Below the pieces are notes generated by a model that searched no databases, was not told the DNA's origin, and saw only the letters and a list, made by a program, of their open reading frames with translations. Of a stretch of 64,000 bases of DNA, positions 1-64,000 are shown one piece after another. Both the position numbers and the translations under genes were made by a program. Within the stretch, counting starts at the first letter, position 1. The number at the start of each line of letters is the position of its first letter. Source of the stretch: Flavobacterium eburneipallidum (GTDB lineage: Bacteria; Bacteroidota; Bacteroidia; Flavobacteriales; Flavobacteriaceae); contig NZ_CP114291.2 of NCBI RefSeq assembly GCF_027111355.2, forward strand, positions 3,348,001-3,412,000, written 5' to 3'.

Positions 1-1587
1 TGTCTTTGCTGCATCTGGCAAATTATAATAACCCTCGGGTCTATCGGCCATATGCTGGATAGCTGACTCAAAAACGATACTCAATGCCAGTTCGTGTCCA
101 TAAGAGGTAATATGGGAAAATTGTGAATTTGTAAAAGTAACAGGTGTATAATCCATCGAACCAATTACGTTTCTTGTATAGGGCAATGTATTATTATGTT
201 CTGCTGCTGATGTTGTTAATTCTGGTCCATTATTATACCATTCGGCTCCGCGAACTGCCTCATAAGTCATCAAATGTGGATAGGTTCTTTGCCAGCCACG
301 AGGAACTAAACAACCGTGAAAATAGACCATAATTTTATACTTAGCGGCATCTTCTAAAATATCAAGATAATAGTTCATCATTTCTTGCTTTTCGCTTAAG
401 AAAAAATCAACTTTTATTCCGTACACACCAAGCTTATTTAATTTTTCAAATTCTTCAACTCGATTTTTGTGTGTTAACATCCGATCCACTGGAGTTGAAG
501 TAATCCATTTAAACTTTCCAGAATTATACCACATCAATGGTTTAATTCCTTTGGAATGGATGTATTTTATTGCATCTTCTAATTTTCCTCCATTCTCCAT
601 TTGATCCCATTCCCAATCCAGAAGTGTATAAGGCCAATTCATCGATGCTGCCAAATCTGCAAATTCTGTAACTACTTTAAAATCTTTTGTCCCATGGTTA
701 TTCGACCAATAATTCCACGAAGCCAGTCCGGGTTGAATCCAATCTGTATTAGTTAAAACGGAAGGCTTGGACACATCGTCAACTAAAGTGGATTCGACAA
801 TATCAGAAAGACTTCCAATAATAACAACACGCCAAGGCGATTTCCAGGGAAGTGAAATTTTAGTCTGTGGTTCTCCTACTCCTTCGTCCTTGCCTGGAAG
901 TGTTACTTTATATTGAGAATTGGTAGTTTTATTACTGAGTTTTGTAGCCGCATAATTTCTATCGACATCTGCCTCATGGATTAAATACCAAGCTGAAGCA
1001 TCATTGGTCTTAAACAATGCCGGATAACACCAATCTTGCTGATTAACAGCATCACTCATATTGCCATATAAACCTTCATTTGAAAGATCAAATTTTTCTA
1101 ACCAACGGTTTGTTTTATCTGGAATTGAGTATGACGTGAGTTCATCTTTTATTGTAAACTCGCCACTTTTTTCAGGAAATTCATACCTAAAAGTAACACC
1201 ATCATTGTAAGCTCTAATGATTATATTAAGTTTTGCTTTCGAAGGATTTTCAAAATATAAAACTATTTCATTGGCTGAATTGGTACACTTAGAACGTTTT
1301 CCGTGAAGTGCAGCATATTCTTCATTAATTAACAATGGCTTACCAACTTTTATCAATTTTAGTTCTGTTGAAAAGTCTTGGTCACTTCTAGAAATGCCTA
1401 GATCTATTTTAGGTAATACTTCTGAAATTTTTCCGTTAAAATTATAATTAGCTTGTAGATACCAGTTATCATTATTATCAAATACCGATACATTGATTTT
1501 TTTATTTGGAGACACTACCAATGCCTTTTGCCCAAAAGACAAAACAGTTATAAATAGAAATATAATGATATTGATTTTTGACTTCAA
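1..1587 (-). CDS. GH97 glycoside hydrolase (alpha-galactosidase type), 3' end cut by window
   Basis: The gene runs off the left edge, so the C-terminus is missing; about 529 codons are visible. I chose a TTG start at 1587: the frame upstream holds only GAA and ATT before the TAA of the preceding gene, and a signal peptide (KSKINIIIFLFITVLSFGQ) begins immediately. The GH97 N-terminal beta-sandwich comes first (around residues 25-250: YAALHGKRSK, YNDGVTFRYEFP), then the (beta/alpha)8 barrel with WNYWSNNHGTKDF, YTLLDWEWDQM and GIKVDFF. From family knowledge, an Asp in the KVDFF strand marks the retaining alpha-galactosidase branch rather than the inverting SusB-type alpha-glucosidases; I infer alpha-galactosidase. 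It is last visible in the exo-enzyme operon, 6 nt after the GH146 stop and in the same frame. It probably acts in the periplasm, removing terminal alpha-galactose from imported oligosaccharides. Confidence 0.88.
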   Translation of the reverse strand, partial: MKSKINIIIFLFITVLSFGQKALVVSPNKKINVSVFDNNDNWYLQANYNFNGKISEVLPKIDLGISRSDQDFSTELKLIKVGKPLLINEEYAALHGKRSKCTNSANEIVLYFENPSKAKLNIIIRAYNDGVTFRYEFPEKSGEFTIKDELTSYSIPDKTNRWLEKFDLSNEGLYGNMSDAVNQQDWCYPALFKTNDASAWYLIHEADVDRNYAATKLSNKTTNSQYKVTLPGKDEGVGEPQTKISLPWKSPWRVVIIGSLSDIVESTLVDDVSKPSVLTNTDWIQPGLASWNYWSNNHGTKDFKVVTEFADLAASMNWPYTLLDWEWDQMENGGKLEDAIKYIHSKGIKPLMWYNSGKFKWITSTPVDRMLTHKNRVEEFEKLNKLGVYGIKVDFFLSEKQEMMNYYLDILEDAAKYKIMVYFHGCLVPRGWQRTYPHLMTYEAVRGAEWYNNGPELTTSAAEHNNTLPYTRNVIGSMDYTPVTFTNSQFSHITSYGHELALSIVFESAIQHMADRPEGYYNLPDAAKT

Positions 1588-1593
1588 AATTTC

Positions 1594-3987
1594 TTAATTT
1601 AAATTTTTGATTAAACGAACATGATATATTGCACTGGTACTCGCATTTGATTGCGCTTGAAAACGCACTCTAACTTTATCTTTCCCTTTTATGATAGCAG
1701 CTGGAATTGGATAAGTGGTATCGATAAATTGGTTAATACTGTTTCTTTTAGAAGTATCTACAGATGCTAATTTTTGATCATCAATATAAATGTCAAACTT
1801 TTTTGTACCCCATTCAAATCCCCAATAACGTACAATAAGACTTAGATTAGTTTCAGAACGAGTTGCCATCAGGTAACTAAAATAGCCTTGATCCCTGGCA
1901 TCTCTCCAAAACTCATTTTCAGAATTGCCCGCATTGGATTTTGATTTTTCCATATAATGATCACTTTCTGGCTGTTGTTCTCCAGTAGCAACAAAATCAA
2001 CCGTTCTTTTTTCAATTTCTAACTTTTGTTTTTCTATGGTTGCCAAAGAATCGATATAGGTTTTATGTCCTGATTTTGTTAACGCCAACCAATACATCAT
2101 ATATCTTGCATCGTGTATTTTGTAAAAAGGTTTCAAATTATTTTGAATACCGTTTTCCATCTGAAGGTTTAGTTTGAAATTCAGCGGTTTTCCGTCAATG
2201 GGTTGCAATTTATTGGCAATATTTTGCATATCATCTTCTATAAGAATAGGAGCTTCAGTAACAGGCAATTTTCTTCCACCTGCATATTGTCCAAAACGGC
2301 TATCATCAGCAATAATTCGTTTTAAATCTTCAGTTCCCGTGCTAGCCCCTAACAATATTGGCCCGTGTAAAAAGGCAACATATTTATCCAAATAAGGCAA
2401 TTTTTCAACTGTATTGTGCATTGGGAATAAAATCTCAACTACATCTCCTTTTTTCCATTCTCTATTTACACTTACATAAGAAGAAGGCTTATTGTTAAAA
2501 GCAATACTTTTGCCATTAACCAATACTTTCAAAGCTCCTTCTTTGACCCAACTTGGGTAACGAATTAGTAAATTAAATTTTGAACGACCTTCTTCAATGA
2601 TAATTTTGGTTTGTTCCTGCTCTGGGAAATTTGTTAGTTGCTTAATTTTAATTTCTTTTTCTTTCCAATTCAATGTTGAAGCAATAAACAAATTCAAATA
2701 CAAATCGTCTTTTTGATGCGTATATATAAACTGATTGTATTTTCCGTGGTTTTCCATTCCTGTTCCTACACAACACCACATAGCTTCATTTGGAGCAGAA
2801 TAAACTCTATAATGACGCGGTCTCGCTGGAGTAAAATAGACATAACCACCGTGCTCAGGATGTTGAGAAGAAAGTATATGATTGTATAAAGTTTTCTCAT
2901 AATAGTCTGCATATCTAGCCTCTGGAGATACTCTAAAAAGATCTTCGGTAAGTTTAAGCATATTATAGGAGTTGCAGGTTTCTGGCCCATCAACCTCACT
3001 GACGTAATCAATACTTGCCGATTTGCTTGGAAAATGTTCTTTTCTACTATTTCCACCTAAAGCCAATGTGCGATTTGCTATTACAGTATCCCAAAAAAAG
3101 CTTCCTGCATTTCCAAATTTTTTATCACCACTTACCTCTGCAATTCTTTCAAAACCTATAAATTTTGGTATTTGTGTATTGGCGTGTTTATTGTCTAGAT
3201 TGTCAATTCCTTCTGAAAGTGGATTAAGGACTTGCTTATGAGAATAGCGTTTTGCTGCGGTAAGATATTTTTTATCACCTGTCATTTGGTAAGCATCAGC
3301 ATACACTTCAGGCATACCTCCGTGCTCCATATTAAGCATCGATTCCATTTGATCATCAGTTAATGTTGCGGTTACATTAATTCCCCAATCACAGAATTTT
3401 AGAAAAAGTATTTTAGCCTCTTCATTATCTCCGTATAACCAGGCATCTCTTAAGCCTGCATACATTTTATGTAAATTATAAAATGGTGCCCAAGCCCCAT
3501 TATAAATCCTAAAATCTCCTTTTTGAAAAGCAGTCCATAAGTCTTTACTTTTTGGAAATCCTCCAGCATATCCAGTTCCCCATTCTTTATTATTGATAGC
3601 ATTTGTTTCCTGACATATCTTAATTTCAGAAATCATATAATCCATTCGCTTTTTACATTCTTTATTTCCCGTTGAAGCAAAATTTATTGCCAATGCTGAT
3701 AAATAATGCCCGCCAACGTGACCATCAAGTCCTTCCCAATTAGGATAAGTTGGTGCTTTTGGTTCTAAACCTGCTTCTTTTCTATAAGGCGCCAATAATC
3801 GATTGACATCATATTTTAAAAGCACCTCAATATTAAGATCTTGAGCGTGTTTGAAAGGCCCATCTAATAGAGTTACATTCTCTAATGGAAACTCGTTTGG
3901 GTACAATTTTTCTTGAGATTGAACGCTTATCGCAAATAACGAAAAGCATAAAACAAGGTTTACAATTAATCTACTTACTTTTATCAT
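1594..3987 (-). CDS. GH146/GH127 beta-L-arabinofuranosidase (DUF1680 family)
   Basis: 797 aa with an N-terminal signal peptide (cut near SVQSQ). The opening LENVTLLDGPF and the (alpha/alpha)6 barrel are typical of long Bacteroidota DUF1680 enzymes, which CAZy places in GH146. The zinc-binding and catalytic set is complete: GPETCNSYN supplies Glu336 and Cys338, and MWCCVGTG supplies Cys405 and Cys406. This matches the E-x-C and C-C pattern of HypBA1, where a Cys is the nucleophile. After the barrel come a beta-sandwich (DUF4986-like) and a C-terminal carbohydrate-binding-like domain (DUF6805-like, around residues 660-797, ending YHVRLIKN). The family removes beta-L-arabinofuranose from plant glycans. 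It sits 6 nt from GH3 upstream and 6 nt from GH97 downstream, so it is surely co-transcribed. Periplasmic location is inferred. The choice between GH127 and GH146 rests on length and architecture. Confidence 0.92.
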   Translation of the reverse strand: MIKVSRLIVNLVLCFSLFAISVQSQEKLYPNEFPLENVTLLDGPFKHAQDLNIEVLLKYDVNRLLAPYRKEAGLEPKAPTYPNWEGLDGHVGGHYLSALAINFASTGNKECKKRMDYMISEIKICQETNAINNKEWGTGYAGGFPKSKDLWTAFQKGDFRIYNGAWAPFYNLHKMYAGLRDAWLYGDNEEAKILFLKFCDWGINVTATLTDDQMESMLNMEHGGMPEVYADAYQMTGDKKYLTAAKRYSHKQVLNPLSEGIDNLDNKHANTQIPKFIGFERIAEVSGDKKFGNAGSFFWDTVIANRTLALGGNSRKEHFPSKSASIDYVSEVDGPETCNSYNMLKLTEDLFRVSPEARYADYYEKTLYNHILSSQHPEHGGYVYFTPARPRHYRVYSAPNEAMWCCVGTGMENHGKYNQFIYTHQKDDLYLNLFIASTLNWKEKEIKIKQLTNFPEQEQTKIIIEEGRSKFNLLIRYPSWVKEGALKVLVNGKSIAFNNKPSSYVSVNREWKKGDVVEILFPMHNTVEKLPYLDKYVAFLHGPILLGASTGTEDLKRIIADDSRFGQYAGGRKLPVTEAPILIEDDMQNIANKLQPIDGKPLNFKLNLQMENGIQNNLKPFYKIHDARYMMYWLALTKSGHKTYIDSLATIEKQKLEIEKRTVDFVATGEQQPESDHYMEKSKSNAGNSENEFWRDARDQGYFSYLMATRSETNLSLIVRYWGFEWGTKKFDIYIDDQKLASVDTSKRNSINQFIDTTYPIPAAIIKGKDKVRVRFQAQSNASTSAIYHVRLIKNLN

Positions 3988-3993
3988 ACTATT

Positions 3994-6588
3994 TTATTGA
4001 ATTGAAATTTTAATCATTTTTAAATCCTTTGCCTCGGAGCTATTGCCATAATACACTTCATATTCTCCCAATGTTACCGCCATCGCCATAGTTTTAGAAT
4101 CATAAAATTCAAAAGATGAAGCAGGTAAATCGATGGTTACATTTTGTTTTTCTCCTGCTTTTAATTCGATTCTTTTAAAAGCTTTTAATGTTTTTAGAGG
4201 CCCATCAACATCGTTTAGTTTTCGAACATACACCTGAACAATCTCTGTTCCTTCGCGTTTGCTTGTATTTTGAATAGAAAAATTCAATTGTGTATTTTCA
4301 TTCGATTTTATTTTGGTCTTACTTAATTTGGCCGAACCAATATTGAATTTAGAGTAACTCAATCCAAAACCAAAAGGGAACAAAACATCTGTTGTATATC
4401 TGTAAGTGCGGTTCTTCATTGAATAATCTTCGAAATCCCCTAATATATCTGAATTTTTATAAAATGAAATTGGCAATTTTCCAGCAGGATTGTAATCTCC
4501 AAAAAGCACATCGGCAACCGCCTGACCTCCAGCTTCGCCAGGATACCAAGCTTGCAAAATGGCTTCACAACTTTCGGTCTCTGGTGTTAAAGCAATGGCA
4601 GAACCCGAGCAGTTTACAAAAATTACTTTTTTGCCAGCATCTTTCAATTCTTTTAAACATTTTCTCTGAACAGCTGGAAGTTCAATATGGGTTCTATCTC
4701 CACCTTTGAAACCTGGATAAGAAACCGGCATTTCTTCGCCTTCAAGCAAAGTCGAAAGTCCGCCTACAAAAACTACGGTATCGATTCCTTTTAATTTTTT
4801 AATCAATCCACTGAAATCAATGTCAAATTCTTTTCCAAAATCGAATTCCAAATTCGCCTGCCAATTGTTGGATTGGGCGAAAAGAATTTCAATACTGTAT
4901 TTTTTACCTGCTTCAACAGCAAAAGGAAAATTACTTGGAATCGTACGCCAATTGGTATATTTTGCAACTGATTTTCCGTTGACCAATAATTCGAATGCGC
5001 CAGTTGCACCTGTTTTAAAAACAAGTGTATCATTTGCTTTGGCAGTAAATTCGGTTTCATATTTTCCTGAAAATCCTTCTAATTTAACCCCCGAAGCAAA
5101 CTCGTGTTGTCCAGCAGTTGTCATTTTTATAGGATTTATAATTTGCTGAGAAATAACACTAGCGCCTTCTCTATTTGGATTATTCCAATACGTTGCTTTC
5201 ATTCCTTTTTTTCCATTAAAAGAAATTTGGTCAAAATAACTTTGATTTACTTTATCCTCGACTAAATCACAGGCTTTGTCATAAAATATTTTATCGGCAG
5301 TAATTTTAGATTCTATTCCAGCTTTAATCGTAATCGTTTTAACTGGAGTTCCGTTATAATTTCCCCATAGCATTGGTTCATTGCTGGCATTTGGTCCTAT
5401 TACTGCAATTTTACCTGCGGCTTTATTCAATGGCAGTATGTTATTTTTATTTTGCAAAAGTGTCATTGACTTTTGAGCCATTTCCAGCGTTAACTGTTGG
5501 TGTTTTTTGCTATTAAGAACCGATGCTGGAATTTGCGCCCAAGGAACAATAGCATCATCATCCATTTCGCCCAAATCAAAACGTCCTACTAAAACACGAA
5601 GCAGACTTTTATCAATATCCGATTCTTTGATTAAGTCTTTTGCAACTGCATTTGGCAATTCTTTAAAAGGATATTTTTCCCAAACACATTCTACATCAGT
5701 TCCTGCCAATACCGCTTTTGAAGCTGCGTGAACCGCATCTGACGAAACTTTATGTGTGGTATAGAAATCGGTAACTGCTCCACAATCTGAAACTACCAAA
5801 TATTTATACCCCCACTCATCACGAAGAATACGTTGCAAAAGCTTGGTGTTGCTACAACAAGGTTCATCATCAATTCTTTGATAGGCGCACATTACCTGAC
5901 GAACATCCGCATCCATCACCAACGATTTGAAAGCAGGCAAATAAGTTTCGTATAATTCACGAGGATTTACATTATTCAAATTCAATTCGTGTCGGCTCCA
6001 TTCTGGCCCAGAGTGAACAGCAAAATGTTTGGCACAAGCTAATAGTTTTCGGTATTTTGCATCTGTTGGTCCTTGTAAACCTTTGACCACTGAAACTCCC
6101 ATTCGAGAAGTAAGATAAGGATCTTCACCATAGGTTTCCTGACCACGCCCCCAACGGGGATCTCTAAAAATATTGACGTTAGGCGTCCAAACCGAAAGAC
6201 TTAAAAAACGCTTGTTTTCATTACCATCTTTAATCCATTGGTTGTATTTGGCTCTAGCTTCATCAGAAACAGCATCAAAAACAGTATAAACTAATTGATC
6301 ATCAAATGAAGCCGCCATTCCAATTGGCTCCGGAAAAACGGTTACATTATCATTATTGGCGTATCCGTGTAAAGCTTCACTCCACCAATTAAATTTTTTA
6401 ATTCCTAGTCTTGGTATCGCATCCGATTGATCACACATTAATGCCGCTTTTTCTTCCAGCGTTAATCGTGAAATTAAATCTTTTGCTCGCTCTGTCGAAC
6501 TAAGCGACGGATTCCTAAAAGGAAATTGTTGTGCGCTTAAACTCATTATAGAGCATAAACCAATTAGAAATAGATAATTAATTTTCAT
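3994..6588 (-). CDS. GH3 beta-glycosidase with PA14 insert (beta-xylosidase/arabinofuranosidase type)
   Basis: 864 aa from the ATG at 6588. The frame is open to 6729, but that would overlap the stop of the upstream GH43 gene, while a clean signal peptide (MKINYLFLIGLCSIMSLSA) starts at 6588. Domain order: GH3 N-terminal barrel (about 30-330) with the nucleophile Asp268 in VVSDCGAV; alpha/beta sandwich domain interrupted by a PA14 module (GMKATYWNNPN onward, about 460-600); acid/base region LEGEEMP; and a C-terminal fibronectin III-like domain (about 780-864). PA14-containing GH3 enzymes of PULs are commonly beta-xylosidases, alpha-L-arabinofuranosidases or beta-glucosidases. In this xylan-like setting beta-xylosidase is most likely, but substrate cannot be read from sequence. 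It lies 49 nt after GH43 and 6 nt before GH146. Confidence 0.92.
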   Translation of the reverse strand: MKINYLFLIGLCSIMSLSAQQFPFRNPSLSSTERAKDLISRLTLEEKAALMCDQSDAIPRLGIKKFNWWSEALHGYANNDNVTVFPEPIGMAASFDDQLVYTVFDAVSDEARAKYNQWIKDGNENKRFLSLSVWTPNVNIFRDPRWGRGQETYGEDPYLTSRMGVSVVKGLQGPTDAKYRKLLACAKHFAVHSGPEWSRHELNLNNVNPRELYETYLPAFKSLVMDADVRQVMCAYQRIDDEPCCSNTKLLQRILRDEWGYKYLVVSDCGAVTDFYTTHKVSSDAVHAASKAVLAGTDVECVWEKYPFKELPNAVAKDLIKESDIDKSLLRVLVGRFDLGEMDDDAIVPWAQIPASVLNSKKHQQLTLEMAQKSMTLLQNKNNILPLNKAAGKIAVIGPNASNEPMLWGNYNGTPVKTITIKAGIESKITADKIFYDKACDLVEDKVNQSYFDQISFNGKKGMKATYWNNPNREGASVISQQIINPIKMTTAGQHEFASGVKLEGFSGKYETEFTAKANDTLVFKTGATGAFELLVNGKSVAKYTNWRTIPSNFPFAVEAGKKYSIEILFAQSNNWQANLEFDFGKEFDIDFSGLIKKLKGIDTVVFVGGLSTLLEGEEMPVSYPGFKGGDRTHIELPAVQRKCLKELKDAGKKVIFVNCSGSAIALTPETESCEAILQAWYPGEAGGQAVADVLFGDYNPAGKLPISFYKNSDILGDFEDYSMKNRTYRYTTDVLFPFGFGLSYSKFNIGSAKLSKTKIKSNENTQLNFSIQNTSKREGTEIVQVYVRKLNDVDGPLKTLKAFKRIELKAGEKQNVTIDLPASSFEFYDSKTMAMAVTLGEYEVYYGNSSEAKDLKMIKISIQ

Positions 6589-6637
6589 ATTGAAGCTGAA
6601 TTTACTAATGTGTTTTTTTGCAAAAAATAAGTTGAAA

Positions 6638-8209
6638 TTAATTCGCTTTTGAAATTTGACCGTCGATATGGAAATAATCGAAATCTGCAAAACCACCGAC
6701 ATTTTTAGTCGCATAATTAAACAAACCAAATCGGTAGCCCATAAAATGAGGTAGTGTGTATGGTAATTTTATGGTGCTTCCAATGCTGATCCATTTTTTT
6801 CCATCTAAACTGTAATAAAATTTTCCTTTATCAGCTCTGTCTTTAAAATTACATTCCGCTTTGAAATACACTTTATCCTGATTTAGAGGAACACTTTCTA
6901 TTTCTTTTGGATTGCCTTTTGCAGCTTCTGTCATTACAATTTTTTTGGAACCATTCTCCATTTTTACAGCTACAAAACCATATTCTTTTTGTAAAAGAGA
7001 AAGCCCTGCAAGGTCTCCTTCTTTCATTTTTGAAACCTCAACAAGTGTTGAACCTGAACATTCAGGGCCAAAAGTTCTTTGAGTTAATGTATTTTTGGCT
7101 TGAACAAAACTGCTGTCAATTCTAGCTGTTTTTAATCTTAAATATCCTTTTCTCTCTCTAACAGACCAAAGAGAATTATCTGGATTATGATTCCACTGCC
7201 AAACTAAAGGCAAGTCTTTATCACTTTTTTTACGATTAAATTCATCTGAATTTACGATCCCTGGAATTAATCCTTTGCTAGGAGGTAAATCTAAATATTC
7301 AGGAACTTTACCATTTTCTCCTAATATTGGCCAGCCATTTTCCCATTTTACAGGAACTAAATAAGGAATACGTCCTACTCCTCCTGCATCCCTAAATAAA
7401 TAAGAAAACCATCTACCATCTGGAGTATCAATAAGTCCGCCTTGTGCCACACCTTGATCTTGTAATCCTACTTTTCCTTCCCAAGGACCATTAATGTTAT
7501 CGGCACGATGAATAACTACAGTACGCATTCCGCCACGTGGCCAGTTTATATTAAATAAATAATATTTTCCATTAATTTTAAAAAGTTGAGAACCTTCAGA
7601 TTGCAACATAATATTGCTTCCAGCAGGAGCACTGGCATTTTCAATCAAGACTCTTTTTGTTTCTTCTTTTACACCTGAAAGATCTTTATTTAGCTCTATA
7701 ATTTGAAGTTTTCCTGCTCCCCAAACCATATACACTTTTCCATCATCATCAAAAAGAATAGAGTGATCGTGGTAGGAACTATTTAAAACTATTTTTTTCC
7801 AAGGTCCTTTTTCTATATCTTTTGTTGAATAAATGTATGTTTTACCTGTTGTTCCTGAAAAAGTACTTACATAATAAATTCCATTTTGGTAGCGCAAACA
7901 ACTAGCCCAAGAACCTCTACCATAATCATTTTTACCATTATCCAAGTTGATCCTATCATTGTTGTATTCCAGCGTTTCATAAGCATAACTAATCAGTTTC
8001 CAGTTCACTAAATCGGTAGATTTCATAATTGGCACTCCAGGATTCATATGCATTGTGGTACTACTCATATAGTAAGTATCGCCAACTCTAATCATAGACA
8101 TATCAGGTACATCTGAATAAATAACTGGATTTTGTGCTTTCCCATTTTGTGCAAAAGCAGAAGTAATTAGCACAAGACTTAAAAATAATGATTTGATAAA
8201 ATTTCTCAT
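6638..8209 (-). CDS. GH43 enzyme with C-terminal beta-sandwich (subfamily 10/12-like beta-xylosidase or arabinofuranosidase)
   Basis: 523 aa with a signal peptide (MRNFIKSLFLSLVLITSAFA). A five-bladed propeller occupies about residues 25-310. The expected acidic triad is present: base Asp36 in SDVPDMSMI, pKa modulator Asp148 in YHDHSILFDDDG and acid Glu205 in QSEGSQLF. The C-terminal half (about 330-520) is the beta-sandwich usual in beta-xylosidase-like GH43 members (RKGYLRLKTARID, ECSGSTLVEV). The STTMHMNPGVPIMKSTDL block is typical of Bacteroidota subfamilies 10/12; that assignment is from memory. The residue after the catalytic Asp is Met where Pro is usual. The enzyme probably trims xylose or arabinose from oligosaccharides in the periplasm. 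It is 42 nt downstream of the GH2 gene. Confidence 0.9.
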   Translation of the reverse strand: MRNFIKSLFLSLVLITSAFAQNGKAQNPVIYSDVPDMSMIRVGDTYYMSSTTMHMNPGVPIMKSTDLVNWKLISYAYETLEYNNDRINLDNGKNDYGRGSWASCLRYQNGIYYVSTFSGTTGKTYIYSTKDIEKGPWKKIVLNSSYHDHSILFDDDGKVYMVWGAGKLQIIELNKDLSGVKEETKRVLIENASAPAGSNIMLQSEGSQLFKINGKYYLFNINWPRGGMRTVVIHRADNINGPWEGKVGLQDQGVAQGGLIDTPDGRWFSYLFRDAGGVGRIPYLVPVKWENGWPILGENGKVPEYLDLPPSKGLIPGIVNSDEFNRKKSDKDLPLVWQWNHNPDNSLWSVRERKGYLRLKTARIDSSFVQAKNTLTQRTFGPECSGSTLVEVSKMKEGDLAGLSLLQKEYGFVAVKMENGSKKIVMTEAAKGNPKEIESVPLNQDKVYFKAECNFKDRADKGKFYYSLDGKKWISIGSTIKLPYTLPHFMGYRFGLFNYATKNVGGFADFDYFHIDGQISKAN

Positions 8210-8251
8210 TAGTACATTTGTTGTTGTTTAATAATTGTCTCTTATTGTAAA

Positions 8252-11434
<3,183 letters not shown>

Positions 11435-11529
11435 TTAATTAATTTTTTTATTCGAATGTTATTTTCTTACTATTAAAAGCTTACCTAATAAAAAGCAAGG
11501 GCTATTTCAATAGAAAACAAACTAGTATT

Positions 11530-12657
11530 TTACTTTTTAATTCGTACAACTTGCTCTGTCCAAGTGGGTTCATTTATATAAAATCTGCCATTGGCATACT
11601 GCACAGGTTCAATTCCCATTTGAGGAAATAGTTCCCAGGATTCAAAAGTTTGACTGTATGGATATGCTCTTTTTTCATACATAAAATAATGGCAGGATGT
11701 CCATAAATTCCCATCAGGACCTGTAAACAATGCGTTGTGTCCAGTTTCTTGATAAGGATCCTGAGTATCTGTAAATTGCAAATGATCATAACCATTACTT
11801 ATTGCCAATTCTGGACGGTAGCCTTTTTTTCGAGTACCAAAAATAGGTTCACGAGAAACTAATTCCCAAGGTCCTAGTGGTGATTTTGATTTTAAAAGTC
11901 CCACTTCATAACCTCGTGTCCAAGAAGAGAAAAACATAAAGTAAGTTCCTTCTTTTTTAATTACAAAAGGCCCTTCAATTCCGCCAATCATCCATTCAGG
12001 ATAACCGGGTTGTTTTTTATCTAAAAACTTCTCAATGGGTGTCGTTAATTTACCTGATTTCAAATCGATTTTAGCCTGAAAAAGACCGTTTCCACTGCAA
12101 TACATATAAGTTTCTCCATTATCATCTTCAAATAAAGTTGCATCATTATTGTATTGAGGAGTTAATGGCCCATTGACCAATTTAAAAGGTCCAGTGATTT
12201 TATCAGCAGAAAATAACCAAACACTGTGTGTGTTCATTCCTTTAGGGTCTTCTTTGGTAACCTTCCCGCTATTGATAGTTAGCCACCATTTGTTTTGAAT
12301 AAAATGGAGTTCGGGAGCCCAAAAACGCCCATTGTACGGACAATCTTCGGGTAATTTGCTTGCATCAATTATGTACGAATGAAATTTCCAATGAATCATA
12401 TCTTCAGAAACTAAAAGCTTGACACCGGGATTTGGTCCCGTCCAAACTGGATTAGAAGTTCCGGTGGCATACCATTTATCACCCACTTTATTGATCATAT
12501 AATCTCGCATAGAAAGTATAGAATCTCTAGTGATAGGATTCGTATATTTAAATACTTTTTCGGCAGCATTCGTTTTTAATTCTTTCTTCGAATCACTTTT
12601 TTGACCAAATGAAACTATGGATAAAATGAAAAACAATAAAATCAATTGGGTTCTCAT
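11530..12657 (-). CDS. GH43 single-domain arabinosidase-like enzyme
   Basis: 375 aa with a signal peptide (MRTQLILLFFILSIVSFG). It is a single five-bladed propeller with no accessory domain. The putative triad is Asp52 in SMRDYMINKVGD, Asp172 in NNDATLFEDD and Glu228 in GGIEGPFVIK. NPVWTGPNPGVKLLVSED and NGRFWAPELHFIQNKWW are typical of family 43/117-like propellers. I cannot place the subfamily, so arabinofuranosidase, xylosidase or galactosidase activity is possible. It is in the same operon as the next GH43 gene upstream, separated by 79 nt that contain a strong hairpin (12691-12728). Confidence 0.87.
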   Translation of the reverse strand: MRTQLILLFFILSIVSFGQKSDSKKELKTNAAEKVFKYTNPITRDSILSMRDYMINKVGDKWYATGTSNPVWTGPNPGVKLLVSEDMIHWKFHSYIIDASKLPEDCPYNGRFWAPELHFIQNKWWLTINSGKVTKEDPKGMNTHSVWLFSADKITGPFKLVNGPLTPQYNNDATLFEDDNGETYMYCSGNGLFQAKIDLKSGKLTTPIEKFLDKKQPGYPEWMIGGIEGPFVIKKEGTYFMFFSSWTRGYEVGLLKSKSPLGPWELVSREPIFGTRKKGYRPELAISNGYDHLQFTDTQDPYQETGHNALFTGPDGNLWTSCHYFMYEKRAYPYSQTFESWELFPQMGIEPVQYANGRFYINEPTWTEQVVRIKK

Positions 12658-12690
12658 ACTGTAATTTAAATCATTTAATCTTTATATAAA

Positions 12691-12728
12691 TCTTGGCTTA
12701 TGGAATATTTGCATTCCATAAGCCAAGA
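12691..12728. terminator. Strong intra-operon hairpin
   Basis: A perfect 16-bp inverted repeat: TCTTGGCTTATGGAAT at 12691-12706 and its complement at 12713-12728, with a 6-nt loop. It sits 8 nt past the stop of the GH43 gene ending at 12737. On the minus strand it is followed by ATTTATAT rather than a U-tract. It may therefore be a processing or 3'-end stabilising structure, or a leaky terminator, rather than a full stop. Confidence 0.6.
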
Positions 12729-12736
12729 ATTTATTA

Positions 12737-14824
12737 TTATTCAGAAACAAACTGCACAGTATAAGTTTTCACTACACCGTTATAATCAAACTTCACAATG
12801 GCATTTTCTGATAGTGACTTTGCCTGCGTAACTGTTACTTTTACTGCAGCATTATTGGTCGTAGCCGAAACGACAGGAATAGCAGTCATACCAGATGCAA
12901 TTTTGTGTTTTGCCTCATAAATATCATAGCCTACAATACCATTTGCATTAGTAGATCTAACAGGAGTTGCTGATAATGTTACTGCTTTTCCATCAACATT
13001 AATACTAACTTTTGGTACCACTGGAAGTGAAATTTTGTTTTTCTTAGAACTGAATCCAAGACCTGTAAAATCAAAAAGAGATTCAGTACCACTACCTTCT
13101 GCTACCAAGAAAATGGCATGTTTTTTATCTAAATTATCGACAAATTTTGAAACGTCAATTGTATATTTTGTAATATTCTGTGAAGCATTTTCAGGAACGA
13201 TAATCTCGCCTATTTTTTTTCCTTTCCATGTTTCATTATCCCAAGGCCCATCTATCCAAACATTGACTTTAAAAGATTTTGTTGTTTTTGGAGTTAGGAA
13301 AATATTAAATGCGGTATTGTTTCCTTTTTTTGTTCCTTCGAATGCCTTCAATCCGTTTTTATTGCTTTTGAGTCCACCAAAACCAAAATATTTATAACCT
13401 ACAATATGACCATTTTTTACATTGGTAATAGGCATGTGGTTGTCCCAGATATCCCAGGAATCTTGTTGAATACTATTGTCTGACAGATAAGAAGCATAAC
13501 CTGCTGAATAATATTGATAAGGATTTAGCCCATAAATATGAAACCCTTCCGAAGTCACTTCAGCCCCTTTGTATTCATTTCCCTTGCTGTCTTTTACAGT
13601 TGGGAATTTATTTTCTGAATAAGGATCGAACATACTAATTGATACTGTTCCTCCTTCAGCAACCGATTTTTGGTCCGAAGTTACCGTTACTGGAGCTACC
13701 ATTGCTTGGCGAGCAAATCCAAAACCTCGTGGAGGCCTGTGATAAAACACATACCATTGTCCATTTATTTGTTCAATGCTACCGTGTGTATTATGACCTG
13801 CATTTGAAGTTGTAATTGCAGTACCATCCTGATTCAACACTGGAGCACGTGAATCAACCAAAACCCCTCCTATTTTCCATGGTCCCAACGGAGAATCGCC
13901 AACAGCATAACGCAAAGTGGAATTAGAGCTGCTTATTCCATAATCTGGACCAGAATAACCGCTATAAATGGATACATATTTATTTCCAATCTTGCGAATG
14001 GAAGAGGCTTCGAAGAAATTGAATTTTCCTAAATCTTCTCCTTTAAAAATTTGAGGAAATTGGGTTCCTTCTGGATCACGAATTTCTCCGTAACGTCTGC
14101 CAGCGGGCAATAGTCGTTCAATTATTTTAGTTCCTGGTCTAAGAGAATACATTGTATTTTGATCTAATTCAGCCGCTGATGATTTCTGGAAACCCCAAAA
14201 ACCATAAGCCCTAAAACCTATTTGGAAATCAGGATCTTTTGGGTCGGTTATATATTCAATATAAACAGCAGGATCAAATCCCAAAATGCTTCCCGGAACA
14301 GTACGTTTGCCATCAGGAGTAAGATTGACAGGAGTAAAAGGTCCGTCTGGGCGACTTCCTTTAGCTACCATTGCTTCTCTATTTTGTCCACGACTGTGCG
14401 GATAAAGATAGTATTCTTTTTTGCCGTCTTTTCTTTTTATCTCAACCAGATCAGGAGCATACATAACATCCCATTGCCCATCAATTTGATAAGTAAAAGC
14501 AGGTCCTTCGTCTCTCCAACTAGAAAGATCTTCTACTGGTGCTGACCATATTCTAATATCTGGTCCACAATAGCTTGTCATTCTCAGATCGTGAGAACCA
14601 ATGATATAGGCGCGGAATTTCCCTGGATGATCTGGATCTTCAAAAACTCTAGGTTCTCCATCGGGTAAATGCTCCCATAATGGAAGATAAGGATTTCCTA
14701 TTGATTGATGTACAAACATTTTATCAGATTTGCTATCTGGAACTATCTTGTTTTGTCCTTTGACATTGGTTACACCAAGCAATGATGTAGCCATGCATAT
14801 TAAAATTATACTTCGACTTTTCAT
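12737..14824 (-). CDS. GH43-like enzyme with C-terminal carbohydrate-binding-like domains
   Basis: 695 aa with a signal peptide ending near TNVKG. The N-terminal propeller (about 35-395) has a plausible acid triad: Asp63 in EPRVFEDPDHPGKF, Asp184 in LGFDPAVYIEY and Glu272 in FFEASSIRKIG. HNTHGSIEQINGQWYVFYHR is the last-blade signature of GH43-type propellers. The remainder (about 440-600) looks like a beta-sandwich module (YKYFGFGGLKSN, FDFTGLGF), ending in an Ig-like region (about 615-695). The length and first-blade sequence differ from the other two GH43 genes here, so it probably has a different linkage specificity (arabinofuranose or galactofuranose are possibilities; not decidable from sequence). 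It is 117 nt downstream of GH95. Confidence 0.8.
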   Translation of the reverse strand: MKSRSIILICMATSLLGVTNVKGQNKIVPDSKSDKMFVHQSIGNPYLPLWEHLPDGEPRVFEDPDHPGKFRAYIIGSHDLRMTSYCGPDIRIWSAPVEDLSSWRDEGPAFTYQIDGQWDVMYAPDLVEIKRKDGKKEYYLYPHSRGQNREAMVAKGSRPDGPFTPVNLTPDGKRTVPGSILGFDPAVYIEYITDPKDPDFQIGFRAYGFWGFQKSSAAELDQNTMYSLRPGTKIIERLLPAGRRYGEIRDPEGTQFPQIFKGEDLGKFNFFEASSIRKIGNKYVSIYSGYSGPDYGISSSNSTLRYAVGDSPLGPWKIGGVLVDSRAPVLNQDGTAITTSNAGHNTHGSIEQINGQWYVFYHRPPRGFGFARQAMVAPVTVTSDQKSVAEGGTVSISMFDPYSENKFPTVKDSKGNEYKGAEVTSEGFHIYGLNPYQYYSAGYASYLSDNSIQQDSWDIWDNHMPITNVKNGHIVGYKYFGFGGLKSNKNGLKAFEGTKKGNNTAFNIFLTPKTTKSFKVNVWIDGPWDNETWKGKKIGEIIVPENASQNITKYTIDVSKFVDNLDKKHAIFLVAEGSGTESLFDFTGLGFSSKKNKISLPVVPKVSINVDGKAVTLSATPVRSTNANGIVGYDIYEAKHKIASGMTAIPVVSATTNNAAVKVTVTQAKSLSENAIVKFDYNGVVKTYTVQFVSE

Positions 14825-14941
14825 AGTAATTTATATCTTTTATTTAGTGTGTTTTATTTTTAAAAATGAACTTTATTCAATGCTAATCAGTAGAAACAAT
14901 AAAAATCTAAACCTAATTTTATGTTTCCTTGCAAATAATTT

Positions 14942-17407
14942 TTATAGAACTATAAAAGTGTATGTTTTCCCTTTTTTGGTATCCAAATCATATAAATAAG
15001 TGGTTTGAATAGCTAACGGCTTTATATCAGATTCTTTAGAAATAATTGGCTTTTCAACTTCATTCACTTGATAAAAAACATTAGAATTTTCACCTACTGC
15101 TTTTTTCAAATTTTTATGGTCTTTCATAGCAATTATTTCATTTGGAGTTCTTAATCTCAAATTTCCTCCAAGATTGGACTGAATGCTTACTGAAACTAAT
15201 TTTCCTTGTTTCCATTTCAAATCTTTAATTTCAAAACCTCCACGAGCTTTTAGACCACTTATTTCTCCATATCCTTTTAAGGCATCTGGCAAAGCGGGAA
15301 GCAAATGAATGGCTCCATCTGAACTTTGCATCAGCATTTCAGTAATTCCTGAAGTACAACCAAAATTTCCATCTATTTGAAATGGCGGATGAGCGTCAAA
15401 AAGATTGTTGTAAGTTCCTCCACCTCCTTTATTTACGCCAAGTGGAGTCAGTTGATTTTGAATTAAAGCATAAGCGTGATTTCCGTCTTGCATTTTGGCC
15501 CACCAGTTTACTTTCCACCCCATACTCCATCCTGTTGATACATCGCCACGTTGAAGTAACGTGTTTTTTGCAGCAGCAAAAAGTTCAGGAGTTCTATAAG
15601 CCGAAATTTGATTGGACGGATACAATCCATACAAATGCGAAATATGGCGGTGATTGTCTTTAGGATTATCAATATCGTCTATCCATTCTTGCAATTGATT
15701 GAATTTTCCAATTTGCATCGGTGGCAACATTTTTCGTAATATTCTTAAACTTTCGGCATATTCTTTATCTTTTCCCAATATTTCTGATGCTCTTATTGCC
15801 GAACTAAATACATCAAAAACGATTTGATTATCCATAGTAGAACCCGCAGTTATAGTAGAACCTTGATGTGCTGCTGGAGCATTTTCGGGTGAATTTCCTG
15901 GAGCTACAACCAGCCAGCCATTAACAGGATCTTTTACTAAAAAATCAGCATAGAAAGTAGCGGCACCTTTTAAGACTTCATATACAGACTGAAGATAATT
16001 TTTATTTCCTGTGTATAAATAACGCTCCCAAATATGCTGACTTAACCAACCACCACCAGCATTCCAAACTCCCCAAGTAGCACCATCTACTGCACCATTA
16101 ATTCTCCAAATATCAGTATTGTGATGTGCCATCCAACCCCGAGCACCATACATAACTTTTGCCGTTTCTTTACCCGTTTCGGCCAATTCCTGAATCATTT
16201 TTAAAAGTGGCTCATGCATTTCTGATAAATTAGTTTTCTCAGCCGGCCAGTAATTCATCTCTGTATTAATGTTGATTGTATATTTACTATCCCAAGCAGG
16301 CTTTAAACTATTATTCCAAATCCCTTGAAGATTTGCCGCCTGACCTCCTGGCTGCGAAGATGAAATCAATAAATATCGCCCATATTGATAATATAAAGCC
16401 ACGAAAGAAGGATCTGAAACATTTCTGAAATTAGCTAATCTTTGATCTGTAGGTACTTTAGCTGCCTCTGTACTTCCTAAATCCAATTTTACTCTTTTGA
16501 AATATTTTTGATATTTAGCTATATGTGCCGTTTTTAATTTATCAAAATTGGTACCAAATGCTTTATCTAAAAAGACCTTTGCCAATTCATTCTCATTACC
16601 ACTTATATCATTATAATTGATAAAATTCGTAGCAATGGAAACAAAAATGACAACTGAATTCGCTTTCTCAATTCGTATGGAATTAGCAACAGCATTTACA
16701 CTTCCGCCCTCAACTTTAAATCTAGCAAGTGCATTAAATTTCACCTTTCCTTCTACACCTTCAAGATCACTTGTTGTACCCATTAGCGAGATTTCACTAG
16801 TTCCATTAATAGCTATTTTTTGTTTCTTGTGTTGAGATGTATATCCAGCTGAAAAAGATAATTTCCCCGGTTGATCTGCAGAAAGTTTTATAACTAAAAT
16901 TCTATCTGAAAAAGAAGTAAACGCTTCTCTGGTATAGGTAACACCATCAACCTTATAAGTCGTTTTTGCGACAGCTTTTTCGATATCCAGTTCACGATAA
17001 TAATTTGTATAATTCTGTTGTCCAGAAAAATTCAATTCTAAATTGCCAACAGATTGAAACGTCTGACCGTGAGATTTCTTTGTGATAATGTTTTCATTAG
17101 TCAATTTTTCAGCAGCCTTATATTCGCCTTGAAAAATGAGTTTTCTAATTTCTGGCAAAGCACCAAGAGCATTAGGATTGTCGTTTCTGTTAGGACTTCC
17201 GCTCCAAACAGTACCTTCATTCAATTGAAAAATTTCTTTTTCAACATTTCCATAAACCATAGTCCCTTGAAAGCCATTCCCTATTGGCAATGCGTTTTCC
17301 CAAACAGTACCTGATGGTGTGTTGTACCAAAGTTTTAAATCATTTGTTTGTTGAGCAAATAATGTAAATCCAGAAAAAAGCAGGATGTTAAACAGGGATT
17401 TCTTCAT
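14942..17407 (-). CDS. GH95 alpha-L-fucosidase / alpha-L-galactosidase
   Basis: 821 aa with a signal peptide (MKKSLFNILLFSGFTLFA). N-terminal beta-sandwich (LWYNTPSGTVWENALPIGNG, about 25-270), then an (alpha/alpha)6 barrel and a C-terminal beta-domain. The catalytic set known from bifidobacterial AfcA is present: Asn379 and Asn381 in TININTEMNYWP (which activate water), Glu508 in PGNSPEN (acid) and Asp679 in QIDGNFG. The family removes alpha-1,2-L-fucose or, in some xylan loci, alpha-L-galactose. In a GH98-containing locus alpha-L-galactosidase is attractive, as for B. ovatus BACOVA_03438 (from memory). It is the first gene of the exo-enzyme operon, with its own promoter and operator-like site about 125-160 nt upstream (17530-17570). 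Confidence 0.93.
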   Translation of the reverse strand: MKKSLFNILLFSGFTLFAQQTNDLKLWYNTPSGTVWENALPIGNGFQGTMVYGNVEKEIFQLNEGTVWSGSPNRNDNPNALGALPEIRKLIFQGEYKAAEKLTNENIITKKSHGQTFQSVGNLELNFSGQQNYTNYYRELDIEKAVAKTTYKVDGVTYTREAFTSFSDRILVIKLSADQPGKLSFSAGYTSQHKKQKIAINGTSEISLMGTTSDLEGVEGKVKFNALARFKVEGGSVNAVANSIRIEKANSVVIFVSIATNFINYNDISGNENELAKVFLDKAFGTNFDKLKTAHIAKYQKYFKRVKLDLGSTEAAKVPTDQRLANFRNVSDPSFVALYYQYGRYLLISSSQPGGQAANLQGIWNNSLKPAWDSKYTININTEMNYWPAEKTNLSEMHEPLLKMIQELAETGKETAKVMYGARGWMAHHNTDIWRINGAVDGATWGVWNAGGGWLSQHIWERYLYTGNKNYLQSVYEVLKGAATFYADFLVKDPVNGWLVVAPGNSPENAPAAHQGSTITAGSTMDNQIVFDVFSSAIRASEILGKDKEYAESLRILRKMLPPMQIGKFNQLQEWIDDIDNPKDNHRHISHLYGLYPSNQISAYRTPELFAAAKNTLLQRGDVSTGWSMGWKVNWWAKMQDGNHAYALIQNQLTPLGVNKGGGGTYNNLFDAHPPFQIDGNFGCTSGITEMLMQSSDGAIHLLPALPDALKGYGEISGLKARGGFEIKDLKWKQGKLVSVSIQSNLGGNLRLRTPNEIIAMKDHKNLKKAVGENSNVFYQVNEVEKPIISKESDIKPLAIQTTYLYDLDTKKGKTYTFIVL

Positions 17408-17529
17408 AGTTCTTTCTTCTTTTTGAGGATTTTTTTAACACGATTAATACAAAAACATAAAAAGTGTTAATAATACACTTTTAAAAAAAATCAAAAAAAA
17501 ATCCTTGGAAGAATTTAATTTTAGAAAAA

Positions 17530-17570
17530 CAAATATATGTATTTAAAACAAAACAAACAATCGGTTGTGT
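17530..17570 (-). promoter_or_regulatory. Promoter with operator-like site A upstream of GH95
   Basis: On the minus strand the -7 box is TATATTTG (complement of 17530-17537), matching TAnnTTTG. A TTG -33 element lies at 17558-17560 with 20-nt spacing. The near-palindrome ACAACCGATTGT (complement of 17557-17568) covers that -33 element. The motif recurs at three other non-coding places in the window. A protein bound here would block the -33 box, so repression is the simplest reading. The start codon of GH95 is about 120 nt downstream. The rest of the 17408-17860 gap shows only AT-rich sequence and the GH98 terminator. Confidence 0.62.
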
Positions 17571-17720
17571 TATAAATTTTATACTTAAACTAAAAAATAA
17601 CATTTTTTTTATATTATCTGAAATTATATTTGCCAAAATAAAAAATATTATCAGTCTTTAATGATAATTATGTTACACCTTGCAATATTAGTTACCAGAA
17701 AACAATTATATAGTTAATAA

Positions 17721-17750
17721 TAAAAAAACCGTCCCAAATTTTGAGACGGG
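17721..17750 (-). terminator. Rho-independent terminator after GH98
   Basis: The stem CCGTC...GACGG (17729-17749) has an inner CAAA/TTTG extension and one mismatch. On the minus strand a run of Ts (complement of 17722-17728) follows directly. It lies about 110 nt past the GH98 stop, so GH98 transcription should end before the GH95 promoter. Confidence 0.8.
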
Positions 17751-17860
17751 TTCTGACAATCTTACCTAAACTACTTATATTTAAGTAATTATTTTTGTGG
17801 TGTTAATTTTATTTACATCTAAAATTAGCCTCATTGTTTTTTATAAAAACCTTTAAAAAA

Positions 17861-20800
17861 TTAAAGGTTTCCTTTTTTATAAATTTTCTTTGTTCTTATT
17901 GTACCGTCTGACATAAAGTTTTTTACGATGATAATAATGCCACTAAGATTATCTATGCTTGACAATCTTTGTCCTAATAAATTATAATATTGAGAATATA
18001 AAACTTTTGTTGAATCTGGTTTAAAATCTTCAGTTCCTAATCCTCCCGATTCATCTAACCCATTAAAAGAAATATCATCCATATAAAAATCTAGATTATT
18101 AACAGCTAAGCCCCATACAATTTGAGTAGCACCTGTTGTGTGGACTGTACCACTATCGACAGTAGAGCCACCTGTAATCCAATTTACACCGTCTGTTGAA
18201 TATTCCATTTTTAATGAAACACTTAGACTTCCTGAAACAGATGCTCTATACCATACTGGCTGACCAGGACTTGGATCAAAACTTGGATATGTCGTAACTA
18301 AAGTTGTGAGTCCACTTGATGTTGAGCGATAAATTCTAAATTGTGTAGTAGTTCCTGAATTATAAACCAATAACAAGTAACCTTCCATTATGCCTTGAAC
18401 ATACCCTGATGATGCAGTGCCAATTTTACTAGTATTACCTCTTAACAAAACACCTACTTTATATTCATTTGTACCAGAACCAATGTATTGCTTCCAAGTA
18501 ACTGAATAATCTGTACCTGTTTTTGAAAAAGCATTCAAATCCATCACTCCAGTAGCATTTTTTTGACCCACACCATAAGGTTTAATAACATTAGTTGTCA
18601 AATTATTGGCATCTGTATAAGACACTACTCCAGCAGTTGCGGCATTAGCTACTCCAATAGTTACATTATTTGCAGGAGGTGTTGATGCCGATGTTGTAGC
18701 TGCATCACTAGTAAAATCATATTTAACAAACATAGGAAGTTGATTTACCTTACCAGTTAATTTTACCTGACTTTCTATTGCATTGGTCGTTTTTACTGTA
18801 ATTGTACCTAATTTTTCACCTATTGACAATCCCGATTTCATACGAACAAATAAAGTTGTATTAGCTACAGTTCCATTGACTTGCGAAAGTGTAAGCGTAG
18901 GTTGATATGTACCATCAGCCGTCAAAGACAGTTCATAATTTTCATGAGCTTCAACAGTTATATCTCCAACTAGAGAACTTCCTGAAACAGAGAACATTTG
19001 ACTACCTGATGGTCCTGAATCCTGAACATAAGTAAATCCATCCATATTAAATTTAGATACAGCTAAACTCGAAGTAGAAAATTTAATATCATCCATTACC
19101 CAACTAAAGTTGTTTGAGCTTAATCCCCAAACTAATTCTGAAGATCCTAAAGGATAGGTAGCATCTTGATAAGTTGTTTGTGTTCCACCTTCCCAATTTA
19201 CACCATCTGCTGAAAATTCGAAAATTAACTTATCTCCAATTGCAGAAGCTCTAAACCATGCTGGTTGATCTGGCGTTACTTTAAGAGTTGTAGTGGTATA
19301 AGTAGGTTTTGCTGCAATGCCATTTGTACCTGCAACGTAAGGCTGAAGTGTAATGGTACCATCAGCATTGTTTAAAACGATAAACAAATACCCTTTTTTC
19401 ATTCCATCGGCATAAGCGGATGAACCATTTGCTCTTAGCAATACTCCTTTTTTTCCTCCGCTAGCGGTATAATATTCTTTCCAAGTAACAGAGTAATCAG
19501 TTGCGTCGGTTGGAAACATATTCAAATCGGCTACTCCTGTTCCGTTTGTTGCTCCAACAGAATATGCTTTAAAAGCATTGGTGATATTTGAATTTGCGTC
19601 AGTATGTGATACTACACCAGCGCTACCACTTTTTATGGTAATTAAATTTGCAGGAGGTGTAGTAGCAGTTGTAGTAACTACATCATCAGTGAAATTATAT
19701 ATTCCATTATTCTCATTTTGTGAAAAAGTAATGTTATCAAAGTAAATAACATATGAGCCTGAAGAATTTGCTTGCAATTTTATTTCATTGTCTCCTTCAT
19801 TCAATTCTATATTTTGAGAAACAATTGCCCAAGTACTTGCATCATTAGTTTCGCTAAATATTGGAGTGGCAACTTTAGTTCCATTTACATACAAATCAAT
19901 GTTTGTAATAGCTGAATTAGGAGCTGCATATCTGATGTTAAGTTGATACGTTCCTTTTCTTAAAGCTTTAATTACATCTTTTATACTTGCAGCAGCATTG
20001 GTTCCAAAATCTAAATATCCTTGCCCTTGATAATTTCTTATACTACCATTTTGACCACCAGTAGTAATGCTATTTATGTTCTTATAATCGAAATGCTCCG
20101 CTTCATTTTGACGAGCCCCAAGATAAACTGAAGGTTTGTTAGGTACAACCAAAGCAGCATCAGTATAATCAGTCAAACGTTGTGTTCCGTTACCCGCACA
20201 ATTTACAGTTAAATCAAGAGGTCCATTATGCTGAATTGTTAACGTAAGTACTCCTGCAGTCCAATTTTTTGTAACCACACTCGCCAAATGGCTTGCTCTA
20301 TCTTCATAAGTATATGTTGGTTCTGTAGTACTTCCATATATTTTGATAATATCAGTTTTTAAACTAGCATCCTTCTCATTGTAATTTGTCAAATAGAAAT
20401 TAACTTTATTTGAAAACTCCTTAATGATTCCCGAAGTATATTGTGAGTAAACAAGTTCCATCTTTTCACAACTATTGTATTTAAACGGAACACTGGCACT
20501 AGCAGTTTGCGGAACAACTGCTTTATAGGGATTATAAGTTACCCATCCATTTTCATTTCTTGCCACAAATAAATCTCCAGTATATTCTTCAGGAAACAAA
20601 GTGTTAAACTCAGTTTGTTTAGAAGCAATACTCGGCCATCTGCTGGCATAATTCGACTTGTTAACTTTTATATTAAATGATTGAGCATCTGAATCATCTA
20701 ATTGGAAAACCGTTGGGATAGTTGGATAACGTCCCGTTTTCTTAAAGAAACTCTTGTTATCTTTAAGATTACCATCACCATCCATACGATAAAGTCCCTC

Positions 20801-21943
20801 AAACATAGTCTGAGGAGAGCTATAAATATCATCAGGTGAGCCCGTTTGAACATTATTAATAATCACAAGCTTAGCTCTATTAATAACCTCTTTTCTAGTT
20901 GGAATACGTATAGTACCATCAAGAACTTTACGAAAAATATCTATACTTGTATTATCAAATTGGGGAAAAGTTTTCCAATTTCTAGCCTTATAACCATCCG
21001 CGATGTCAATTCGGTTTGTTTCCTGGAAACACTGTGTCCAGATAAGTTCAGGACCATCAATTACGGTTTGTCCATTCAGCATCATGTGTTCAAAATGTGG
21101 TGCACCAGCAGTAGCCATGGTAAAACCTTCATGTACTCCATTACTATTTGTCCATCCTGTATCATCGTATCGAATACCGTAATTCCCACTATAACCCGAA
21201 AGATAAGCGCCTAAGCAAATACTCTCCATATCAGACTGATAAGACTGTGTTGTATATTTATCTGACAAAATATAATTTTCTGTATAATTGCGACATGCTG
21301 CTGCAAAACTTGGATTACGCTTCATCATTCCAATAGGATTTATGGAAGGACTCCATTCTGTTCCACACCAACTTACCGATAGATAACCACCATATTTATT
21401 ACTTAATTTTAATAAATTAGCAAAGTGCGCCATCCTATCACTCCATTTTGCCGAAAGCGGGTCTGTAGCATCATCATATCCCCAAAATTGTTCGGCATAA
21501 TTAAACCCTATAAAGTTTGGGTATTGTTTATAAAACTCTTCATAAACCGAAAGGTCAAAATCTGAAAATTGAGTAAAGCCACCACTTGATGGCTGAATCA
21601 TTACCCACATTTGGTTCTGTGCACAAGTTCTAATCCATGACTTGGCAATTTCGTAGCCATATTCAGCCACTTTAAATTGACTGGTTGCTGCATCATGGCT
21701 AATGGAAAGTGAAATATTCATAACCACGTAGGGACGAATATCTGCTGGAATTAGATCTATGATTTTTTGAGGATCAGCATAGTTCCAAGTATCAATGTGA
21801 ATCAACCACATGGGTTGATTTGACGAAATAGGCCTCCTTAAGGGAGTGTTTTGTTGAGCATAAGTTGTATGCACAATAAAAAAAAGAACCATTACTATAA
21901 TATTTTTAATACATAGTTTATTAAAATGTAGTTTTTTATTCAT
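17861..21943 (-). CDS. GH98 endo-glycosidase, modular (endo-xylanase or endo-galactosidase type)
   Basis: 1360 aa with a signal peptide (ends HTTYAQ). The GH98 barrel spans about 40-370, with Glu151 in YAEQFWGYDD, Asp260/Asp261 in RYDDTGW and Glu299 in IDGPELIW as the likely acid and base residues of this inverting family. The GH98 C-terminal beta-domain follows (about 390-590), then a CBM6/35-like module (about 605-745, NEAEHFDYKNI to YVIYFDNITF). Next are two copies of a roughly 205-residue module (about 750-960 and 1060-1285) separated by an Ig/BACON-like sandwich. The last 40 residues (YYNLLGQRL...GTIRTKKIYKK) look like the short sorting-type tail of Bacteroidota surface enzymes. Known activities are blood-group endo-beta-galactosidase and, in B. 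ovatus, endo-xylanase on highly decorated xylan; the latter fits here. It would be the surface enzyme that cuts the polymer before SusC/D import. Confidence 0.88.
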   Translation of the reverse strand: MNKKLHFNKLCIKNIIVMVLFFIVHTTYAQQNTPLRRPISSNQPMWLIHIDTWNYADPQKIIDLIPADIRPYVVMNISLSISHDAATSQFKVAEYGYEIAKSWIRTCAQNQMWVMIQPSSGGFTQFSDFDLSVYEEFYKQYPNFIGFNYAEQFWGYDDATDPLSAKWSDRMAHFANLLKLSNKYGGYLSVSWCGTEWSPSINPIGMMKRNPSFAAACRNYTENYILSDKYTTQSYQSDMESICLGAYLSGYSGNYGIRYDDTGWTNSNGVHEGFTMATAGAPHFEHMMLNGQTVIDGPELIWTQCFQETNRIDIADGYKARNWKTFPQFDNTSIDIFRKVLDGTIRIPTRKEVINRAKLVIINNVQTGSPDDIYSSPQTMFEGLYRMDGDGNLKDNKSFFKKTGRYPTIPTVFQLDDSDAQSFNIKVNKSNYASRWPSIASKQTEFNTLFPEEYTGDLFVARNENGWVTYNPYKAVVPQTASASVPFKYNSCEKMELVYSQYTSGIIKEFSNKVNFYLTNYNEKDASLKTDIIKIYGSTTEPTYTYEDRASHLASVVTKNWTAGVLTLTIQHNGPLDLTVNCAGNGTQRLTDYTDAALVVPNKPSVYLGARQNEAEHFDYKNINSITTGGQNGSIRNYQGQGYLDFGTNAAASIKDVIKALRKGTYQLNIRYAAPNSAITNIDLYVNGTKVATPIFSETNDASTWAIVSQNIELNEGDNEIKLQANSSGSYVIYFDNITFSQNENNGIYNFTDDVVTTTATTPPANLITIKSGSAGVVSHTDANSNITNAFKAYSVGATNGTGVADLNMFPTDATDYSVTWKEYYTASGGKKGVLLRANGSSAYADGMKKGYLFIVLNNADGTITLQPYVAGTNGIAAKPTYTTTTLKVTPDQPAWFRASAIGDKLIFEFSADGVNWEGGTQTTYQDATYPLGSSELVWGLSSNNFSWVMDDIKFSTSSLAVSKFNMDGFTYVQDSGPSGSQMFSVSGSSLVGDITVEAHENYELSLTADGTYQPTLTLSQVNGTVANTTLFVRMKSGLSIGEKLGTITVKTTNAIESQVKLTGKVNQLPMFVKYDFTSDAATTSASTPPANNVTIGVANAATAGVVSYTDANNLTTNVIKPYGVGQKNATGVMDLNAFSKTGTDYSVTWKQYIGSGTNEYKVGVLLRGNTSKIGTASSGYVQGIMEGYLLLVYNSGTTTQFRIYRSTSSGLTTLVTTYPSFDPSPGQPVWYRASVSGSLSVSLKMEYSTDGVNWITGGSTVDSGTVHTTGATQIVWGLAVNNLDFYMDDISFNGLDESGGLGTEDFKPDSTKVLYSQYYNLLGQRLSSIDNLSGIIIIVKNFMSDGTIRTKKIYKKGNL

Positions 21944-21998
21944 TTTTAATTGTAGTATTTATAATTAAATTTTTTCTGAAATATTATCTTTTGCCATT

Positions 21999-22213
21999 TC
22001 AAATTATAATGAGTCCATTTTGAGGACATATAGACATTTTACCTACTTTCACATTAGGCACTAAACTATTACTTGGATCAATTAATCCAAGGATGGCAAC
22101 AACTTTATTAGTGATTTTTAGTGGTATTGTAAAATCTGTATTCTATTTACTTCCAAGACCTTTGCAAGTAAACAGCACAATCAAAATAATGAGTACTATT
22201 ATTTTTTATTCAA
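21999..22213 (-). pseudogene. Decayed short lipoprotein frame upstream of GH98
   Basis: One frame on the minus strand reads KIIVLIILIVLFTCKGLGSK, stop, then NTDFTIPLKITNKVVAILG and LIDPSNSLVPNVKVGK, to a TGA at 21999-22001. The first part looks like a lipoprotein signal (LFTC lipobox). The start would be TTG at 22213, but a one-base deficit in a run of six As breaks the frame, and a TAG interrupts after the lipobox. The remainder is only about 50 codons, shorter than a normal PUL lipoprotein. I do not recognise the family. It is probably the residue of a surface lipoprotein or enzyme once encoded between the SusD-linked lipoprotein and GH98. It could instead be a chance open frame. Confidence 0.35.
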
Positions 22214-22237
22214 TAATTTATTTTAATAATTTCTCAT

Positions 22238-22276
22238 AAAAAAACAGTAGTAAATGAAAATACTACTGTTTCAAAA
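22238..22276 (-). terminator. Terminator hairpin after the SusCD/lipoprotein operon
   Basis: An inverted repeat AAACAGTAGTA...TACTACTGTTT (about 22244-22273) with an 8-nt loop. On the minus strand it is followed by a long T-run, the shape of an intrinsic terminator. It is about 115 nt past the stop of the gene ending at 22387. Two other inverted repeats lie between them: TTGACTAAGATTT at 22321-22333 pairing with 22357-22369, and CTAACCTG pairing imperfectly with CAGATTAG near 22294-22314. Confidence 0.65.
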
Positions 22277-22386
22277 ATTATTATTTTTCATCCTAACCTG
22301 AAAAACAGATTAGTTTTTTATTGACTAAGATTTCAATGACAATGCTATCAATTAAAAAATCTTAGTCAATCTTATATTAAAAACTT

Positions 22387-23442
22387 TTACTTAACAACAG
22401 TAAATGTTTCTTTAACTACACCTCTATTTCTCATCAAAAGTGTATCTTTAGTTTGAGTGTTAATATTTTTTGCAATATGATTTATTGTATAATCTAAATA
22501 CAGTACATCTCTATCTACATTACCAAAACTGTTTTTCTCCCCTTTTTTCACAAATACACCAGTTCCACTAGCCGTAAATGCAGTAGGGTCAGAAGAAGTA
22601 ATTACACATTTACCAGCATCATCAAAAGTAAGATTTAAAGTGCAAGTATAATTTACTCCGGCGCCATCCTGTAATACTACAGGAAACTTCAAAACTTTTA
22701 GAGAACCAGTTGTCAATTGAACAAGCCAAGTTGCAACATTAGAAGTTGCTGCATCATAAGTCTGAACATCTTTTGGATGTCTTACAATCGTTTTATTTAA
22801 ACTACCAGTCATCACATCTTTACCTCTTCTTAAATAATATCCATGCCAAGTATTGATATATTTTACAGCATACAGTATATAATCTTTAGAAATTTTATCC
22901 CATTGTCTTGAATCTAACCTTCTAGGTTTAGTATTTGCCACAAGTGGTTTTCCTTGCAAAATAGAATCTACACCAACAGCAGTAGTCATAATTAATGGAA
23001 TTACATAATTATTCTGTGTTGCTAATGGATCTGCAAAAAACTTATCGGTTAGTTGCACTTCAACACCACCAGAAATATCTCCTTTTTTAATCAGGATCTG
23101 ATTTGATGCCAATGTATAATAATCACGTGGCATAGGAAGAATTGGGCGTAATGGTGACGTTCCAACAAACTTATAACCCTTAGGGATTGTATCTGCAACA
23201 ATAAAATCAATTGCTATGTCTTTCTTGTTCTCATAAACACCAGACATCGTTGCCATAATGTTACATTTGAATTGAAGATCCAAAGTATTGTCATATATAT
23301 CTTCGCCTAACGTAATCGTTCTCACTGGAAATTGATAAGGAAAATATACAGAAGAATAATCATAATCAGGGTAGGATATCGGATCGTTCTCACATCCCAC
23401 AACAGAGATCAATATCAATAAAAATAAAATTAGTTTTTTCAT
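22387..23442 (-). CDS. DUF1735/DUF5627-type surface glycan-binding lipoprotein (SusE position)
   Basis: 351 aa. A lipoprotein signal with lipobox ISVVGC places the mature N-terminus at Cys17. PYQFPVRTITLGED and the first 160 residues match the Ig-like DUF1735 domain. The C-terminal half (WHGYYLRRG, around 200, to the end) resembles DUF5627-type domains. Proteins of this kind follow SusD genes and bind glycan on the cell surface; that role is inferred from position and family. It is the last gene of the five-gene uptake operon, 24 nt after susD, and is followed by a cluster of hairpins. Confidence 0.82.
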   Translation of the reverse strand: MKKLILFLLILISVVGCENDPISYPDYDYSSVYFPYQFPVRTITLGEDIYDNTLDLQFKCNIMATMSGVYENKKDIAIDFIVADTIPKGYKFVGTSPLRPILPMPRDYYTLASNQILIKKGDISGGVEVQLTDKFFADPLATQNNYVIPLIMTTAVGVDSILQGKPLVANTKPRRLDSRQWDKISKDYILYAVKYINTWHGYYLRRGKDVMTGSLNKTIVRHPKDVQTYDAATSNVATWLVQLTTGSLKVLKFPVVLQDGAGVNYTCTLNLTFDDAGKCVITSSDPTAFTASGTGVFVKKGEKNSFGNVDRDVLYLDYTINHIAKNINTQTKDTLLMRNRGVVKETFTVVK

Positions 23443-23466
23443 ATTTTGTATTATTAATGTGTATTT

Positions 23467-25272
23467 CTAATTATTCCAACCATCATTTTGAAGGAGGTTA
23501 TTAAATTTTAGCGTTTCAAGGTAAGGAATAGGACCATAGTACATGTGATTTTGGAAAACTCTATTCTCTACAACGAAAGGATTGCCATAAACAGGAGCTG
23601 CTAATGAACCAGATATTGTAACGCCTTTAGCAGGTTCATTTAATTCAGTTAGTGCCACTTTCCAACGGCGTAAATCCCAAAAACGGAAACCCTCGAAAGA
23701 CAACTCCAAACGACGCTCATTACGAATTAACTGACGCATGGCAACTTTATCCGTTTTTATGGACTCCAAATAAGGATCTGTATTTAAACCTAATGCTCTC
23801 TTACGGATAGCTTTAATTATATCATAAGCAGTATAACCGTATCCTCTTGGGTCAGAAACTGATCCCCAAGCTTCATTAGCAGCTTCGGCAAAATTAAGAT
23901 ACATTTCTGTATAACGTATGCGTGGTCTGTAATGATTTTGAGTATTTCTACCATTTGGATTATAATTAACATCCTGTCTCAACAATTTTTTCATATAGTA
24001 ACCTGTACGTGTAGACGTATTCACATTATTTATGGCGTCATTACCAGCTGTAATGTTTATTTGAGCATTCGTAACACCTGCTCTACTTCCGTGATAAACT
24101 ACAAACTCTGCCAAACGAGGGTCTCTATTAGCAAATGGACTTGCTGGATTATATAATGAAAGTGGATTAGATATCGGATACCCATTACTAGCAGGGAATG
24201 AATCTACAAGATTTTGAGTTGGATTTACACGTCCGTTTCCAAATAAACTAGGAGGAAAATTTTCACGTTCCAAATCATTATTATTAGATGTTCCACCTCT
24301 CCATAAACTTTCTGGAGAGTTGGCTCCAGAGGTCAATGCATTTATCTCTGTTGTATTTCTATACCATGAAACCCCACTAGAAAAGGTAGATGGCAATCCT
24401 GCCAAACCTCCTTTAAGAGCAATTATTTCGGCAGCGTATTTAGCAGCATCCTCCCAAGTTCCATTAGAACCGTCAGCAGATCCATTGGCAAAAGCAGGAC
24501 TTGCAGCCAACAGAGCTACTTGTGAGCGAATTGCTTTAGCTACACGTCCACTGACAAGACCTAAAAACTTTACTCCCATGGCGCGATTGTATAGTGAAGG
24601 GGTCATACCAGTAACATTATATCTTGGAGGAATACTAGCATTACTAGCAACATCCACATAATCCTGTGGCAAACGATCTATGGCATTATTAATGTCACTA
24701 TAAATTTGTGCAGTACACGCATTGAACGTTTCACGAGGAAGATTAAATTCTGAAGTCACAACTTGTTCAGTCAAAACAATTGGCACACCAAGTAATTTTC
24801 CATTTACCCAACCCCCATGTGATTGTAATAAGTTATACATAAAAATGGCACGAAGTCCATAAGCTTCCCCTTTAATTCTTTCTCTAAAAAGGGTATCAAC
24901 AAGAGGGTCTTCGGAAAACGTCATCTTATCGACTTCACTGAGAACAATGTTCATGTATTGAATACCTGAATAACATGCTTCCCAGCGGCTTGCTGGATTA
25001 AAAGCAGCAGTCCACTGTCCCGTAGCTAATCTCAAAAAACCATTATTAAGATCATTTGATACGGCATCATCAGTAGCAACTTCACTAAAATTATACCCAT
25101 TGGTTGGGATTCTAGCATAACCCTGTGTAAGAAGTCCCAATCCAAAATTAGGATCTACATAAGTATCATTTTTATCCTTAATGTTTTCTAGTTCAGCATC
25201 TATAAGATCCGTACAACCAACAAATAAAACGGAGAAAATTAAAATTACAAATATGTTTTTATTCTTTTTCAT
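23467..25272 (-). CDS. SusD/RagB-family surface glycan-binding lipoprotein (second pair)
   Basis: 601 aa with a lipoprotein signal (FSVLFVGC). The N-terminal SusD-like TPR region (ATDDAVSNDLNNGFLR, RIKGEAYGLRAIFMYNLLQSHGG) and the RagB/SusD C-terminal region (RNERRLELSFEGFRFWDLRRWK) are both clear. SusD proteins cap a partner SusC barrel and deliver oligosaccharide to it. It pairs with the SusC gene 18 nt upstream (25291-28377). The glycan contact residues cannot be inferred. Confidence 0.93.
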   Translation of the reverse strand: MKKNKNIFVILIFSVLFVGCTDLIDAELENIKDKNDTYVDPNFGLGLLTQGYARIPTNGYNFSEVATDDAVSNDLNNGFLRLATGQWTAAFNPASRWEACYSGIQYMNIVLSEVDKMTFSEDPLVDTLFRERIKGEAYGLRAIFMYNLLQSHGGWVNGKLLGVPIVLTEQVVTSEFNLPRETFNACTAQIYSDINNAIDRLPQDYVDVASNASIPPRYNVTGMTPSLYNRAMGVKFLGLVSGRVAKAIRSQVALLAASPAFANGSADGSNGTWEDAAKYAAEIIALKGGLAGLPSTFSSGVSWYRNTTEINALTSGANSPESLWRGGTSNNNDLERENFPPSLFGNGRVNPTQNLVDSFPASNGYPISNPLSLYNPASPFANRDPRLAEFVVYHGSRAGVTNAQINITAGNDAINNVNTSTRTGYYMKKLLRQDVNYNPNGRNTQNHYRPRIRYTEMYLNFAEAANEAWGSVSDPRGYGYTAYDIIKAIRKRALGLNTDPYLESIKTDKVAMRQLIRNERRLELSFEGFRFWDLRRWKVALTELNEPAKGVTISGSLAAPVYGNPFVVENRVFQNHMYYGPIPYLETLKFNNLLQNDGWNN

Positions 25273-25290
25273 TATTCAAATTTTTTATAA

Positions 25291-28200
25291 TTAAAATGCA
25301 GCCGTTAAACCTATACTATAATATCTCATTTGAGGAGTACCTCCAATATTAGTTTCCATGTGCTCTCTTTCTTTTGCAATTAGTAGCAAATCATTTCCAT
25401 TAACATAAAAACCTAAATTGCTAATAAAAGTCTTAGCCAATACTGACTTAGGAATGTCATAAGACAATTGAACTCTAGATAAACTAATTCTATCATTTTT
25501 ATATATCCAGAAATCTGAAGCTATAAAATTATTAGCGCCAGCTGTCGTAGTTAATCTTGGATAAGTAGCCGTTTCAGCTGTCTCTGGAGTCCAACGACCA
25601 AGCATAGGTGCAGAATATTTAGCATTAACACCCGAAGCCCAATAATAAGAACTGTTTTTATAGGCATAAGCCCCACTCGTACTATTAGCAAGTACGAATA
25701 AAGAAAAATTATTCCACTTTACAGTCGTGTTAAGCCCAATTGTTAGTGGAGATGCTCCTCCTCTACCAAGATAAACTTGATCATTATTATCAATTACCTT
25801 ATCATTATTTACATCTTGATACTTAATGTCACCAGCGCTAACTACAGCATATGTTGATTTTGGAAGAGCTCCAACTACATTGTTTTTTATGTCAGCTGCT
25901 TCAGCTGCAGTATAGAATCCATTGCTTTTCAATCCAAAGAGAGCATCTGTTGGTTGGCCTTGACGTTTTTGATAGTCATCTCTATAGATAATATCATTTC
26001 TAGTATAAGCTCTAGTCTCAAAATAAGTTGCGACCATACCCACATTCAAATGAACTTTGTTTATCTTTTTATTAAAATTTATTCCTAAATCAAATCCCTT
26101 ACGTTCGTCTGCATTATAATTAACAACCGGAATAAAAGATGAAGTAGACGGAGTGGTTACAGAAAAATAGCTTGGATAAAGATTTCTATCTCTGATAGGA
26201 ATACCTGTCAACTGATTGTAAAAATAAGAAGCTTCAATATGAACCATATTATTGAAAAGAGAAGATTCTAAACCTAAGGTATATTCTTTTCTCTGCTCAA
26301 ATCCTAAACCATAATTTTCTCCATTGATAACATCCGTAGTTCTAAGTTGACGTCCTTCTTGCCAAGAAAAAAAAGATCCATTAGCATTGCTATAAGAAGG
26401 TCTATACAAATTGTATCCACTACCACCTTCAAAGCCAATAAAATCAAGGTCAGTATTCAAGATACTCGCACTGGCAGTTAATTTCAATTCATTAAATACT
26501 TTAGAATTAGCCATAAAACTCTCTTTACTTATTCTCCATCCCATTGAAAATGTTGGGGAGAAAGCATCCTGTTGCCCTTCGGCAAGTCTAGAGGAATGCA
26601 CCATATTTTGAGTAAAATCAAGGTAATACTTGTTTTTATAATTATAATTAAACTGAAATCCTAGGTTTGCATTTGCTATGGCATGATACACCTCTGATTC
26701 AGCTAATGTATAACCGTGGGCTACTAAAAGTGCAGAGAAGTTATGCACCTTATTATAATCAAACTTGTACTTAAAAGCACCTGAAAAAAACATCGTTTGA
26801 CGTTGATAAGCATTATCAAGAGAACGAGAATCAGTTTTAGCATCCGTACCAAATTTAGTCAAAGTAGTAATATAATCTCCATCAGCATCAGTAGCCCAAG
26901 TTGGGTCATATACAGCATAAGCATTGTTGCCGATTTGTTGACTATAAGATGTATTGTAATCAATACCAAATTGAGTATCAAAAGTCAATCCTTTCAACAG
27001 ATTTGCCAAGTCAAAATTAAACGAAGTATCAAACTGATATTTACGAGTTGTCCCTTTAATAATCCCTCGAGTATATATATCTGCAAAAGGATTTGTTAGT
27101 TGGGTACTAGTACCTCCCAACAAATACTTTCCATCAACTATAAATGGACTAGTTGCAATATAGTTTTGAGTTTTTGCATCTGCTTTTTCCAAATAACTCA
27201 ATGGAATTAAAGGAGCAAATAAATTTGGTCTTAAAGTAGCCGCATTCCCCCAGAAATTACCTTGTGCTTGATTGTTATCATAAAAAGTAACACTGGTATT
27301 GATTTTACTAGTAATCATTTTACTCAATTTAATATCAAGATTTCCTCTTACATTGAAACGGTTTTCACCTTCTGATTTTCCATTTCCTATGTCAAGTAAG
27401 GTTGTTGTTCTATAATTACCCACATTCACATAAAATTGAGCTTTGTCATTTCCGCCAGTATATTCTGCTACAATTTCAGAACGTGTAGCGTATTTCTTCA
27501 AATTATCTGATGAATAAAAATCTACGTTTGGATAACGATACGGATTTACACCTGATGCAGAATTAGCTATTACTTCGTCCGTATAAAGTGGATTACGAGG
27601 TTGTCCATCATTCATAAGAGCTTCATTATATAATGTCATATACTCTGATGAACTTAAATATTTGGCATAACGTTTAGGATCCATAATACCCGTATTGATA
27701 CGGACATCAAATTTATTTCCTTTGCTAAGACCTCTTTTAGTAGTAATGGAAACAACCCCTTTTGCAGCAAGACTTCCGTATAAAGCAACAGCAGCTGCAC
27801 TTTTCAATACTGTAATATCTTCAATTTCAGAAGGTACAACATTAAACTCATCACGAGGAATACCATCAACTATCACCAATTTTCCGTTCATGCCCCAGAT
27901 GTTACCACCTGTATAACCAGGAATATAACTAGCTAAGTTATCCAAACTAAAAGTTGTGTAATTAGTGGCTAGCTGATCAGCAATGTTTACCGTTGAAACG
28001 CCCCCTAGAACATCTGATTTAGCTACTGTATTAAAAGCAACTTTCACCTTATCCGAATTGTATCCCAATACTACTGTATCCGAATCATAATCCAATACTA
28101 CTTTTTTCAAATCGGATTTCGCTTCAATGGAACCAGTTTTATAACCAGATGCTGTAACAGTTAAAATGCTATTGGCATCAACTGTTATGGTAAACTCACC

Positions 28201-28377
28201 TAAATCGTTAGCTTCACTTGTTTCATTAGCACTACTGATAGTGGCTCCTGGCACAAGATTCCCTTTATTATCATACACAACTGCAGATACAATTATCTTG
28301 TTATCTTGTGCACTCATTTCTAATGAGAAAAGAGTAAATATTGCGCATATAAAAAAAACTATTTTGATATATTTCAT
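25291..28377 (-). CDS. SusC-like TonB-dependent transporter (second pair)
   Basis: 1028 aa. Signal peptide, then a carboxypeptidase-like N-terminal extension (about 28-95, VVYDNKGNLVPGATI), a plug domain and a 22-strand-type barrel ending MRYYSIGLTAAF. The plug is divergent: it has VIVDGIPRDEFN and the end motif GVVSITTKRG, but the usual IRG-type block is replaced by GGNIWGMNGK, and the expected TonB-box area is unusual (SDTVVLGYNSDKVKV). It imports oligosaccharides across the outer membrane with its SusD partner. It is 33 nt after the first SusD gene, so both pairs belong to one transcript. Confidence 0.92.
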   Translation of the reverse strand: MKYIKIVFFICAIFTLFSLEMSAQDNKIIVSAVVYDNKGNLVPGATISSANETSEANDLGEFTITVDANSILTVTASGYKTGSIEAKSDLKKVVLDYDSDTVVLGYNSDKVKVAFNTVAKSDVLGGVSTVNIADQLATNYTTFSLDNLASYIPGYTGGNIWGMNGKLVIVDGIPRDEFNVVPSEIEDITVLKSAAAVALYGSLAAKGVVSITTKRGLSKGNKFDVRINTGIMDPKRYAKYLSSSEYMTLYNEALMNDGQPRNPLYTDEVIANSASGVNPYRYPNVDFYSSDNLKKYATRSEIVAEYTGGNDKAQFYVNVGNYRTTTLLDIGNGKSEGENRFNVRGNLDIKLSKMITSKINTSVTFYDNNQAQGNFWGNAATLRPNLFAPLIPLSYLEKADAKTQNYIATSPFIVDGKYLLGGTSTQLTNPFADIYTRGIIKGTTRKYQFDTSFNFDLANLLKGLTFDTQFGIDYNTSYSQQIGNNAYAVYDPTWATDADGDYITTLTKFGTDAKTDSRSLDNAYQRQTMFFSGAFKYKFDYNKVHNFSALLVAHGYTLAESEVYHAIANANLGFQFNYNYKNKYYLDFTQNMVHSSRLAEGQQDAFSPTFSMGWRISKESFMANSKVFNELKLTASASILNTDLDFIGFEGGSGYNLYRPSYSNANGSFFSWQEGRQLRTTDVINGENYGLGFEQRKEYTLGLESSLFNNMVHIEASYFYNQLTGIPIRDRNLYPSYFSVTTPSTSSFIPVVNYNADERKGFDLGINFNKKINKVHLNVGMVATYFETRAYTRNDIIYRDDYQKRQGQPTDALFGLKSNGFYTAAEAADIKNNVVGALPKSTYAVVSAGDIKYQDVNNDKVIDNNDQVYLGRGGASPLTIGLNTTVKWNNFSLFVLANSTSGAYAYKNSSYYWASGVNAKYSAPMLGRWTPETAETATYPRLTTTAGANNFIASDFWIYKNDRISLSRVQLSYDIPKSVLAKTFISNLGFYVNGNDLLLIAKEREHMETNIGGTPQMRYYSIGLTAAF

Positions 28378-28410
28378 TATTATTTATTTTTTTCGATTAT
28401 ATATTTGCAA

Positions 28411-30417
28411 TTACCAGCCAGGGTTTTGATAAAATTCAGGATATATGCTTACATCCGCTCGTTTCAATGGAAGCCAGTAATGTTTATCAGAATAAATACG
28501 TTCCCAAACAACAGATTCCTTTAAATTATTGATTTTATTGTTCTCTGGATTAACTTTGTCCAAGAAATTGTTGGTAGGATTAACATCATTGGTTTCAGGA
28601 ACATCACGATCAAAAGTAATACCCGTTTTAACATTATAAGGAAACTTAGTCAATAGCAACCAGCGACGTAAATCATTAAATCTATGTCCTTCATAAGCTA
28701 ATTCTACAGCACGTTCACGTCTCACTTCTGACATAAACATATCAGTAGATACTAAAAATGGCGCTTGAACTCCTGGTAAAGGATTCCCATTAGGAAGAAT
28801 CACACGATTACGAACTTTATCAATGGCATAAACAGCATCTTTGTTCCATGTTGTTGCAGTAGCACGAATATTGTTATGCCCCATAGCGATGGACTCTGCA
28901 TACATCAAATAAACATCTGACAAACGAAGCCATGGAATATGAACTTGATGATTATTATATGCATTATCGTATCTATTTAATCCAAGCGGATTAAATTTCA
29001 TCAACAAATATCCTGTATTACTACCCGAAGCACGTGAAGATCTATAATTTCCAACTCTAACACCATCATATAAATTGGCATAAGTATATTGCCTTGCTTC
29101 TGCAGTAGCAGTAGAATTAACCATCTTTCTGGTATCAAAACCAAAATTAAGATAAAAACGGGGGTCTCTATTTTTCCAAGGATAGTTTATGTCATAATTG
29201 GAACCTTGATCACCAGGAACATCTGCTTTACTAGCACTATTAATAGGATAACCAGTATTGGTACCAAAATAATTTACATAATTTGCCGTAGGGTATTGTG
29301 ACCAACTTCTACCTTGTAAAACATTAGCACATAAATACTGCTTATCCATAGACTGACCAGTACCTCCATAATTAGGGCCTCTGAAAATTGCCTCAAGATA
29401 AGTTACTCCATTAACAACTGCAGAACCTGGCATTCTACCATTTTGTCCATTCGTACGATATACTTGCTCATAACTAGTTCCATTAGTTCCCCAAGGGATT
29501 AATTTATATTGGCATGAACCATTCTCTGATGCATTTAATAAAGTTCCAAAAGCCTCTGCAGCTTTTTTACAATATTCTGCATTATACTGTTCTCCTCCTC
29601 CTGAAGACTTATTCATTAATGGACTTCCAGCATACAAATAGTTCTTGCCTAAATAAGCAAAAGCCATCCATTTATTGATTCTAAGTTCGTTTTTACCTAA
29701 AGTAGCTTGTCCAGCTGGAACAGCATCCCAGTCTGATGGCAATAAAGTACTTGCTTTAGTAAAATCTTCGGCAATCTTATCAGCAGTTTGTTGATAAGTC
29801 AAACGAGGAAATCGCAATGGCTCATCAGAAGCTAAAACCGAATCAATATAAGGCATTCCACCCCAATAGGAGATTATTTGCATGTGAAACCAAGCTCTAA
29901 AGAAATACAATTGACCAGCAATTATATCTTTCTCTTCCTGAGTAGCATCTACCATTTTATCAAGATTTGCAAGACCTATGTTTGCTTTCCTAATTCCGTA
30001 CCAAGAACCTACCCACAATGACTTTGATCTTTTTTGATTGTTAGTATTGTTAGTGCTAAAATCCACATCATTTTGATCTAAAAAAGATCCTCCATTACCA
30101 AAACCCCCTCTTTGCCAAGCTAAAAAGTTTCCTAAATCAACTTGCCAAATCCAAGCACCTTGGTTGGCTGCATTGGCCTGCCACATTTCCTCTTCTCCAT
30201 TATTGAAGAAATTGTTATCATCACGATTATTGAAACTTGGTATGCAGTGGTATAACTCCTCGGTAAAACCTTGGAAATTTGTGAAGTTTTGGTAAGCCAA
30301 ATCTGGATCAGTTGTAGATCCTGATTTAATGTCCAAATAATCAGAACAAGAAGTAAAACTCCCCGCTACAAAAAAGAAAAGTCCAAAATATAGAATTATC
30401 TTATTATAATTTTTCAT
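28411..30417 (-). CDS. SusD/RagB-family lipoprotein (first pair)
   Basis: 668 aa with lipobox GSFTSC. Typical SusD features: an N-terminal helical region (QLYFFRAWFHMQIISYWGGM, about 168-187) and a C-terminal block (RRERAVELAYEGHRFNDLRRW). It is longer than the second SusD and shares only family-level motifs with it, so the two pairs are not a recent duplication. It lies 11 nt after its SusC partner. A role in surface capture of polysaccharide or its oligosaccharides is inferred from family. Confidence 0.93.
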   Translation of the reverse strand: MKNYNKIILYFGLFFFVAGSFTSCSDYLDIKSGSTTDPDLAYQNFTNFQGFTEELYHCIPSFNNRDDNNFFNNGEEEMWQANAANQGAWIWQVDLGNFLAWQRGGFGNGGSFLDQNDVDFSTNNTNNQKRSKSLWVGSWYGIRKANIGLANLDKMVDATQEEKDIIAGQLYFFRAWFHMQIISYWGGMPYIDSVLASDEPLRFPRLTYQQTADKIAEDFTKASTLLPSDWDAVPAGQATLGKNELRINKWMAFAYLGKNYLYAGSPLMNKSSGGGEQYNAEYCKKAAEAFGTLLNASENGSCQYKLIPWGTNGTSYEQVYRTNGQNGRMPGSAVVNGVTYLEAIFRGPNYGGTGQSMDKQYLCANVLQGRSWSQYPTANYVNYFGTNTGYPINSASKADVPGDQGSNYDINYPWKNRDPRFYLNFGFDTRKMVNSTATAEARQYTYANLYDGVRVGNYRSSRASGSNTGYLLMKFNPLGLNRYDNAYNNHQVHIPWLRLSDVYLMYAESIAMGHNNIRATATTWNKDAVYAIDKVRNRVILPNGNPLPGVQAPFLVSTDMFMSEVRRERAVELAYEGHRFNDLRRWLLLTKFPYNVKTGITFDRDVPETNDVNPTNNFLDKVNPENNKINNLKESVVWERIYSDKHYWLPLKRADVSIYPEFYQNPGW

Positions 30418-30428
30418 CTTATAGTATT

Positions 30429-33400
30429 TTATAATGTTAATCTAAAACCTAAGCTTATACGACTTACCGAAGGATAAGCGGTATTTCCATTTACTTCTCT
30501 ATCGTCTGGTGTACGTGTCCATAACCAAAGATTATTTCCATTTGCATAGATACGCAATGACTCAAGCCCAATACGCTTAACCTGCTCTGAATTAAAGGTA
30601 TAAGCTATTTCAGCATTTTTCAAACGAATATAGGATCCGTCATACAAATAGCGAGTACCTAGATTATTTCCATTTAAGGTACTATTTAGCCTTGGCATAG
30701 GAGAGTCAGCATTCGTGTTATCTTTAGACCAATAAGTACCTTCATCATAAACCGTATTAAAATAAGGTAAACCAAAACTCTGTGTTTCGATATAACGAGA
30801 AACATTACTTACACCGTAGAATTGAACCATGGCACTAAAACCTTTCCAATCTACACCAAGACTTGCATTATACGTGTTTTGAGGATTTGATGGATAGCCA
30901 TATCTCACTCTATCCCCATTGTTATCAATCACACCATCACCGTTAAAATCCATTATTCTATAATTACCAGGAATTTTGGCATCATTACTATCAAATGCCG
31001 TACTACCATACAACTCATCCCAAGTATTATAAAAGCCTTGATCCAGCATTGAAGTGGATTGTCTGTTTGGATAACCCTCTCTTTTTACATATTCAGGAAG
31101 CAGTGCTGGATCATCCCTATCTATTACTTCATCCTTTGCTTGTGTAAAACTTACATCAGACCACAAACGAAGGTCGTTGGTAAGTCTTTGACTGTAATGC
31201 AATTCAAACTCAAAACCTTTAACTTCTACAATACCCTTATTAACAACCGGTGGAGCAAATCCAAAATAAGATGGTACCGCTCTTTGGCTTCCGTTCAAAA
31301 TGATATTTGTTCTGTAATCCTTAAAGACATCAACACTTCCAGACAATACTTTTTTAAATAATGAGAAATCTAAACCTAAATTCTGTTTCGTTACTTTTTC
31401 CCATGCTATGGAAGGATTTCCTATGGAAGTTTGTGTAATCCATCCGTAAGCATTACTAAGCTCGCCTTGATTCCCTTGAGTCAACAAAGGGCGTGAAATA
31501 CTACTACCATATACATCTTCATACAACCAACGACCATTATAACTGTCATCCCCAACCTGACCGTAAGAGTATCTCAGTTTTAGCTGATCAAGAAAAGTAA
31601 GTTTTTTCATAAACTTCTCTTCTGTAATCATCCACCCTACCGCTCCTGAGGAGAAAAAACCAAAACGATTATCAGGTGCAAATTTTTCAGTACCGTTGTA
31701 AGCTCCATTATAATCTAAAAAATACTTCTTGTTGTAACCATAAGTAGCACGAAAAACCCAATCTTCACGATAAGCAGGAATATTGGCACCCGAAGCTGTT
31801 TCCTGGCGCTGGAAATTCCCCATTCCAGTTACATTATGTACTCCAAAATCACGAACATAATTTATTTGTGCTTGATAATTCAAATTACGGTAAGTAGAAC
31901 CATCATTCATTGTACCTCCTCTTGTAGCCCAGTTTAATGGTTCATAAAAATCAAAATTTGTTGTTACATCAGGTGTTTGCGAGAAGACAGGTATCCCAGT
32001 AACAGGATCAATATATTTGCTCTGAATAGAATAGCTATCATTATTAATTCCTCTCTGTTCTTCAAGAAAAGTATTATCCAAAGAAAAAGTTACATTAGCC
32101 GAAAGTCCTTTAAGAATCTTTCCTAAATCTTGTCTAAGATTAAAGTCGGTTGCGATACGAGTGGTTGTTATAGACTGCGATCCACCAATGGCTAAATTCA
32201 ATGCTGAGTTAGCTCCTTGAACCGAATTTTGAGGGTAATATCCCCAAGATCCATCTGAATACAATGGATAATATAAATCTGGTGGCGTGTTATAAGCTCC
32301 TGCCCACATATACCCCTCACTAATTACCCTCCATGGTGCTTTTTTCAACCCATAAGATCCTGAAAGATTCACTTTAAACACTGTTGATTTTGTCAACTGA
32401 AAATCTAAATTAGCCCTAGAATTTATTCTATTATAGCTGTAACCAGATTCAAAACCCTGATTGCTAGGCGGTACTTTAACAAGATCTCCTTCGTTAGCAT
32501 AATCTACTGCAGCATAATATTTTACTCTATCTGTTCCTCCTGATATATTAACGTTGGCAGTATGAGACATAGCAGTATCTTTAAATAAATAATCTTGCCA
32601 ATCAATATTAGGATATCTTTCTCTTTGTTCTTGAGTAGTTTGATTACGATAATTATCAATAAATGATTGAGGTCTCATATAAGTCCAAGAAACTGGCTGC
32701 TGATTTAGCTCATATTCAATTACCTTATTTTTTACCATAAGAGCATCATAAGCATCCATTTTACCTGGAAGCTTTGAAACTGCTTTCATTATTGCACTAT
32801 ATCCAAAATCAATTTTTGCTTTTCCAACTACCCCTCTTTTTGTTGTAATAAGAACTACTCCATTAGCTCCTCTAACCCCATATACAGCAGTAGCAGAGGC
32901 GTCTTTCAACACAGAAACAGTCTCAACTGAAGTAATATCAACACTATTGATAGCACGTTCGATACCATCAACAAGGATAAGAGGCTGAGAATTGTTCCAT
33001 GAACTAACTCCTCTAATAATAATTTCGGGATCTTCTTCCCCTGGCTTTCCTGTAGTTGTCAAGGTTGTCACACCTGGAAGATTTCCTGTAAGTGCTGCAC
33101 CTAAACTAGTAACCCCTCCTGTACGTTGTAAAACTTTACCCGAAACTTGAGAAATTGCCCCAACAACACTTTCTTTCTTTTGTTGACCGAAACCAACAAT
33201 AATAACCTCTTGTAAAGTTGTTTGATCTGAAGACATAACAATGTTGACTTCTGTTTGACCATCAATTTTCTTTTCGATGGTTTGCATACCAACACTAGAA
33301 AAAATCAATGTTTCATTAGACGAAGGTAGTGTAATTTTATAGTCTCCATTAATATCGGTTACTACGCCAATTGCAGGATTACCTTTAACTGTTACATTAA

Positions 33401-33599
33401 CACCAGGAATTGGCTTTTTATCATCTGAAGAAGTAATTTTTCCTGTAACAACTATTTGTTGATTCTGTTGCTTAATTTTAGCGGAAGAAGACAAAGTGGA
33501 TTTCCCCTCTCTTGCCAACAACACACTAGAAAACATAAACAAAACTCCTAATACCACGAAATTCATCTTGCGTGGAATTTTAATTAATTGTATTTTCAT
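30429..33599 (-). CDS. SusC-like TonB-dependent transporter (first pair)
   Basis: 1056 aa. Signal region, carboxypeptidase-like domain (about 48-125, GKITSSDDKKPIPGVNVTVK), a TonB-box-like stretch (TTLQEVIIVGFGQQKKESV), a classical plug (IIIRGVSSWNNSQPLILVDG, then GVVLITTKRG) and a barrel ending YPSVSRISLGFRLTL. It is the first gene of the uptake operon. Its likely promoter is 34455-34484, giving an unusually long leader of about 850 nt with an operator-like site in it. Confidence 0.94.
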   Translation of the reverse strand: MKIQLIKIPRKMNFVVLGVLFMFSSVLLAREGKSTLSSSAKIKQQNQQIVVTGKITSSDDKKPIPGVNVTVKGNPAIGVVTDINGDYKITLPSSNETLIFSSVGMQTIEKKIDGQTEVNIVMSSDQTTLQEVIIVGFGQQKKESVVGAISQVSGKVLQRTGGVTSLGAALTGNLPGVTTLTTTGKPGEEDPEIIIRGVSSWNNSQPLILVDGIERAINSVDITSVETVSVLKDASATAVYGVRGANGVVLITTKRGVVGKAKIDFGYSAIMKAVSKLPGKMDAYDALMVKNKVIEYELNQQPVSWTYMRPQSFIDNYRNQTTQEQRERYPNIDWQDYLFKDTAMSHTANVNISGGTDRVKYYAAVDYANEGDLVKVPPSNQGFESGYSYNRINSRANLDFQLTKSTVFKVNLSGSYGLKKAPWRVISEGYMWAGAYNTPPDLYYPLYSDGSWGYYPQNSVQGANSALNLAIGGSQSITTTRIATDFNLRQDLGKILKGLSANVTFSLDNTFLEEQRGINNDSYSIQSKYIDPVTGIPVFSQTPDVTTNFDFYEPLNWATRGGTMNDGSTYRNLNYQAQINYVRDFGVHNVTGMGNFQRQETASGANIPAYREDWVFRATYGYNKKYFLDYNGAYNGTEKFAPDNRFGFFSSGAVGWMITEEKFMKKLTFLDQLKLRYSYGQVGDDSYNGRWLYEDVYGSSISRPLLTQGNQGELSNAYGWITQTSIGNPSIAWEKVTKQNLGLDFSLFKKVLSGSVDVFKDYRTNIILNGSQRAVPSYFGFAPPVVNKGIVEVKGFEFELHYSQRLTNDLRLWSDVSFTQAKDEVIDRDDPALLPEYVKREGYPNRQSTSMLDQGFYNTWDELYGSTAFDSNDAKIPGNYRIMDFNGDGVIDNNGDRVRYGYPSNPQNTYNASLGVDWKGFSAMVQFYGVSNVSRYIETQSFGLPYFNTVYDEGTYWSKDNTNADSPMPRLNSTLNGNNLGTRYLYDGSYIRLKNAEIAYTFNSEQVKRIGLESLRIYANGNNLWLWTRTPDDREVNGNTAYPSVSRISLGFRLTL

Positions 33600-34454
33600 A
33601 TTAATATTTTGACATTTTTTAATTTATTTACAAATTAGAATATAGAATTTACCATAGTACTCATTATAAAAAAATCTGTGATTTTTAAATTTTTTTAATC
33701 CAATAAAGCGATTGAAGCTAAAGTTTGATTTATTTTTAAATCAATCCTAGGAAACATCTTAAATAAGATGAAATCAAAAACTCTATCAACATAAAAAGAA
33801 AATATATAGCTTATTCTAAAAAGTTAATGCTTTATTTATTTAAGAATTTAAGAACTATAAAAATCACTGTATTTATTAAAATAAACTGGATCTTATTATT
33901 CTTAAAACAAACAAAAAACATCTTTAAGGTTTGGTTAACTCATAGGCTTTTGGTTTTATTAGTTGGTTTGTTAATAGATTAGTATATCTTGGTTATTTTT
34001 TTAAAACTTAGCTTTCATTTCATCCAAATTACTTTTAAACTCAAATTCAATTATTTCATTAACAAAAAGATTTATTTATTTTTAACTTTTATTGGTAAGC
34101 AAAAAATAATAAATACAACCGATTGTGTGTTTAAAGCAGATTTATTGGATTTTGTTTCGGAATTTCACCAATTGTAACCTCAATAATTTTTTTATGAAAA
34201 CAACAAAATCTTTTAGGTAATCCTTAATGCAGTATTATTTTACTGATGTAACAATTTAGTTTTCTTCATTTTGTATGAAAGGGCCGCTCAACCAAAAAGC
34301 AACCCTATTCAAATATTAAAAATAAACTAACCAAATTATTTTTATCAAAAACACTCCTAGTTACTCGAAAATTATTTTAAATAAATCATTTTCGAAGACT
34401 CTAAAAATCAAAATTGTTTGATACAAATACAAACGTTTTTTAAAATCCTTTAAA
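33600..34454 (-). other. Long AT-rich leader of the SusC operon
   Basis: No gene is supported here. The only long frames on either strand are low-complexity Phe/Ile/Lys-rich sequence. I found no good TAnnTTTG box on the minus strand inside it, which argues that transcription starts at the 34455 promoter and gives a leader of about 850 nt. Operator-like site B lies at 34115-34126. The 14-mer at 33654-33667 recurs inverted at 22186-22199. Confidence 0.4.
34115..34128. promoter_or_regulatory. Operator-like site B in the SusC leader
   Basis: ACAACCGATTGTGT at 34115-34128, identical over 14 bases to site C 366 bp away. No -33/-7 pair is positioned around it on the minus strand. It may be an auxiliary operator for looping with site C, or a downstream roadblock. 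Confidence 0.5.
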
Positions 34455-34494
34455 CAAAGATAAATAAAAAACTAAATAAAACAACCGATTGTGT
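34455..34494 (-). promoter_or_regulatory. SusC operon promoter with operator-like site C
   Basis: The minus-strand -7 box TATCTTTG (complement of 34455-34462) is separated by exactly 19 nt from a TTG -33 element (complement of 34482-34484), an ideal Bacteroidota sigma-ABfr arrangement. The operator-like ACAACCGATTGTGT (34481-34494) overlaps the -33 element. The half-sites CAAC/GATTG around a central CG look like a LacI-family operator; that family assignment is inference. Confidence 0.65.
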
Positions 34495-34743
34495 ATTTAT
34501 TTTTTAAATAATTGAAAAATAATATTCAATTTAAATACATATCAAATATTTATAATGACATTTTAATAAGTATAATTCAAAAAAAAATCCTTTAACAATT
34601 TAACTATTAAAAAATTAATAAGCTATATCCAAAATTATTAAAGAAATGATAAATGTAAAAAAAACATTTAATTTTAATCATTTATCGGAATGCTGTAAAC
34701 AAGTTCTAAAACGAAAGAATTAACCTGTAAAAGAAATTATCAT

Positions 34744-34778
34744 ATAAAAAAAGGAAGCCTTATATAAGACTTCCTTTA
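34744..34778 (-). terminator. Terminator of the tkt-tal operon
   Basis: A hairpin with AAGGAAG (34751-34757) pairing with CTTCCTT (34770-34776), and a largely self-complementary TTATATAA middle. On the minus strand it is followed by a run of seven Ts. It is about 95 nt past the transaldolase stop. Confidence 0.82.
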
Positions 34779-34870
34779 ACATAAACCTTCATTAAAAATA
34801 TTAGTAACCAATCATCCTATTAATAAAAACACATATTATTTGAATTTATAAACAAACTATAAAGATCAAG

Positions 34871-35539
34871 TTAACTACTTAAATTAGCTATTCCCTTTTT
34901 ATAATCTGCTAAAAATGTGGCTAAACCAATATCAGTTAAAGGATGTTTCAACAATCCTTCTATTGCACTTAATGGCCCAGTTATCACGTCTGATCCAATT
35001 TTAGCACAATTGATTATATGCATCACATTTCGCACTGATGCAGCTAAAATTTGAGTTTCAAAACCAAAATTATCAAAAATCAATCGAATCTCTTCTATTA
35101 AAACTAATCCATCTGTTGAAATATCATCTAATCTTCCAATAAAAGGAGACACATAAGTTGCTCCAGCTTTTGCAGCCAATAAGGCTTGTCCAGACGAAAA
35201 AATTAAAGTACAATTTGTCCTAATACCTTTATTAGAAAAATATTTTATGGCTTTTATTCCATCTTTAATCATTGGAATTTTAACAACAATTTGCGGGTGT
35301 AACGCAGCTAATTGCTCTCCTTCAGCTATCATTCCTTCAAAATCAGTCGATATAACTTCGGCACTTACATCACCATCAACCAATTCACAAATTTTTAAAT
35401 AATGAGCAATGATATTCTCTGCCCCTGTAATTCCTTCTTTAGCCATTAATGAGGGATTAGTGGTTACTCCATCTAGGACTCCTAAATCATTAGCTTCTTT
35501 TATGTCTTTTAAATTTGCTGTATCTATAAAAAATTTCAT
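34871..35539 (-). CDS. tal: Transaldolase, short TalC/MipB type
   Basis: 222 aa, the usual size of the short transaldolase/fructose-6-phosphate aldolase subfamily. It is a TIM barrel with [10 protein letters not shown] and [13 protein letters not shown] at the start, the Schiff-base lysine in VVKIPM and LAASVRN near the end. It interconverts sedoheptulose-7-phosphate plus glyceraldehyde-3-phosphate with erythrose-4-phosphate plus fructose-6-phosphate. It lies 18 nt after transketolase in a two-gene operon covering the non-oxidative pentose phosphate pathway, and an operator-like site shared with the polysaccharide locus sits at that operon's promoter. Some members of the subfamily are fructose-6-phosphate aldolases, but the context favours transaldolase. 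Confidence 0.93.
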
Positions 35540-35557
35540 TTTTTACTATTTATTTAA

Positions 35558-37594
35558 TTATTTGCTTTCTGCAATATATTTCAAGATTTCTTTAGCAGCA
35601 CTTTCAGGGTTGAATCCGAATTTTTGATCCAACACACTAGCTGGAGCTGAATAACCAAAATGGTCTAATCCAACTACTTTTCCGCTATCGCCAATCAATC
35701 CTTCCAAGTTTACAGGAAGTCCAGCCGTAAGACCGAAAACTAATTTTCCTTTAGGGATGATGCTTCCTTGGTACTCTTTTGACTGTAATTTGAACAATCC
35801 TTCAGAAATGATAGAGGCTACGTTTACTTTTAGATTGTTTTCGTTTTCTAAAATTTCAGCAGCGCCTAATAATGTAGAAACTTCCGATCCATTTGCGAAT
35901 AAAGTAATATCAGCATTTGGAGTCGATTTTACTAAATAACCACCTTTTTTAGCTGCTGTTGCTTCCTCATATCTAGATGATACAGCAGGAATGTCTTTGA
36001 TGTTTTGTCTAGAAAGAATCAAAGCAGTTGGTGTTTTAGTGTTTTTCAACGCCATATCCCAAGCTACTGAAGTTTCGATAGCATCAGCAGGACGAAGTGC
36101 TAATAAACTTGGATTTCCCGAGTGATTTTTTACTTTTTCCATCAAACGCATTTGCGCTTCTTGCTCAATTGGTTGGTGGGTTGGTCCATCTTCTCCAACT
36201 CTGAATGAATCGTGAGTCAAGACATATTTTACAGGCAATTCCTGAATAGCAGCCAAACGAATCGCTGGTTTCATATAATCAGAAAACACAAAGAAAGTCG
36301 CTACTACAGCCACAACACCTCCGTGAAGAGCAATTCCGTTGGCAATAGCCGTCATTGTTAATTCAGCCACTCCAGCTTGCAAGAAAGCTCCGCTGAAATC
36401 ATTTTTTTGCAATACAGAAGATTTTTTCAAGAAACCATCTGTTTTATCACTGTTCGATAAATCGGCAGAAGAAACGATTACGTTTTCTAAATTTTCTGCT
36501 AAATAACCCAATACAGCTGATGAAGCTTCTCTCGTAGCTACATTTGCTTTTTGAACTACTTGACTCAAATCTAAATCAGGAAGTACACCAGAAAGGAACG
36601 AATCCATTTTGGATGCCAATGCTGGGTTAGCCGTTTTCCATGCAGCAATTTTTGCTTTTTGTTCAGCAGCAGCAGCCGTTTTTTTAGCTAAAACTGATGT
36701 GTAGTGTGCTTGAACTTCTGGGAAAATATCGAAAGAACTTTCAGGATTTGCTCCTAAATTGATTAAAGTTTTTGTGAAATCTGCTTTGGTATCACCAATT
36801 GGTTTTCCGTGCAATTCGCATTCTCCTTCATACATAGACCCATCTGCAAGAACGCAACCTTTACCCATAATGGTTTTACCAATAATTAAGGTTGGTTTTT
36901 CAGTTTCAGCATTCGCATCGTTCAACGCTTTACGAATTTGCTCGTGATCGTGACCATCAATAGTGATTACTTTCCATCCCCAAGCTTCGTATTTCATAGC
37001 CGTATCTTCTGATGTCACTTCGTCTGTCATAGAAGAAAGTTGCACATCATTCGAATCATAAAACATGATAAAGTTGTTCAAACCTAAATGTCCTGCAATA
37101 CGACCCACACCTTGAGAGATTTCTTCCTGAACACCACCATCCGTGATAAAACCGTAGATTTTGTGTTCGAAAAGACCGTTGAATCTAGCGTCAAGGAATT
37201 TCGCAGCAATAGCAGCTCCAGCTCCCATAGCGTGACCTTGTCCTAATGGTCCAGAAGTGTTTTCGATTCCTCTTAACACATCTACTTCAGGGTGGCCTGG
37301 CGTGATTGAACCCCATTGTCTGAAACTTTGAAGATCTTCTTTTTTATAATTTCCTAATAAATTGTATTGCGCATACATCAAAGCCGATAAGTGACCCGCA
37401 TCCATAAAGAAACGATCTCTAAATGGCCAATCCATTTCGGTTGGGTCAAAATTCAAATATTCGGTGTATAGAATGTGCAAGAAATCGGCACCTCCCATAG
37501 CGCCTCCAGGGTGTCCTGAATTTGCCTTTTCTACCATCGAAATGGCTAATGCTCTTATGTTATCTGCGGCTAAATTGTCAATTTTTTGATTCAT
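35558..37594 (-). CDS. tkt: Transketolase
   Basis: 678 aa, full length. N-terminal thiamine-diphosphate domain (GHPGGAMGGADFLHILY, GPLGQGHAMGAGAAIAAKF, and FITDGGVQEEISQG with FYDSNDVQLSS for Mg/ThDP), pyrimidine-binding domain (VVAVVATFFVFSDYMKPAIR, SFRVGEDGPTHQPIEQEAQM) and C-terminal domain. The usual GDG of the ThDP motif reads TDG here. Cytosolic. It transfers two-carbon units between xylulose-5-phosphate and ribose-5-phosphate or erythrose-4-phosphate, so it is needed to use pentoses released from arabinoxylan-like glycans. It is first in the operon with transaldolase. The promoter is about 240 nt upstream, with operator-like site D. Confidence 0.96.
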   Translation of the reverse strand: MNQKIDNLAADNIRALAISMVEKANSGHPGGAMGGADFLHILYTEYLNFDPTEMDWPFRDRFFMDAGHLSALMYAQYNLLGNYKKEDLQSFRQWGSITPGHPEVDVLRGIENTSGPLGQGHAMGAGAAIAAKFLDARFNGLFEHKIYGFITDGGVQEEISQGVGRIAGHLGLNNFIMFYDSNDVQLSSMTDEVTSEDTAMKYEAWGWKVITIDGHDHEQIRKALNDANAETEKPTLIIGKTIMGKGCVLADGSMYEGECELHGKPIGDTKADFTKTLINLGANPESSFDIFPEVQAHYTSVLAKKTAAAAEQKAKIAAWKTANPALASKMDSFLSGVLPDLDLSQVVQKANVATREASSAVLGYLAENLENVIVSSADLSNSDKTDGFLKKSSVLQKNDFSGAFLQAGVAELTMTAIANGIALHGGVVAVVATFFVFSDYMKPAIRLAAIQELPVKYVLTHDSFRVGEDGPTHQPIEQEAQMRLMEKVKNHSGNPSLLALRPADAIETSVAWDMALKNTKTPTALILSRQNIKDIPAVSSRYEEATAAKKGGYLVKSTPNADITLFANGSEVSTLLGAAEILENENNLKVNVASIISEGLFKLQSKEYQGSIIPKGKLVFGLTAGLPVNLEGLIGDSGKVVGLDHFGYSAPASVLDQKFGFNPESAAKEILKYIAESK

Positions 37595-37823
37595 GTTAAT
37601 ATTTTATTATTTCTTAAAATGCTATAAAAACCTCTAATTAAATGATTTAATGCAATTTACAAACCTTCAATCGCTCCATCTTAAATTTGAATAAAATCAG
37701 AAAAAAATCAATTATTTTTAATATGATATACTAAAAAGCATTGATTGATATTTCCAATTATTCTGTCACTATCGTCAAATAAAACTCATTTATTTTTTTA
37801 TTCAAATAAATAAATATTTACAC

Positions 37824-37842
37824 ACAACCGATTGCAAATATA
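37824..37842 (-). promoter_or_regulatory. Transketolase promoter with operator-like site D
   Basis: The minus-strand -7 box TATATTTG is the complement of 37835-37842. Directly downstream, over the expected transcription start, is ACAACCGATTGC (37824-37835), sharing CAACCGATTG with sites A-C. No good -33 TTG is visible at 17-23 nt. A regulator here would sit on the start site. The predicted leader to the tkt start codon is about 235 nt and shows no structure I can name. Confidence 0.5.
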
Positions 37843-37859
37843 AATAAATTTATTAATTC

Positions 37860-38176
37860 TCACTAAAAGCATCCTGAAAAAGGATTAAAACGATAAAATC
37901 TAATAAATAATGATACCTATATACTTGGATGTACTAAAAGTAAACTACCAAAAGTAGTAATGTAGTGCTACTAACACGATTCTTTTATAAAAAACAGTTC
38001 CATATAAGGGATTGTGATTACAAATGAGGCTATTACGGTAAGGTAAAAAAATAGCTCAATTTTAAATTTAAGAATCAAAAAACAAAAAACTAATATTGAA
38101 ATAAATCTAACACTAGATTTTGCTTTTCTAGGTTAATTTACAGACTTTGCATCTATTTTGTTGTTTTTTTTTATCC
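37860..38176. other. Intergenic stretch without a recognisable gene
   Basis: AT-rich DNA between the transketolase promoter and the recombinase remnant. No intact reading frame, RNA or clear repeat was seen. The right end (from about 38140) may be further decayed recombinase sequence, since the same frame stays open but reads as Phe/Leu-rich. Confidence 0.3.
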
Positions 38177-38512
38177 GAGAATAAAAAAGTCTTGTCAAAA
38201 GACATAAACGGTTTAAAAGATAACTATGACATTATGGAGTATCGTTATGCAATAAATGAGATTTCGAAAGAAATTTTTGAAAGACAAAGTCAAAAAATAA
38301 AATAAGCAATAATTCAAAAAACAAAAGAATTAGAATTAATGCCGTCAAAAAAATCGAACATTGAAAAAGCGGTTATTTATTTTATGGAAATAGCTGTAAA
38401 CCCCAGTAAATTCTACGATTCATTAGATTATAACCAGAAGAGAAAATTTCAAATCCTATTGTTTCCAGATGGGTTTCAATATTCCATCAAAAACAGGAAA
38501 TATCGAACATAA
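38177..38512 (+). pseudogene. Serine site-specific recombinase, decayed C-terminal fragment
   Basis: One frame reads ENKKVLSKDINGLKDNYD and EYRYAINEISKEIFERQSQK, an in-frame TAA at 38303-38305, then KTKELELMPSKKSNIEKAV, YFMEIAVNPSKFYDSLDYNQ and KRKFQILLFPDGFQYSIK, to a TAA at 38510-38512. The coiled-coil stretch followed by NPSKFYDSLDYNQKRKFQ and LLFPDGF is the usual C-terminal end of Bacteroidota large serine recombinases. The N-terminal catalytic domain and zinc region are absent, so this is a remnant. It lies about 100 nt from the 3' end of a tRNA gene, a common integration neighbourhood. Confidence 0.62.
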
Positions 38513-38578
38513 AAAAAATACATTACTCAACCTAACAAACAGTATATCAAATATTTACACAAATTAAAAACAAATAAA

Positions 38579-38601
38579 CCCATCCTCAAAAATGGGATGG
38601 G
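38579..38601 (-). terminator. Terminator after tRNA-Met
   Basis: CCCATCC (38579-38585) pairs with GGATGGG (38595-38601). On the minus strand the hairpin is followed by TTTATTTGTTTTT. It begins 10 nt past the mature tRNA 3' end. Confidence 0.65.
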
Positions 38602-38610
38602 TAAGTATAG

Positions 38611-38683
38611 TAGCGGGAACAGGACTCGAACCTGTGACCTTCGGGTTATGAGCCCGACGAGCTGCCTACTGCTCTATCCCGCG
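38611..38683 (-). tRNA. Initiator tRNA-Met (CAT)
   Basis: 73 nt without an encoded CCA. Anticodon CAT is the complement of 38648-38650. The anticodon stem TCGGG/CCCGA carries the three consecutive G:C pairs of initiator tRNAs, the D-stem GAGC/GCTC gives the A11:T24 pair, and position 1 does not pair with 72 (C1 opposite T72). The T-arm ACAGG-TTCGAGT-CCTGT is regular. These features identify tRNA-fMet rather than elongator Met. Confidence 0.92.
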
Positions 38684-38835
38684 TTGTTTCGGGTGCAAAG
38701 ATACAACCAATTTTAATAAATACAAGCTATTTTTAAAAAAATATTCAGATATTATGTATTGAACTGATTGGCTATTCATTACAACTAAAAAACGAACTAA
38801 AAAAAAAAGGCCATTCAATAATTATTCCATAAAAA

Positions 38836-38862
38836 AACCTGCGAAGTTGGACTTGGCAGGTT
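38836..38862 (-). terminator. Terminator downstream of the LRR gene
   Basis: AACCTGC (38836-38842) pairs with GCAGGTT (38856-38862). The minus strand continues with a run of Ts. It lies about 95 nt past the LRR stop, beyond the tetranucleotide repeat. Confidence 0.72.
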
Positions 38863-38878
38863 CTTAATTACTTATAAA

Positions 38879-38953
<75 letters not shown>

Positions 38954-38956
38954 TTA

Positions 38957-39814
38957 CTATTCCTCAGAAACAATGGCGGTGTTTTTATCATTTGCTTTAA
39001 CAGTCAACGCCACTGCTACTCCTTTTTCGTTGATCATGGTCATATTCAAAACATCTAATTTTGATAAATCTTTAGAAACTAATCCACTGAACTCATTGTA
39101 TGAAATATTCATTTCTTTCAGATTACTTAATTTTTCTAAATCAAATGGCACTTGACCATTCATTTTATTATCAAACAAACTCAATTGTTCCAAATTAGTC
39201 CAATTTGCAACAGAACGACTTAAATTTCCAGTGATTTTATTACTATTCAAATGCAATACTTTTAGATTTGTTAATCCATAAAGAGCTGCTGGAATTTGCC
39301 CTGTGATACTATTATTATACAATGACAACGTTTCTAAATTGCTTAAATTACCAATTTCAGCAGGAATACTCCCAGACAACTGATTCATGAACAATTCTAC
39401 ACTTTTTAAAGCAGTAGCATTACCCAAGGTTGCTGGCAAAGATCCTGATAATTTATTAAAAGATAAATTAAGTGATTCTAAAGCTTTCATCGATCCGATA
39501 GCAGCTGGTACTGTTCCTGAAATATTATTTTTGTACAAATTTAATTTTTTCAAATGCACTAAATTCGAAATAGTTGCAGGAAGCTCTCCTGATAAATTAT
39601 TATTGGACAACTCAATTGAAACCACTTTATCATCTTGTACTCCTACCCCATACCACGAGGAAACTGGTGTATTCAAATCCCATTTTGAAGTCCAATTTGC
39701 ACCATTTGTAGCGTTGTACAATTGCACTAATGTATTTTTCTCTGTAACAGACACTTCTGCTCTCAATCCGATTGAGATCAAAATCATAAACAGTAAAGTA
39801 TAAGTATTTTTCAT
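38957..39814 (-). CDS. Secreted leucine-rich repeat protein (plant-type LRR)
   Basis: 285 aa with a signal peptide (MKNTYTLLFMILISIGLRA). An N-terminal cap (LVQLYNATNGANWTSKWDLN) is followed by about eight 24-residue repeats of the plant-like form LxxLxLxxNxLSGxIPxxLGNL (about 65-260). The tail (ALTVKANDKNTAIVSEE) lacks a T9SS sorting domain. Such proteins in flavobacteria are surface or periplasmic binding proteins of unknown partner. It is monocistronic, divergent from the DUF1761 gene. Confidence 0.88.
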   Translation of the reverse strand: MKNTYTLLFMILISIGLRAEVSVTEKNTLVQLYNATNGANWTSKWDLNTPVSSWYGVGVQDDKVVSIELSNNNLSGELPATISNLVHLKKLNLYKNNISGTVPAAIGSMKALESLNLSFNKLSGSLPATLGNATALKSVELFMNQLSGSIPAEIGNLSNLETLSLYNNSITGQIPAALYGLTNLKVLHLNSNKITGNLSRSVANWTNLEQLSLFDNKMNGQVPFDLEKLSNLKEMNISYNEFSGLVSKDLSKLDVLNMTMINEKGVAVALTVKANDKNTAIVSEE

Positions 39815-39975
39815 GACGCTTCTTTTTAGAATTCAAATATTGCCACTAAACTACACAAAAATAGTATTTATAGACATAAATAATCGATTAAATACACAAA
39901 TTTTATTTTAAAATAAATATATTCTTATAAATTTTAAATATTTAAATAAATAATAACTACCTAACTAAAAATTAT

Positions 39976-39983
39976 TAAATTTG
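39976..39983 (+). promoter_or_regulatory. -7 box for the DUF1761 gene
   Basis: TAAATTTG matches TAnnTTTG and lies 26 nt before the start codon. No TTG -33 element is visible at the usual distance. The opposite strand has a similar box, TATTTTTG (complement of 39856-39863), for the LRR gene, also without a clear -33 partner. Confidence 0.4.
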
Positions 39984-40008
39984 ATACTCTAACTTAAAAA
40001 AACAAATT

Positions 40009-40497
40009 ATGGAAATTAACTTTATCGCATTATTAGCATCGGCTGTAGTAACGCTTGCAGTGGGTTTTATTTGGTATCATCCCAAAGTTTTTGGAACAAT
40101 CTGGATGAAAGAAGCAGGACTAACTCCCGAATCTTCTGAAAAAGGAAATATGCTAAAAATATTTGGACTTACTTATTTATTCTCCTTAATGATGACAATC
40201 GTTTTAATGGGATTAACTATCCATCAATCTGGAGCTTTGGGAATGATAGGAGGTCCGCCGATGATTGAAAGTGCAAAACCATCTTTTGCAGCATTCATGA
40301 CTGATTACGGAACAGCCTACAGAACCTTTAAACACGGTGCTTTGCATGGTTTTATGAGTGGTTTGTTTTTTGCTTTTCCTATGGTTGCAATCAATAGTTT
40401 ATTCGAAAACAAATCTTGGAAATATATATTCATTAACGCTGGTTATTGGATCGTAACTTTAGCATTAATGGGCGGAATCATTTGTGGTTTTGCATAA
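40009..40497 (+). CDS. DUF1761 integral membrane protein
   Basis: 162 aa with four predicted membrane segments (about 5-22, 50-70, 110-130, 140-160). WYHPKVFGTIWMKEAG after the first helix is the DUF1761 signature. The function of the family is unknown. It has its own -7 box and is followed by an intrinsic terminator, so it is probably monocistronic. Confidence 0.88.
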   Translation: MEINFIALLASAVVTLAVGFIWYHPKVFGTIWMKEAGLTPESSEKGNMLKIFGLTYLFSLMMTIVLMGLTIHQSGALGMIGGPPMIESAKPSFAAFMTDYGTAYRTFKHGALHGFMSGLFFAFPMVAINSLFENKSWKYIFINAGYWIVTLALMGGIICGFA

Positions 40498-40507
40498 AAT
40501 CATATAA

Positions 40508-40548
40508 CCAAAATTCCGTTTGATAAAACGCTCAAACGGAATTTTCTT
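40508..40548 (+). terminator. Terminator of the DUF1761 gene
   Basis: AAATTCCGTTTGA (40511-40523) pairs with TCAAACGGAATTT (40532-40544), an 8-nt loop, then TCTT. It is 13 nt past the stop codon. Confidence 0.82.
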
Positions 40549-40617
40549 AATTATAACTTAAACCCAATTTAGTTGTAATCAATATTCCCTAATTTTGAAA
40601 AATATATATTCAAAATA

Positions 40618-41766
40618 TTGGACACCATCTACTCTTTCAAAATATACAATAGTACATCATCTCTACCTTTAGAATGGAATTCGCTGGCTATTGACAATAT
40701 ATTTTTGACTAGAGAATACCTAGAAATTTTAGAGAAATCATCACCAACCAATATGATTTGTCATTTTATTGGATTATTTCATAAAGAAGACCTAGTTGGA
40801 ATTGCACTTTCTCAATTTTTGAATTTGAATCAATTAGAATCTTTTGGAAACCGAGATAAGTGTATAAAAACAGCCGTTAGAAACACTGTTTTTAAGAATT
40901 TTATTTCTCATATTTTAATTATTGGAAACAATATGCTTACCGGTCAAAATGCTTTTGCTTTTGCTGAAACAATTGACCCTATTCAAGGATTGAAAACCTT
41001 AAAAAAAGCTTCAGAAAAATTAAAAATTATCTTTAAAAACAAAGGTTTAAAAGTACACATCACGACTTTTAAAGATTTTGCTACCGAAGAAACTACCGCA
41101 TTTCATCAAGCTGGATTTCAAAAACATTTTCAGTACTGTACCCAACCCAATATGTTATTTGATATTCCGAATCAATGGAAATCAGAACAAGATTATATTG
41201 AAGCTTTATCAAAAAAATACAGAGACCAATACAAACGTGCTCGCAAAAAAGCCGAAGGTATCGAAAAAAGAAAAATGCACTTGGACGACATTATCAAGCA
41301 TGAAGTAACCATTTATGATTTATACTATCATGTAGCCAAAAATGCGCACTTTAACACCTTTTTCCTAGCCAAAAACCACTTCAGAATTTTTAAGGAACTA
41401 CTAAAAGATAAATTTCTTTTTTACGGCTATTTCCTGGATGAAAGACTAATTGGTTTCAATACCTTAATTAAAAACGGAAATGTAATGGATACTTATTTTC
41501 TGGGCTATGACGAGAGTATTCAACGAGAAAAAATGTTGTATTTGAATATGCTCTACGATATGGTTGCCTATTCTATCAACAAAGGCTTTAAGGAAATTAT
41601 TTTTGCCCGAACAGCCTTGGAAATCAAAAGTTCTATCGGAGCCAAACCACAAGAAATGTATGGTTTTGCCAAACATAGCAATCCAGTTGCCGATATGGTT
41701 TTTGAAAAAGCGTTCAATTATCTAGAACCAAAAGTCGATTGGAAAGAGCGAAATCCGTTTAAATAA
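40618..41766 (+). CDS. GNAT / FemAB-like acyl- or aminoacyltransferase
   Basis: 382 aa. No in-frame ATG exists near the 5' end, so TTG at 40618 is the likely start, downstream of a TAATTTTG box at 40590-40597. The C-terminal half (about 190-345) has the BioF2/FemAB-type GNAT fold (KKYRDQYKRARKKAEG, GYFLDERLIGFNTLIKNGN, DTYFLGYDESIQ). The N-terminal part resembles the same superfamily. Related proteins transfer acyl or aminoacyl groups to cell-envelope precursors, but the acceptor here cannot be told. It is followed by a convergent symmetrical hairpin. Confidence 0.7.
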   Translation: MDTIYSFKIYNSTSSLPLEWNSLAIDNIFLTREYLEILEKSSPTNMICHFIGLFHKEDLVGIALSQFLNLNQLESFGNRDKCIKTAVRNTVFKNFISHILIIGNNMLTGQNAFAFAETIDPIQGLKTLKKASEKLKIIFKNKGLKVHITTFKDFATEETTAFHQAGFQKHFQYCTQPNMLFDIPNQWKSEQDYIEALSKKYRDQYKRARKKAEGIEKRKMHLDDIIKHEVTIYDLYYHVAKNAHFNTFFLAKNHFRIFKELLKDKFLFYGYFLDERLIGFNTLIKNGNVMDTYFLGYDESIQREKMLYLNMLYDMVAYSINKGFKEIIFARTALEIKSSIGAKPQEMYGFAKHSNPVADMVFEKAFNYLEPKVDWKERNPFK

Positions 41767-41782
41767 TACGGATTTTCGAGGT

Positions 41783-41819
41783 TCAACTTTGTCAAAGTTT
41801 TGAACTTTGACAAAGTTGA
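41783..41819. terminator. Bidirectional convergent terminator
   Basis: A perfect 17-bp inverted repeat (41783-41799 and 41803-41819) with a 3-nt loop. It lies between a plus-strand stop at 41766 and a minus-strand stop at 41820, serving both genes. Each arm is itself nearly palindromic (CTTTGTCAAAG / CTTTGACAAAG). Confidence 0.8.
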
Positions 41820-42689
41820 TTACGGAACTGCTACTTTCATTTGCTTATGCAAAATGTGAATTTCTAATTCATTTTGGGCTCCACAATATTCCCCATCAAT
41901 TTGAAAATTAACTTGCCTGTCTGTTTTTATGGTTGCTTTTTCAGTCGAAATGATGACAATATCATCCGAATCGATTGGCATATTCCCTGTAATAATTTTG
42001 CCCAACAACAATAAATCAAGGCTTTTCAAAATAATTAATTCAAATTTTCCGTCGCTCATACTTCCGTTTGGATTGATGGTTACACCAGTTCCATATTTCT
42101 GTGAATTGGCAATAACAATCATCCTCGCCGTATGTTCAACCGTTTCATTATTGGCAGTTATTGAAGCTACAAAAGGCTCTTCGGCATCCTTCAAGGTCGT
42201 AAAAGCTTGCATAGCATAACCCCAAAAACCTCTCAAATCGCTCTCTTCATAGTTCTTGACCAAGTCCGCATTCAAGCCAATATCACTCAAGTGAATACTT
42301 TTTTTACCATTAATGGCAATCATATCCATTTCGATATAATGGTTCTGAAATGCTATTTTTAAATTCTCTTCTAATGTAGAAGGCAAATTCAAATCGACAG
42401 ACAATCCATTGGCAGAACCAGCAGGCAAAATCCCAATAATAATATCGTGTGTTTCCATCGCTTCGGCCACCATTTTGATAGTTCCATCGCCCCCAGCCAC
42501 AACAATTCGTTCGGGATTAAATTTGCCATAAAGTGATTGTATAGCTGCACAATCTTTCTCTCCAGTAGTTTCATAAACCACTAAATTAAAATTGTTTACA
42601 GTAGCAAATTCCTGAACAGCATCCAGCAAATCGGTTTTATCCAAGTCTCCAGAAATGGGATTTACAACGAAAATGATATTCTTTTTCAA
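41820..42689 (-). CDS. Diacylglycerol/sphingosine kinase-family lipid kinase
   Basis: 289 aa, cytosolic or membrane-peripheral. The DAGK catalytic domain has the nucleotide-binding GGDGT at 66-70 and PAGSANGLSVDLNLP at about 92-106; the C-terminal beta-sandwich has GMTINPN-like GTGVTINPNG and INFQIDGEYC-like VNFQIDGEYCG. Family members phosphorylate diacylglycerol or related lipids with ATP. It is divergent (62-nt gap) from an App1-like phosphatase that would act on the product, phosphatidate; the pairing is inference. Confidence 0.88.
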   Translation of the reverse strand: MKKNIIFVVNPISGDLDKTDLLDAVQEFATVNNFNLVVYETTGEKDCAAIQSLYGKFNPERIVVAGGDGTIKMVAEAMETHDIIIGILPAGSANGLSVDLNLPSTLEENLKIAFQNHYIEMDMIAINGKKSIHLSDIGLNADLVKNYEESDLRGFWGYAMQAFTTLKDAEEPFVASITANNETVEHTARMIVIANSQKYGTGVTINPNGSMSDGKFELIILKSLDLLLLGKIITGNMPIDSDDIVIISTEKATIKTDRQVNFQIDGEYCGAQNELEIHILHKQMKVAVP

Positions 42690-42751
42690 AATTTTAGGTT
42701 TAAAATCGATTTAAAATAATTAATTTACAACGTCTATAAAAGTACACAATA

Positions 42752-43714
42752 ATGAAACCAATTTTACAATTATATCGAGGTTATGCCAATGAACAAGAAT
42801 TAATTGTAATGGGACACGTTTTCAAAACCGAATACGATTATGATTTTCAGAAAAAAAACTTTAAAAATGCTCGCTCGATAGTACATCTTTTTAGGGTAAA
42901 AACGATTAAAAATTTTGATGTTTATCTCCAATTTGGCGAATCTGAAATTCACACCAAAACATTAGACGATGGTTATTTTAAGTTTTGTATTCCGCTTGAA
43001 AAAGAATTCAATTTTGGCTGGATGGAATATCAAATAAGTATAAAATACGAAAATACGATTACTACATCAACTGGGAGTTTTATTAGACCGCACAAGGGAA
43101 ATCTAGGAATTATATCGGATATTGACGACACTTTTTTAGTTTCGCACACGCATAATTTCTTCAAAAAATTATATATTTTATTATTTAGAAACGTCAATAG
43201 TCGCAAGATTTTTAAAGATGTTGTTCCGCATTATCAAGCCTTGAGTTCCGCTGGAAGAAACAATAAAGAAGAAGAAAATGCCTTTTTTTATATTTCCAGT
43301 AGCGAGTGGAATTTGTATCGTTTTATTGTGAAATTTACCAAAATTCATCAACTACCAAGAGCTGTTATTTTATTGAAAGATATTAAAACCGGACTGGCTG
43401 ATTTTTTGATGAGTGGCAGAGGCAATCACAATCATAAATTCGAGAAAATAAAACACGTTTTAGAATTTTACCCTCATTTGAAGTATGTATTACTGGGAGA
43501 TGATTCGCAACACGATCCTTTTTTATACGAACAAATTTGCAAAATATTTCCCGTGACTGTAAAAGCTGTTTATATCAGACAAACTGGTAAAAACAAAAAA
43601 GAAACCACGATTAAAATTCTAAAAAATTTAGAAAATCTCGAAGTTTCTGTTTGTTATTTTAAAGACAGTAGCGAAGCTATTGCCCATTCTAAAGCTATTG
43701 GGCTGATTTTATAA
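42752..43714 (+). CDS. App1-like phosphatidate phosphatase (DUF2183)
   Basis: 320 aa, no signal peptide. An N-terminal beta-rich region (about 1-115) is followed by the App1 catalytic domain: DIDDT at 123-127 gives the DxDxT nucleophile pair of HAD-like phosphatases, with ISSSEWNLY (about 176-184) and LLGDDSQHDP (about 248-257) as later conserved blocks. Yeast App1 dephosphorylates phosphatidate to diacylglycerol; bacterial homologues share the motifs but their substrates are mostly untested. It ends with a 6-nt stop-codon overlap against the convergent ABC-F gene. Confidence 0.85.
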   Translation: MKPILQLYRGYANEQELIVMGHVFKTEYDYDFQKKNFKNARSIVHLFRVKTIKNFDVYLQFGESEIHTKTLDDGYFKFCIPLEKEFNFGWMEYQISIKYENTITTSTGSFIRPHKGNLGIISDIDDTFLVSHTHNFFKKLYILLFRNVNSRKIFKDVVPHYQALSSAGRNNKEEENAFFYISSSEWNLYRFIVKFTKIHQLPRAVILLKDIKTGLADFLMSGRGNHNHKFEKIKHVLEFYPHLKYVLLGDDSQHDPFLYEQICKIFPVTVKAVYIRQTGKNKKETTIKILKNLENLEVSVCYFKDSSEAIAHSKAIGLIL

Positions 43715-45622
43715 ACCCGCATTATCAATTTCTTCCTGAACTATTTCCCAATCCAAAAGCAGTTGATCTAAATCAGCTTTTTTCTTATTGTAAGCGGTGA
43801 AAAATTTGGCATCTTCAATATGTTTGTCATAATTAGAAGTCAGCATTTTATCGTCGTGCTGAATGTCTTTTTCTAATTGCTTGATCTGACTTTCGATTTT
43901 GCTCAATTTATTTTGAAGTGCTTTTCCTTTTTTCTGATCTTCATACGAAGCTTTGTTACTTTCCTTTGGAGCAGCTGCTTTTGCGGCATCTTTTTTCTCC
44001 ACTTCACGCATATTTTCTAGGTTGCGTTGTTCCAAAAAGTAATTAACATCTCCTAAATATTCTTTGATTTTTTGGTCTTTGAATTCGTAAACAATATTCG
44101 ACATCCCTTGAAGAAAATCCCTGTCGTGAGAAACCAAAAGCAAGGTTCCTTCATATTTTTGCAAAGCAGCTTTCAGCACATTTTTGGACTTAATATCCAA
44201 GTGATTCGTAGGCTCATCCATCACCAAAACGTTGATGGGCTGCAAAAGCAATTTACAAAGCGCCAAACGGTTTCTTTCTCCTCCAGAAAGCACTTTTACT
44301 TTCTTTTCGACATCATCGCCACGAAACAAGAAAGAACCTAGCATATCACGCACTTTCGAACGATTGGTATCCGTTGCGGCATCTTCCATAGTTCGCAATA
44401 AGGTAATTTCTCCGTCTAAATATTCGGCTTGGTTTTGAGCAAAATAACCCAATTGCACATTATGACCCAATTTGATACTTCCTTCAAATTCGAATTCGTT
44501 GACAATGGCTTTAATAAAAGTTGATTTTCCTTGCCCATTTTGACCCACAAAAGCAATCTTACTTCCACGTTCTACCAAAAGGGAAATATCTTTCAGAATC
44601 GTTTTATCGCCATAAGCTTTGGTTACTTTATCCGCTTCTACCACTACTCTTCCTGGCTCTTTTGAAAGCGGAAACGAAATATTCATCACGGAATTATCAT
44701 CTTCATCAACCTCAATGCGTTCTACTTTATCCAATTTCTTGATAAGCGATTGCGCCATCGATGCTTTAGAAGCTTTGGCACGGAATTTCTCGATTAATTT
44801 CTCCGTTTCTTCTATTTTTTTGGCTTGGTTTTTCTGTGTAGCCAATTGCTTTTCACGAATTTCGTGACGCAATAATAAATATTCCGAATACGGTTTGTTG
44901 AAATCGTAAGCTTTACCTAAAGAAATTTCTATAGTTCTATTAGTTACATTATCCAAAAACATTTTATCGTGCGAAACAATCACAACTACACCAGGATAAT
45001 TTCTCAAAAAACTTTCCAGCCAGATGATACTCTCAATATCCAAGTGATTCGTAGGTTCATCCAGAAGCAAAACATCATTAGCTTGTAACAACAATTTAGC
45101 TAATTCGATACGCATTCTCCAACCACCAGAAAAAGTTTCGGTTTGGTTATTGAAAACTTCTCTTTTGAAACCCAATCCAATTAGAATTTTTTCTGTATCA
45201 CCCACATAATTATAACCACCTAATAAATCGAAACGATGCGTATAATCCGATAAATCTTCAATAATTTGACTGTACTCTTCACTTTCATAATCAGTTCGGG
45301 TTACCAACTGATGATTGATTTCTTCTAATTTTTTTTCTACAATCTTAATATCTGTAAACGCTTCATATGCTTCTTCCAATACCGTTCTTCCTTGTTCAAA
45401 ATCGATGTCCTGACGCAAAAATCCCATTCGAACTTCTTTCTCTTGAGAAATAACTCCTGAATCAGGAGCAAAATCTTTGGCCAAGATTTTCAACATAGTC
45501 GATTTTCCCGCTCCGTTCTTTCCAACAAGTCCAACACGGTCTCCAGCACCCAATCGGAAGGTTACTTCTTCAAACAAATAGGTTCCTCCAAAAGAGACAG
45601 ATAAATTATGTATATTAAGCAT
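43709..45622 (-). CDS. ABC-F family ATPase (ribosome-associated type)
   Basis: 637 aa with two ABC ATPase domains and no membrane segment. Walker A motifs GKNGAGKST (about 35-43) and GQNGQGKST (about 355), signatures FSGGWRMRIELAK and LSGGERNRLALCK, and Walker B with LLLDEPTNHLD and LVMDEPTNHLD. The ABC-F linker between the domains and a C-terminal coiled coil (about 555-630) resemble the Uup/YdiF branch. Such proteins act on the ribosomal E site or on translation stress; some confer antibiotic resistance, but nothing here supports that. Confidence 0.92.
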   Translation of the reverse strand: MLNIHNLSVSFGGTYLFEEVTFRLGAGDRVGLVGKNGAGKSTMLKILAKDFAPDSGVISQEKEVRMGFLRQDIDFEQGRTVLEEAYEAFTDIKIVEKKLEEINHQLVTRTDYESEEYSQIIEDLSDYTHRFDLLGGYNYVGDTEKILIGLGFKREVFNNQTETFSGGWRMRIELAKLLLQANDVLLLDEPTNHLDIESIIWLESFLRNYPGVVVIVSHDKMFLDNVTNRTIEISLGKAYDFNKPYSEYLLLRHEIREKQLATQKNQAKKIEETEKLIEKFRAKASKASMAQSLIKKLDKVERIEVDEDDNSVMNISFPLSKEPGRVVVEADKVTKAYGDKTILKDISLLVERGSKIAFVGQNGQGKSTFIKAIVNEFEFEGSIKLGHNVQLGYFAQNQAEYLDGEITLLRTMEDAATDTNRSKVRDMLGSFLFRGDDVEKKVKVLSGGERNRLALCKLLLQPINVLVMDEPTNHLDIKSKNVLKAALQKYEGTLLLVSHDRDFLQGMSNIVYEFKDQKIKEYLGDVNYFLEQRNLENMREVEKKDAAKAAAPKESNKASYEDQKKGKALQNKLSKIESQIKQLEKDIQHDDKMLTSNYDKHIEDAKFFTAYNKKKADLDQLLLDWEIVQEEIDNAGL

Positions 45623-45684
45623 TTATTGATTTTAGTATTTGTAAATTTGTAGCTCCAAAAAAGGAAAAAATTAATTTTTTGCAA

Positions 45685-46062
45685 ATGTTAAAAAAAGGAT
45701 CCAAATTAAATAGTATTTTAACAGGAAGTTGTCCTAGATGTCAGAATGAGAGTATGTATTTGGATAAAAATCCGTTACATTTTTCGAAATTGATTAAAAT
45801 GCACGAAAGATGCAGTCATTGTGATTTGAAATATGAAATAGAACCTTCTTTTTTTTATGGAGCAATGTATGTTAGTTACGGACTGAATGTTGGATTAAGC
45901 ATAGCTACTTTTATTGTTTCTTATTTATTTTTGGAAACCAGTATAAAAACTTCTTTTATCGCTATTCTTGTTGCTAATATTCTATTATTTCCATTTGTTT
46001 TGAGATGGTCGAGGAATATTTACATCAATTTGTTTGTTTCTTATGATAAGAAATTCAAATAG
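45685..46062 (+). CDS. DUF983 small membrane protein
   Basis: 125 aa from the ATG at 45685; an in-frame TTG lies two codons upstream, but ATG is preferred. Two CxxC pairs (CPRCQN and CSHCDL) give a zinc-ribbon-like N-terminus, followed by two membrane segments (about 55-78 and 82-102). This is the DUF983 layout; function unknown. It is divergent from the ABC-F gene and convergent with DUF2264, their stops 2 nt apart. Confidence 0.85.
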   Translation: MLKKGSKLNSILTGSCPRCQNESMYLDKNPLHFSKLIKMHERCSHCDLKYEIEPSFFYGAMYVSYGLNVGLSIATFIVSYLFLETSIKTSFIAILVANILLFPFVLRWSRNIYINLFVSYDKKFK

Positions 46063-46064
46063 TA

Positions 46065-48086
46065 TTAATTGTATTGAACCGTCTTTTTATCTCCATTTTT
46101 CATTAAAATGCTTACAGAATTTGACTCTTTTGAATAATTAATTTTCTTCACAGGAAGCAATTCGTCGTTTGTCCATTTTTCTCCTGACTTTTTCCAAAGC
46201 ATCAAAGTAGCCAAAATTTCGGGATTGTCTTTTTGAGGAATAAAATTATGATTGAGATTGATTACCGTACTCTCATTGGCAACAGGATGTAAATCTTTTG
46301 CTTTTACCACTTCGGTTTTATCCCAACCTAAAAGCGGAATCATTGCCAATTGGTATTTGCCATTATCAATAATTGTAGCTTGGTGTCCTTTAATTTTTTT
46401 GACTGTGGTTTTTATTTCAGCATCTAACTTTGGCAAAGCATAATGTCCCAATCGCATTTCAATTGAATCGGTGCTGTTATTTCTATCTACTCTCAAAATG
46501 CCATTAGACAAAGGAATATCAGCTAAATTAAATTGGATATTATTATTGGTTTCTAAAACTACATCACGGTAATAAATGCCTTCTTCGAACTTTTTGAATG
46601 TGTACAAACGAAATGCTTCCCATTCTTTTTTACTGTTTTTGATAACATAGTTCATTGCTACTTCTCCGTTTTTACCATCGGCTTGCCAAGGAAAAGCACT
46701 GTTATAGGATAAGCGGTTGTAATTTTCTGTTGATCTGTATTTTTGCCAATCGTCTTTTACTTTTGCATTGCACCAAGCTCTCAATTCAGCAGCACCAATA
46801 TTCGGATAATCCGTAATCAAAATTTCGGACTGTTTTTGAAATTTATTATAAACCTTATCTTTTTCCAATTCCTTTTCCCAAGGTCCTTCGTTTTCAGTGG
46901 CTGTCCAAAACGGATTATTGTCAGGAACCATCAAACCTACAAAAGCTTTTCCCATCCAATACACACTTCCACGACAACTATAAACTTGTACAGCTGGTTC
47001 AAAAGCACCGTAAAATCCTAGAGTAGGAACATTGTCTTTCATGAAATCAGGATTTTGCAAAAACTGTTGTAACACACCCGATGATATTCTTCGCATCCAT
47101 CCAAAATTGGTATTTTTAGTATCCGATTCAAATCCCATTAATGGAAATGGAATTATAGAACCTATACGATAACTAATGCTACGTCCCCACATAATCATTT
47201 CTCCGTTTCGACTGAACATATAGGGGTAATTGTTTTTTACATCTTTGAAATTATTCTCAAACTTGACGGCAAATTCTGGATAATATTGTTTTCCAATATA
47301 CTCTGACCACAACATTCCATACATTTGAAAAGCCCACATACTGTAATAATCATAAGCTGGATTGTCGTTATACCAACCATCGCCACGATAATGATCTAAT
47401 GATTTTTGGAGATAATCCAGCATCAAAGGTTCATTTACAGCATAGCCTTTGGATTTGAAAAAACTCATTACAAAAATGTTGAAAAATTTCCAGTTAGAAG
47501 GCACGGTTGGTCCATCGCCATAACTCAACATTGTTTTGGCAAGAGCATCTTTTTCGGTTTGAGGCAAAGGATCCCAAAGTATTTCGGGAGCAATCAACAT
47601 CGACACGGACAAAGCACCAAACTCGACTAAATTTTGGTTTGGCCCACCGTTTTTAGAACGAGGAACGATATAAGATGGACTAGCTGAATTAATCAACAAT
47701 CCCATTTGATAGCGATAATAATCGGCCACTTTTATGTTGTTGATGACCAAATTAGGATTGTCTTTCAATAATGGAGCTGCTACGAATAAGGTTCGGCATA
47801 ATCCTTCTAGTTTTTCTGTAGGTACTTTTGACTCGTCTTTTGGATAACTAACTCCCGGTTGTTTAGGAAACTGCATCGGATCATCCAACTTATGAATGTA
47901 TGAAAAAGCACCTTCTAACAAATACAAAGCAGCATCTTTCCAGTGTTGTTTTGTCATTCCCGTGTGAGGACTTAAGTCGTAATTGGGATTTACGATTTTG
48001 AAGACGTTAGTTTCACTTGCTTTTTCTTGAGCTAGAATTGGCAAACAAATCAAAAATGACAGTACCAATATAATATTTTTTTTCAT
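46065..48086 (-). CDS. DUF2264 family secreted protein (GH154-like)
   Basis: 673 aa with a signal peptide (MKKNIILVLSFLICLPILA). Helical barrel-like N-terminal part (HWKDAALYLLEGAF, GDGWYNDNPAYDYYSMWAF, MFSRNGEMIMWGRSISYRIG) and a beta-rich C-terminal part (about 430-670). These are DUF2264 hallmarks. From memory, this family was reclassified as GH154, with beta-glucuronidase activity shown for some members. That would suit glucuronic-acid-decorated plant glycans, but this gene is about 12 kb outside the polysaccharide locus and has no operator-like site. Confidence 0.8.
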   Translation of the reverse strand: MKKNIILVLSFLICLPILAQEKASETNVFKIVNPNYDLSPHTGMTKQHWKDAALYLLEGAFSYIHKLDDPMQFPKQPGVSYPKDESKVPTEKLEGLCRTLFVAAPLLKDNPNLVINNIKVADYYRYQMGLLINSASPSYIVPRSKNGGPNQNLVEFGALSVSMLIAPEILWDPLPQTEKDALAKTMLSYGDGPTVPSNWKFFNIFVMSFFKSKGYAVNEPLMLDYLQKSLDHYRGDGWYNDNPAYDYYSMWAFQMYGMLWSEYIGKQYYPEFAVKFENNFKDVKNNYPYMFSRNGEMIMWGRSISYRIGSIIPFPLMGFESDTKNTNFGWMRRISSGVLQQFLQNPDFMKDNVPTLGFYGAFEPAVQVYSCRGSVYWMGKAFVGLMVPDNNPFWTATENEGPWEKELEKDKVYNKFQKQSEILITDYPNIGAAELRAWCNAKVKDDWQKYRSTENYNRLSYNSAFPWQADGKNGEVAMNYVIKNSKKEWEAFRLYTFKKFEEGIYYRDVVLETNNNIQFNLADIPLSNGILRVDRNNSTDSIEMRLGHYALPKLDAEIKTTVKKIKGHQATIIDNGKYQLAMIPLLGWDKTEVVKAKDLHPVANESTVINLNHNFIPQKDNPEILATLMLWKKSGEKWTNDELLPVKKINYSKESNSVSILMKNGDKKTVQYN

Positions 48087-48122
48087 AATGCTAATTTACA
48101 AAACTTAAACAACCAAGATTCA

Positions 48123-49169
48123 CTACCCTTTTTTTACCAATCTTTTTATATCAATTTCTTTGTCTAATGGTTTTTGGTATTCAATATTTTCAAACAATGC
48201 TTTTGCCATTGCTGGACCTAACATCACGCCACGAGTTCCTAAACCATTAAGAATATGTATTGAATTGTGATTTGGATGTGTGCCAATTAAAGGCCTTCTG
48301 TCTTTAACCGTTGGTCGAACACCTGCTAGATGCGAGACAATCTCAAAATCACAATTGATTACCTCTTTTATTTTTTCGATTAATTCTGATTTGCCTGCTT
48401 CGGATGGCAAATCTGTTTTATCATTCCAATCGTAAGTAGCTCCAATTTTGAACAAATCGTTTCCCAGTGGCAAAATGAATACACTCGCATTCACAATAAC
48501 ATCCAACTTTAATTTCGGTGCTTTGATAACGAACAATTCTCCTTTCGTACCGTCTAAAGGCAAATGTTTGAAATAAGGATTAGCATGCATGCCAAAACCT
48601 TCTGCAAAAACTATATGTTTCGCCTGAATGTCCTTATATCGAATTCCATTGGATTCTTCTTGTAAAAGAGAATAATCGAAAGCTTCGTCAATAAACATTT
48701 CATTTTTTAAAAGATAGCTCTTGTATTGAATTAATAACGATGCCGAATCCAGATAACCCGTTTGCAAAACTTCGCCATAACCAAAAGGCGAATCAATTGA
48801 TTCGAACTTTTTTGAAATTAAATTGGTGGATAGAAAGGGTGCTAGATTAGGTTTATCCGAAGCTGTAAACCAATTATTTTGTTCTTCAATAGAAAAAAAC
48901 TTTCTTAAAATTGGCATTTTCACATCCAGTCTATTATTTAATCTTTTTTCTAAAGCGATAAAAAAATCATTCATAAGCAGCAAATGTTCTTTGGCTTGAG
49001 CGACTTCAGAAAATCGTTTTAGTATAACGGGATTGTATAATCCCGCTGCAATTTTGGAAGAATTCTGCGAATTATTATCAAATACTACAATAGATCTGTT
49101 GTTTTGCAAGGCAACTTCAGCAAAAGAAATTCCAGCTAATCCAGAACCTACAATTATATAATCTATCAT
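48123..49169 (-). CDS. FAD-dependent oxidoreductase (DAO family)
   Basis: 348 aa. N-terminal dinucleotide-binding motif GSGLAGISFAE at 8-18, the acidic end of the second strand (VVFDNN), and a C-terminal FAD motif LNGLGTRGVMLGPAMAKAL. No signal peptide, so cytosolic. It resembles the glycine-oxidase/ThiO-like branch, but the substrate is unknown. It follows gldN after a terminator-like hairpin, so it may be transcribed separately or by readthrough. Confidence 0.8.
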   Translation of the reverse strand: MIDYIIVGSGLAGISFAEVALQNNRSIVVFDNNSQNSSKIAAGLYNPVILKRFSEVAQAKEHLLLMNDFFIALEKRLNNRLDVKMPILRKFFSIEEQNNWFTASDKPNLAPFLSTNLISKKFESIDSPFGYGEVLQTGYLDSASLLIQYKSYLLKNEMFIDEAFDYSLLQEESNGIRYKDIQAKHIVFAEGFGMHANPYFKHLPLDGTKGELFVIKAPKLKLDVIVNASVFILPLGNDLFKIGATYDWNDKTDLPSEAGKSELIEKIKEVINCDFEIVSHLAGVRPTVKDRRPLIGTHPNHNSIHILNGLGTRGVMLGPAMAKALFENIEYQKPLDKEIDIKRLVKKG

Positions 49170-49202
49170 TTGATGTGGGAAGTTTGAAGTTGAAGTTTAG
49201 TA

Positions 49203-49246
49203 TAAACAAAGAACTCTCGCTTTATGAGCAAGAGTTCTTTGTTTTA
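49203..49246 (-). terminator. Terminator after gldN
   Basis: CAAAGAACTCT (49207-49217) pairs with AGAGTTCTTTG (49231-49241), extended by CGCT/AGCA. It is about 20 nt past the gldN stop, with a moderate T-rich end on both strands. Confidence 0.7.
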
Positions 49247-49259
49247 AATGTATGAGAAT

Positions 49260-50153
49260 TTAGTAATTCCACATGTCTTCTTCGAAGTCACGGATTTTGT
49301 CTTTTACTCTTTCCGCTTCAAGCAATTGATTTTGAGCATTATCTTTCATATAACTCGTGATTGTTCTATCGCCATACACATTTTCTTCTTGATAAATTAC
49401 AGCATTGAAACGTCTGGAATTTAAGATTTGATCGAAAGAAATAGGCATTGCCGAATTCTTATCATTGAAAGATTTGGCTTCATGGAGTACCTCTCTTGCT
49501 GCTGGGAAAAATACCCAAAACAATTCGATATAATCTTTCTCATCATTATTCATAGTATAAACATCTGGAGTTACTGGACAAATTCCAAGTAATCTGTATT
49601 TCAATTCGCTTTGACGCTTGTCAAAATACCAATATCCTTTTATTTTATACTGCGTTACATCTTGAGAAGTAAGATCTTGTTGCACAATATATTCTGGTGA
49701 AATTTTTTGTCCAGCATTTATTTGTTCTCTACCAGCATCTGTGGTGTCAATTCGAGTCAAAGAAGCTTTAATGTCTTTGAATGATTTTTTAGTATTGAAA
49801 TAACTATCCGAATACACTTCTGAAATTTCTCCGCTTTTGATGGCTCTTGTCAAAACATCATATAACGAACGTCTGTCAGAACCAATGTTAGCAGTATCAA
49901 TAGGAAAATACAAAGGAAAATTAATTCTTTCACTTAAATCAATGATTTCCCATACTGTTTTTCCCATCAAAACATCTCTATCGTCAACATAGCCATATTC
50001 TAATGGTTTGTCGTTGTCTGCATTAAGTTGGGCAGCAGATTTCATTCCTATTTCTTCTGGAATCTTTGCATTGAGCAAATTAGGCTGTGCATAAGAAGAT
50101 ATACTCCCAAGAATAGCAATAATAACTAGCGAAAAATTTCTAACGTTCATCAT
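49260..50153 (-). CDS. gldN: Gliding motility / type IX secretion protein GldN
   Basis: 297 aa with a signal peptide (to about residue 22). Typical GldN sequence: an early GYVDDRDVLMGKTVWEIID block, LYFPIDT, YWYFDKR-like GYWYFDKRQSELKYRLLGI and EEDMWNY at the C-terminus. GldN is a periplasmic protein of the outer-membrane-associated GldK/GldN ring of the type IX secretion system. It is last of the gldKLMN cluster, 46 nt after gldM, and is followed by a hairpin. Confidence 0.94.
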   Translation of the reverse strand: MMNVRNFSLVIIAILGSISSYAQPNLLNAKIPEEIGMKSAAQLNADNDKPLEYGYVDDRDVLMGKTVWEIIDLSERINFPLYFPIDTANIGSDRRSLYDVLTRAIKSGEISEVYSDSYFNTKKSFKDIKASLTRIDTTDAGREQINAGQKISPEYIVQQDLTSQDVTQYKIKGYWYFDKRQSELKYRLLGICPVTPDVYTMNNDEKDYIELFWVFFPAAREVLHEAKSFNDKNSAMPISFDQILNSRRFNAVIYQEENVYGDRTITSYMKDNAQNQLLEAERVKDKIRDFEEDMWNY

Positions 50154-50199
50154 AATATCATTATAAGTAATTAAAGTAGCTTTGTATCAAACTTCCTTA

Positions 50200-51741
50200 T
50201 TATTGTATTTCATAAATTACTGGTGCAGTTCTTGGCAATAAATAACTACCAGCACCTACTAATTTAGTTTTAATTTCAGAAATAGTCACCTGATCTCCTC
50301 TAGTTGCTTTTGAAAGCACTGATTTACATTGTGCATTCAATTTATTACCAGAAACTACAACTGTAGGTTGACCAGTAACTTTTAAATTAAATCCAACAAC
50401 ATCTAAACCAACTTCGAAATCAAAATCAACTAATTTAGCACCAACAGTAGAAATTTCTAAACTTGATTTAGGTCCTTTTACCACACCCATTTCTCCTCTG
50501 ATTGTTCCTGTTGGACCAGGAATTCCTTTGATTCTGAAAACTTTTTTATCTGTAGCTACTTTTCCGTCTGCCATTTTTCCTGAAACACTAACAGTAACTT
50601 CAGTTCCAGCTCCTGGTCTCATTTCATACTTTCCGTTACCTGATTTTGTCAAACCTGGAGCAGATGCAGAAACAGCATTATCAGCAATACCAGCAAATGA
50701 AATAGACATTGGATTTACAACTCCTCTGTACACTACATTCATTTTATCTGCAGAAATAGTAGCAGAATTTGGTCTAGGAACTACAACGTATTTACCAGAA
50801 AATTTCAATGGAATTGTTTTTCCATCTTCAACAAAAGTAAATTGACCTCCAATACTTTGTTCTCCAACTCCACCTGCTGTCAAATTAATTTTAGCTTGTC
50901 CAGTTGCTGGATCTAATTTGGCTCCAGTCACACTTGAAGGTTTTGTATTTTCGTCATAACGACCTAAAACCACTTTTCCTGTAACTGCTTCACCTTGAAA
51001 ATAAGCATTTTTATCTAAAACCACAATTGCTTCATAATTGTTGTAAGAAGCTGCAGCAACAGCCGCTCTTCCTAATGCAGCACTGTAAATATCAGACTGT
51101 ACTTTCTCAACATCTCCTTGCCAAGTCGAAAGTTTTGCAGCAGTAGCAATAGCCGGGAAGCCTTTGAAATGATAAGACAAATATTTCTCTTTTACACCAT
51201 CTTTGTTTTTCACATCCGAAAGATCGAATTTTTTATTAATTTCAGCTATAGCTAAAGCATACTTTTTTTCATTTCCTAAAGCAGCTTTCATATCTGCTTT
51301 GTACTTTTCTATTCTAGCAACAATTTCATTTCCTTTTGGACCATAACCATCACCAGCAAACCAATTGTCAATTTTATCGCCTTTGTCCATGGCTTCATAA
51401 GGCAATTTTCCTGTTTCGGGATCTACTTCAAAACCCTCTATTGCTTGTGCTTTCAAGCTACCAATATAACTGTAAAAATCTTTTGAAATTGCTTCAACTT
51501 TATGAGCCGTAACTGCTGCAATTGCAAATTCTCCTTTTGCTTCTGCTGCTTTTTGATCTAATGATGTTAATAATGAAGCATTGCTTTCCATAGCTGAAGC
51601 ATTGGAGCTTTCAAATTTTTCGTTCATTAAGCCAAAACCTGATATTACTTCTTTTGAAACATTCATTGCCAACATTGCGATGAAAACCAAGTACATCAAG
51701 TTGACCATCTTCTGTCTAGGGGTTAGTTTTCCTCCTGCCAT
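50200..51741 (-). CDS. gldM: Gliding motility / type IX secretion motor protein GldM
   Basis: 513 aa, the normal GldM length. One membrane helix near the N-terminus (LMYLVFIAMLAMNVS, about 14-29) after the basic GKLTPRQKMVN start, then a long periplasmic part with four domains ending in ITLRP-like AGSYLLPRTAPVIYEIQ. GldM forms the rotor shaft of the proton-driven GldLM motor, spanning the periplasm to the GldKN ring. It is 46 nt after gldL. Confidence 0.95.
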   Translation of the reverse strand: MAGGKLTPRQKMVNLMYLVFIAMLAMNVSKEVISGFGLMNEKFESSNASAMESNASLLTSLDQKAAEAKGEFAIAAVTAHKVEAISKDFYSYIGSLKAQAIEGFEVDPETGKLPYEAMDKGDKIDNWFAGDGYGPKGNEIVARIEKYKADMKAALGNEKKYALAIAEINKKFDLSDVKNKDGVKEKYLSYHFKGFPAIATAAKLSTWQGDVEKVQSDIYSAALGRAAVAAASYNNYEAIVVLDKNAYFQGEAVTGKVVLGRYDENTKPSSVTGAKLDPATGQAKINLTAGGVGEQSIGGQFTFVEDGKTIPLKFSGKYVVVPRPNSATISADKMNVVYRGVVNPMSISFAGIADNAVSASAPGLTKSGNGKYEMRPGAGTEVTVSVSGKMADGKVATDKKVFRIKGIPGPTGTIRGEMGVVKGPKSSLEISTVGAKLVDFDFEVGLDVVGFNLKVTGQPTVVVSGNKLNAQCKSVLSKATRGDQVTISEIKTKLVGAGSYLLPRTAPVIYEIQ

Positions 51742-51787
51742 ATTTTCTAATAATTAGTATTGTTTTTTTCCTTGAAGCCTGAACTAA

Positions 51788-52423
51788 TTATTTATTACCC
51801 ATTGCTGATAGCATTCCTCCATAAACATTGTTCAATGATGACAAGTTAGTGGTTAAAGATTGCATTTGCTCTTTTAATTTTAAATTGTTTGCAGCTACTT
51901 CTTCGTTGATTTGTGCATTTTTCGAAGCGCTTTCTAATTGCACTTTGTACAAACCGTTTAGAGATTCCATTTGATTAGCAGCCAAGGTCAATTCTTCACT
52001 GTATTTTTTTGTAGAAGCAATTGAATCTACTGTTGGAGCAATACCTTTGGCAGCTGATTCAAAATTTTTGATGCTGTTTCCTAAACTTGACATCAATTCT
52101 CCATCAATTTTAGCTTCTTTAAGCATTGTATCTAATTTTTGAGACAACAATCCTTGAGCTTCTGTAGGAGTTTCTGCTGCTTTAGGTGATTTTTTACGAG
52201 CTTCACCATTAGCTAATTCAGGATAAACTAATGTCCAATCCAATTCGTCATCAACTGGATCAAAAGCTGATAAAGCAAAAATAAAAGCTTCAACACCTAG
52301 ACCTATAATCAACATAATACTAGCTCCTTGCCAGTGTTGTAATTTAAAAAGTGCTCCAATAATAACTACTGCCGCCCCCATACCGTAGGCGAAATTCATT
52401 GTTTTTTTACTTAGTAATGCCAT
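51788..52423 (-). CDS. gldL: Gliding motility / type IX secretion motor protein GldL
   Basis: 211 aa. Two membrane helices (about 11-27 and 36-52) joined by the LQHWQG loop, then a cytoplasmic helical tail. Glu45 in GLGVEAFIFALSAF appears to be the conserved membrane glutamate (Glu49 in F. johnsoniae GldL) needed for proton coupling. GldL is the stator of the GldLM motor. It lies between gldK and gldM, 52 nt after gldK. Confidence 0.95.
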   Translation of the reverse strand: MALLSKKTMNFAYGMGAAVVIIGALFKLQHWQGASIMLIIGLGVEAFIFALSAFDPVDDELDWTLVYPELANGEARKKSPKAAETPTEAQGLLSQKLDTMLKEAKIDGELMSSLGNSIKNFESAAKGIAPTVDSIASTKKYSEELTLAANQMESLNGLYKVQLESASKNAQINEEVAANNLKLKEQMQSLTTNLSSLNNVYGGMLSAMGNK

Positions 52424-52475
52424 AATTTAATGTTTTAGATAATTGTAGGTTGTTTTAATATTTAGATTTGAGATT

Positions 52476-53891
52476 TTATTTCTTTTTAATTTTTCCAGTA
52501 CCATTTCCTGTTGACTGGGTTCCCATGTAATCTTGAACGGTTCTGAATCCGATAAAACTTCTAGCAGAATCAGCATATTCAAAAGTTCTAGTTCCTACTT
52601 GAAGGAAATAAGCAACATCTTTCCAAGAACCACCACGAACGACTTTTCGCTGGTTAGTCTTATCCATATTGTTTGGATTCATAGAAGAAACATATTCATA
52701 AGCGTTTGGGTCATAAGCAGAGTCTGTCCATTCGGCTACATTTCCTGCCATGTTGTACAAGTTGTACCCGTTTGGCTCATACGATTTTGCTTCTACAGTA
52801 TAAAGTGCCTGATCAGCAGCATAATCTCCTCTGTTTGGTTTGAAATTAGCCAAGAAACAGCCTCTGTCATTTTTAGTATAAGGTCCACCCCAAGGATAAG
52901 TTGCTGATTCCAGACCACCTCTAGCAGAATATTCCCATTCGGCTTCACTAGGTAATCTAAAACTGTTAATTTGATCACGCCCTTTCTTTTTGGACTTGAT
53001 ATAGCTGTTTTTGTTCAATGTTCTCCATGCACAGAATGCTTTGGCTTGTGACCATTTTACTCCAACTACTGGATAATCACCATACGCTTGATGCCAGAAA
53101 TAATCATTGTGCATTGGCTCATTATAAGAATAAGCAAAATCTTTAATCCAAACTGTAGTATCAGGATATACTTTTACCTCTTCTGTTTTGATAAAATCTT
53201 TTCTTTTACCCACTTTAGCTTTGGCTGCAGCTTGAATATCCATCCAAGAATATCTGAATTTCAATTTATCCACATCGATAGTTCTTAATCCGTTGTAAGA
53301 GGCTTCTAAAGGCAAATACATTGAATCCATTACTTCGGTGTAGTATTCATCTGGATAAGCTTTGGTATCTTTGATTAATTTTACTTTTTTATTCAATCTT
53401 CTTCCTGCATAAGGATCATCATCTGTACCGATACTATAATAATTATCATACATGTATTTATCATAAGCGGTCATTTTTTCAGGATCTGCATCGTTAAATG
53501 CAAAATCACCAATACTTCCAGCTTTTTTTCCTTTTCCAGCAGCATCACCAGGCTTTATCCCTGATTCATCAGCCATAATAGCCAAACGAACTCTCATTGT
53601 AGAATCTTTTACCCATTCTACAAATTGACGGTATTCTCTATTGGTAATTTCAGTTTCATCCATGTAAAAAGAACGAACAGTAACTGTTTTAGTGGTGGCA
53701 TCTCCTACTCCAGCAACATCCTCATCTGATTTTCCCATGATAAAAGCACCTCCAGGAACCAGAGTCATTCCATACGGTTTTTCAGGATGCCATTTTGCAC
53801 CTTTAACTCCAACTAATTCTCCTTTGTCGCTTGTTTTACCACAGCCAATTAGTAGGGTTATAATTGAGGTAAATGCAATGAACTTCTTCAT
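52476..53891 (-). CDS. gldK: Gliding motility / type IX secretion lipoprotein GldK
   Basis: 471 aa with lipobox TLLIGC (Cys17). The rest is an FGE-sulfatase (SUMF1)-like domain (MTLVPGGAFIMG, ETEITNREYRQFV, FRLPSEAEWEYSARGG, GNVAEWTDSAYDP, VVRGGSWKD). GldK forms a ring with GldN beneath the outer membrane. It is first in gldKLMN, with an ideal promoter at 53989-54018 and an upstream palindrome and direct repeat. Confidence 0.95.
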   Translation of the reverse strand: MKKFIAFTSIITLLIGCGKTSDKGELVGVKGAKWHPEKPYGMTLVPGGAFIMGKSDEDVAGVGDATTKTVTVRSFYMDETEITNREYRQFVEWVKDSTMRVRLAIMADESGIKPGDAAGKGKKAGSIGDFAFNDADPEKMTAYDKYMYDNYYSIGTDDDPYAGRRLNKKVKLIKDTKAYPDEYYTEVMDSMYLPLEASYNGLRTIDVDKLKFRYSWMDIQAAAKAKVGKRKDFIKTEEVKVYPDTTVWIKDFAYSYNEPMHNDYFWHQAYGDYPVVGVKWSQAKAFCAWRTLNKNSYIKSKKKGRDQINSFRLPSEAEWEYSARGGLESATYPWGGPYTKNDRGCFLANFKPNRGDYAADQALYTVEAKSYEPNGYNLYNMAGNVAEWTDSAYDPNAYEYVSSMNPNNMDKTNQRKVVRGGSWKDVAYFLQVGTRTFEYADSARSFIGFRTVQDYMGTQSTGNGTGKIKKK

Positions 53892-53988
53892 ATAAATTAG
53901 GGTTATATTTGTATTATTTTTAAGTGCGTAAACCTATTTATTATTATTTAAAAAAACAATTATTTGTTGTACTATTTATTTGATTAAC

Positions 53989-54018
53989 CAAAACTAAAAT
54001 TAAAAATGGAAATAACAA
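53989..54018 (-). promoter_or_regulatory. gldKLMN promoter
   Basis: The minus-strand -7 box TAGTTTTG (complement of 53989-53996) is 19 nt from a TTG -33 element (complement of 54016-54018), a textbook Bacteroidota promoter. The leader to gldK is about 95 nt. No hairpin separates it from the upstream arginase-like gene, so readthrough from topA is possible. Confidence 0.62.
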
Positions 54019-54021
54019 AAT

Positions 54022-54066
54022 ATTTTATCGATAAAATACAAAAATCATCGATAAAAAACAAAAATA
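54022..54066. repeat. Palindrome and 20-bp direct repeat upstream of the gldK promoter
   Basis: ATTTTATCGATAAAAT (54022-54037) is a perfect 16-bp palindrome. The block beginning ATCGATAAAA at 54027-54046 is repeated at 54047-54066 with 18 of 20 matches. Both lie immediately upstream of the -33 box, and the 20-bp spacing is about two helical turns, as for a tandem regulator site. Confidence 0.6.
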
Positions 54067-54162
54067 GCATTATTTTGAAAGTTAAAAACTACAAATAAAA
54101 ACTTATTCCCTTTTTGTTTGATCCTTTTGATTAAAAAATTAAAAAACTATTCAAAATTGTAA

Positions 54163-55314
54163 TTAAATAATATTCTTACGTTGAGCTTTCCACCATCTTT
54201 CGGGAATTTCCTGATTGCAAGCGGCTAAATACTCTTCGTGTGAGCAGGGTAATAACGTGTTTTTCTTTAACTTATTATTAGTATTTGAAATAAATGGAAT
54301 TTCTATCCACCATCTATCTGTTTTGTTGCTTTTATAGAAAATTAATTCTTCATCTTCCAGAGGGACAATATATTTAATATAATTTTCTCTACTTCCGAAC
54401 GGATATTCAAAAGATCGGTAATGATAACCCTCTATAAAATACCAAATAATTTGTGCTATTAGAACGGATTCTTGACTTGAATTATTATGATTAAATATTC
54501 CTAAAAGCGAAACTTTATCACTAATTCCAGCATATCGCGACAAGGCACAAATTTCTTTCCCATTAAAACCATTAGGCGAAAACGGATAGTTATTTCCAGA
54601 ATCTGATGATTTTACCGAAGTTAAATCAATACTTACCATATCGGCATCTCTAAAAACAGGCTCGGCTATGGCTATATTGTTTGAAATTTCGCCCAAACGA
54701 TAGGCATCAAAGAATAACTTATCAATCAAGTCAATTTCTTCCTGTGAATTATAATAGGTTTGGTAACCAACATTACTGAAATTGAACAGATTATTGGGTT
54801 CGTCAATAATAATTTTAGTCAAATAAGAAGAAGATGAAACAGCAGCATCTTCTTTTCCAAAATCAAATTTATTATCTATTGATACGAGATTGACCATTTG
54901 TTCTAAATCGTCATAACCCCTATAAAGCGCATAAGTTAAATCTTGGGAACCTCCAATAACAATAGGAATAATTTTCTTTTTGATAAGGCTTGAAACTACT
55001 TTCTTTAACGCAAAATAAGTATCCGATATGGATTCTCCAGCGAAAATATTACCCAAATCGGCGATAGAAGCGTCCCAATTTCCTGGAAACAAACCATATA
55101 ATTCTTTTCGAAGATGCACTAAATTAACTTCTTCCTTTTGATTACCATTGCCACGATTTTCTAAAACGCCAACAATAGCAATTTTAATTTTATTCAAATC
55201 TGGAAAATCTTCTTCAGTATGCAAAACTACTTTACTACCCAATTGTTGAGAAGAAAAACCCTTTATAACTCGAAGGATTTCGTTATCTAAAGGTTTAAGA
55301 AAATCAAATTCCAT
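54163..55314 (-). CDS. Arginase/formimidoylglutamase-fold protein, likely non-catalytic
   Basis: 383 aa, no signal peptide. The ureohydrolase fold is recognisable by IPIVIGGSQDLTYALYRGY, VNLVSIDNKFDFG and DMVSIDLTSVKSSDSG, but the manganese ligands are eroded: the His of GG(S/D)H is Gln124, the DxHxD box is Asp147-Lys149-Asp151, and the final DxD is Asp230-Thr232. Three of six ligands are lost, so arginase or formimidoylglutamase activity is unlikely. The gene is 3 nt downstream of topA and just upstream of gldK. It is commonly annotated as a formimidoylglutamase in this genus, which the residues here do not support. A binding or structural role linked to gliding is possible but unproven. Confidence 0.78.
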   Translation of the reverse strand: MEFDFLKPLDNEILRVIKGFSSQQLGSKVVLHTEEDFPDLNKIKIAIVGVLENRGNGNQKEEVNLVHLRKELYGLFPGNWDASIADLGNIFAGESISDTYFALKKVVSSLIKKKIIPIVIGGSQDLTYALYRGYDDLEQMVNLVSIDNKFDFGKEDAAVSSSSYLTKIIIDEPNNLFNFSNVGYQTYYNSQEEIDLIDKLFFDAYRLGEISNNIAIAEPVFRDADMVSIDLTSVKSSDSGNNYPFSPNGFNGKEICALSRYAGISDKVSLLGIFNHNNSSQESVLIAQIIWYFIEGYHYRSFEYPFGSRENYIKYIVPLEDEELIFYKSNKTDRWWIEIPFISNTNNKLKKNTLLPCSHEEYLAACNQEIPERWWKAQRKNII

Positions 55315-55317
55315 ATC

Positions 55318-57837
55318 TTATTTCTTTTTCGCTACTGTTTTTTTTACGGCTGGCTTTTTTGCAGCAGTTGCTTTTTTGGCGGGTGCTTTCTTGGCTGGAG
55401 TTTTCTTGGCAATCATTTCTTGCGCTTCTTCCAAAGTTAAATTTACCGCATCGAAATCTTTGCCCAATTCTACTTTTATCTTCCCTTTAGTCAATTCAAA
55501 TCTTCCCCATCTTGCTTTTTGAAGCAAAATTCCTTCGGCTTCCCAATTGTGGATTACCTTGTCGATGTTCTTTTGAATTTTATCTTCAATAATAGTTTCG
55601 ATATCTTGTTGCGACAAATTATTGAAATTATATTTGGCACTCACATTGATAAACATGCCATTCCATTTCAAGAAAGGACCAAATCGTCCAGTTCCTTTTT
55701 GCACATCTTCGCCTTTATATACAGCAATTGGAGCATCAGCCAATAATTTTTCGTCTATTAATTCTTGAGCTCTTGCTAAATCTACGCTCAATGGCTCTTC
55801 GCCTTTTGGCAAAGAAACAAACAAAGTTCCAAATCGAATAAAAGGGCCATAACGACCATTAGAAACTTCGATTTCTTCCCCTTTGTAAGTTCCTAAATTT
55901 TTAGGTAATAAAAATAAATCCAAAACTTCCTCTAGAGTAATATTACCAATATTTTGTTCTTTCAACAAACTGGCAAATTTCTTGTCTTCGTCATCAGCAG
56001 CTCCTATTTGCGCCATGGGACCAAATTTTCCTAAACGAACCGAAACTGGTTTTCCTGAAACAGGATCAGTTCCAAGAATTCTTTCGCCACTTTCTCTATC
56101 GGCATTGGCTTCTACATCTTTTACGTTTGGATGAAATTGATCGTAGAACTCTTGCATCATTTTTGCCCATTCGATATTTCCTTCGGCAATTTCATCAAAA
56201 TCTTGCTCGACTTTGGCGGTGAAATTATAATCCAAAATGTTTCCGAAATTTTTAACAAGGAAATCGGTAACAATTGTTCCAATATCGGTTGGGACTAATT
56301 TTCCTTTATCAGAACCTGTATTTTCTTTTAATATTTTATCTGAAACTTTTCCAGAACTTAAAGTCAATTGGGTGTAATTACGTTCTTGACCTTCTAAAGT
56401 TCCTTTCTCAACATAATTTCTGTTGATGATAGTAGAAATCGTTGGTGCATACGTTGACGGACGACCAATTCCTAATTCCTCTAATTTTTTCACCAAAGAA
56501 GCCTCGGTATAACGTGCTGGCGGACGTGAATATCTTTCAGTTGCTGTAATGTAATTATTTTGTAATTTTTCATTTACCTTCATAGCTGGCAACATTCCTT
56601 CTTGCTCCTCTTCGTCATCATCGTTTCCTTCTAAATAGACTTTCAAGAAACCTTCAAAAAGCAATACTTCACCCGAAGCCGAGAATATTTCGCCGTGATT
56701 ATTGGCTTCAATTTTCACATTAGTACGTTCTAATTGTGCATCACTCATTTGCGAAGCCAAAGTTCTTTTCCAAATCAAATCATACAAACGAGCTTGATCT
56801 CTATCAATATCAACCGTATGACGTGACATATCCGTTGGACGAATTGCCTCGTGAGCCTCTTGTGCGCCTTTGCTTTTATTGGTAAAAGTTCTTGGTTTCG
56901 AAAATTCCTTTCCGTAAGATTTGATGATTTCAGCCTCGGCAGCTTCCATTGCTTCTTTAGACAAATTTACACTATCGGTTCTCATATAAGTAATCAATCC
57001 CGCTTCGTATAAACGTTGTGCTAATTGCATGGTTATTCCAACAGGCAAATACAATTTTCTCGCAGCTTCTTGTTGCAAAGTTGAAGTGGTAAAAGGCCCA
57101 GTTGGTGATTTTTTGGTAGGTTTAGTTTCTAAATCCGAAACTTTATAAGTAGAACTGATATTCTTATTTAAGAAATCTTCGGCTTCTTTTTTGGTATTGA
57201 AATTTTTAGGCAGTTTGGCTTTGAATGATTTTCCAGCTTCGTTTGTAAATTCAGCTACAACAGAATAAGTGGCAACGGCATTAAAATTCTGGATTTCTCT
57301 TTCTCTTTCTACAATCAAACGAACAGATACCGATTGTACACGACCTGCTGAAAGTCCGCCTTTGATTTTTCTCCAAAGTACTGGCGATAATTCATAACCC
57401 ACTAATCTGTCTAAAACTCTTCGGGCTTGTTGTGCATTAACTAAATTATAATCAATTTCACGTGGATTGTCAATGGCTTTTAGAATAGCTGTTTTTGTAA
57501 TTTCGTGAAAAACAATTCGCTTGGTTTTTGAAGAATTCAAATTTAATTCTTCGGATAAATGCCAAGAAATAGCCTCACCCTCGCGATCCTCATCCGAAGC
57601 TAACCAAACCATATCGGCTTTTTTGGCAAGTCCTTTTAGTTTAGTAACCAATGCTTTTTTATCGGCAGAAACTTCATATTTGGGTTTAAAACCATTTGCT
57701 ACATCTACTCCTATTTCTTTGGAAGGCAAATCGGCAATATGACCGTAACTGGACTCTACTTGGTATTCACTTCCTAGAAATTTTTCGATTGTTTTTGCTT
57801 TTGCAGGGGACTCAACTATTACTAAATTCTTTGCCAT
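55318..57837 (-). CDS. topA: DNA topoisomerase I
   Basis: 839 aa from the ATG at 57837; an in-frame TTG at 57858 adds seven residues but MAKNLVIVESPAKAKTIEKF is the classic start. Toprim domain with SDEDREGE at 81-88, catalytic Tyr284 in GLITYMRTDSVNLS, and GRPSTYAPTISTIINRNYVE. The C-terminus has TOPRIM-C-type repeats (RFGPFLKWNG and similar, about 560-790) rather than E. coli zinc fingers, and ends in a Lys/Ala/Pro-rich tail of about 30 residues (KKTPAKKAPAKKATAAKK). It relaxes negative supercoils. It forms an operon with the arginase-like gene. Confidence 0.96.
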   Translation of the reverse strand: MAKNLVIVESPAKAKTIEKFLGSEYQVESSYGHIADLPSKEIGVDVANGFKPKYEVSADKKALVTKLKGLAKKADMVWLASDEDREGEAISWHLSEELNLNSSKTKRIVFHEITKTAILKAIDNPREIDYNLVNAQQARRVLDRLVGYELSPVLWRKIKGGLSAGRVQSVSVRLIVEREREIQNFNAVATYSVVAEFTNEAGKSFKAKLPKNFNTKKEAEDFLNKNISSTYKVSDLETKPTKKSPTGPFTTSTLQQEAARKLYLPVGITMQLAQRLYEAGLITYMRTDSVNLSKEAMEAAEAEIIKSYGKEFSKPRTFTNKSKGAQEAHEAIRPTDMSRHTVDIDRDQARLYDLIWKRTLASQMSDAQLERTNVKIEANNHGEIFSASGEVLLFEGFLKVYLEGNDDDEEEQEGMLPAMKVNEKLQNNYITATERYSRPPARYTEASLVKKLEELGIGRPSTYAPTISTIINRNYVEKGTLEGQERNYTQLTLSSGKVSDKILKENTGSDKGKLVPTDIGTIVTDFLVKNFGNILDYNFTAKVEQDFDEIAEGNIEWAKMMQEFYDQFHPNVKDVEANADRESGERILGTDPVSGKPVSVRLGKFGPMAQIGAADDEDKKFASLLKEQNIGNITLEEVLDLFLLPKNLGTYKGEEIEVSNGRYGPFIRFGTLFVSLPKGEEPLSVDLARAQELIDEKLLADAPIAVYKGEDVQKGTGRFGPFLKWNGMFINVSAKYNFNNLSQQDIETIIEDKIQKNIDKVIHNWEAEGILLQKARWGRFELTKGKIKVELGKDFDAVNLTLEEAQEMIAKKTPAKKAPAKKATAAKKPAVKKTVAKKK

Positions 57838-58182
57838 AGGTATCTTTTTCTGGGACAAAAGTATATGATTTTTTTAAATTTTGAGTTTTTTAAATTTTAA
57901 AAGTGAATTTTATTGTTGAGTTCAAACTCAAGAGTTACTCAAAAACAACCTATTTTTTACATTTTTTCATCAAGGGATTTCAACAGTAATTTTATCCAAA
58001 CCATTTCAATAACATTCAACTAAAACAGTATAGAAATAAAAAACACTTGATTAAGAATCAAAAAATAATTACAAAAACATGAAAAAACATTATTCTACAG
58101 AAAGCTTTATGAAAATAATTTTAATTAGAATTAGGTTTGTTGTAATATTGTTAAAATATTACAAAGACGAGCTTTAATAATT
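57838..58182. other. Divergent intergenic region between topA and the adhesin
   Basis: 345 nt, AT-rich, no gene. On the plus strand it has TAGGTTTG (58132-58139), a TAnnTTTG match without a good -33 partner. A perfect 10-bp inverted repeat follows (58140-58149 and 58155-58164, 5-nt loop), ending 18 nt before the adhesin ATG. The transcript would thus begin with, or inside, this hairpin. Confidence 0.5.
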
Positions 58183-61100
58183 ATGAAAAAAATCTGCCCC
58201 ATTATTTTTTTAATGATTTTTCTGTCTTTTGGATTTGTTTTGAATGCTAAAAACAACAATTCAAACCTAGAGAAAAAAATCTCAAAAAGTGTTTTGGCTC
58301 CTACTGCCACTATCACTGGAAACACGAGCGTTTGTCAAAATGCTCCATCGCCTCTAGTAACATTCACAGGTTCAGGAGGAACAGCTCCTTTTACTTTTAC
58401 TTATACCATAAGTGGTGTTCCAGGCAACCAAACCGTTACAACAACTTCTGGAAATAGCGTTACTGTTGCTGTACCAACTACCAATACTGGCGTTTTTGTT
58501 TATACATTAGTTAGTGCGTCAGATTCTTCGGGAGCTCAATCGCAATCTGGTAGTGCGACGGTTAGGGTAAATGCTGTACCAACAGCTGATTTTACATTTA
58601 CCAATGACGGAACTTGTTCGGGAACTGTTATGCAATTTTCTGGTTCGGCAACAGGTACAGGAACTTATACTTATGCCTGGGATTTTGGTGATGGCACAAG
58701 TTCTACTTTGCAAAATCCGAGTCATATTTTTACTTCATTAGGTTGTGGTACAGCAACATTTACCGTTGTTTTAACAGTAACTGGTGGTGGTTGCGTTGTT
58801 ACAAGAACAAAGACTATTACAGTAAATCAAAAACCTGATATCAGTTTTAGTGACACAGTCAATCCTTTCGATCCTTTTAATAACTGTGCTAATGCTTCAT
58901 CCAATTCTGTTTATCCGATTACTGTTGGAAACACATCTGCTTCTACTTGTATTTCATCCTATTCGATAGATTGGGGTGATGGTAGCACACAAGCCAATAT
59001 TAGCTTCCCTATTTCTCATACCTACAATGGTGTTGGAGCTTATTCTATGACCATCACTGCTAATGGAACAAATGGCTGTAGCAATTCTAGAACCTATGTT
59101 GTTAAGAATGTCTCCAATCCGCTAGGTGGATTAAATAGTCCAGGCTCTACTCAAAATTTATGTGCACCGACAAGCAATCTGCAATTCTCGATTTCGAATT
59201 GGGGCGGTAATTCACTAGACACCACTTATAGAATAAATTATAATGACGGAACTCCAATAGTGGTTTTAACCCAAAGTCAATTGAATAGTTCTATCTATTA
59301 TAATGCGTCCAATCCTTTAAGTTCTACTAACTATCCAGTTCCGCATGTTTACACAACAAGTAGTTGTCCTGAACCTAGTTATAGAGTAGAGTTAGAAATA
59401 CGAAACGCTTGTGGTACTACACCAGTTTCGGTTGGAAACATTACTGTGCTAACTAAACCCACAGCTAATTTTACAGTTCCAGCCAATAATTGTGTAAACA
59501 CTGGGGTTTTGTTTACCAATACTACTATCTCTGGTTATGGTCAAAATTGTGCTCAAGGTGCTATCTATACATGGGATTTTGGAGATGGTTCTCCAGTAGT
59601 AACTACTCCTATTTCGGCTCCGCAAAACATCAGTCACACCTATACAAACCCAGGAAACTATACCGTTACCTTAACAGCTCAAAATTTTTGTGGCCCTTCA
59701 GTAGTAACGAGACAAATTTGTATTGAACCGCCTTTGACTCCTGCTTTTACCCTCAATACTACTTCGGGTTGTATTCCATTAACAATTGCAGCGACTAACA
59801 CCACCTCTGCAGTCAATGCCTGTTCTCCTCCAACCTATGTTTGGAGCGTAAGTTATGTCCCTGCATATTGCGGTACGACTAGTACTCCAATATCCAATCA
59901 AACTACAACAAATGCTTCTTTTAATTTCACCGAGGCAGGAACCTATACCATTACCCTTACCGCTACAAATTCTTGTGGTAATTTCCCTGTTTCACAAACC
60001 GTTACCGTCAAAAGACCACCAACAATTACTTCTATTAATGAAATAAATGCCAATTATTGTGGTCCAGTAACCCTAAATCCTACGGCAATCGTAAATAGTT
60101 GTGCGCCTGCTTCTAGCACTTTGACTTATGCTTGGAGTTTCCCCGGAGGATCACCAGCAACATCCTCTTCAGAAATTCCTGGAGCCATTAGTTATACTAC
60201 TACTGGCACTCACATAGTATCATTAATTATAACTAATGAGTGTGGTTCTTCTACAACAGCAACAAGATCTTTTACCATTAATGAAGTTCCAGTTGTAACC
60301 AATACTCCTCTGACGCAAACCATTTGTTCTGGTACAACCACTTCATTAGTCAACTTAACTTCTAGTTCGGTGGGTGCTACTTTTTCTTGGACGGCAACTG
60401 CAACAGCTGGAATTTCAGGATTCACTCCATCTGGAACTAGTACAATTCCAGTGCAAACTATTTTGAATACGAATACAAATCCAGGAACAGTTACTTATGC
60501 TATAACACCATTATTAGGCGGATGTCCTGGCGCAGTAACCAATTATGTAATTACCGTAAATCCTGCTCCTACCATAACAACTCAACCAACATCAAGTACA
60601 ATTTGCCAAGGTGGTAGCGCAACTGTTTTATCTTTTACAATAAGTGGAGCAACTGGAACACCAACGTATCAATGGTATTCGAATACTAGTAATTCCAACA
60701 TTGGTGGAACTGCAATTAGTTCAGAAACGAATGCTACTTTTAATCCTCCATCCAATTCAGCAGGAACATTCTATTATTATTGTGTGATTACTTTACCAAC
60801 AGGAGGTTGTTCTAGTATTAGTACAAATCCAGCAACGGTAACCGTGCTACCAAATGCAACAATTGACACACAACCTATTGCAACTCAAAATCTTTGTATT
60901 GGCATAACAACAGCCCCATTAACCTTCACTTATTCTGGCGGAACCGGAACTCCAACAATACAATGGTATTCAAACACAACCAATTCTACTACAGGTGGAA
61001 CAGCAATAGGTGGAGCTAATTCCGCATCGTACACACCTCCTATTTTTACAACACCAAACAGTTATTACTATTACGCTACCCTTTCATTAAACGGAAGCGG

Positions 61101-64000
61101 ATGTTTGCCTGTAACGACTACCGTTGCTGAAATTATAGTCTATCCTGATCCCACAATTAGTTCGCAACCTGTTGTTTCACAAACATTGTGTCAAACTGCA
61201 ACGCCAGCTAATTTAGAAGTTACGCCAACTGGAGGAAATGGAACATTTAGCTACCAATGGTATAGCAATTCAATAAACTCAAATACTGGAGGAACACTAA
61301 TTCCATTAGCAACAAATAGCAGTTACACGCCACCAACTGCCACAGTTGGAACAAGATATTATTATGTCGTTGTGAGTCAAAATGGCACTTCGGGTTGTAG
61401 TGTAACTAGTGCTACGGCTCAAATTACAATAATCACATCGCCAACTATTACGCAACCTACTTCCAGCACAGTTTGTTCAGGAGGAACACCAACTGTTTTA
61501 ACAACTACCGTTAGTGGAGCAACAGGAACACCTCAATACCAATGGTATTCCAATCTTGCCAATGATACTAGTACAGGAACAGCCATTTCTGGAGCTACAG
61601 CTGCTAGTTATAATCCGCCAAATACAGCAGTTGGAACTATTTATTATTATGTTATAGTGACTTTGCCTTCTGGCGGATGTTCGAGTATTACTTCGAATAC
61701 CGCTACTGTTACTATTACCGCAGGCACAACTATTAGCACCCAACCTACGCCCAATCAAAGTCTTTGCGTTGGTGCTACAATTGCAACACCATTAACTGTT
61801 GCGTATTCAGGCGGAACGGGAACCCCTTCTTACCAATGGTATTCGAACACTACCAACTCTAATACTGGTGGAATTCTGATTTCTGGAGCAACAAGTTCTA
61901 CTTTTACTCCACCCACTTTTACAGCAACCGGAAATTTTTACTATTATGCAGTAGTAAGTTTAGACGGAAATGGTTGTGGTCCCGTTTCTAGTGATCCCGC
62001 TGAAATTATAATTGTTGCAGATCCAGTAATTTCATCGCAACCGTTAGCATCACAAACGGTTTGTCAAAGTGCAGCAGCTTCAGATTTAGAAGTTGCCGTT
62101 TCTGGCGGAATTGGCACAACTTATTCCTATCAATGGTATTCGAACACTAGCAATAATACTACATCTGGAACAGCAATCCTTGGGGCTACAAATGCTACTT
62201 ATACTCCAATTACTTCCTCTGTTGGTACTCTTTATTATTATTGTGTCATTACTCAAGCTGCAGGTTCAGGTTGTAATGCAACTAGTGCTACTGCAGAAGT
62301 TATCGTAAATTTAGCTCCAACATTTACATCACAACCTGCATCGAGTACGATTTGTGTAGGTCAAACACCAACTCTTTTAAGTGTAAGTTATACCAATGGC
62401 GTTGGAAGTCCAACCTACCAATGGTATTCCAATACAACCAATTCAACAACAGGAAGTACTGCAATAGCTAATGCTACAAACGCAAGTTATAGTCCACCAA
62501 ATACAGCAACAGGAACGTTATATTATTATTGCATTATCACTTTGCCAACAGGAGGATGTTCCAATTTAACTTCTGATTTTACCACGGTTACCATTAATCC
62601 AAATCCTGTGATTTCGAATAAAACGGCTGTAATTTGTAGCAGTAAAAACTTTGTAATTGCACCAGTCAATTCAGGTTCCGAAATTGTGCCTGCTGGAACA
62701 ACATATACTTGGACGAATCCTGCTATTTCTCCAGCTGGTTCTATAACTGGAGCATCGGCTCAATCGACAGCACAGACTGAAATCAATCAAACTTTAATCA
62801 ACACGACGACTAGTCCTGCGACAGTTACTTATACCGTTACGCCACTTTCAGGAAATTGTCCAGGAGTTGACTTTACAATAGTAGTTACTGTAAACCCAGC
62901 GATTTCTGCGAATGTTACTGCAAGTAATAGTACTTGTTTTAGTGCCAATAACGGAAGTATTCAAACCAATATCACAGGTGGAATTCCTTTCAGTTCGGGT
63001 AATCCTTATCAAATAGCTTGGACAGGACCCAATGGATTTACGTCTTCACAGCCAAACATTTCGAATCTAGCACCTGGTGATTACAATCTTTCGGTAACCG
63101 ATCAAGGAGGTTGCCCGATTAATGAAACTTATAGGATTACAGAACCTCAAGACATCATCATTACCACCAATTTAGAAAAAGACATCAGCTGTTTTAATGC
63201 TGCCAATGGCGAAATCCAAATCACCATAACTGGAGGAACTTTAAATTATACTATCGCATGGACAAGAAACGGATTGCCTTTTGCGATTACAGAAGACATA
63301 TCCAATTTAAGTCCAGGAACTTATATGGTTACGGTTTCAGATGCTAATACTTGTGGTCCAAAAACAGCCAATTTTACCATAACCGAACCTCCTATTTTGG
63401 CAGTTAGTTTAGGTAGCCAAACGAACATTTTGTGTTTTGGGCAAGCAACAGGAGCTATCAATGTGAATGTCACTGGCGGAACATTGCCATACACTTATGC
63501 TTGGACAAGCCCAAATGGTTTTACTGGTGCTACAGAAGATTTAACAGCTCTCGTTGCAGGAACTTATAATTTAATCGTTACCGATGCTTTGGGTTGCATC
63601 CAAAATTTATCGGTTACATTAACACAAAATCCAGAAATTAAAATCACCGCAACCACTACTCCGATTGTTTGTTACGGCGATAACAATGCGTCTATTAGCA
63701 TTGTGGTTTCTGGAGGCGTTGCGCCATACAACATAGCGTGGAGTAATTTAGGAACAGGTACTTTTCAAAACAATCTTTCGGCTGGAGATTACACCATTAC
63801 GGTTACCGACACCAATAATTGTGTACAAACATTGCTGGTTAACATTCCTGAAGCACCTATTTTTACCGTCAATCCAGTAGTGAGAAACATCAGTTGTTTT
63901 GGAGCGAATAACGGAAGTATTGCCCTGAATTTTGTTGGAGGAATTGCGCCTGTAACCTTGACTTGGAATGATGGAGCTGTGACTGGAACTACCCGGAATA
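58183..64000 (+). CDS. Giant SprB-like adhesin with PKD, Ig-like and SprB repeats, 3' end cut by window
   Basis: Open for 1939 codons to the window edge; ATG at 58183, then a signal peptide (ICPIIFLMIFLSFGFVLNA). Residues about 120-620 hold PKD-type domains (WDFGDGTSS near 166, IDWGDGS near 264, INYNDGT, WDFGDGSPV). Residues about 797-1472 are seven Ig-like modules with the core TPTYQWYSNTTNS...YYYCVITLPTGGCS. From about 1578 come SprB-type repeats (SCFGANNGSIALNFVGG, PYTYAWTSPNGF, GTYNLIVTDALGC). This is the architecture of type IX-secreted cell-surface gliding adhesins; a C-terminal sorting domain would be expected beyond the window. Composition is rich in Thr, Ser and Asn, with few charged residues, and regular Cys pairs. 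It is divergent from topA. It is SprB-like rather than proven SprB. Confidence 0.9.
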   Translation, partial: MKKICPIIFLMIFLSFGFVLNAKNNNSNLEKKISKSVLAPTATITGNTSVCQNAPSPLVTFTGSGGTAPFTFTYTISGVPGNQTVTTTSGNSVTVAVPTTNTGVFVYTLVSASDSSGAQSQSGSATVRVNAVPTADFTFTNDGTCSGTVMQFSGSATGTGTYTYAWDFGDGTSSTLQNPSHIFTSLGCGTATFTVVLTVTGGGCVVTRTKTITVNQKPDISFSDTVNPFDPFNNCANASSNSVYPITVGNTSASTCISSYSIDWGDGSTQANISFPISHTYNGVGAYSMTITANGTNGCSNSRTYVVKNVSNPLGGLNSPGSTQNLCAPTSNLQFSISNWGGNSLDTTYRINYNDGTPIVVLTQSQLNSSIYYNASNPLSSTNYPVPHVYTTSSCPEPSYRVELEIRNACGTTPVSVGNITVLTKPTANFTVPANNCVNTGVLFTNTTISGYGQNCAQGAIYTWDFGDGSPVVTTPISAPQNISHTYTNPGNYTVTLTAQNFCGPSVVTRQICIEPPLTPAFTLNTTSGCIPLTIAATNTTSAVNACSPPTYVWSVSYVPAYCGTTSTPISNQTTTNASFNFTEAGTYTITLTATNSCGNFPVSQTVTVKRPPTITSINEINANYCGPVTLNPTAIVNSCAPASSTLTYAWSFPGGSPATSSSEIPGAISYTTTGTHIVSLIITNECGSSTTATRSFTINEVPVVTNTPLTQTICSGTTTSLVNLTSSSVGATFSWTATATAGISGFTPSGTSTIPVQTILNTNTNPGTVTYAITPLLGGCPGAVTNYVITVNPAPTITTQPTSSTICQGGSATVLSFTISGATGTPTYQWYSNTSNSNIGGTAISSETNATFNPPSNSAGTFYYYCVITLPTGGCSSISTNPATVTVLPNATIDTQPIATQNLCIGITTAPLTFTYSGGTGTPTIQWYSNTTNSTTGGTAIGGANSASYTPPIFTTPNSYYYYATLSLNGSGCLPVTTTVAEIIVYPDPTISSQPVVSQTLCQTATPANLEVTPTGGNGTFSYQWYSNSINSNTGGTLIPLATNSSYTPPTATVGTRYYYVVVSQNGTSGCSVTSATAQITIITSPTITQPTSSTVCSGGTPTVLTTTVSGATGTPQYQWYSNLANDTSTGTAISGATAASYNPPNTAVGTIYYYVIVTLPSGGCSSITSNTATVTITAGTTISTQPTPNQSLCVGATIATPLTVAYSGGTGTPSYQWYSNTTNSNTGGILISGATSSTFTPPTFTATGNFYYYAVVSLDGNGCGPVSSDPAEIIIVADPVISSQPLASQTVCQSAAASDLEVAVSGGIGTTYSYQWYSNTSNNTTSGTAILGATNATYTPITSSVGTLYYYCVITQAAGSGCNATSATAEVIVNLAPTFTSQPASSTICVGQTPTLLSVSYTNGVGSPTYQWYSNTTNSTTGSTAIANATNASYSPPNTATGTLYYYCIITLPTGGCSNLTSDFTTVTINPNPVISNKTAVICSSKNFVIAPVNSGSEIVPAGTTYTWTNPAISPAGSITGASAQSTAQTEINQTLINTTTSPATVTYTVTPLSGNCPGVDFTIVVTVNPAISANVTASNSTCFSANNGSIQTNITGGIPFSSGNPYQIAWTGPNGFTSSQPNISNLAPGDYNLSVTDQGGCPINETYRITEPQDIIITTNLEKDISCFNAANGEIQITITGGTLNYTIAWTRNGLPFAITEDISNLSPGTYMVTVSDANTCGPKTANFTITEPPILAVSLGSQTNILCFGQATGAINVNVTGGTLPYTYAWTSPNGFTGATEDLTALVAGTYNLIVTDALGCIQNLSVTLTQNPEIKITATTTPIVCYGDNNASISIVVSGGVAPYNIAWSNLGTGTFQNNLSAGDYTITVTDTNNCVQTLLVNIPEAPIFTVNPVVRNISCFGANNGSIALNFVGGIAPVTLTWNDGAVTGTTRN
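60571..62598 (+). repeat. Seven Ig-like modules with an A-B-C higher-order period
   Basis: The QWYS core recurs at 60670, 60961, 61255, 61540, 61834, 62131 and 62419, spacing 285-297 bp. Modules 1, 4 and 7 share ...SSTIC and LPTGGCSS; modules 2 and 5 share ...QNLC/QSLC, SGGTGTP and SLNG/SLDG; modules 3 and 6 share ISSQP...SQTLC/SQTVC and SATAQI/SATAEV. The order is therefore A-B-C-A-B-C-A with a super-period of about 870-879 bp. Confidence 0.85.
62911..64000 (+). repeat. SprB-type repeats
   Basis: At least five repeats of roughly 75-80 residues, each with an initial Cys in (S/L)CFxxxNGxI or VCYGDNNASI, then GG.xPY.xAW and a closing GxYxxxVTDxxxC. They continue past the window edge. SprB repeats are characteristic of flavobacterial gliding adhesins. 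Confidence 0.82.

Follow-up and report, generated by a model that had tools for sequence, protein, structure and literature searches.

A predicted LacI-family operator shared by xylan-use genes and a transketolase gene in Flavobacterium eburneipallidum

The window analysed here is a stretch of 64,000 nucleotides (C1:3348001-3412000) from the single-contig, 3.85-Mb genome of Flavobacterium eburneipallidum, with a G+C content of 34.5%. Genes were taken from script-made, uncurated ORF calls. The part of the window considered below encodes glycoside hydrolases, two SusC/SusD-type pairs and two enzymes of pentose metabolism, together with predicted operators and putative promoter boxes; the window also encodes gldL, gldM and gldN. 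The features, numbered from the first letter of the window, are as follows.

1594..14824, minus strand: further cluster enzymes (GH127, GH3, GH43, GH2, GH43 and one protein without a Pfam match)
14942..17407, minus strand: GH95 gene, downstream of a predicted operator (Pfam PF22124)
17530..17537, minus strand: putative -7 box TATATTTG of the GH95 promoter, +30 from the operator core, by the offset rule of the named loci
17557..17568, minus strand: predicted operator ACAACCGATTGT, over the putative -33 box of GH95
17861..21943, minus strand: GH98 with CBM35/CBM6-like modules (PF08306, PF16990, PF03422)
22387..23442, minus strand: protein with a BT_3987-like N-terminal domain and DUF5627, after the SusCD genes (PF08522, PF18620)
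23467..25272, minus strand: SusD2, second SusD-like protein (PF07980)
25291..28377, minus strand: SusC2, second SusC-like protein (PF07715)
28411..30417, minus strand: SusD1, SusD-like protein (PF07980)
30429..33599, minus strand: SusC1, SusC-like TonB-dependent transporter (PF13715, PF07715)
34115..34126, plus strand: predicted operator, proximal member of the SusC pair, ~520 bp upstream of the SusC ATG
34455..34462, minus strand: putative -7 box TATCTTTG of the SusC promoter, +29 from the operator core, from the sequence
34481..34492, plus strand: predicted operator, distal member of the SusC pair, over a putative -33 box
34871..35539, minus strand: transaldolase or TalC/FSA family protein (PF00923; TIGR00875 above cut-off)
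35558..37594, minus strand: transketolase, tkt (PF00456)
37824..37835, plus strand: predicted operator ACAACCGATTGC, directly after the putative tkt -7 box, ~240 bp upstream of the ATG
37835..37842, minus strand: putative -7 box TATATTTG of the tkt promoter, from the sequence

The 10-mer CAACCGATTG occurs four times in the window (17558-17567 on the minus strand; 34116-34125, 34482-34491 and 37825-37834 on the plus strand), against 0.12 copies expected from dinucleotide shuffles, and at least four copies appeared in 0 of 100 shuffles. All four copies lie outside called ORFs; the coordinates, strands and non-coding placement given by a first-pass annotation of this DNA were thus confirmed. The enzyme genes at 1594..14824 have no exact operator of their own within the window. 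The possibility that the long SusC leader contains a regulatory RNA was rejected, since Rfam at gathering thresholds found only a tRNA in the window.

A genome-wide motif search, which the first-pass annotation had proposed as a check, returned 15 copies of CAACCGATTG, ten of them within a single 88-kb cluster (C1:3297705-3385834). All ten have R..Y flanks, extending to RCAACCGATTGY, and match ACAACCGATTGY, with a final T in seven and a final C in three. Nine of the ten are intergenic; the exception (C1:3339581) falls where a GH97 gene encodes its signal peptide, and one further copy (C1:3306908) sits between convergent genes with no evident promoter role. The five copies elsewhere are all inside ORFs, and none has the R..Y flanks. 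When the relaxed motif ACAAYCGRTTGT was sought with at most one mismatch, 54 places were found genome-wide against 35 for the reversed control, an enrichment so weak that the weaker sites in this genome are indistinguishable from chance. All eight one-mismatch loci inspected elsewhere in the genome (L030-L037) lie in ORFs; one of these (L034) coincides with an exact 10-mer among the five outside the cluster.

Pfam families in the 88-kb cluster include GH67, three GH10, three GH115, GH8, several esterases, many GH43, GH31, GH97, GH127, GH3, GH2, GH95 and GH98, in addition to two SusC, two SusD, a GPH-type sugar symporter, transketolase and a transaldolase-family protein; the scan covered the cluster apart from the proteins at C1:3307509-3310226, 3330793-3331161, 3345076-3347670 and 3347680-3349587. 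From these families we infer that the cluster serves the degradation of glucuronoarabinoxylan. The genes with a site upstream are GH67, GH95, SusC (two sites), tkt, a GH10, the ORF at C1:3297825 (913 aa, without any family above cut-off) and the gene of a 905-aa protein outside the Pfam scan. The candidate regulated set is thus wider than that proposed from the window, with GH67, GH10 and others also carrying sites.

Bacteroidota promoters have the form TTG-N19-TAnnTTTG. In the GH95 promoter TATATTTG stands at +30 from the core, and at the distal SusC copy (34482) TATCTTTG stands at +29, so that in both the TTG of the operator can serve as the -33 box. The tkt core follows directly after TATATTTG (offset -8), so that here the operator is predicted to cover the transcription start. 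The earlier placement of the copies over the -33 boxes of GH95 and SusC and at the start of tkt therefore proved right in detail. The proximal SusC copy (34116) has no TAnnTTTG at the +29/+30 or -8 offsets.

The same offsets recur in 172 site-gene pairs from 80 named LacI loci, which are introduced below. TAnnTTTG stands at exactly +29 in 15 pairs and at -8 in nine, against a mean of 0.39 per position; as related loci are not independent, these counts are given without a p-value. When symmetric core variants were added, +29 was found in 24 pairs, all of them at SusC-like genes, with two more at +28 and four at +30, and -8 in nine pairs, all at GH3. The majority of site-gene pairs have no TAnnTTTG at these offsets. 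Where a promoter is recognisable, the predicted operator either supplies the putative -33 box with its TTG or lies directly after the -7 box. Among the 46 pairs of neighbouring sites less than 600 bp apart in the 80 loci, two spacings recur: 76-78 bp in 12, and 308-350 bp in 25, every one of the latter beside SusC-like genes. The SusC operators in the window are 366 bp apart. We do not claim DNA looping between paired SusC sites, which show no fixed helical phase and whose candidate regulator seemingly lacks the LacI tetramerisation tail.

The genome holds seven genes with a LacI-type helix-turn-helix (HTH). The first-pass annotation had suggested looking for a LacI-family gene near pentose genes, and one is indeed found beside xylA and xylB: LacI-a (C1:39312-40343), divergent from an operon of a GntR gene, xylB, xylA and a transporter gene. 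A close paralogue, LacI-b (C1:3278470-3279501), lies 18 kb from the first site of the cluster; both genes are outside the window. The two proteins share 301 of 343 residues, being identical over residues 1-87 and differing at 42 positions in the remainder. LacI-b scores above cut-off for PF00356 and PF13377/PF00532, and LacI-a for PF00356; most of LacI-a is covered by matches to CcpA, PurR and LacI chains. An N-terminal HTH followed by a periplasmic-binding-protein-like effector domain assigns both, by sequence, to the LacI/GalR family. LacI-a falls below the cut-off of every named NCBIfam LacI equivalog (CytR, RbsR, CcpA, PurR and others), the best match being CytR with 221.6 bits against a cut-off of 436. 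It has 343 aa against 360 in E. coli LacI, with 29 against 54 residues remaining past the local match, and so seems to lack the C-terminal tetramerisation tail of the E. coli protein. The string LATSTISRAL in the recognition-helix region is present in 71 of 82 LacI proteins compared, and most of the others have one-residue variants.

No site was found in the upstream regions of lacI-a, lacI-b or the xylB/xylA operon in this genome; the lacI-adjacent sites of relatives are thus absent here. A fresh duplication giving rise to LacI-a and LacI-b is unsupported, as LacI-b groups with other species' copies, among them those of F. alvei and F. franklandianum.

The closest solved relatives of LacI-a by sequence are CcpA chains, and the sign of control is not readable from sequence alone. 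Both points would suit real sites that serve activation, or a CcpA-like general carbon-catabolite control, instead of specific repression. We consider this unlikely: all exact R..Y sites with a CCGA core that this genome has fall within one xylan cluster, a distribution unlike that of a global regulon, and at recognisable promoters they overlap the -33 box or the start, positions at which a bound protein would be expected to block.

We counted ACAACCGATTGY and sought LacI-a in the same 199 genomes of the genus, scoring a genome as LacI+ when it had a match at E<=1e-100. The motif is present in 110 of the 199. The 39 LacI+ genomes hold 185 sites against 19 for the reversed-pattern control, whereas the 160 LacI- genomes hold 121 against 96. 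At least three sites were found in 29/39 LacI+ genomes and in 12/160 LacI- genomes; five of these 12 were inspected, and with 18 of their 19 sites in ORFs, the sites look like chance occurrences. Exact sites number two or fewer in ten of the 39 LacI+ genomes, and two of these ten lack them altogether. The sites track the presence of LacI across the genus, in a comparison of genomes that are related rather than independent and among which the LacI+ genomes tend to be larger.

Such tracking might also be expected if the site were read instead by the product of the GntR-type gene adjacent to xylB (C1:38168-39169) and LacI were just its neighbour. The GntR gene is part of the xyl operon, and its orthologue, found in 38/199 genomes, co-occurs with LacI in most. 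Seven genomes discriminate between the two: the four with LacI and no GntR (G099, G103, G151 and G179) have 5, 4, 2 and 8 sites, whereas the three with GntR and no LacI (G025, G044 and G181) have none. Sites also lie by LacI, with no match to GntR, in the 21-kb loci of Maribacter (L167), Salegentibacter, Flaviramulus, Fulvivirga and Leeuwenhoekiella, and the CG-centred palindrome is LacI-like. We therefore hold the assignment to GntR to be very improbable. A Nudix (NrtR) regulator known from some related clusters was also considered; it has matches in 46/199 genomes and was rejected as the reader of these sites because a search of this genome at E<=1e-40 gave no match to it.

We also took the loci of the best 80 of 110 LacI orthologues found (L094-L173; 55-90% identity), picked by LacI and not by sites. 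These loci come from Flavobacterium, Lutibacter, Confluentibacter, Flaviramulus, Maribacter, Salegentibacter, Leeuwenhoekiella, Fulvivirga, Marinoscillum and MAGs, and gene maps were examined for 14 of them. Within this set, named Flavobacterium supply the nearest LacI orthologues. The 80 loci contain 149 10-mers against none for the reversed motif, 142 non-coding and seven coding. In the 136 distinct non-coding sites the preceding base is exclusively A or G and the following base exclusively C or T, although both positions were free in the search. The form RCAAYCGRTTGY gave 177 intergenic sites against none for the reversed motif. The recurrence upstream of orthologues that the first-pass annotation had set as a comparison in relatives is thus borne out. 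An additional set of loci (L075-L093) was hand-picked from genomes with clustered sites; its coding fraction of 2/51 is thereby biased and was kept out of the evidence.

Genes within 600 bp downstream of the sites, by best match to a reference set and with a site between divergent genes counted for both, were SusC-like (56), GH67 (36), LacI (34), GH3 (31), symporter (16) and GH43a (11). Thirteen of the 80 loci have no RCAAYCGRTTGY. In five cases (L117, L120, L123, L125 and L126) the locus holds a second LacI copy, and the other copy of the same species does have sites; some are short contig ends, L133 is a 3.3-kb contig, and the three Confluentibacter loci without sites are of full length.

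A palindrome centred on CG is typical of LacI-family operators. The dyad noted in the first-pass annotation stands as far as the palindromic flanks are concerned (177 sites against 0 in the control), but the core is asymmetric (CCGA), making an imperfect palindrome, in 142 of the 177. With that asymmetry of the centre, the motif is still consistent with a LacI/GalR-family operator.

The promoters upstream of C1:3297825 and GH67 are near-identical over ~70 bp by eye, as they would be if the copies were residues of duplicated promoters or of mobile sequence with no regulatory role. The other sites of this genome share little besides the motif (also by eye), and the motif recurs across genera at fixed promoter offsets, which makes this explanation scarcely credible.

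The tkt gene of the window is a second copy. The other (C1:63447-65483) is 99.8% identical in nucleotides (4 differences in 2041 bp); the match ends where the ORF does, with unrelated sequence on either side. In the neighbourhood of this other copy are a GntR-like gene and what by eye appear to be arabinan-use genes, and no operator was found in the 1.5 kb upstream of it. Homogenisation of tkt copies is not seen as a general rule, the pairs in three other two-copy genomes being 97.6, 81.9 and 80.9% identical. A search of 29 of the 39 LacI+ genomes found a tkt of the window type in 13 and not in 16 (E<=1e-150). In one genome (G112) tkt is divergent from LacI with ACAATCGGTTGC 361 bp upstream, and in two others (G006 and G066) it follows a GH3 gene whose promoter carries the operator; the other tkt copies fetched, besides those of G112 and of this genome itself, have no site directly upstream. 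The link between tkt and the operator is therefore neither peculiar to the window nor universal. The first-pass annotation had tied a tkt-tal pair to the site: the tkt part gains from these genomes, but the "tal" label needs care, as the protein scores above the NCBIfam cut-off for TIGR00875 (fructose-6-phosphate aldolase/TalC family).

Taken together, we consider it highly probable (about 0.86) that RCAACCGATTGY, in its wider form approximately TTTAMRCAAYCGRTTGYGT, is the operator of a LacI-family repressor that co-controls xylan uptake and digestion together with the transketolase/TalC pair. The clustering of the sites, their intergenic placement, palindromic flanks and promoter geometry, their co-occurrence with LacI and their recurrence upstream of orthologues all support this reading. 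In the mechanism that we infer, a dimer of LacI-a or LacI-b would, without inducer, sit on the -33 box (GH95, SusC) or on the transcription start (tkt) and block RNA polymerase. A sugar from glucuronoarabinoxylan breakdown would release it, allowing joint production of SusCD import proteins, GH67, GH10, GH95 and the dedicated transketolase/TalC pair. The earlier proposal of one regulator for import, side-chain enzymes and pentose metabolism is thus supported by the comparative data, with LacI as the probable regulator, presumably a repressor.

The presence of two paralogues allows an extension of the repressor model. Because residues 1-87 are identical and the sensor domains differ, one operator set might be read by both LacI-a and LacI-b, combining two xylan-derived signals at the same -33 and +1 sites, with the paired SusC operators (~310-370 bp apart) as a second control point. 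We regard this as possible but rather doubtful. The signals could be, for example, a xylose compound and a glucuronate compound. Two LacI copies are found in 9/39 LacI+ genomes.

In Proteobacteria, LacI-family XylR regulons cover xylan and xylose genes, and there, as proposed here, one sugar-responsive repressor governs xylanases, TonB-dependent transporters and pentose catabolism. That system belongs to another phylum and has another operator, whereas the present one spans SusCD-type loci and a dedicated transketolase, and the TTG of its operator can be a Bacteroidota -33 box. Some xylan systems are described, in the parts of the reports consulted, as being under LacI-family regulators (PMC12125979, PMC10766802). 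Excerpts on Caldicellulosiruptor describe XynR/XylR as coordinated transcription factors for xylan use, likewise in another phylum (PMC12285236).

Within the Bacteroidota, the passages at hand describe UxuR, UxaR and KdgR of Bacteroides as LacI-family uronate regulators (PMC3878776, PMC4052901). The present system shares their family and phylum, and in relatives lacI stands beside GH67 and mannonate dehydratase genes; it would also take in xylan SusCD, GH10, xylBA and tkt. XylR/AraR of Bacteroides, in the portions consulted, belong to the NrtR (Nudix) family and govern a pentose regulon (PMC3878776, PMC4666351). They resemble the present case as a Bacteroidota pentose regulon, with Nudix regulators in some related clusters, but are of another protein family, and the Nudix regulator sought in this genome gave no match at E<=1e-40. 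The portion of the Bacteroides thetaiotaomicron reconstructions consulted assigns polysaccharide loci to hybrid two-component regulators and xylose use to an NrtR-type regulator (PMC3878776).

In a flavobacterial xylan locus of Gramella flava, lacI is annotated with xylA, xylB, susC, susD and aguA; the excerpt gives no operator or regulon (PMC5306329). According to a figure legend, the genes found in beta-1,3-xylan loci of marine bacteria include those for LacI, Tkt, Tal, XylA, XylB and TonB-dependent transporters, so that the company of lacI, tkt and tal in xylan loci is not new; those loci concern another xylan linkage, and the legend gives no common operator (PMC12125979). UxuR2 of Algoriphagus, also LacI-type, belongs to uronate loci with a TRAP transporter, resembling the Fulvivirga and Salegentibacter loci here, which by eye have TRAP-like genes; the part of the report consulted gives no xylan SusCD regulon (PMC5507952). 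Searches of an open-licence library, judged by titles and abstract openings, brought up no paper on a LacI xylan operator in Flavobacterium. The kind of switch is well known and the present example seems undescribed; judged by its sequence features, it is very probably a local LacI regulon with its own operator.

If this reading is true, a single LacI-type operator ties an 88-kb, multi-operon xylan cluster to enzymes of the pentose phosphate pathway, and gives a reason for the second, near-identical transketolase gene. The motif is open to search, mutation and binding assay, and would allow direct prediction of xylan-responsive genes in Flavobacterium.

Among the loci around LacI orthologues in related genomes (the best 80 of 110, numbered L094-L173), SusC-like genes carried upstream pairs of putative operators spaced 308-366 bp apart (L115-L166, together with the window copies at 34116 and 34482 upstream of SusC1); many of these genes are not orthologous. 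Putative operators were also paired at a spacing of 76-78 bp, in L109, L110, L131, L136, L137, L140, L143, L145, L147, L153, L155 and L156. The gene downstream of these closer pairs was a symporter (three instances), GH43a (five) or an apparent Nudix-type regulator (two), and two pairs were truncated by the locus end. No operator sites were found in 21 kb of the Confluentibacter loci L161, L162 and L163, whose LacI orthologues were matched at ~70% identity; this may reflect drift of the motif or a different location of its targets.

One copy in the xylan cluster lies between convergent genes and one in coding DNA (whole contig coordinates, C1):

C1:3306908-3306917, intact putative operator between the ends of two convergent genes, a GH43 gene and one encoding 905 aa
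C1:3339581-3339590, operator-like 12-mer in a GH97 gene, within its signal-peptide codons

At the convergent position of the former, a promoter role was not evident. A Pfam search with a 695-aa protein of this cluster (window 12737-14824) returned no match. Elsewhere in the window, a tandem TTAG microsatellite (38880-38951) adjoins a leucine-rich-repeat gene.

By eye, homology between LacI-b (C1:3278470-3279501) and its paralog LacI-a ends ~36 bp upstream of the ATG, and a short transposase-like reading frame lies at this break.

The transketolase gene at window 35557-37597, within xylan genes, is 99.8% identical to a second copy at C1:63444-65485, near arabinan-type genes. The identity covers exactly the ORF, with unrelated flanks; the pair could have originated through gene conversion or through a recent ORF-sized copy.
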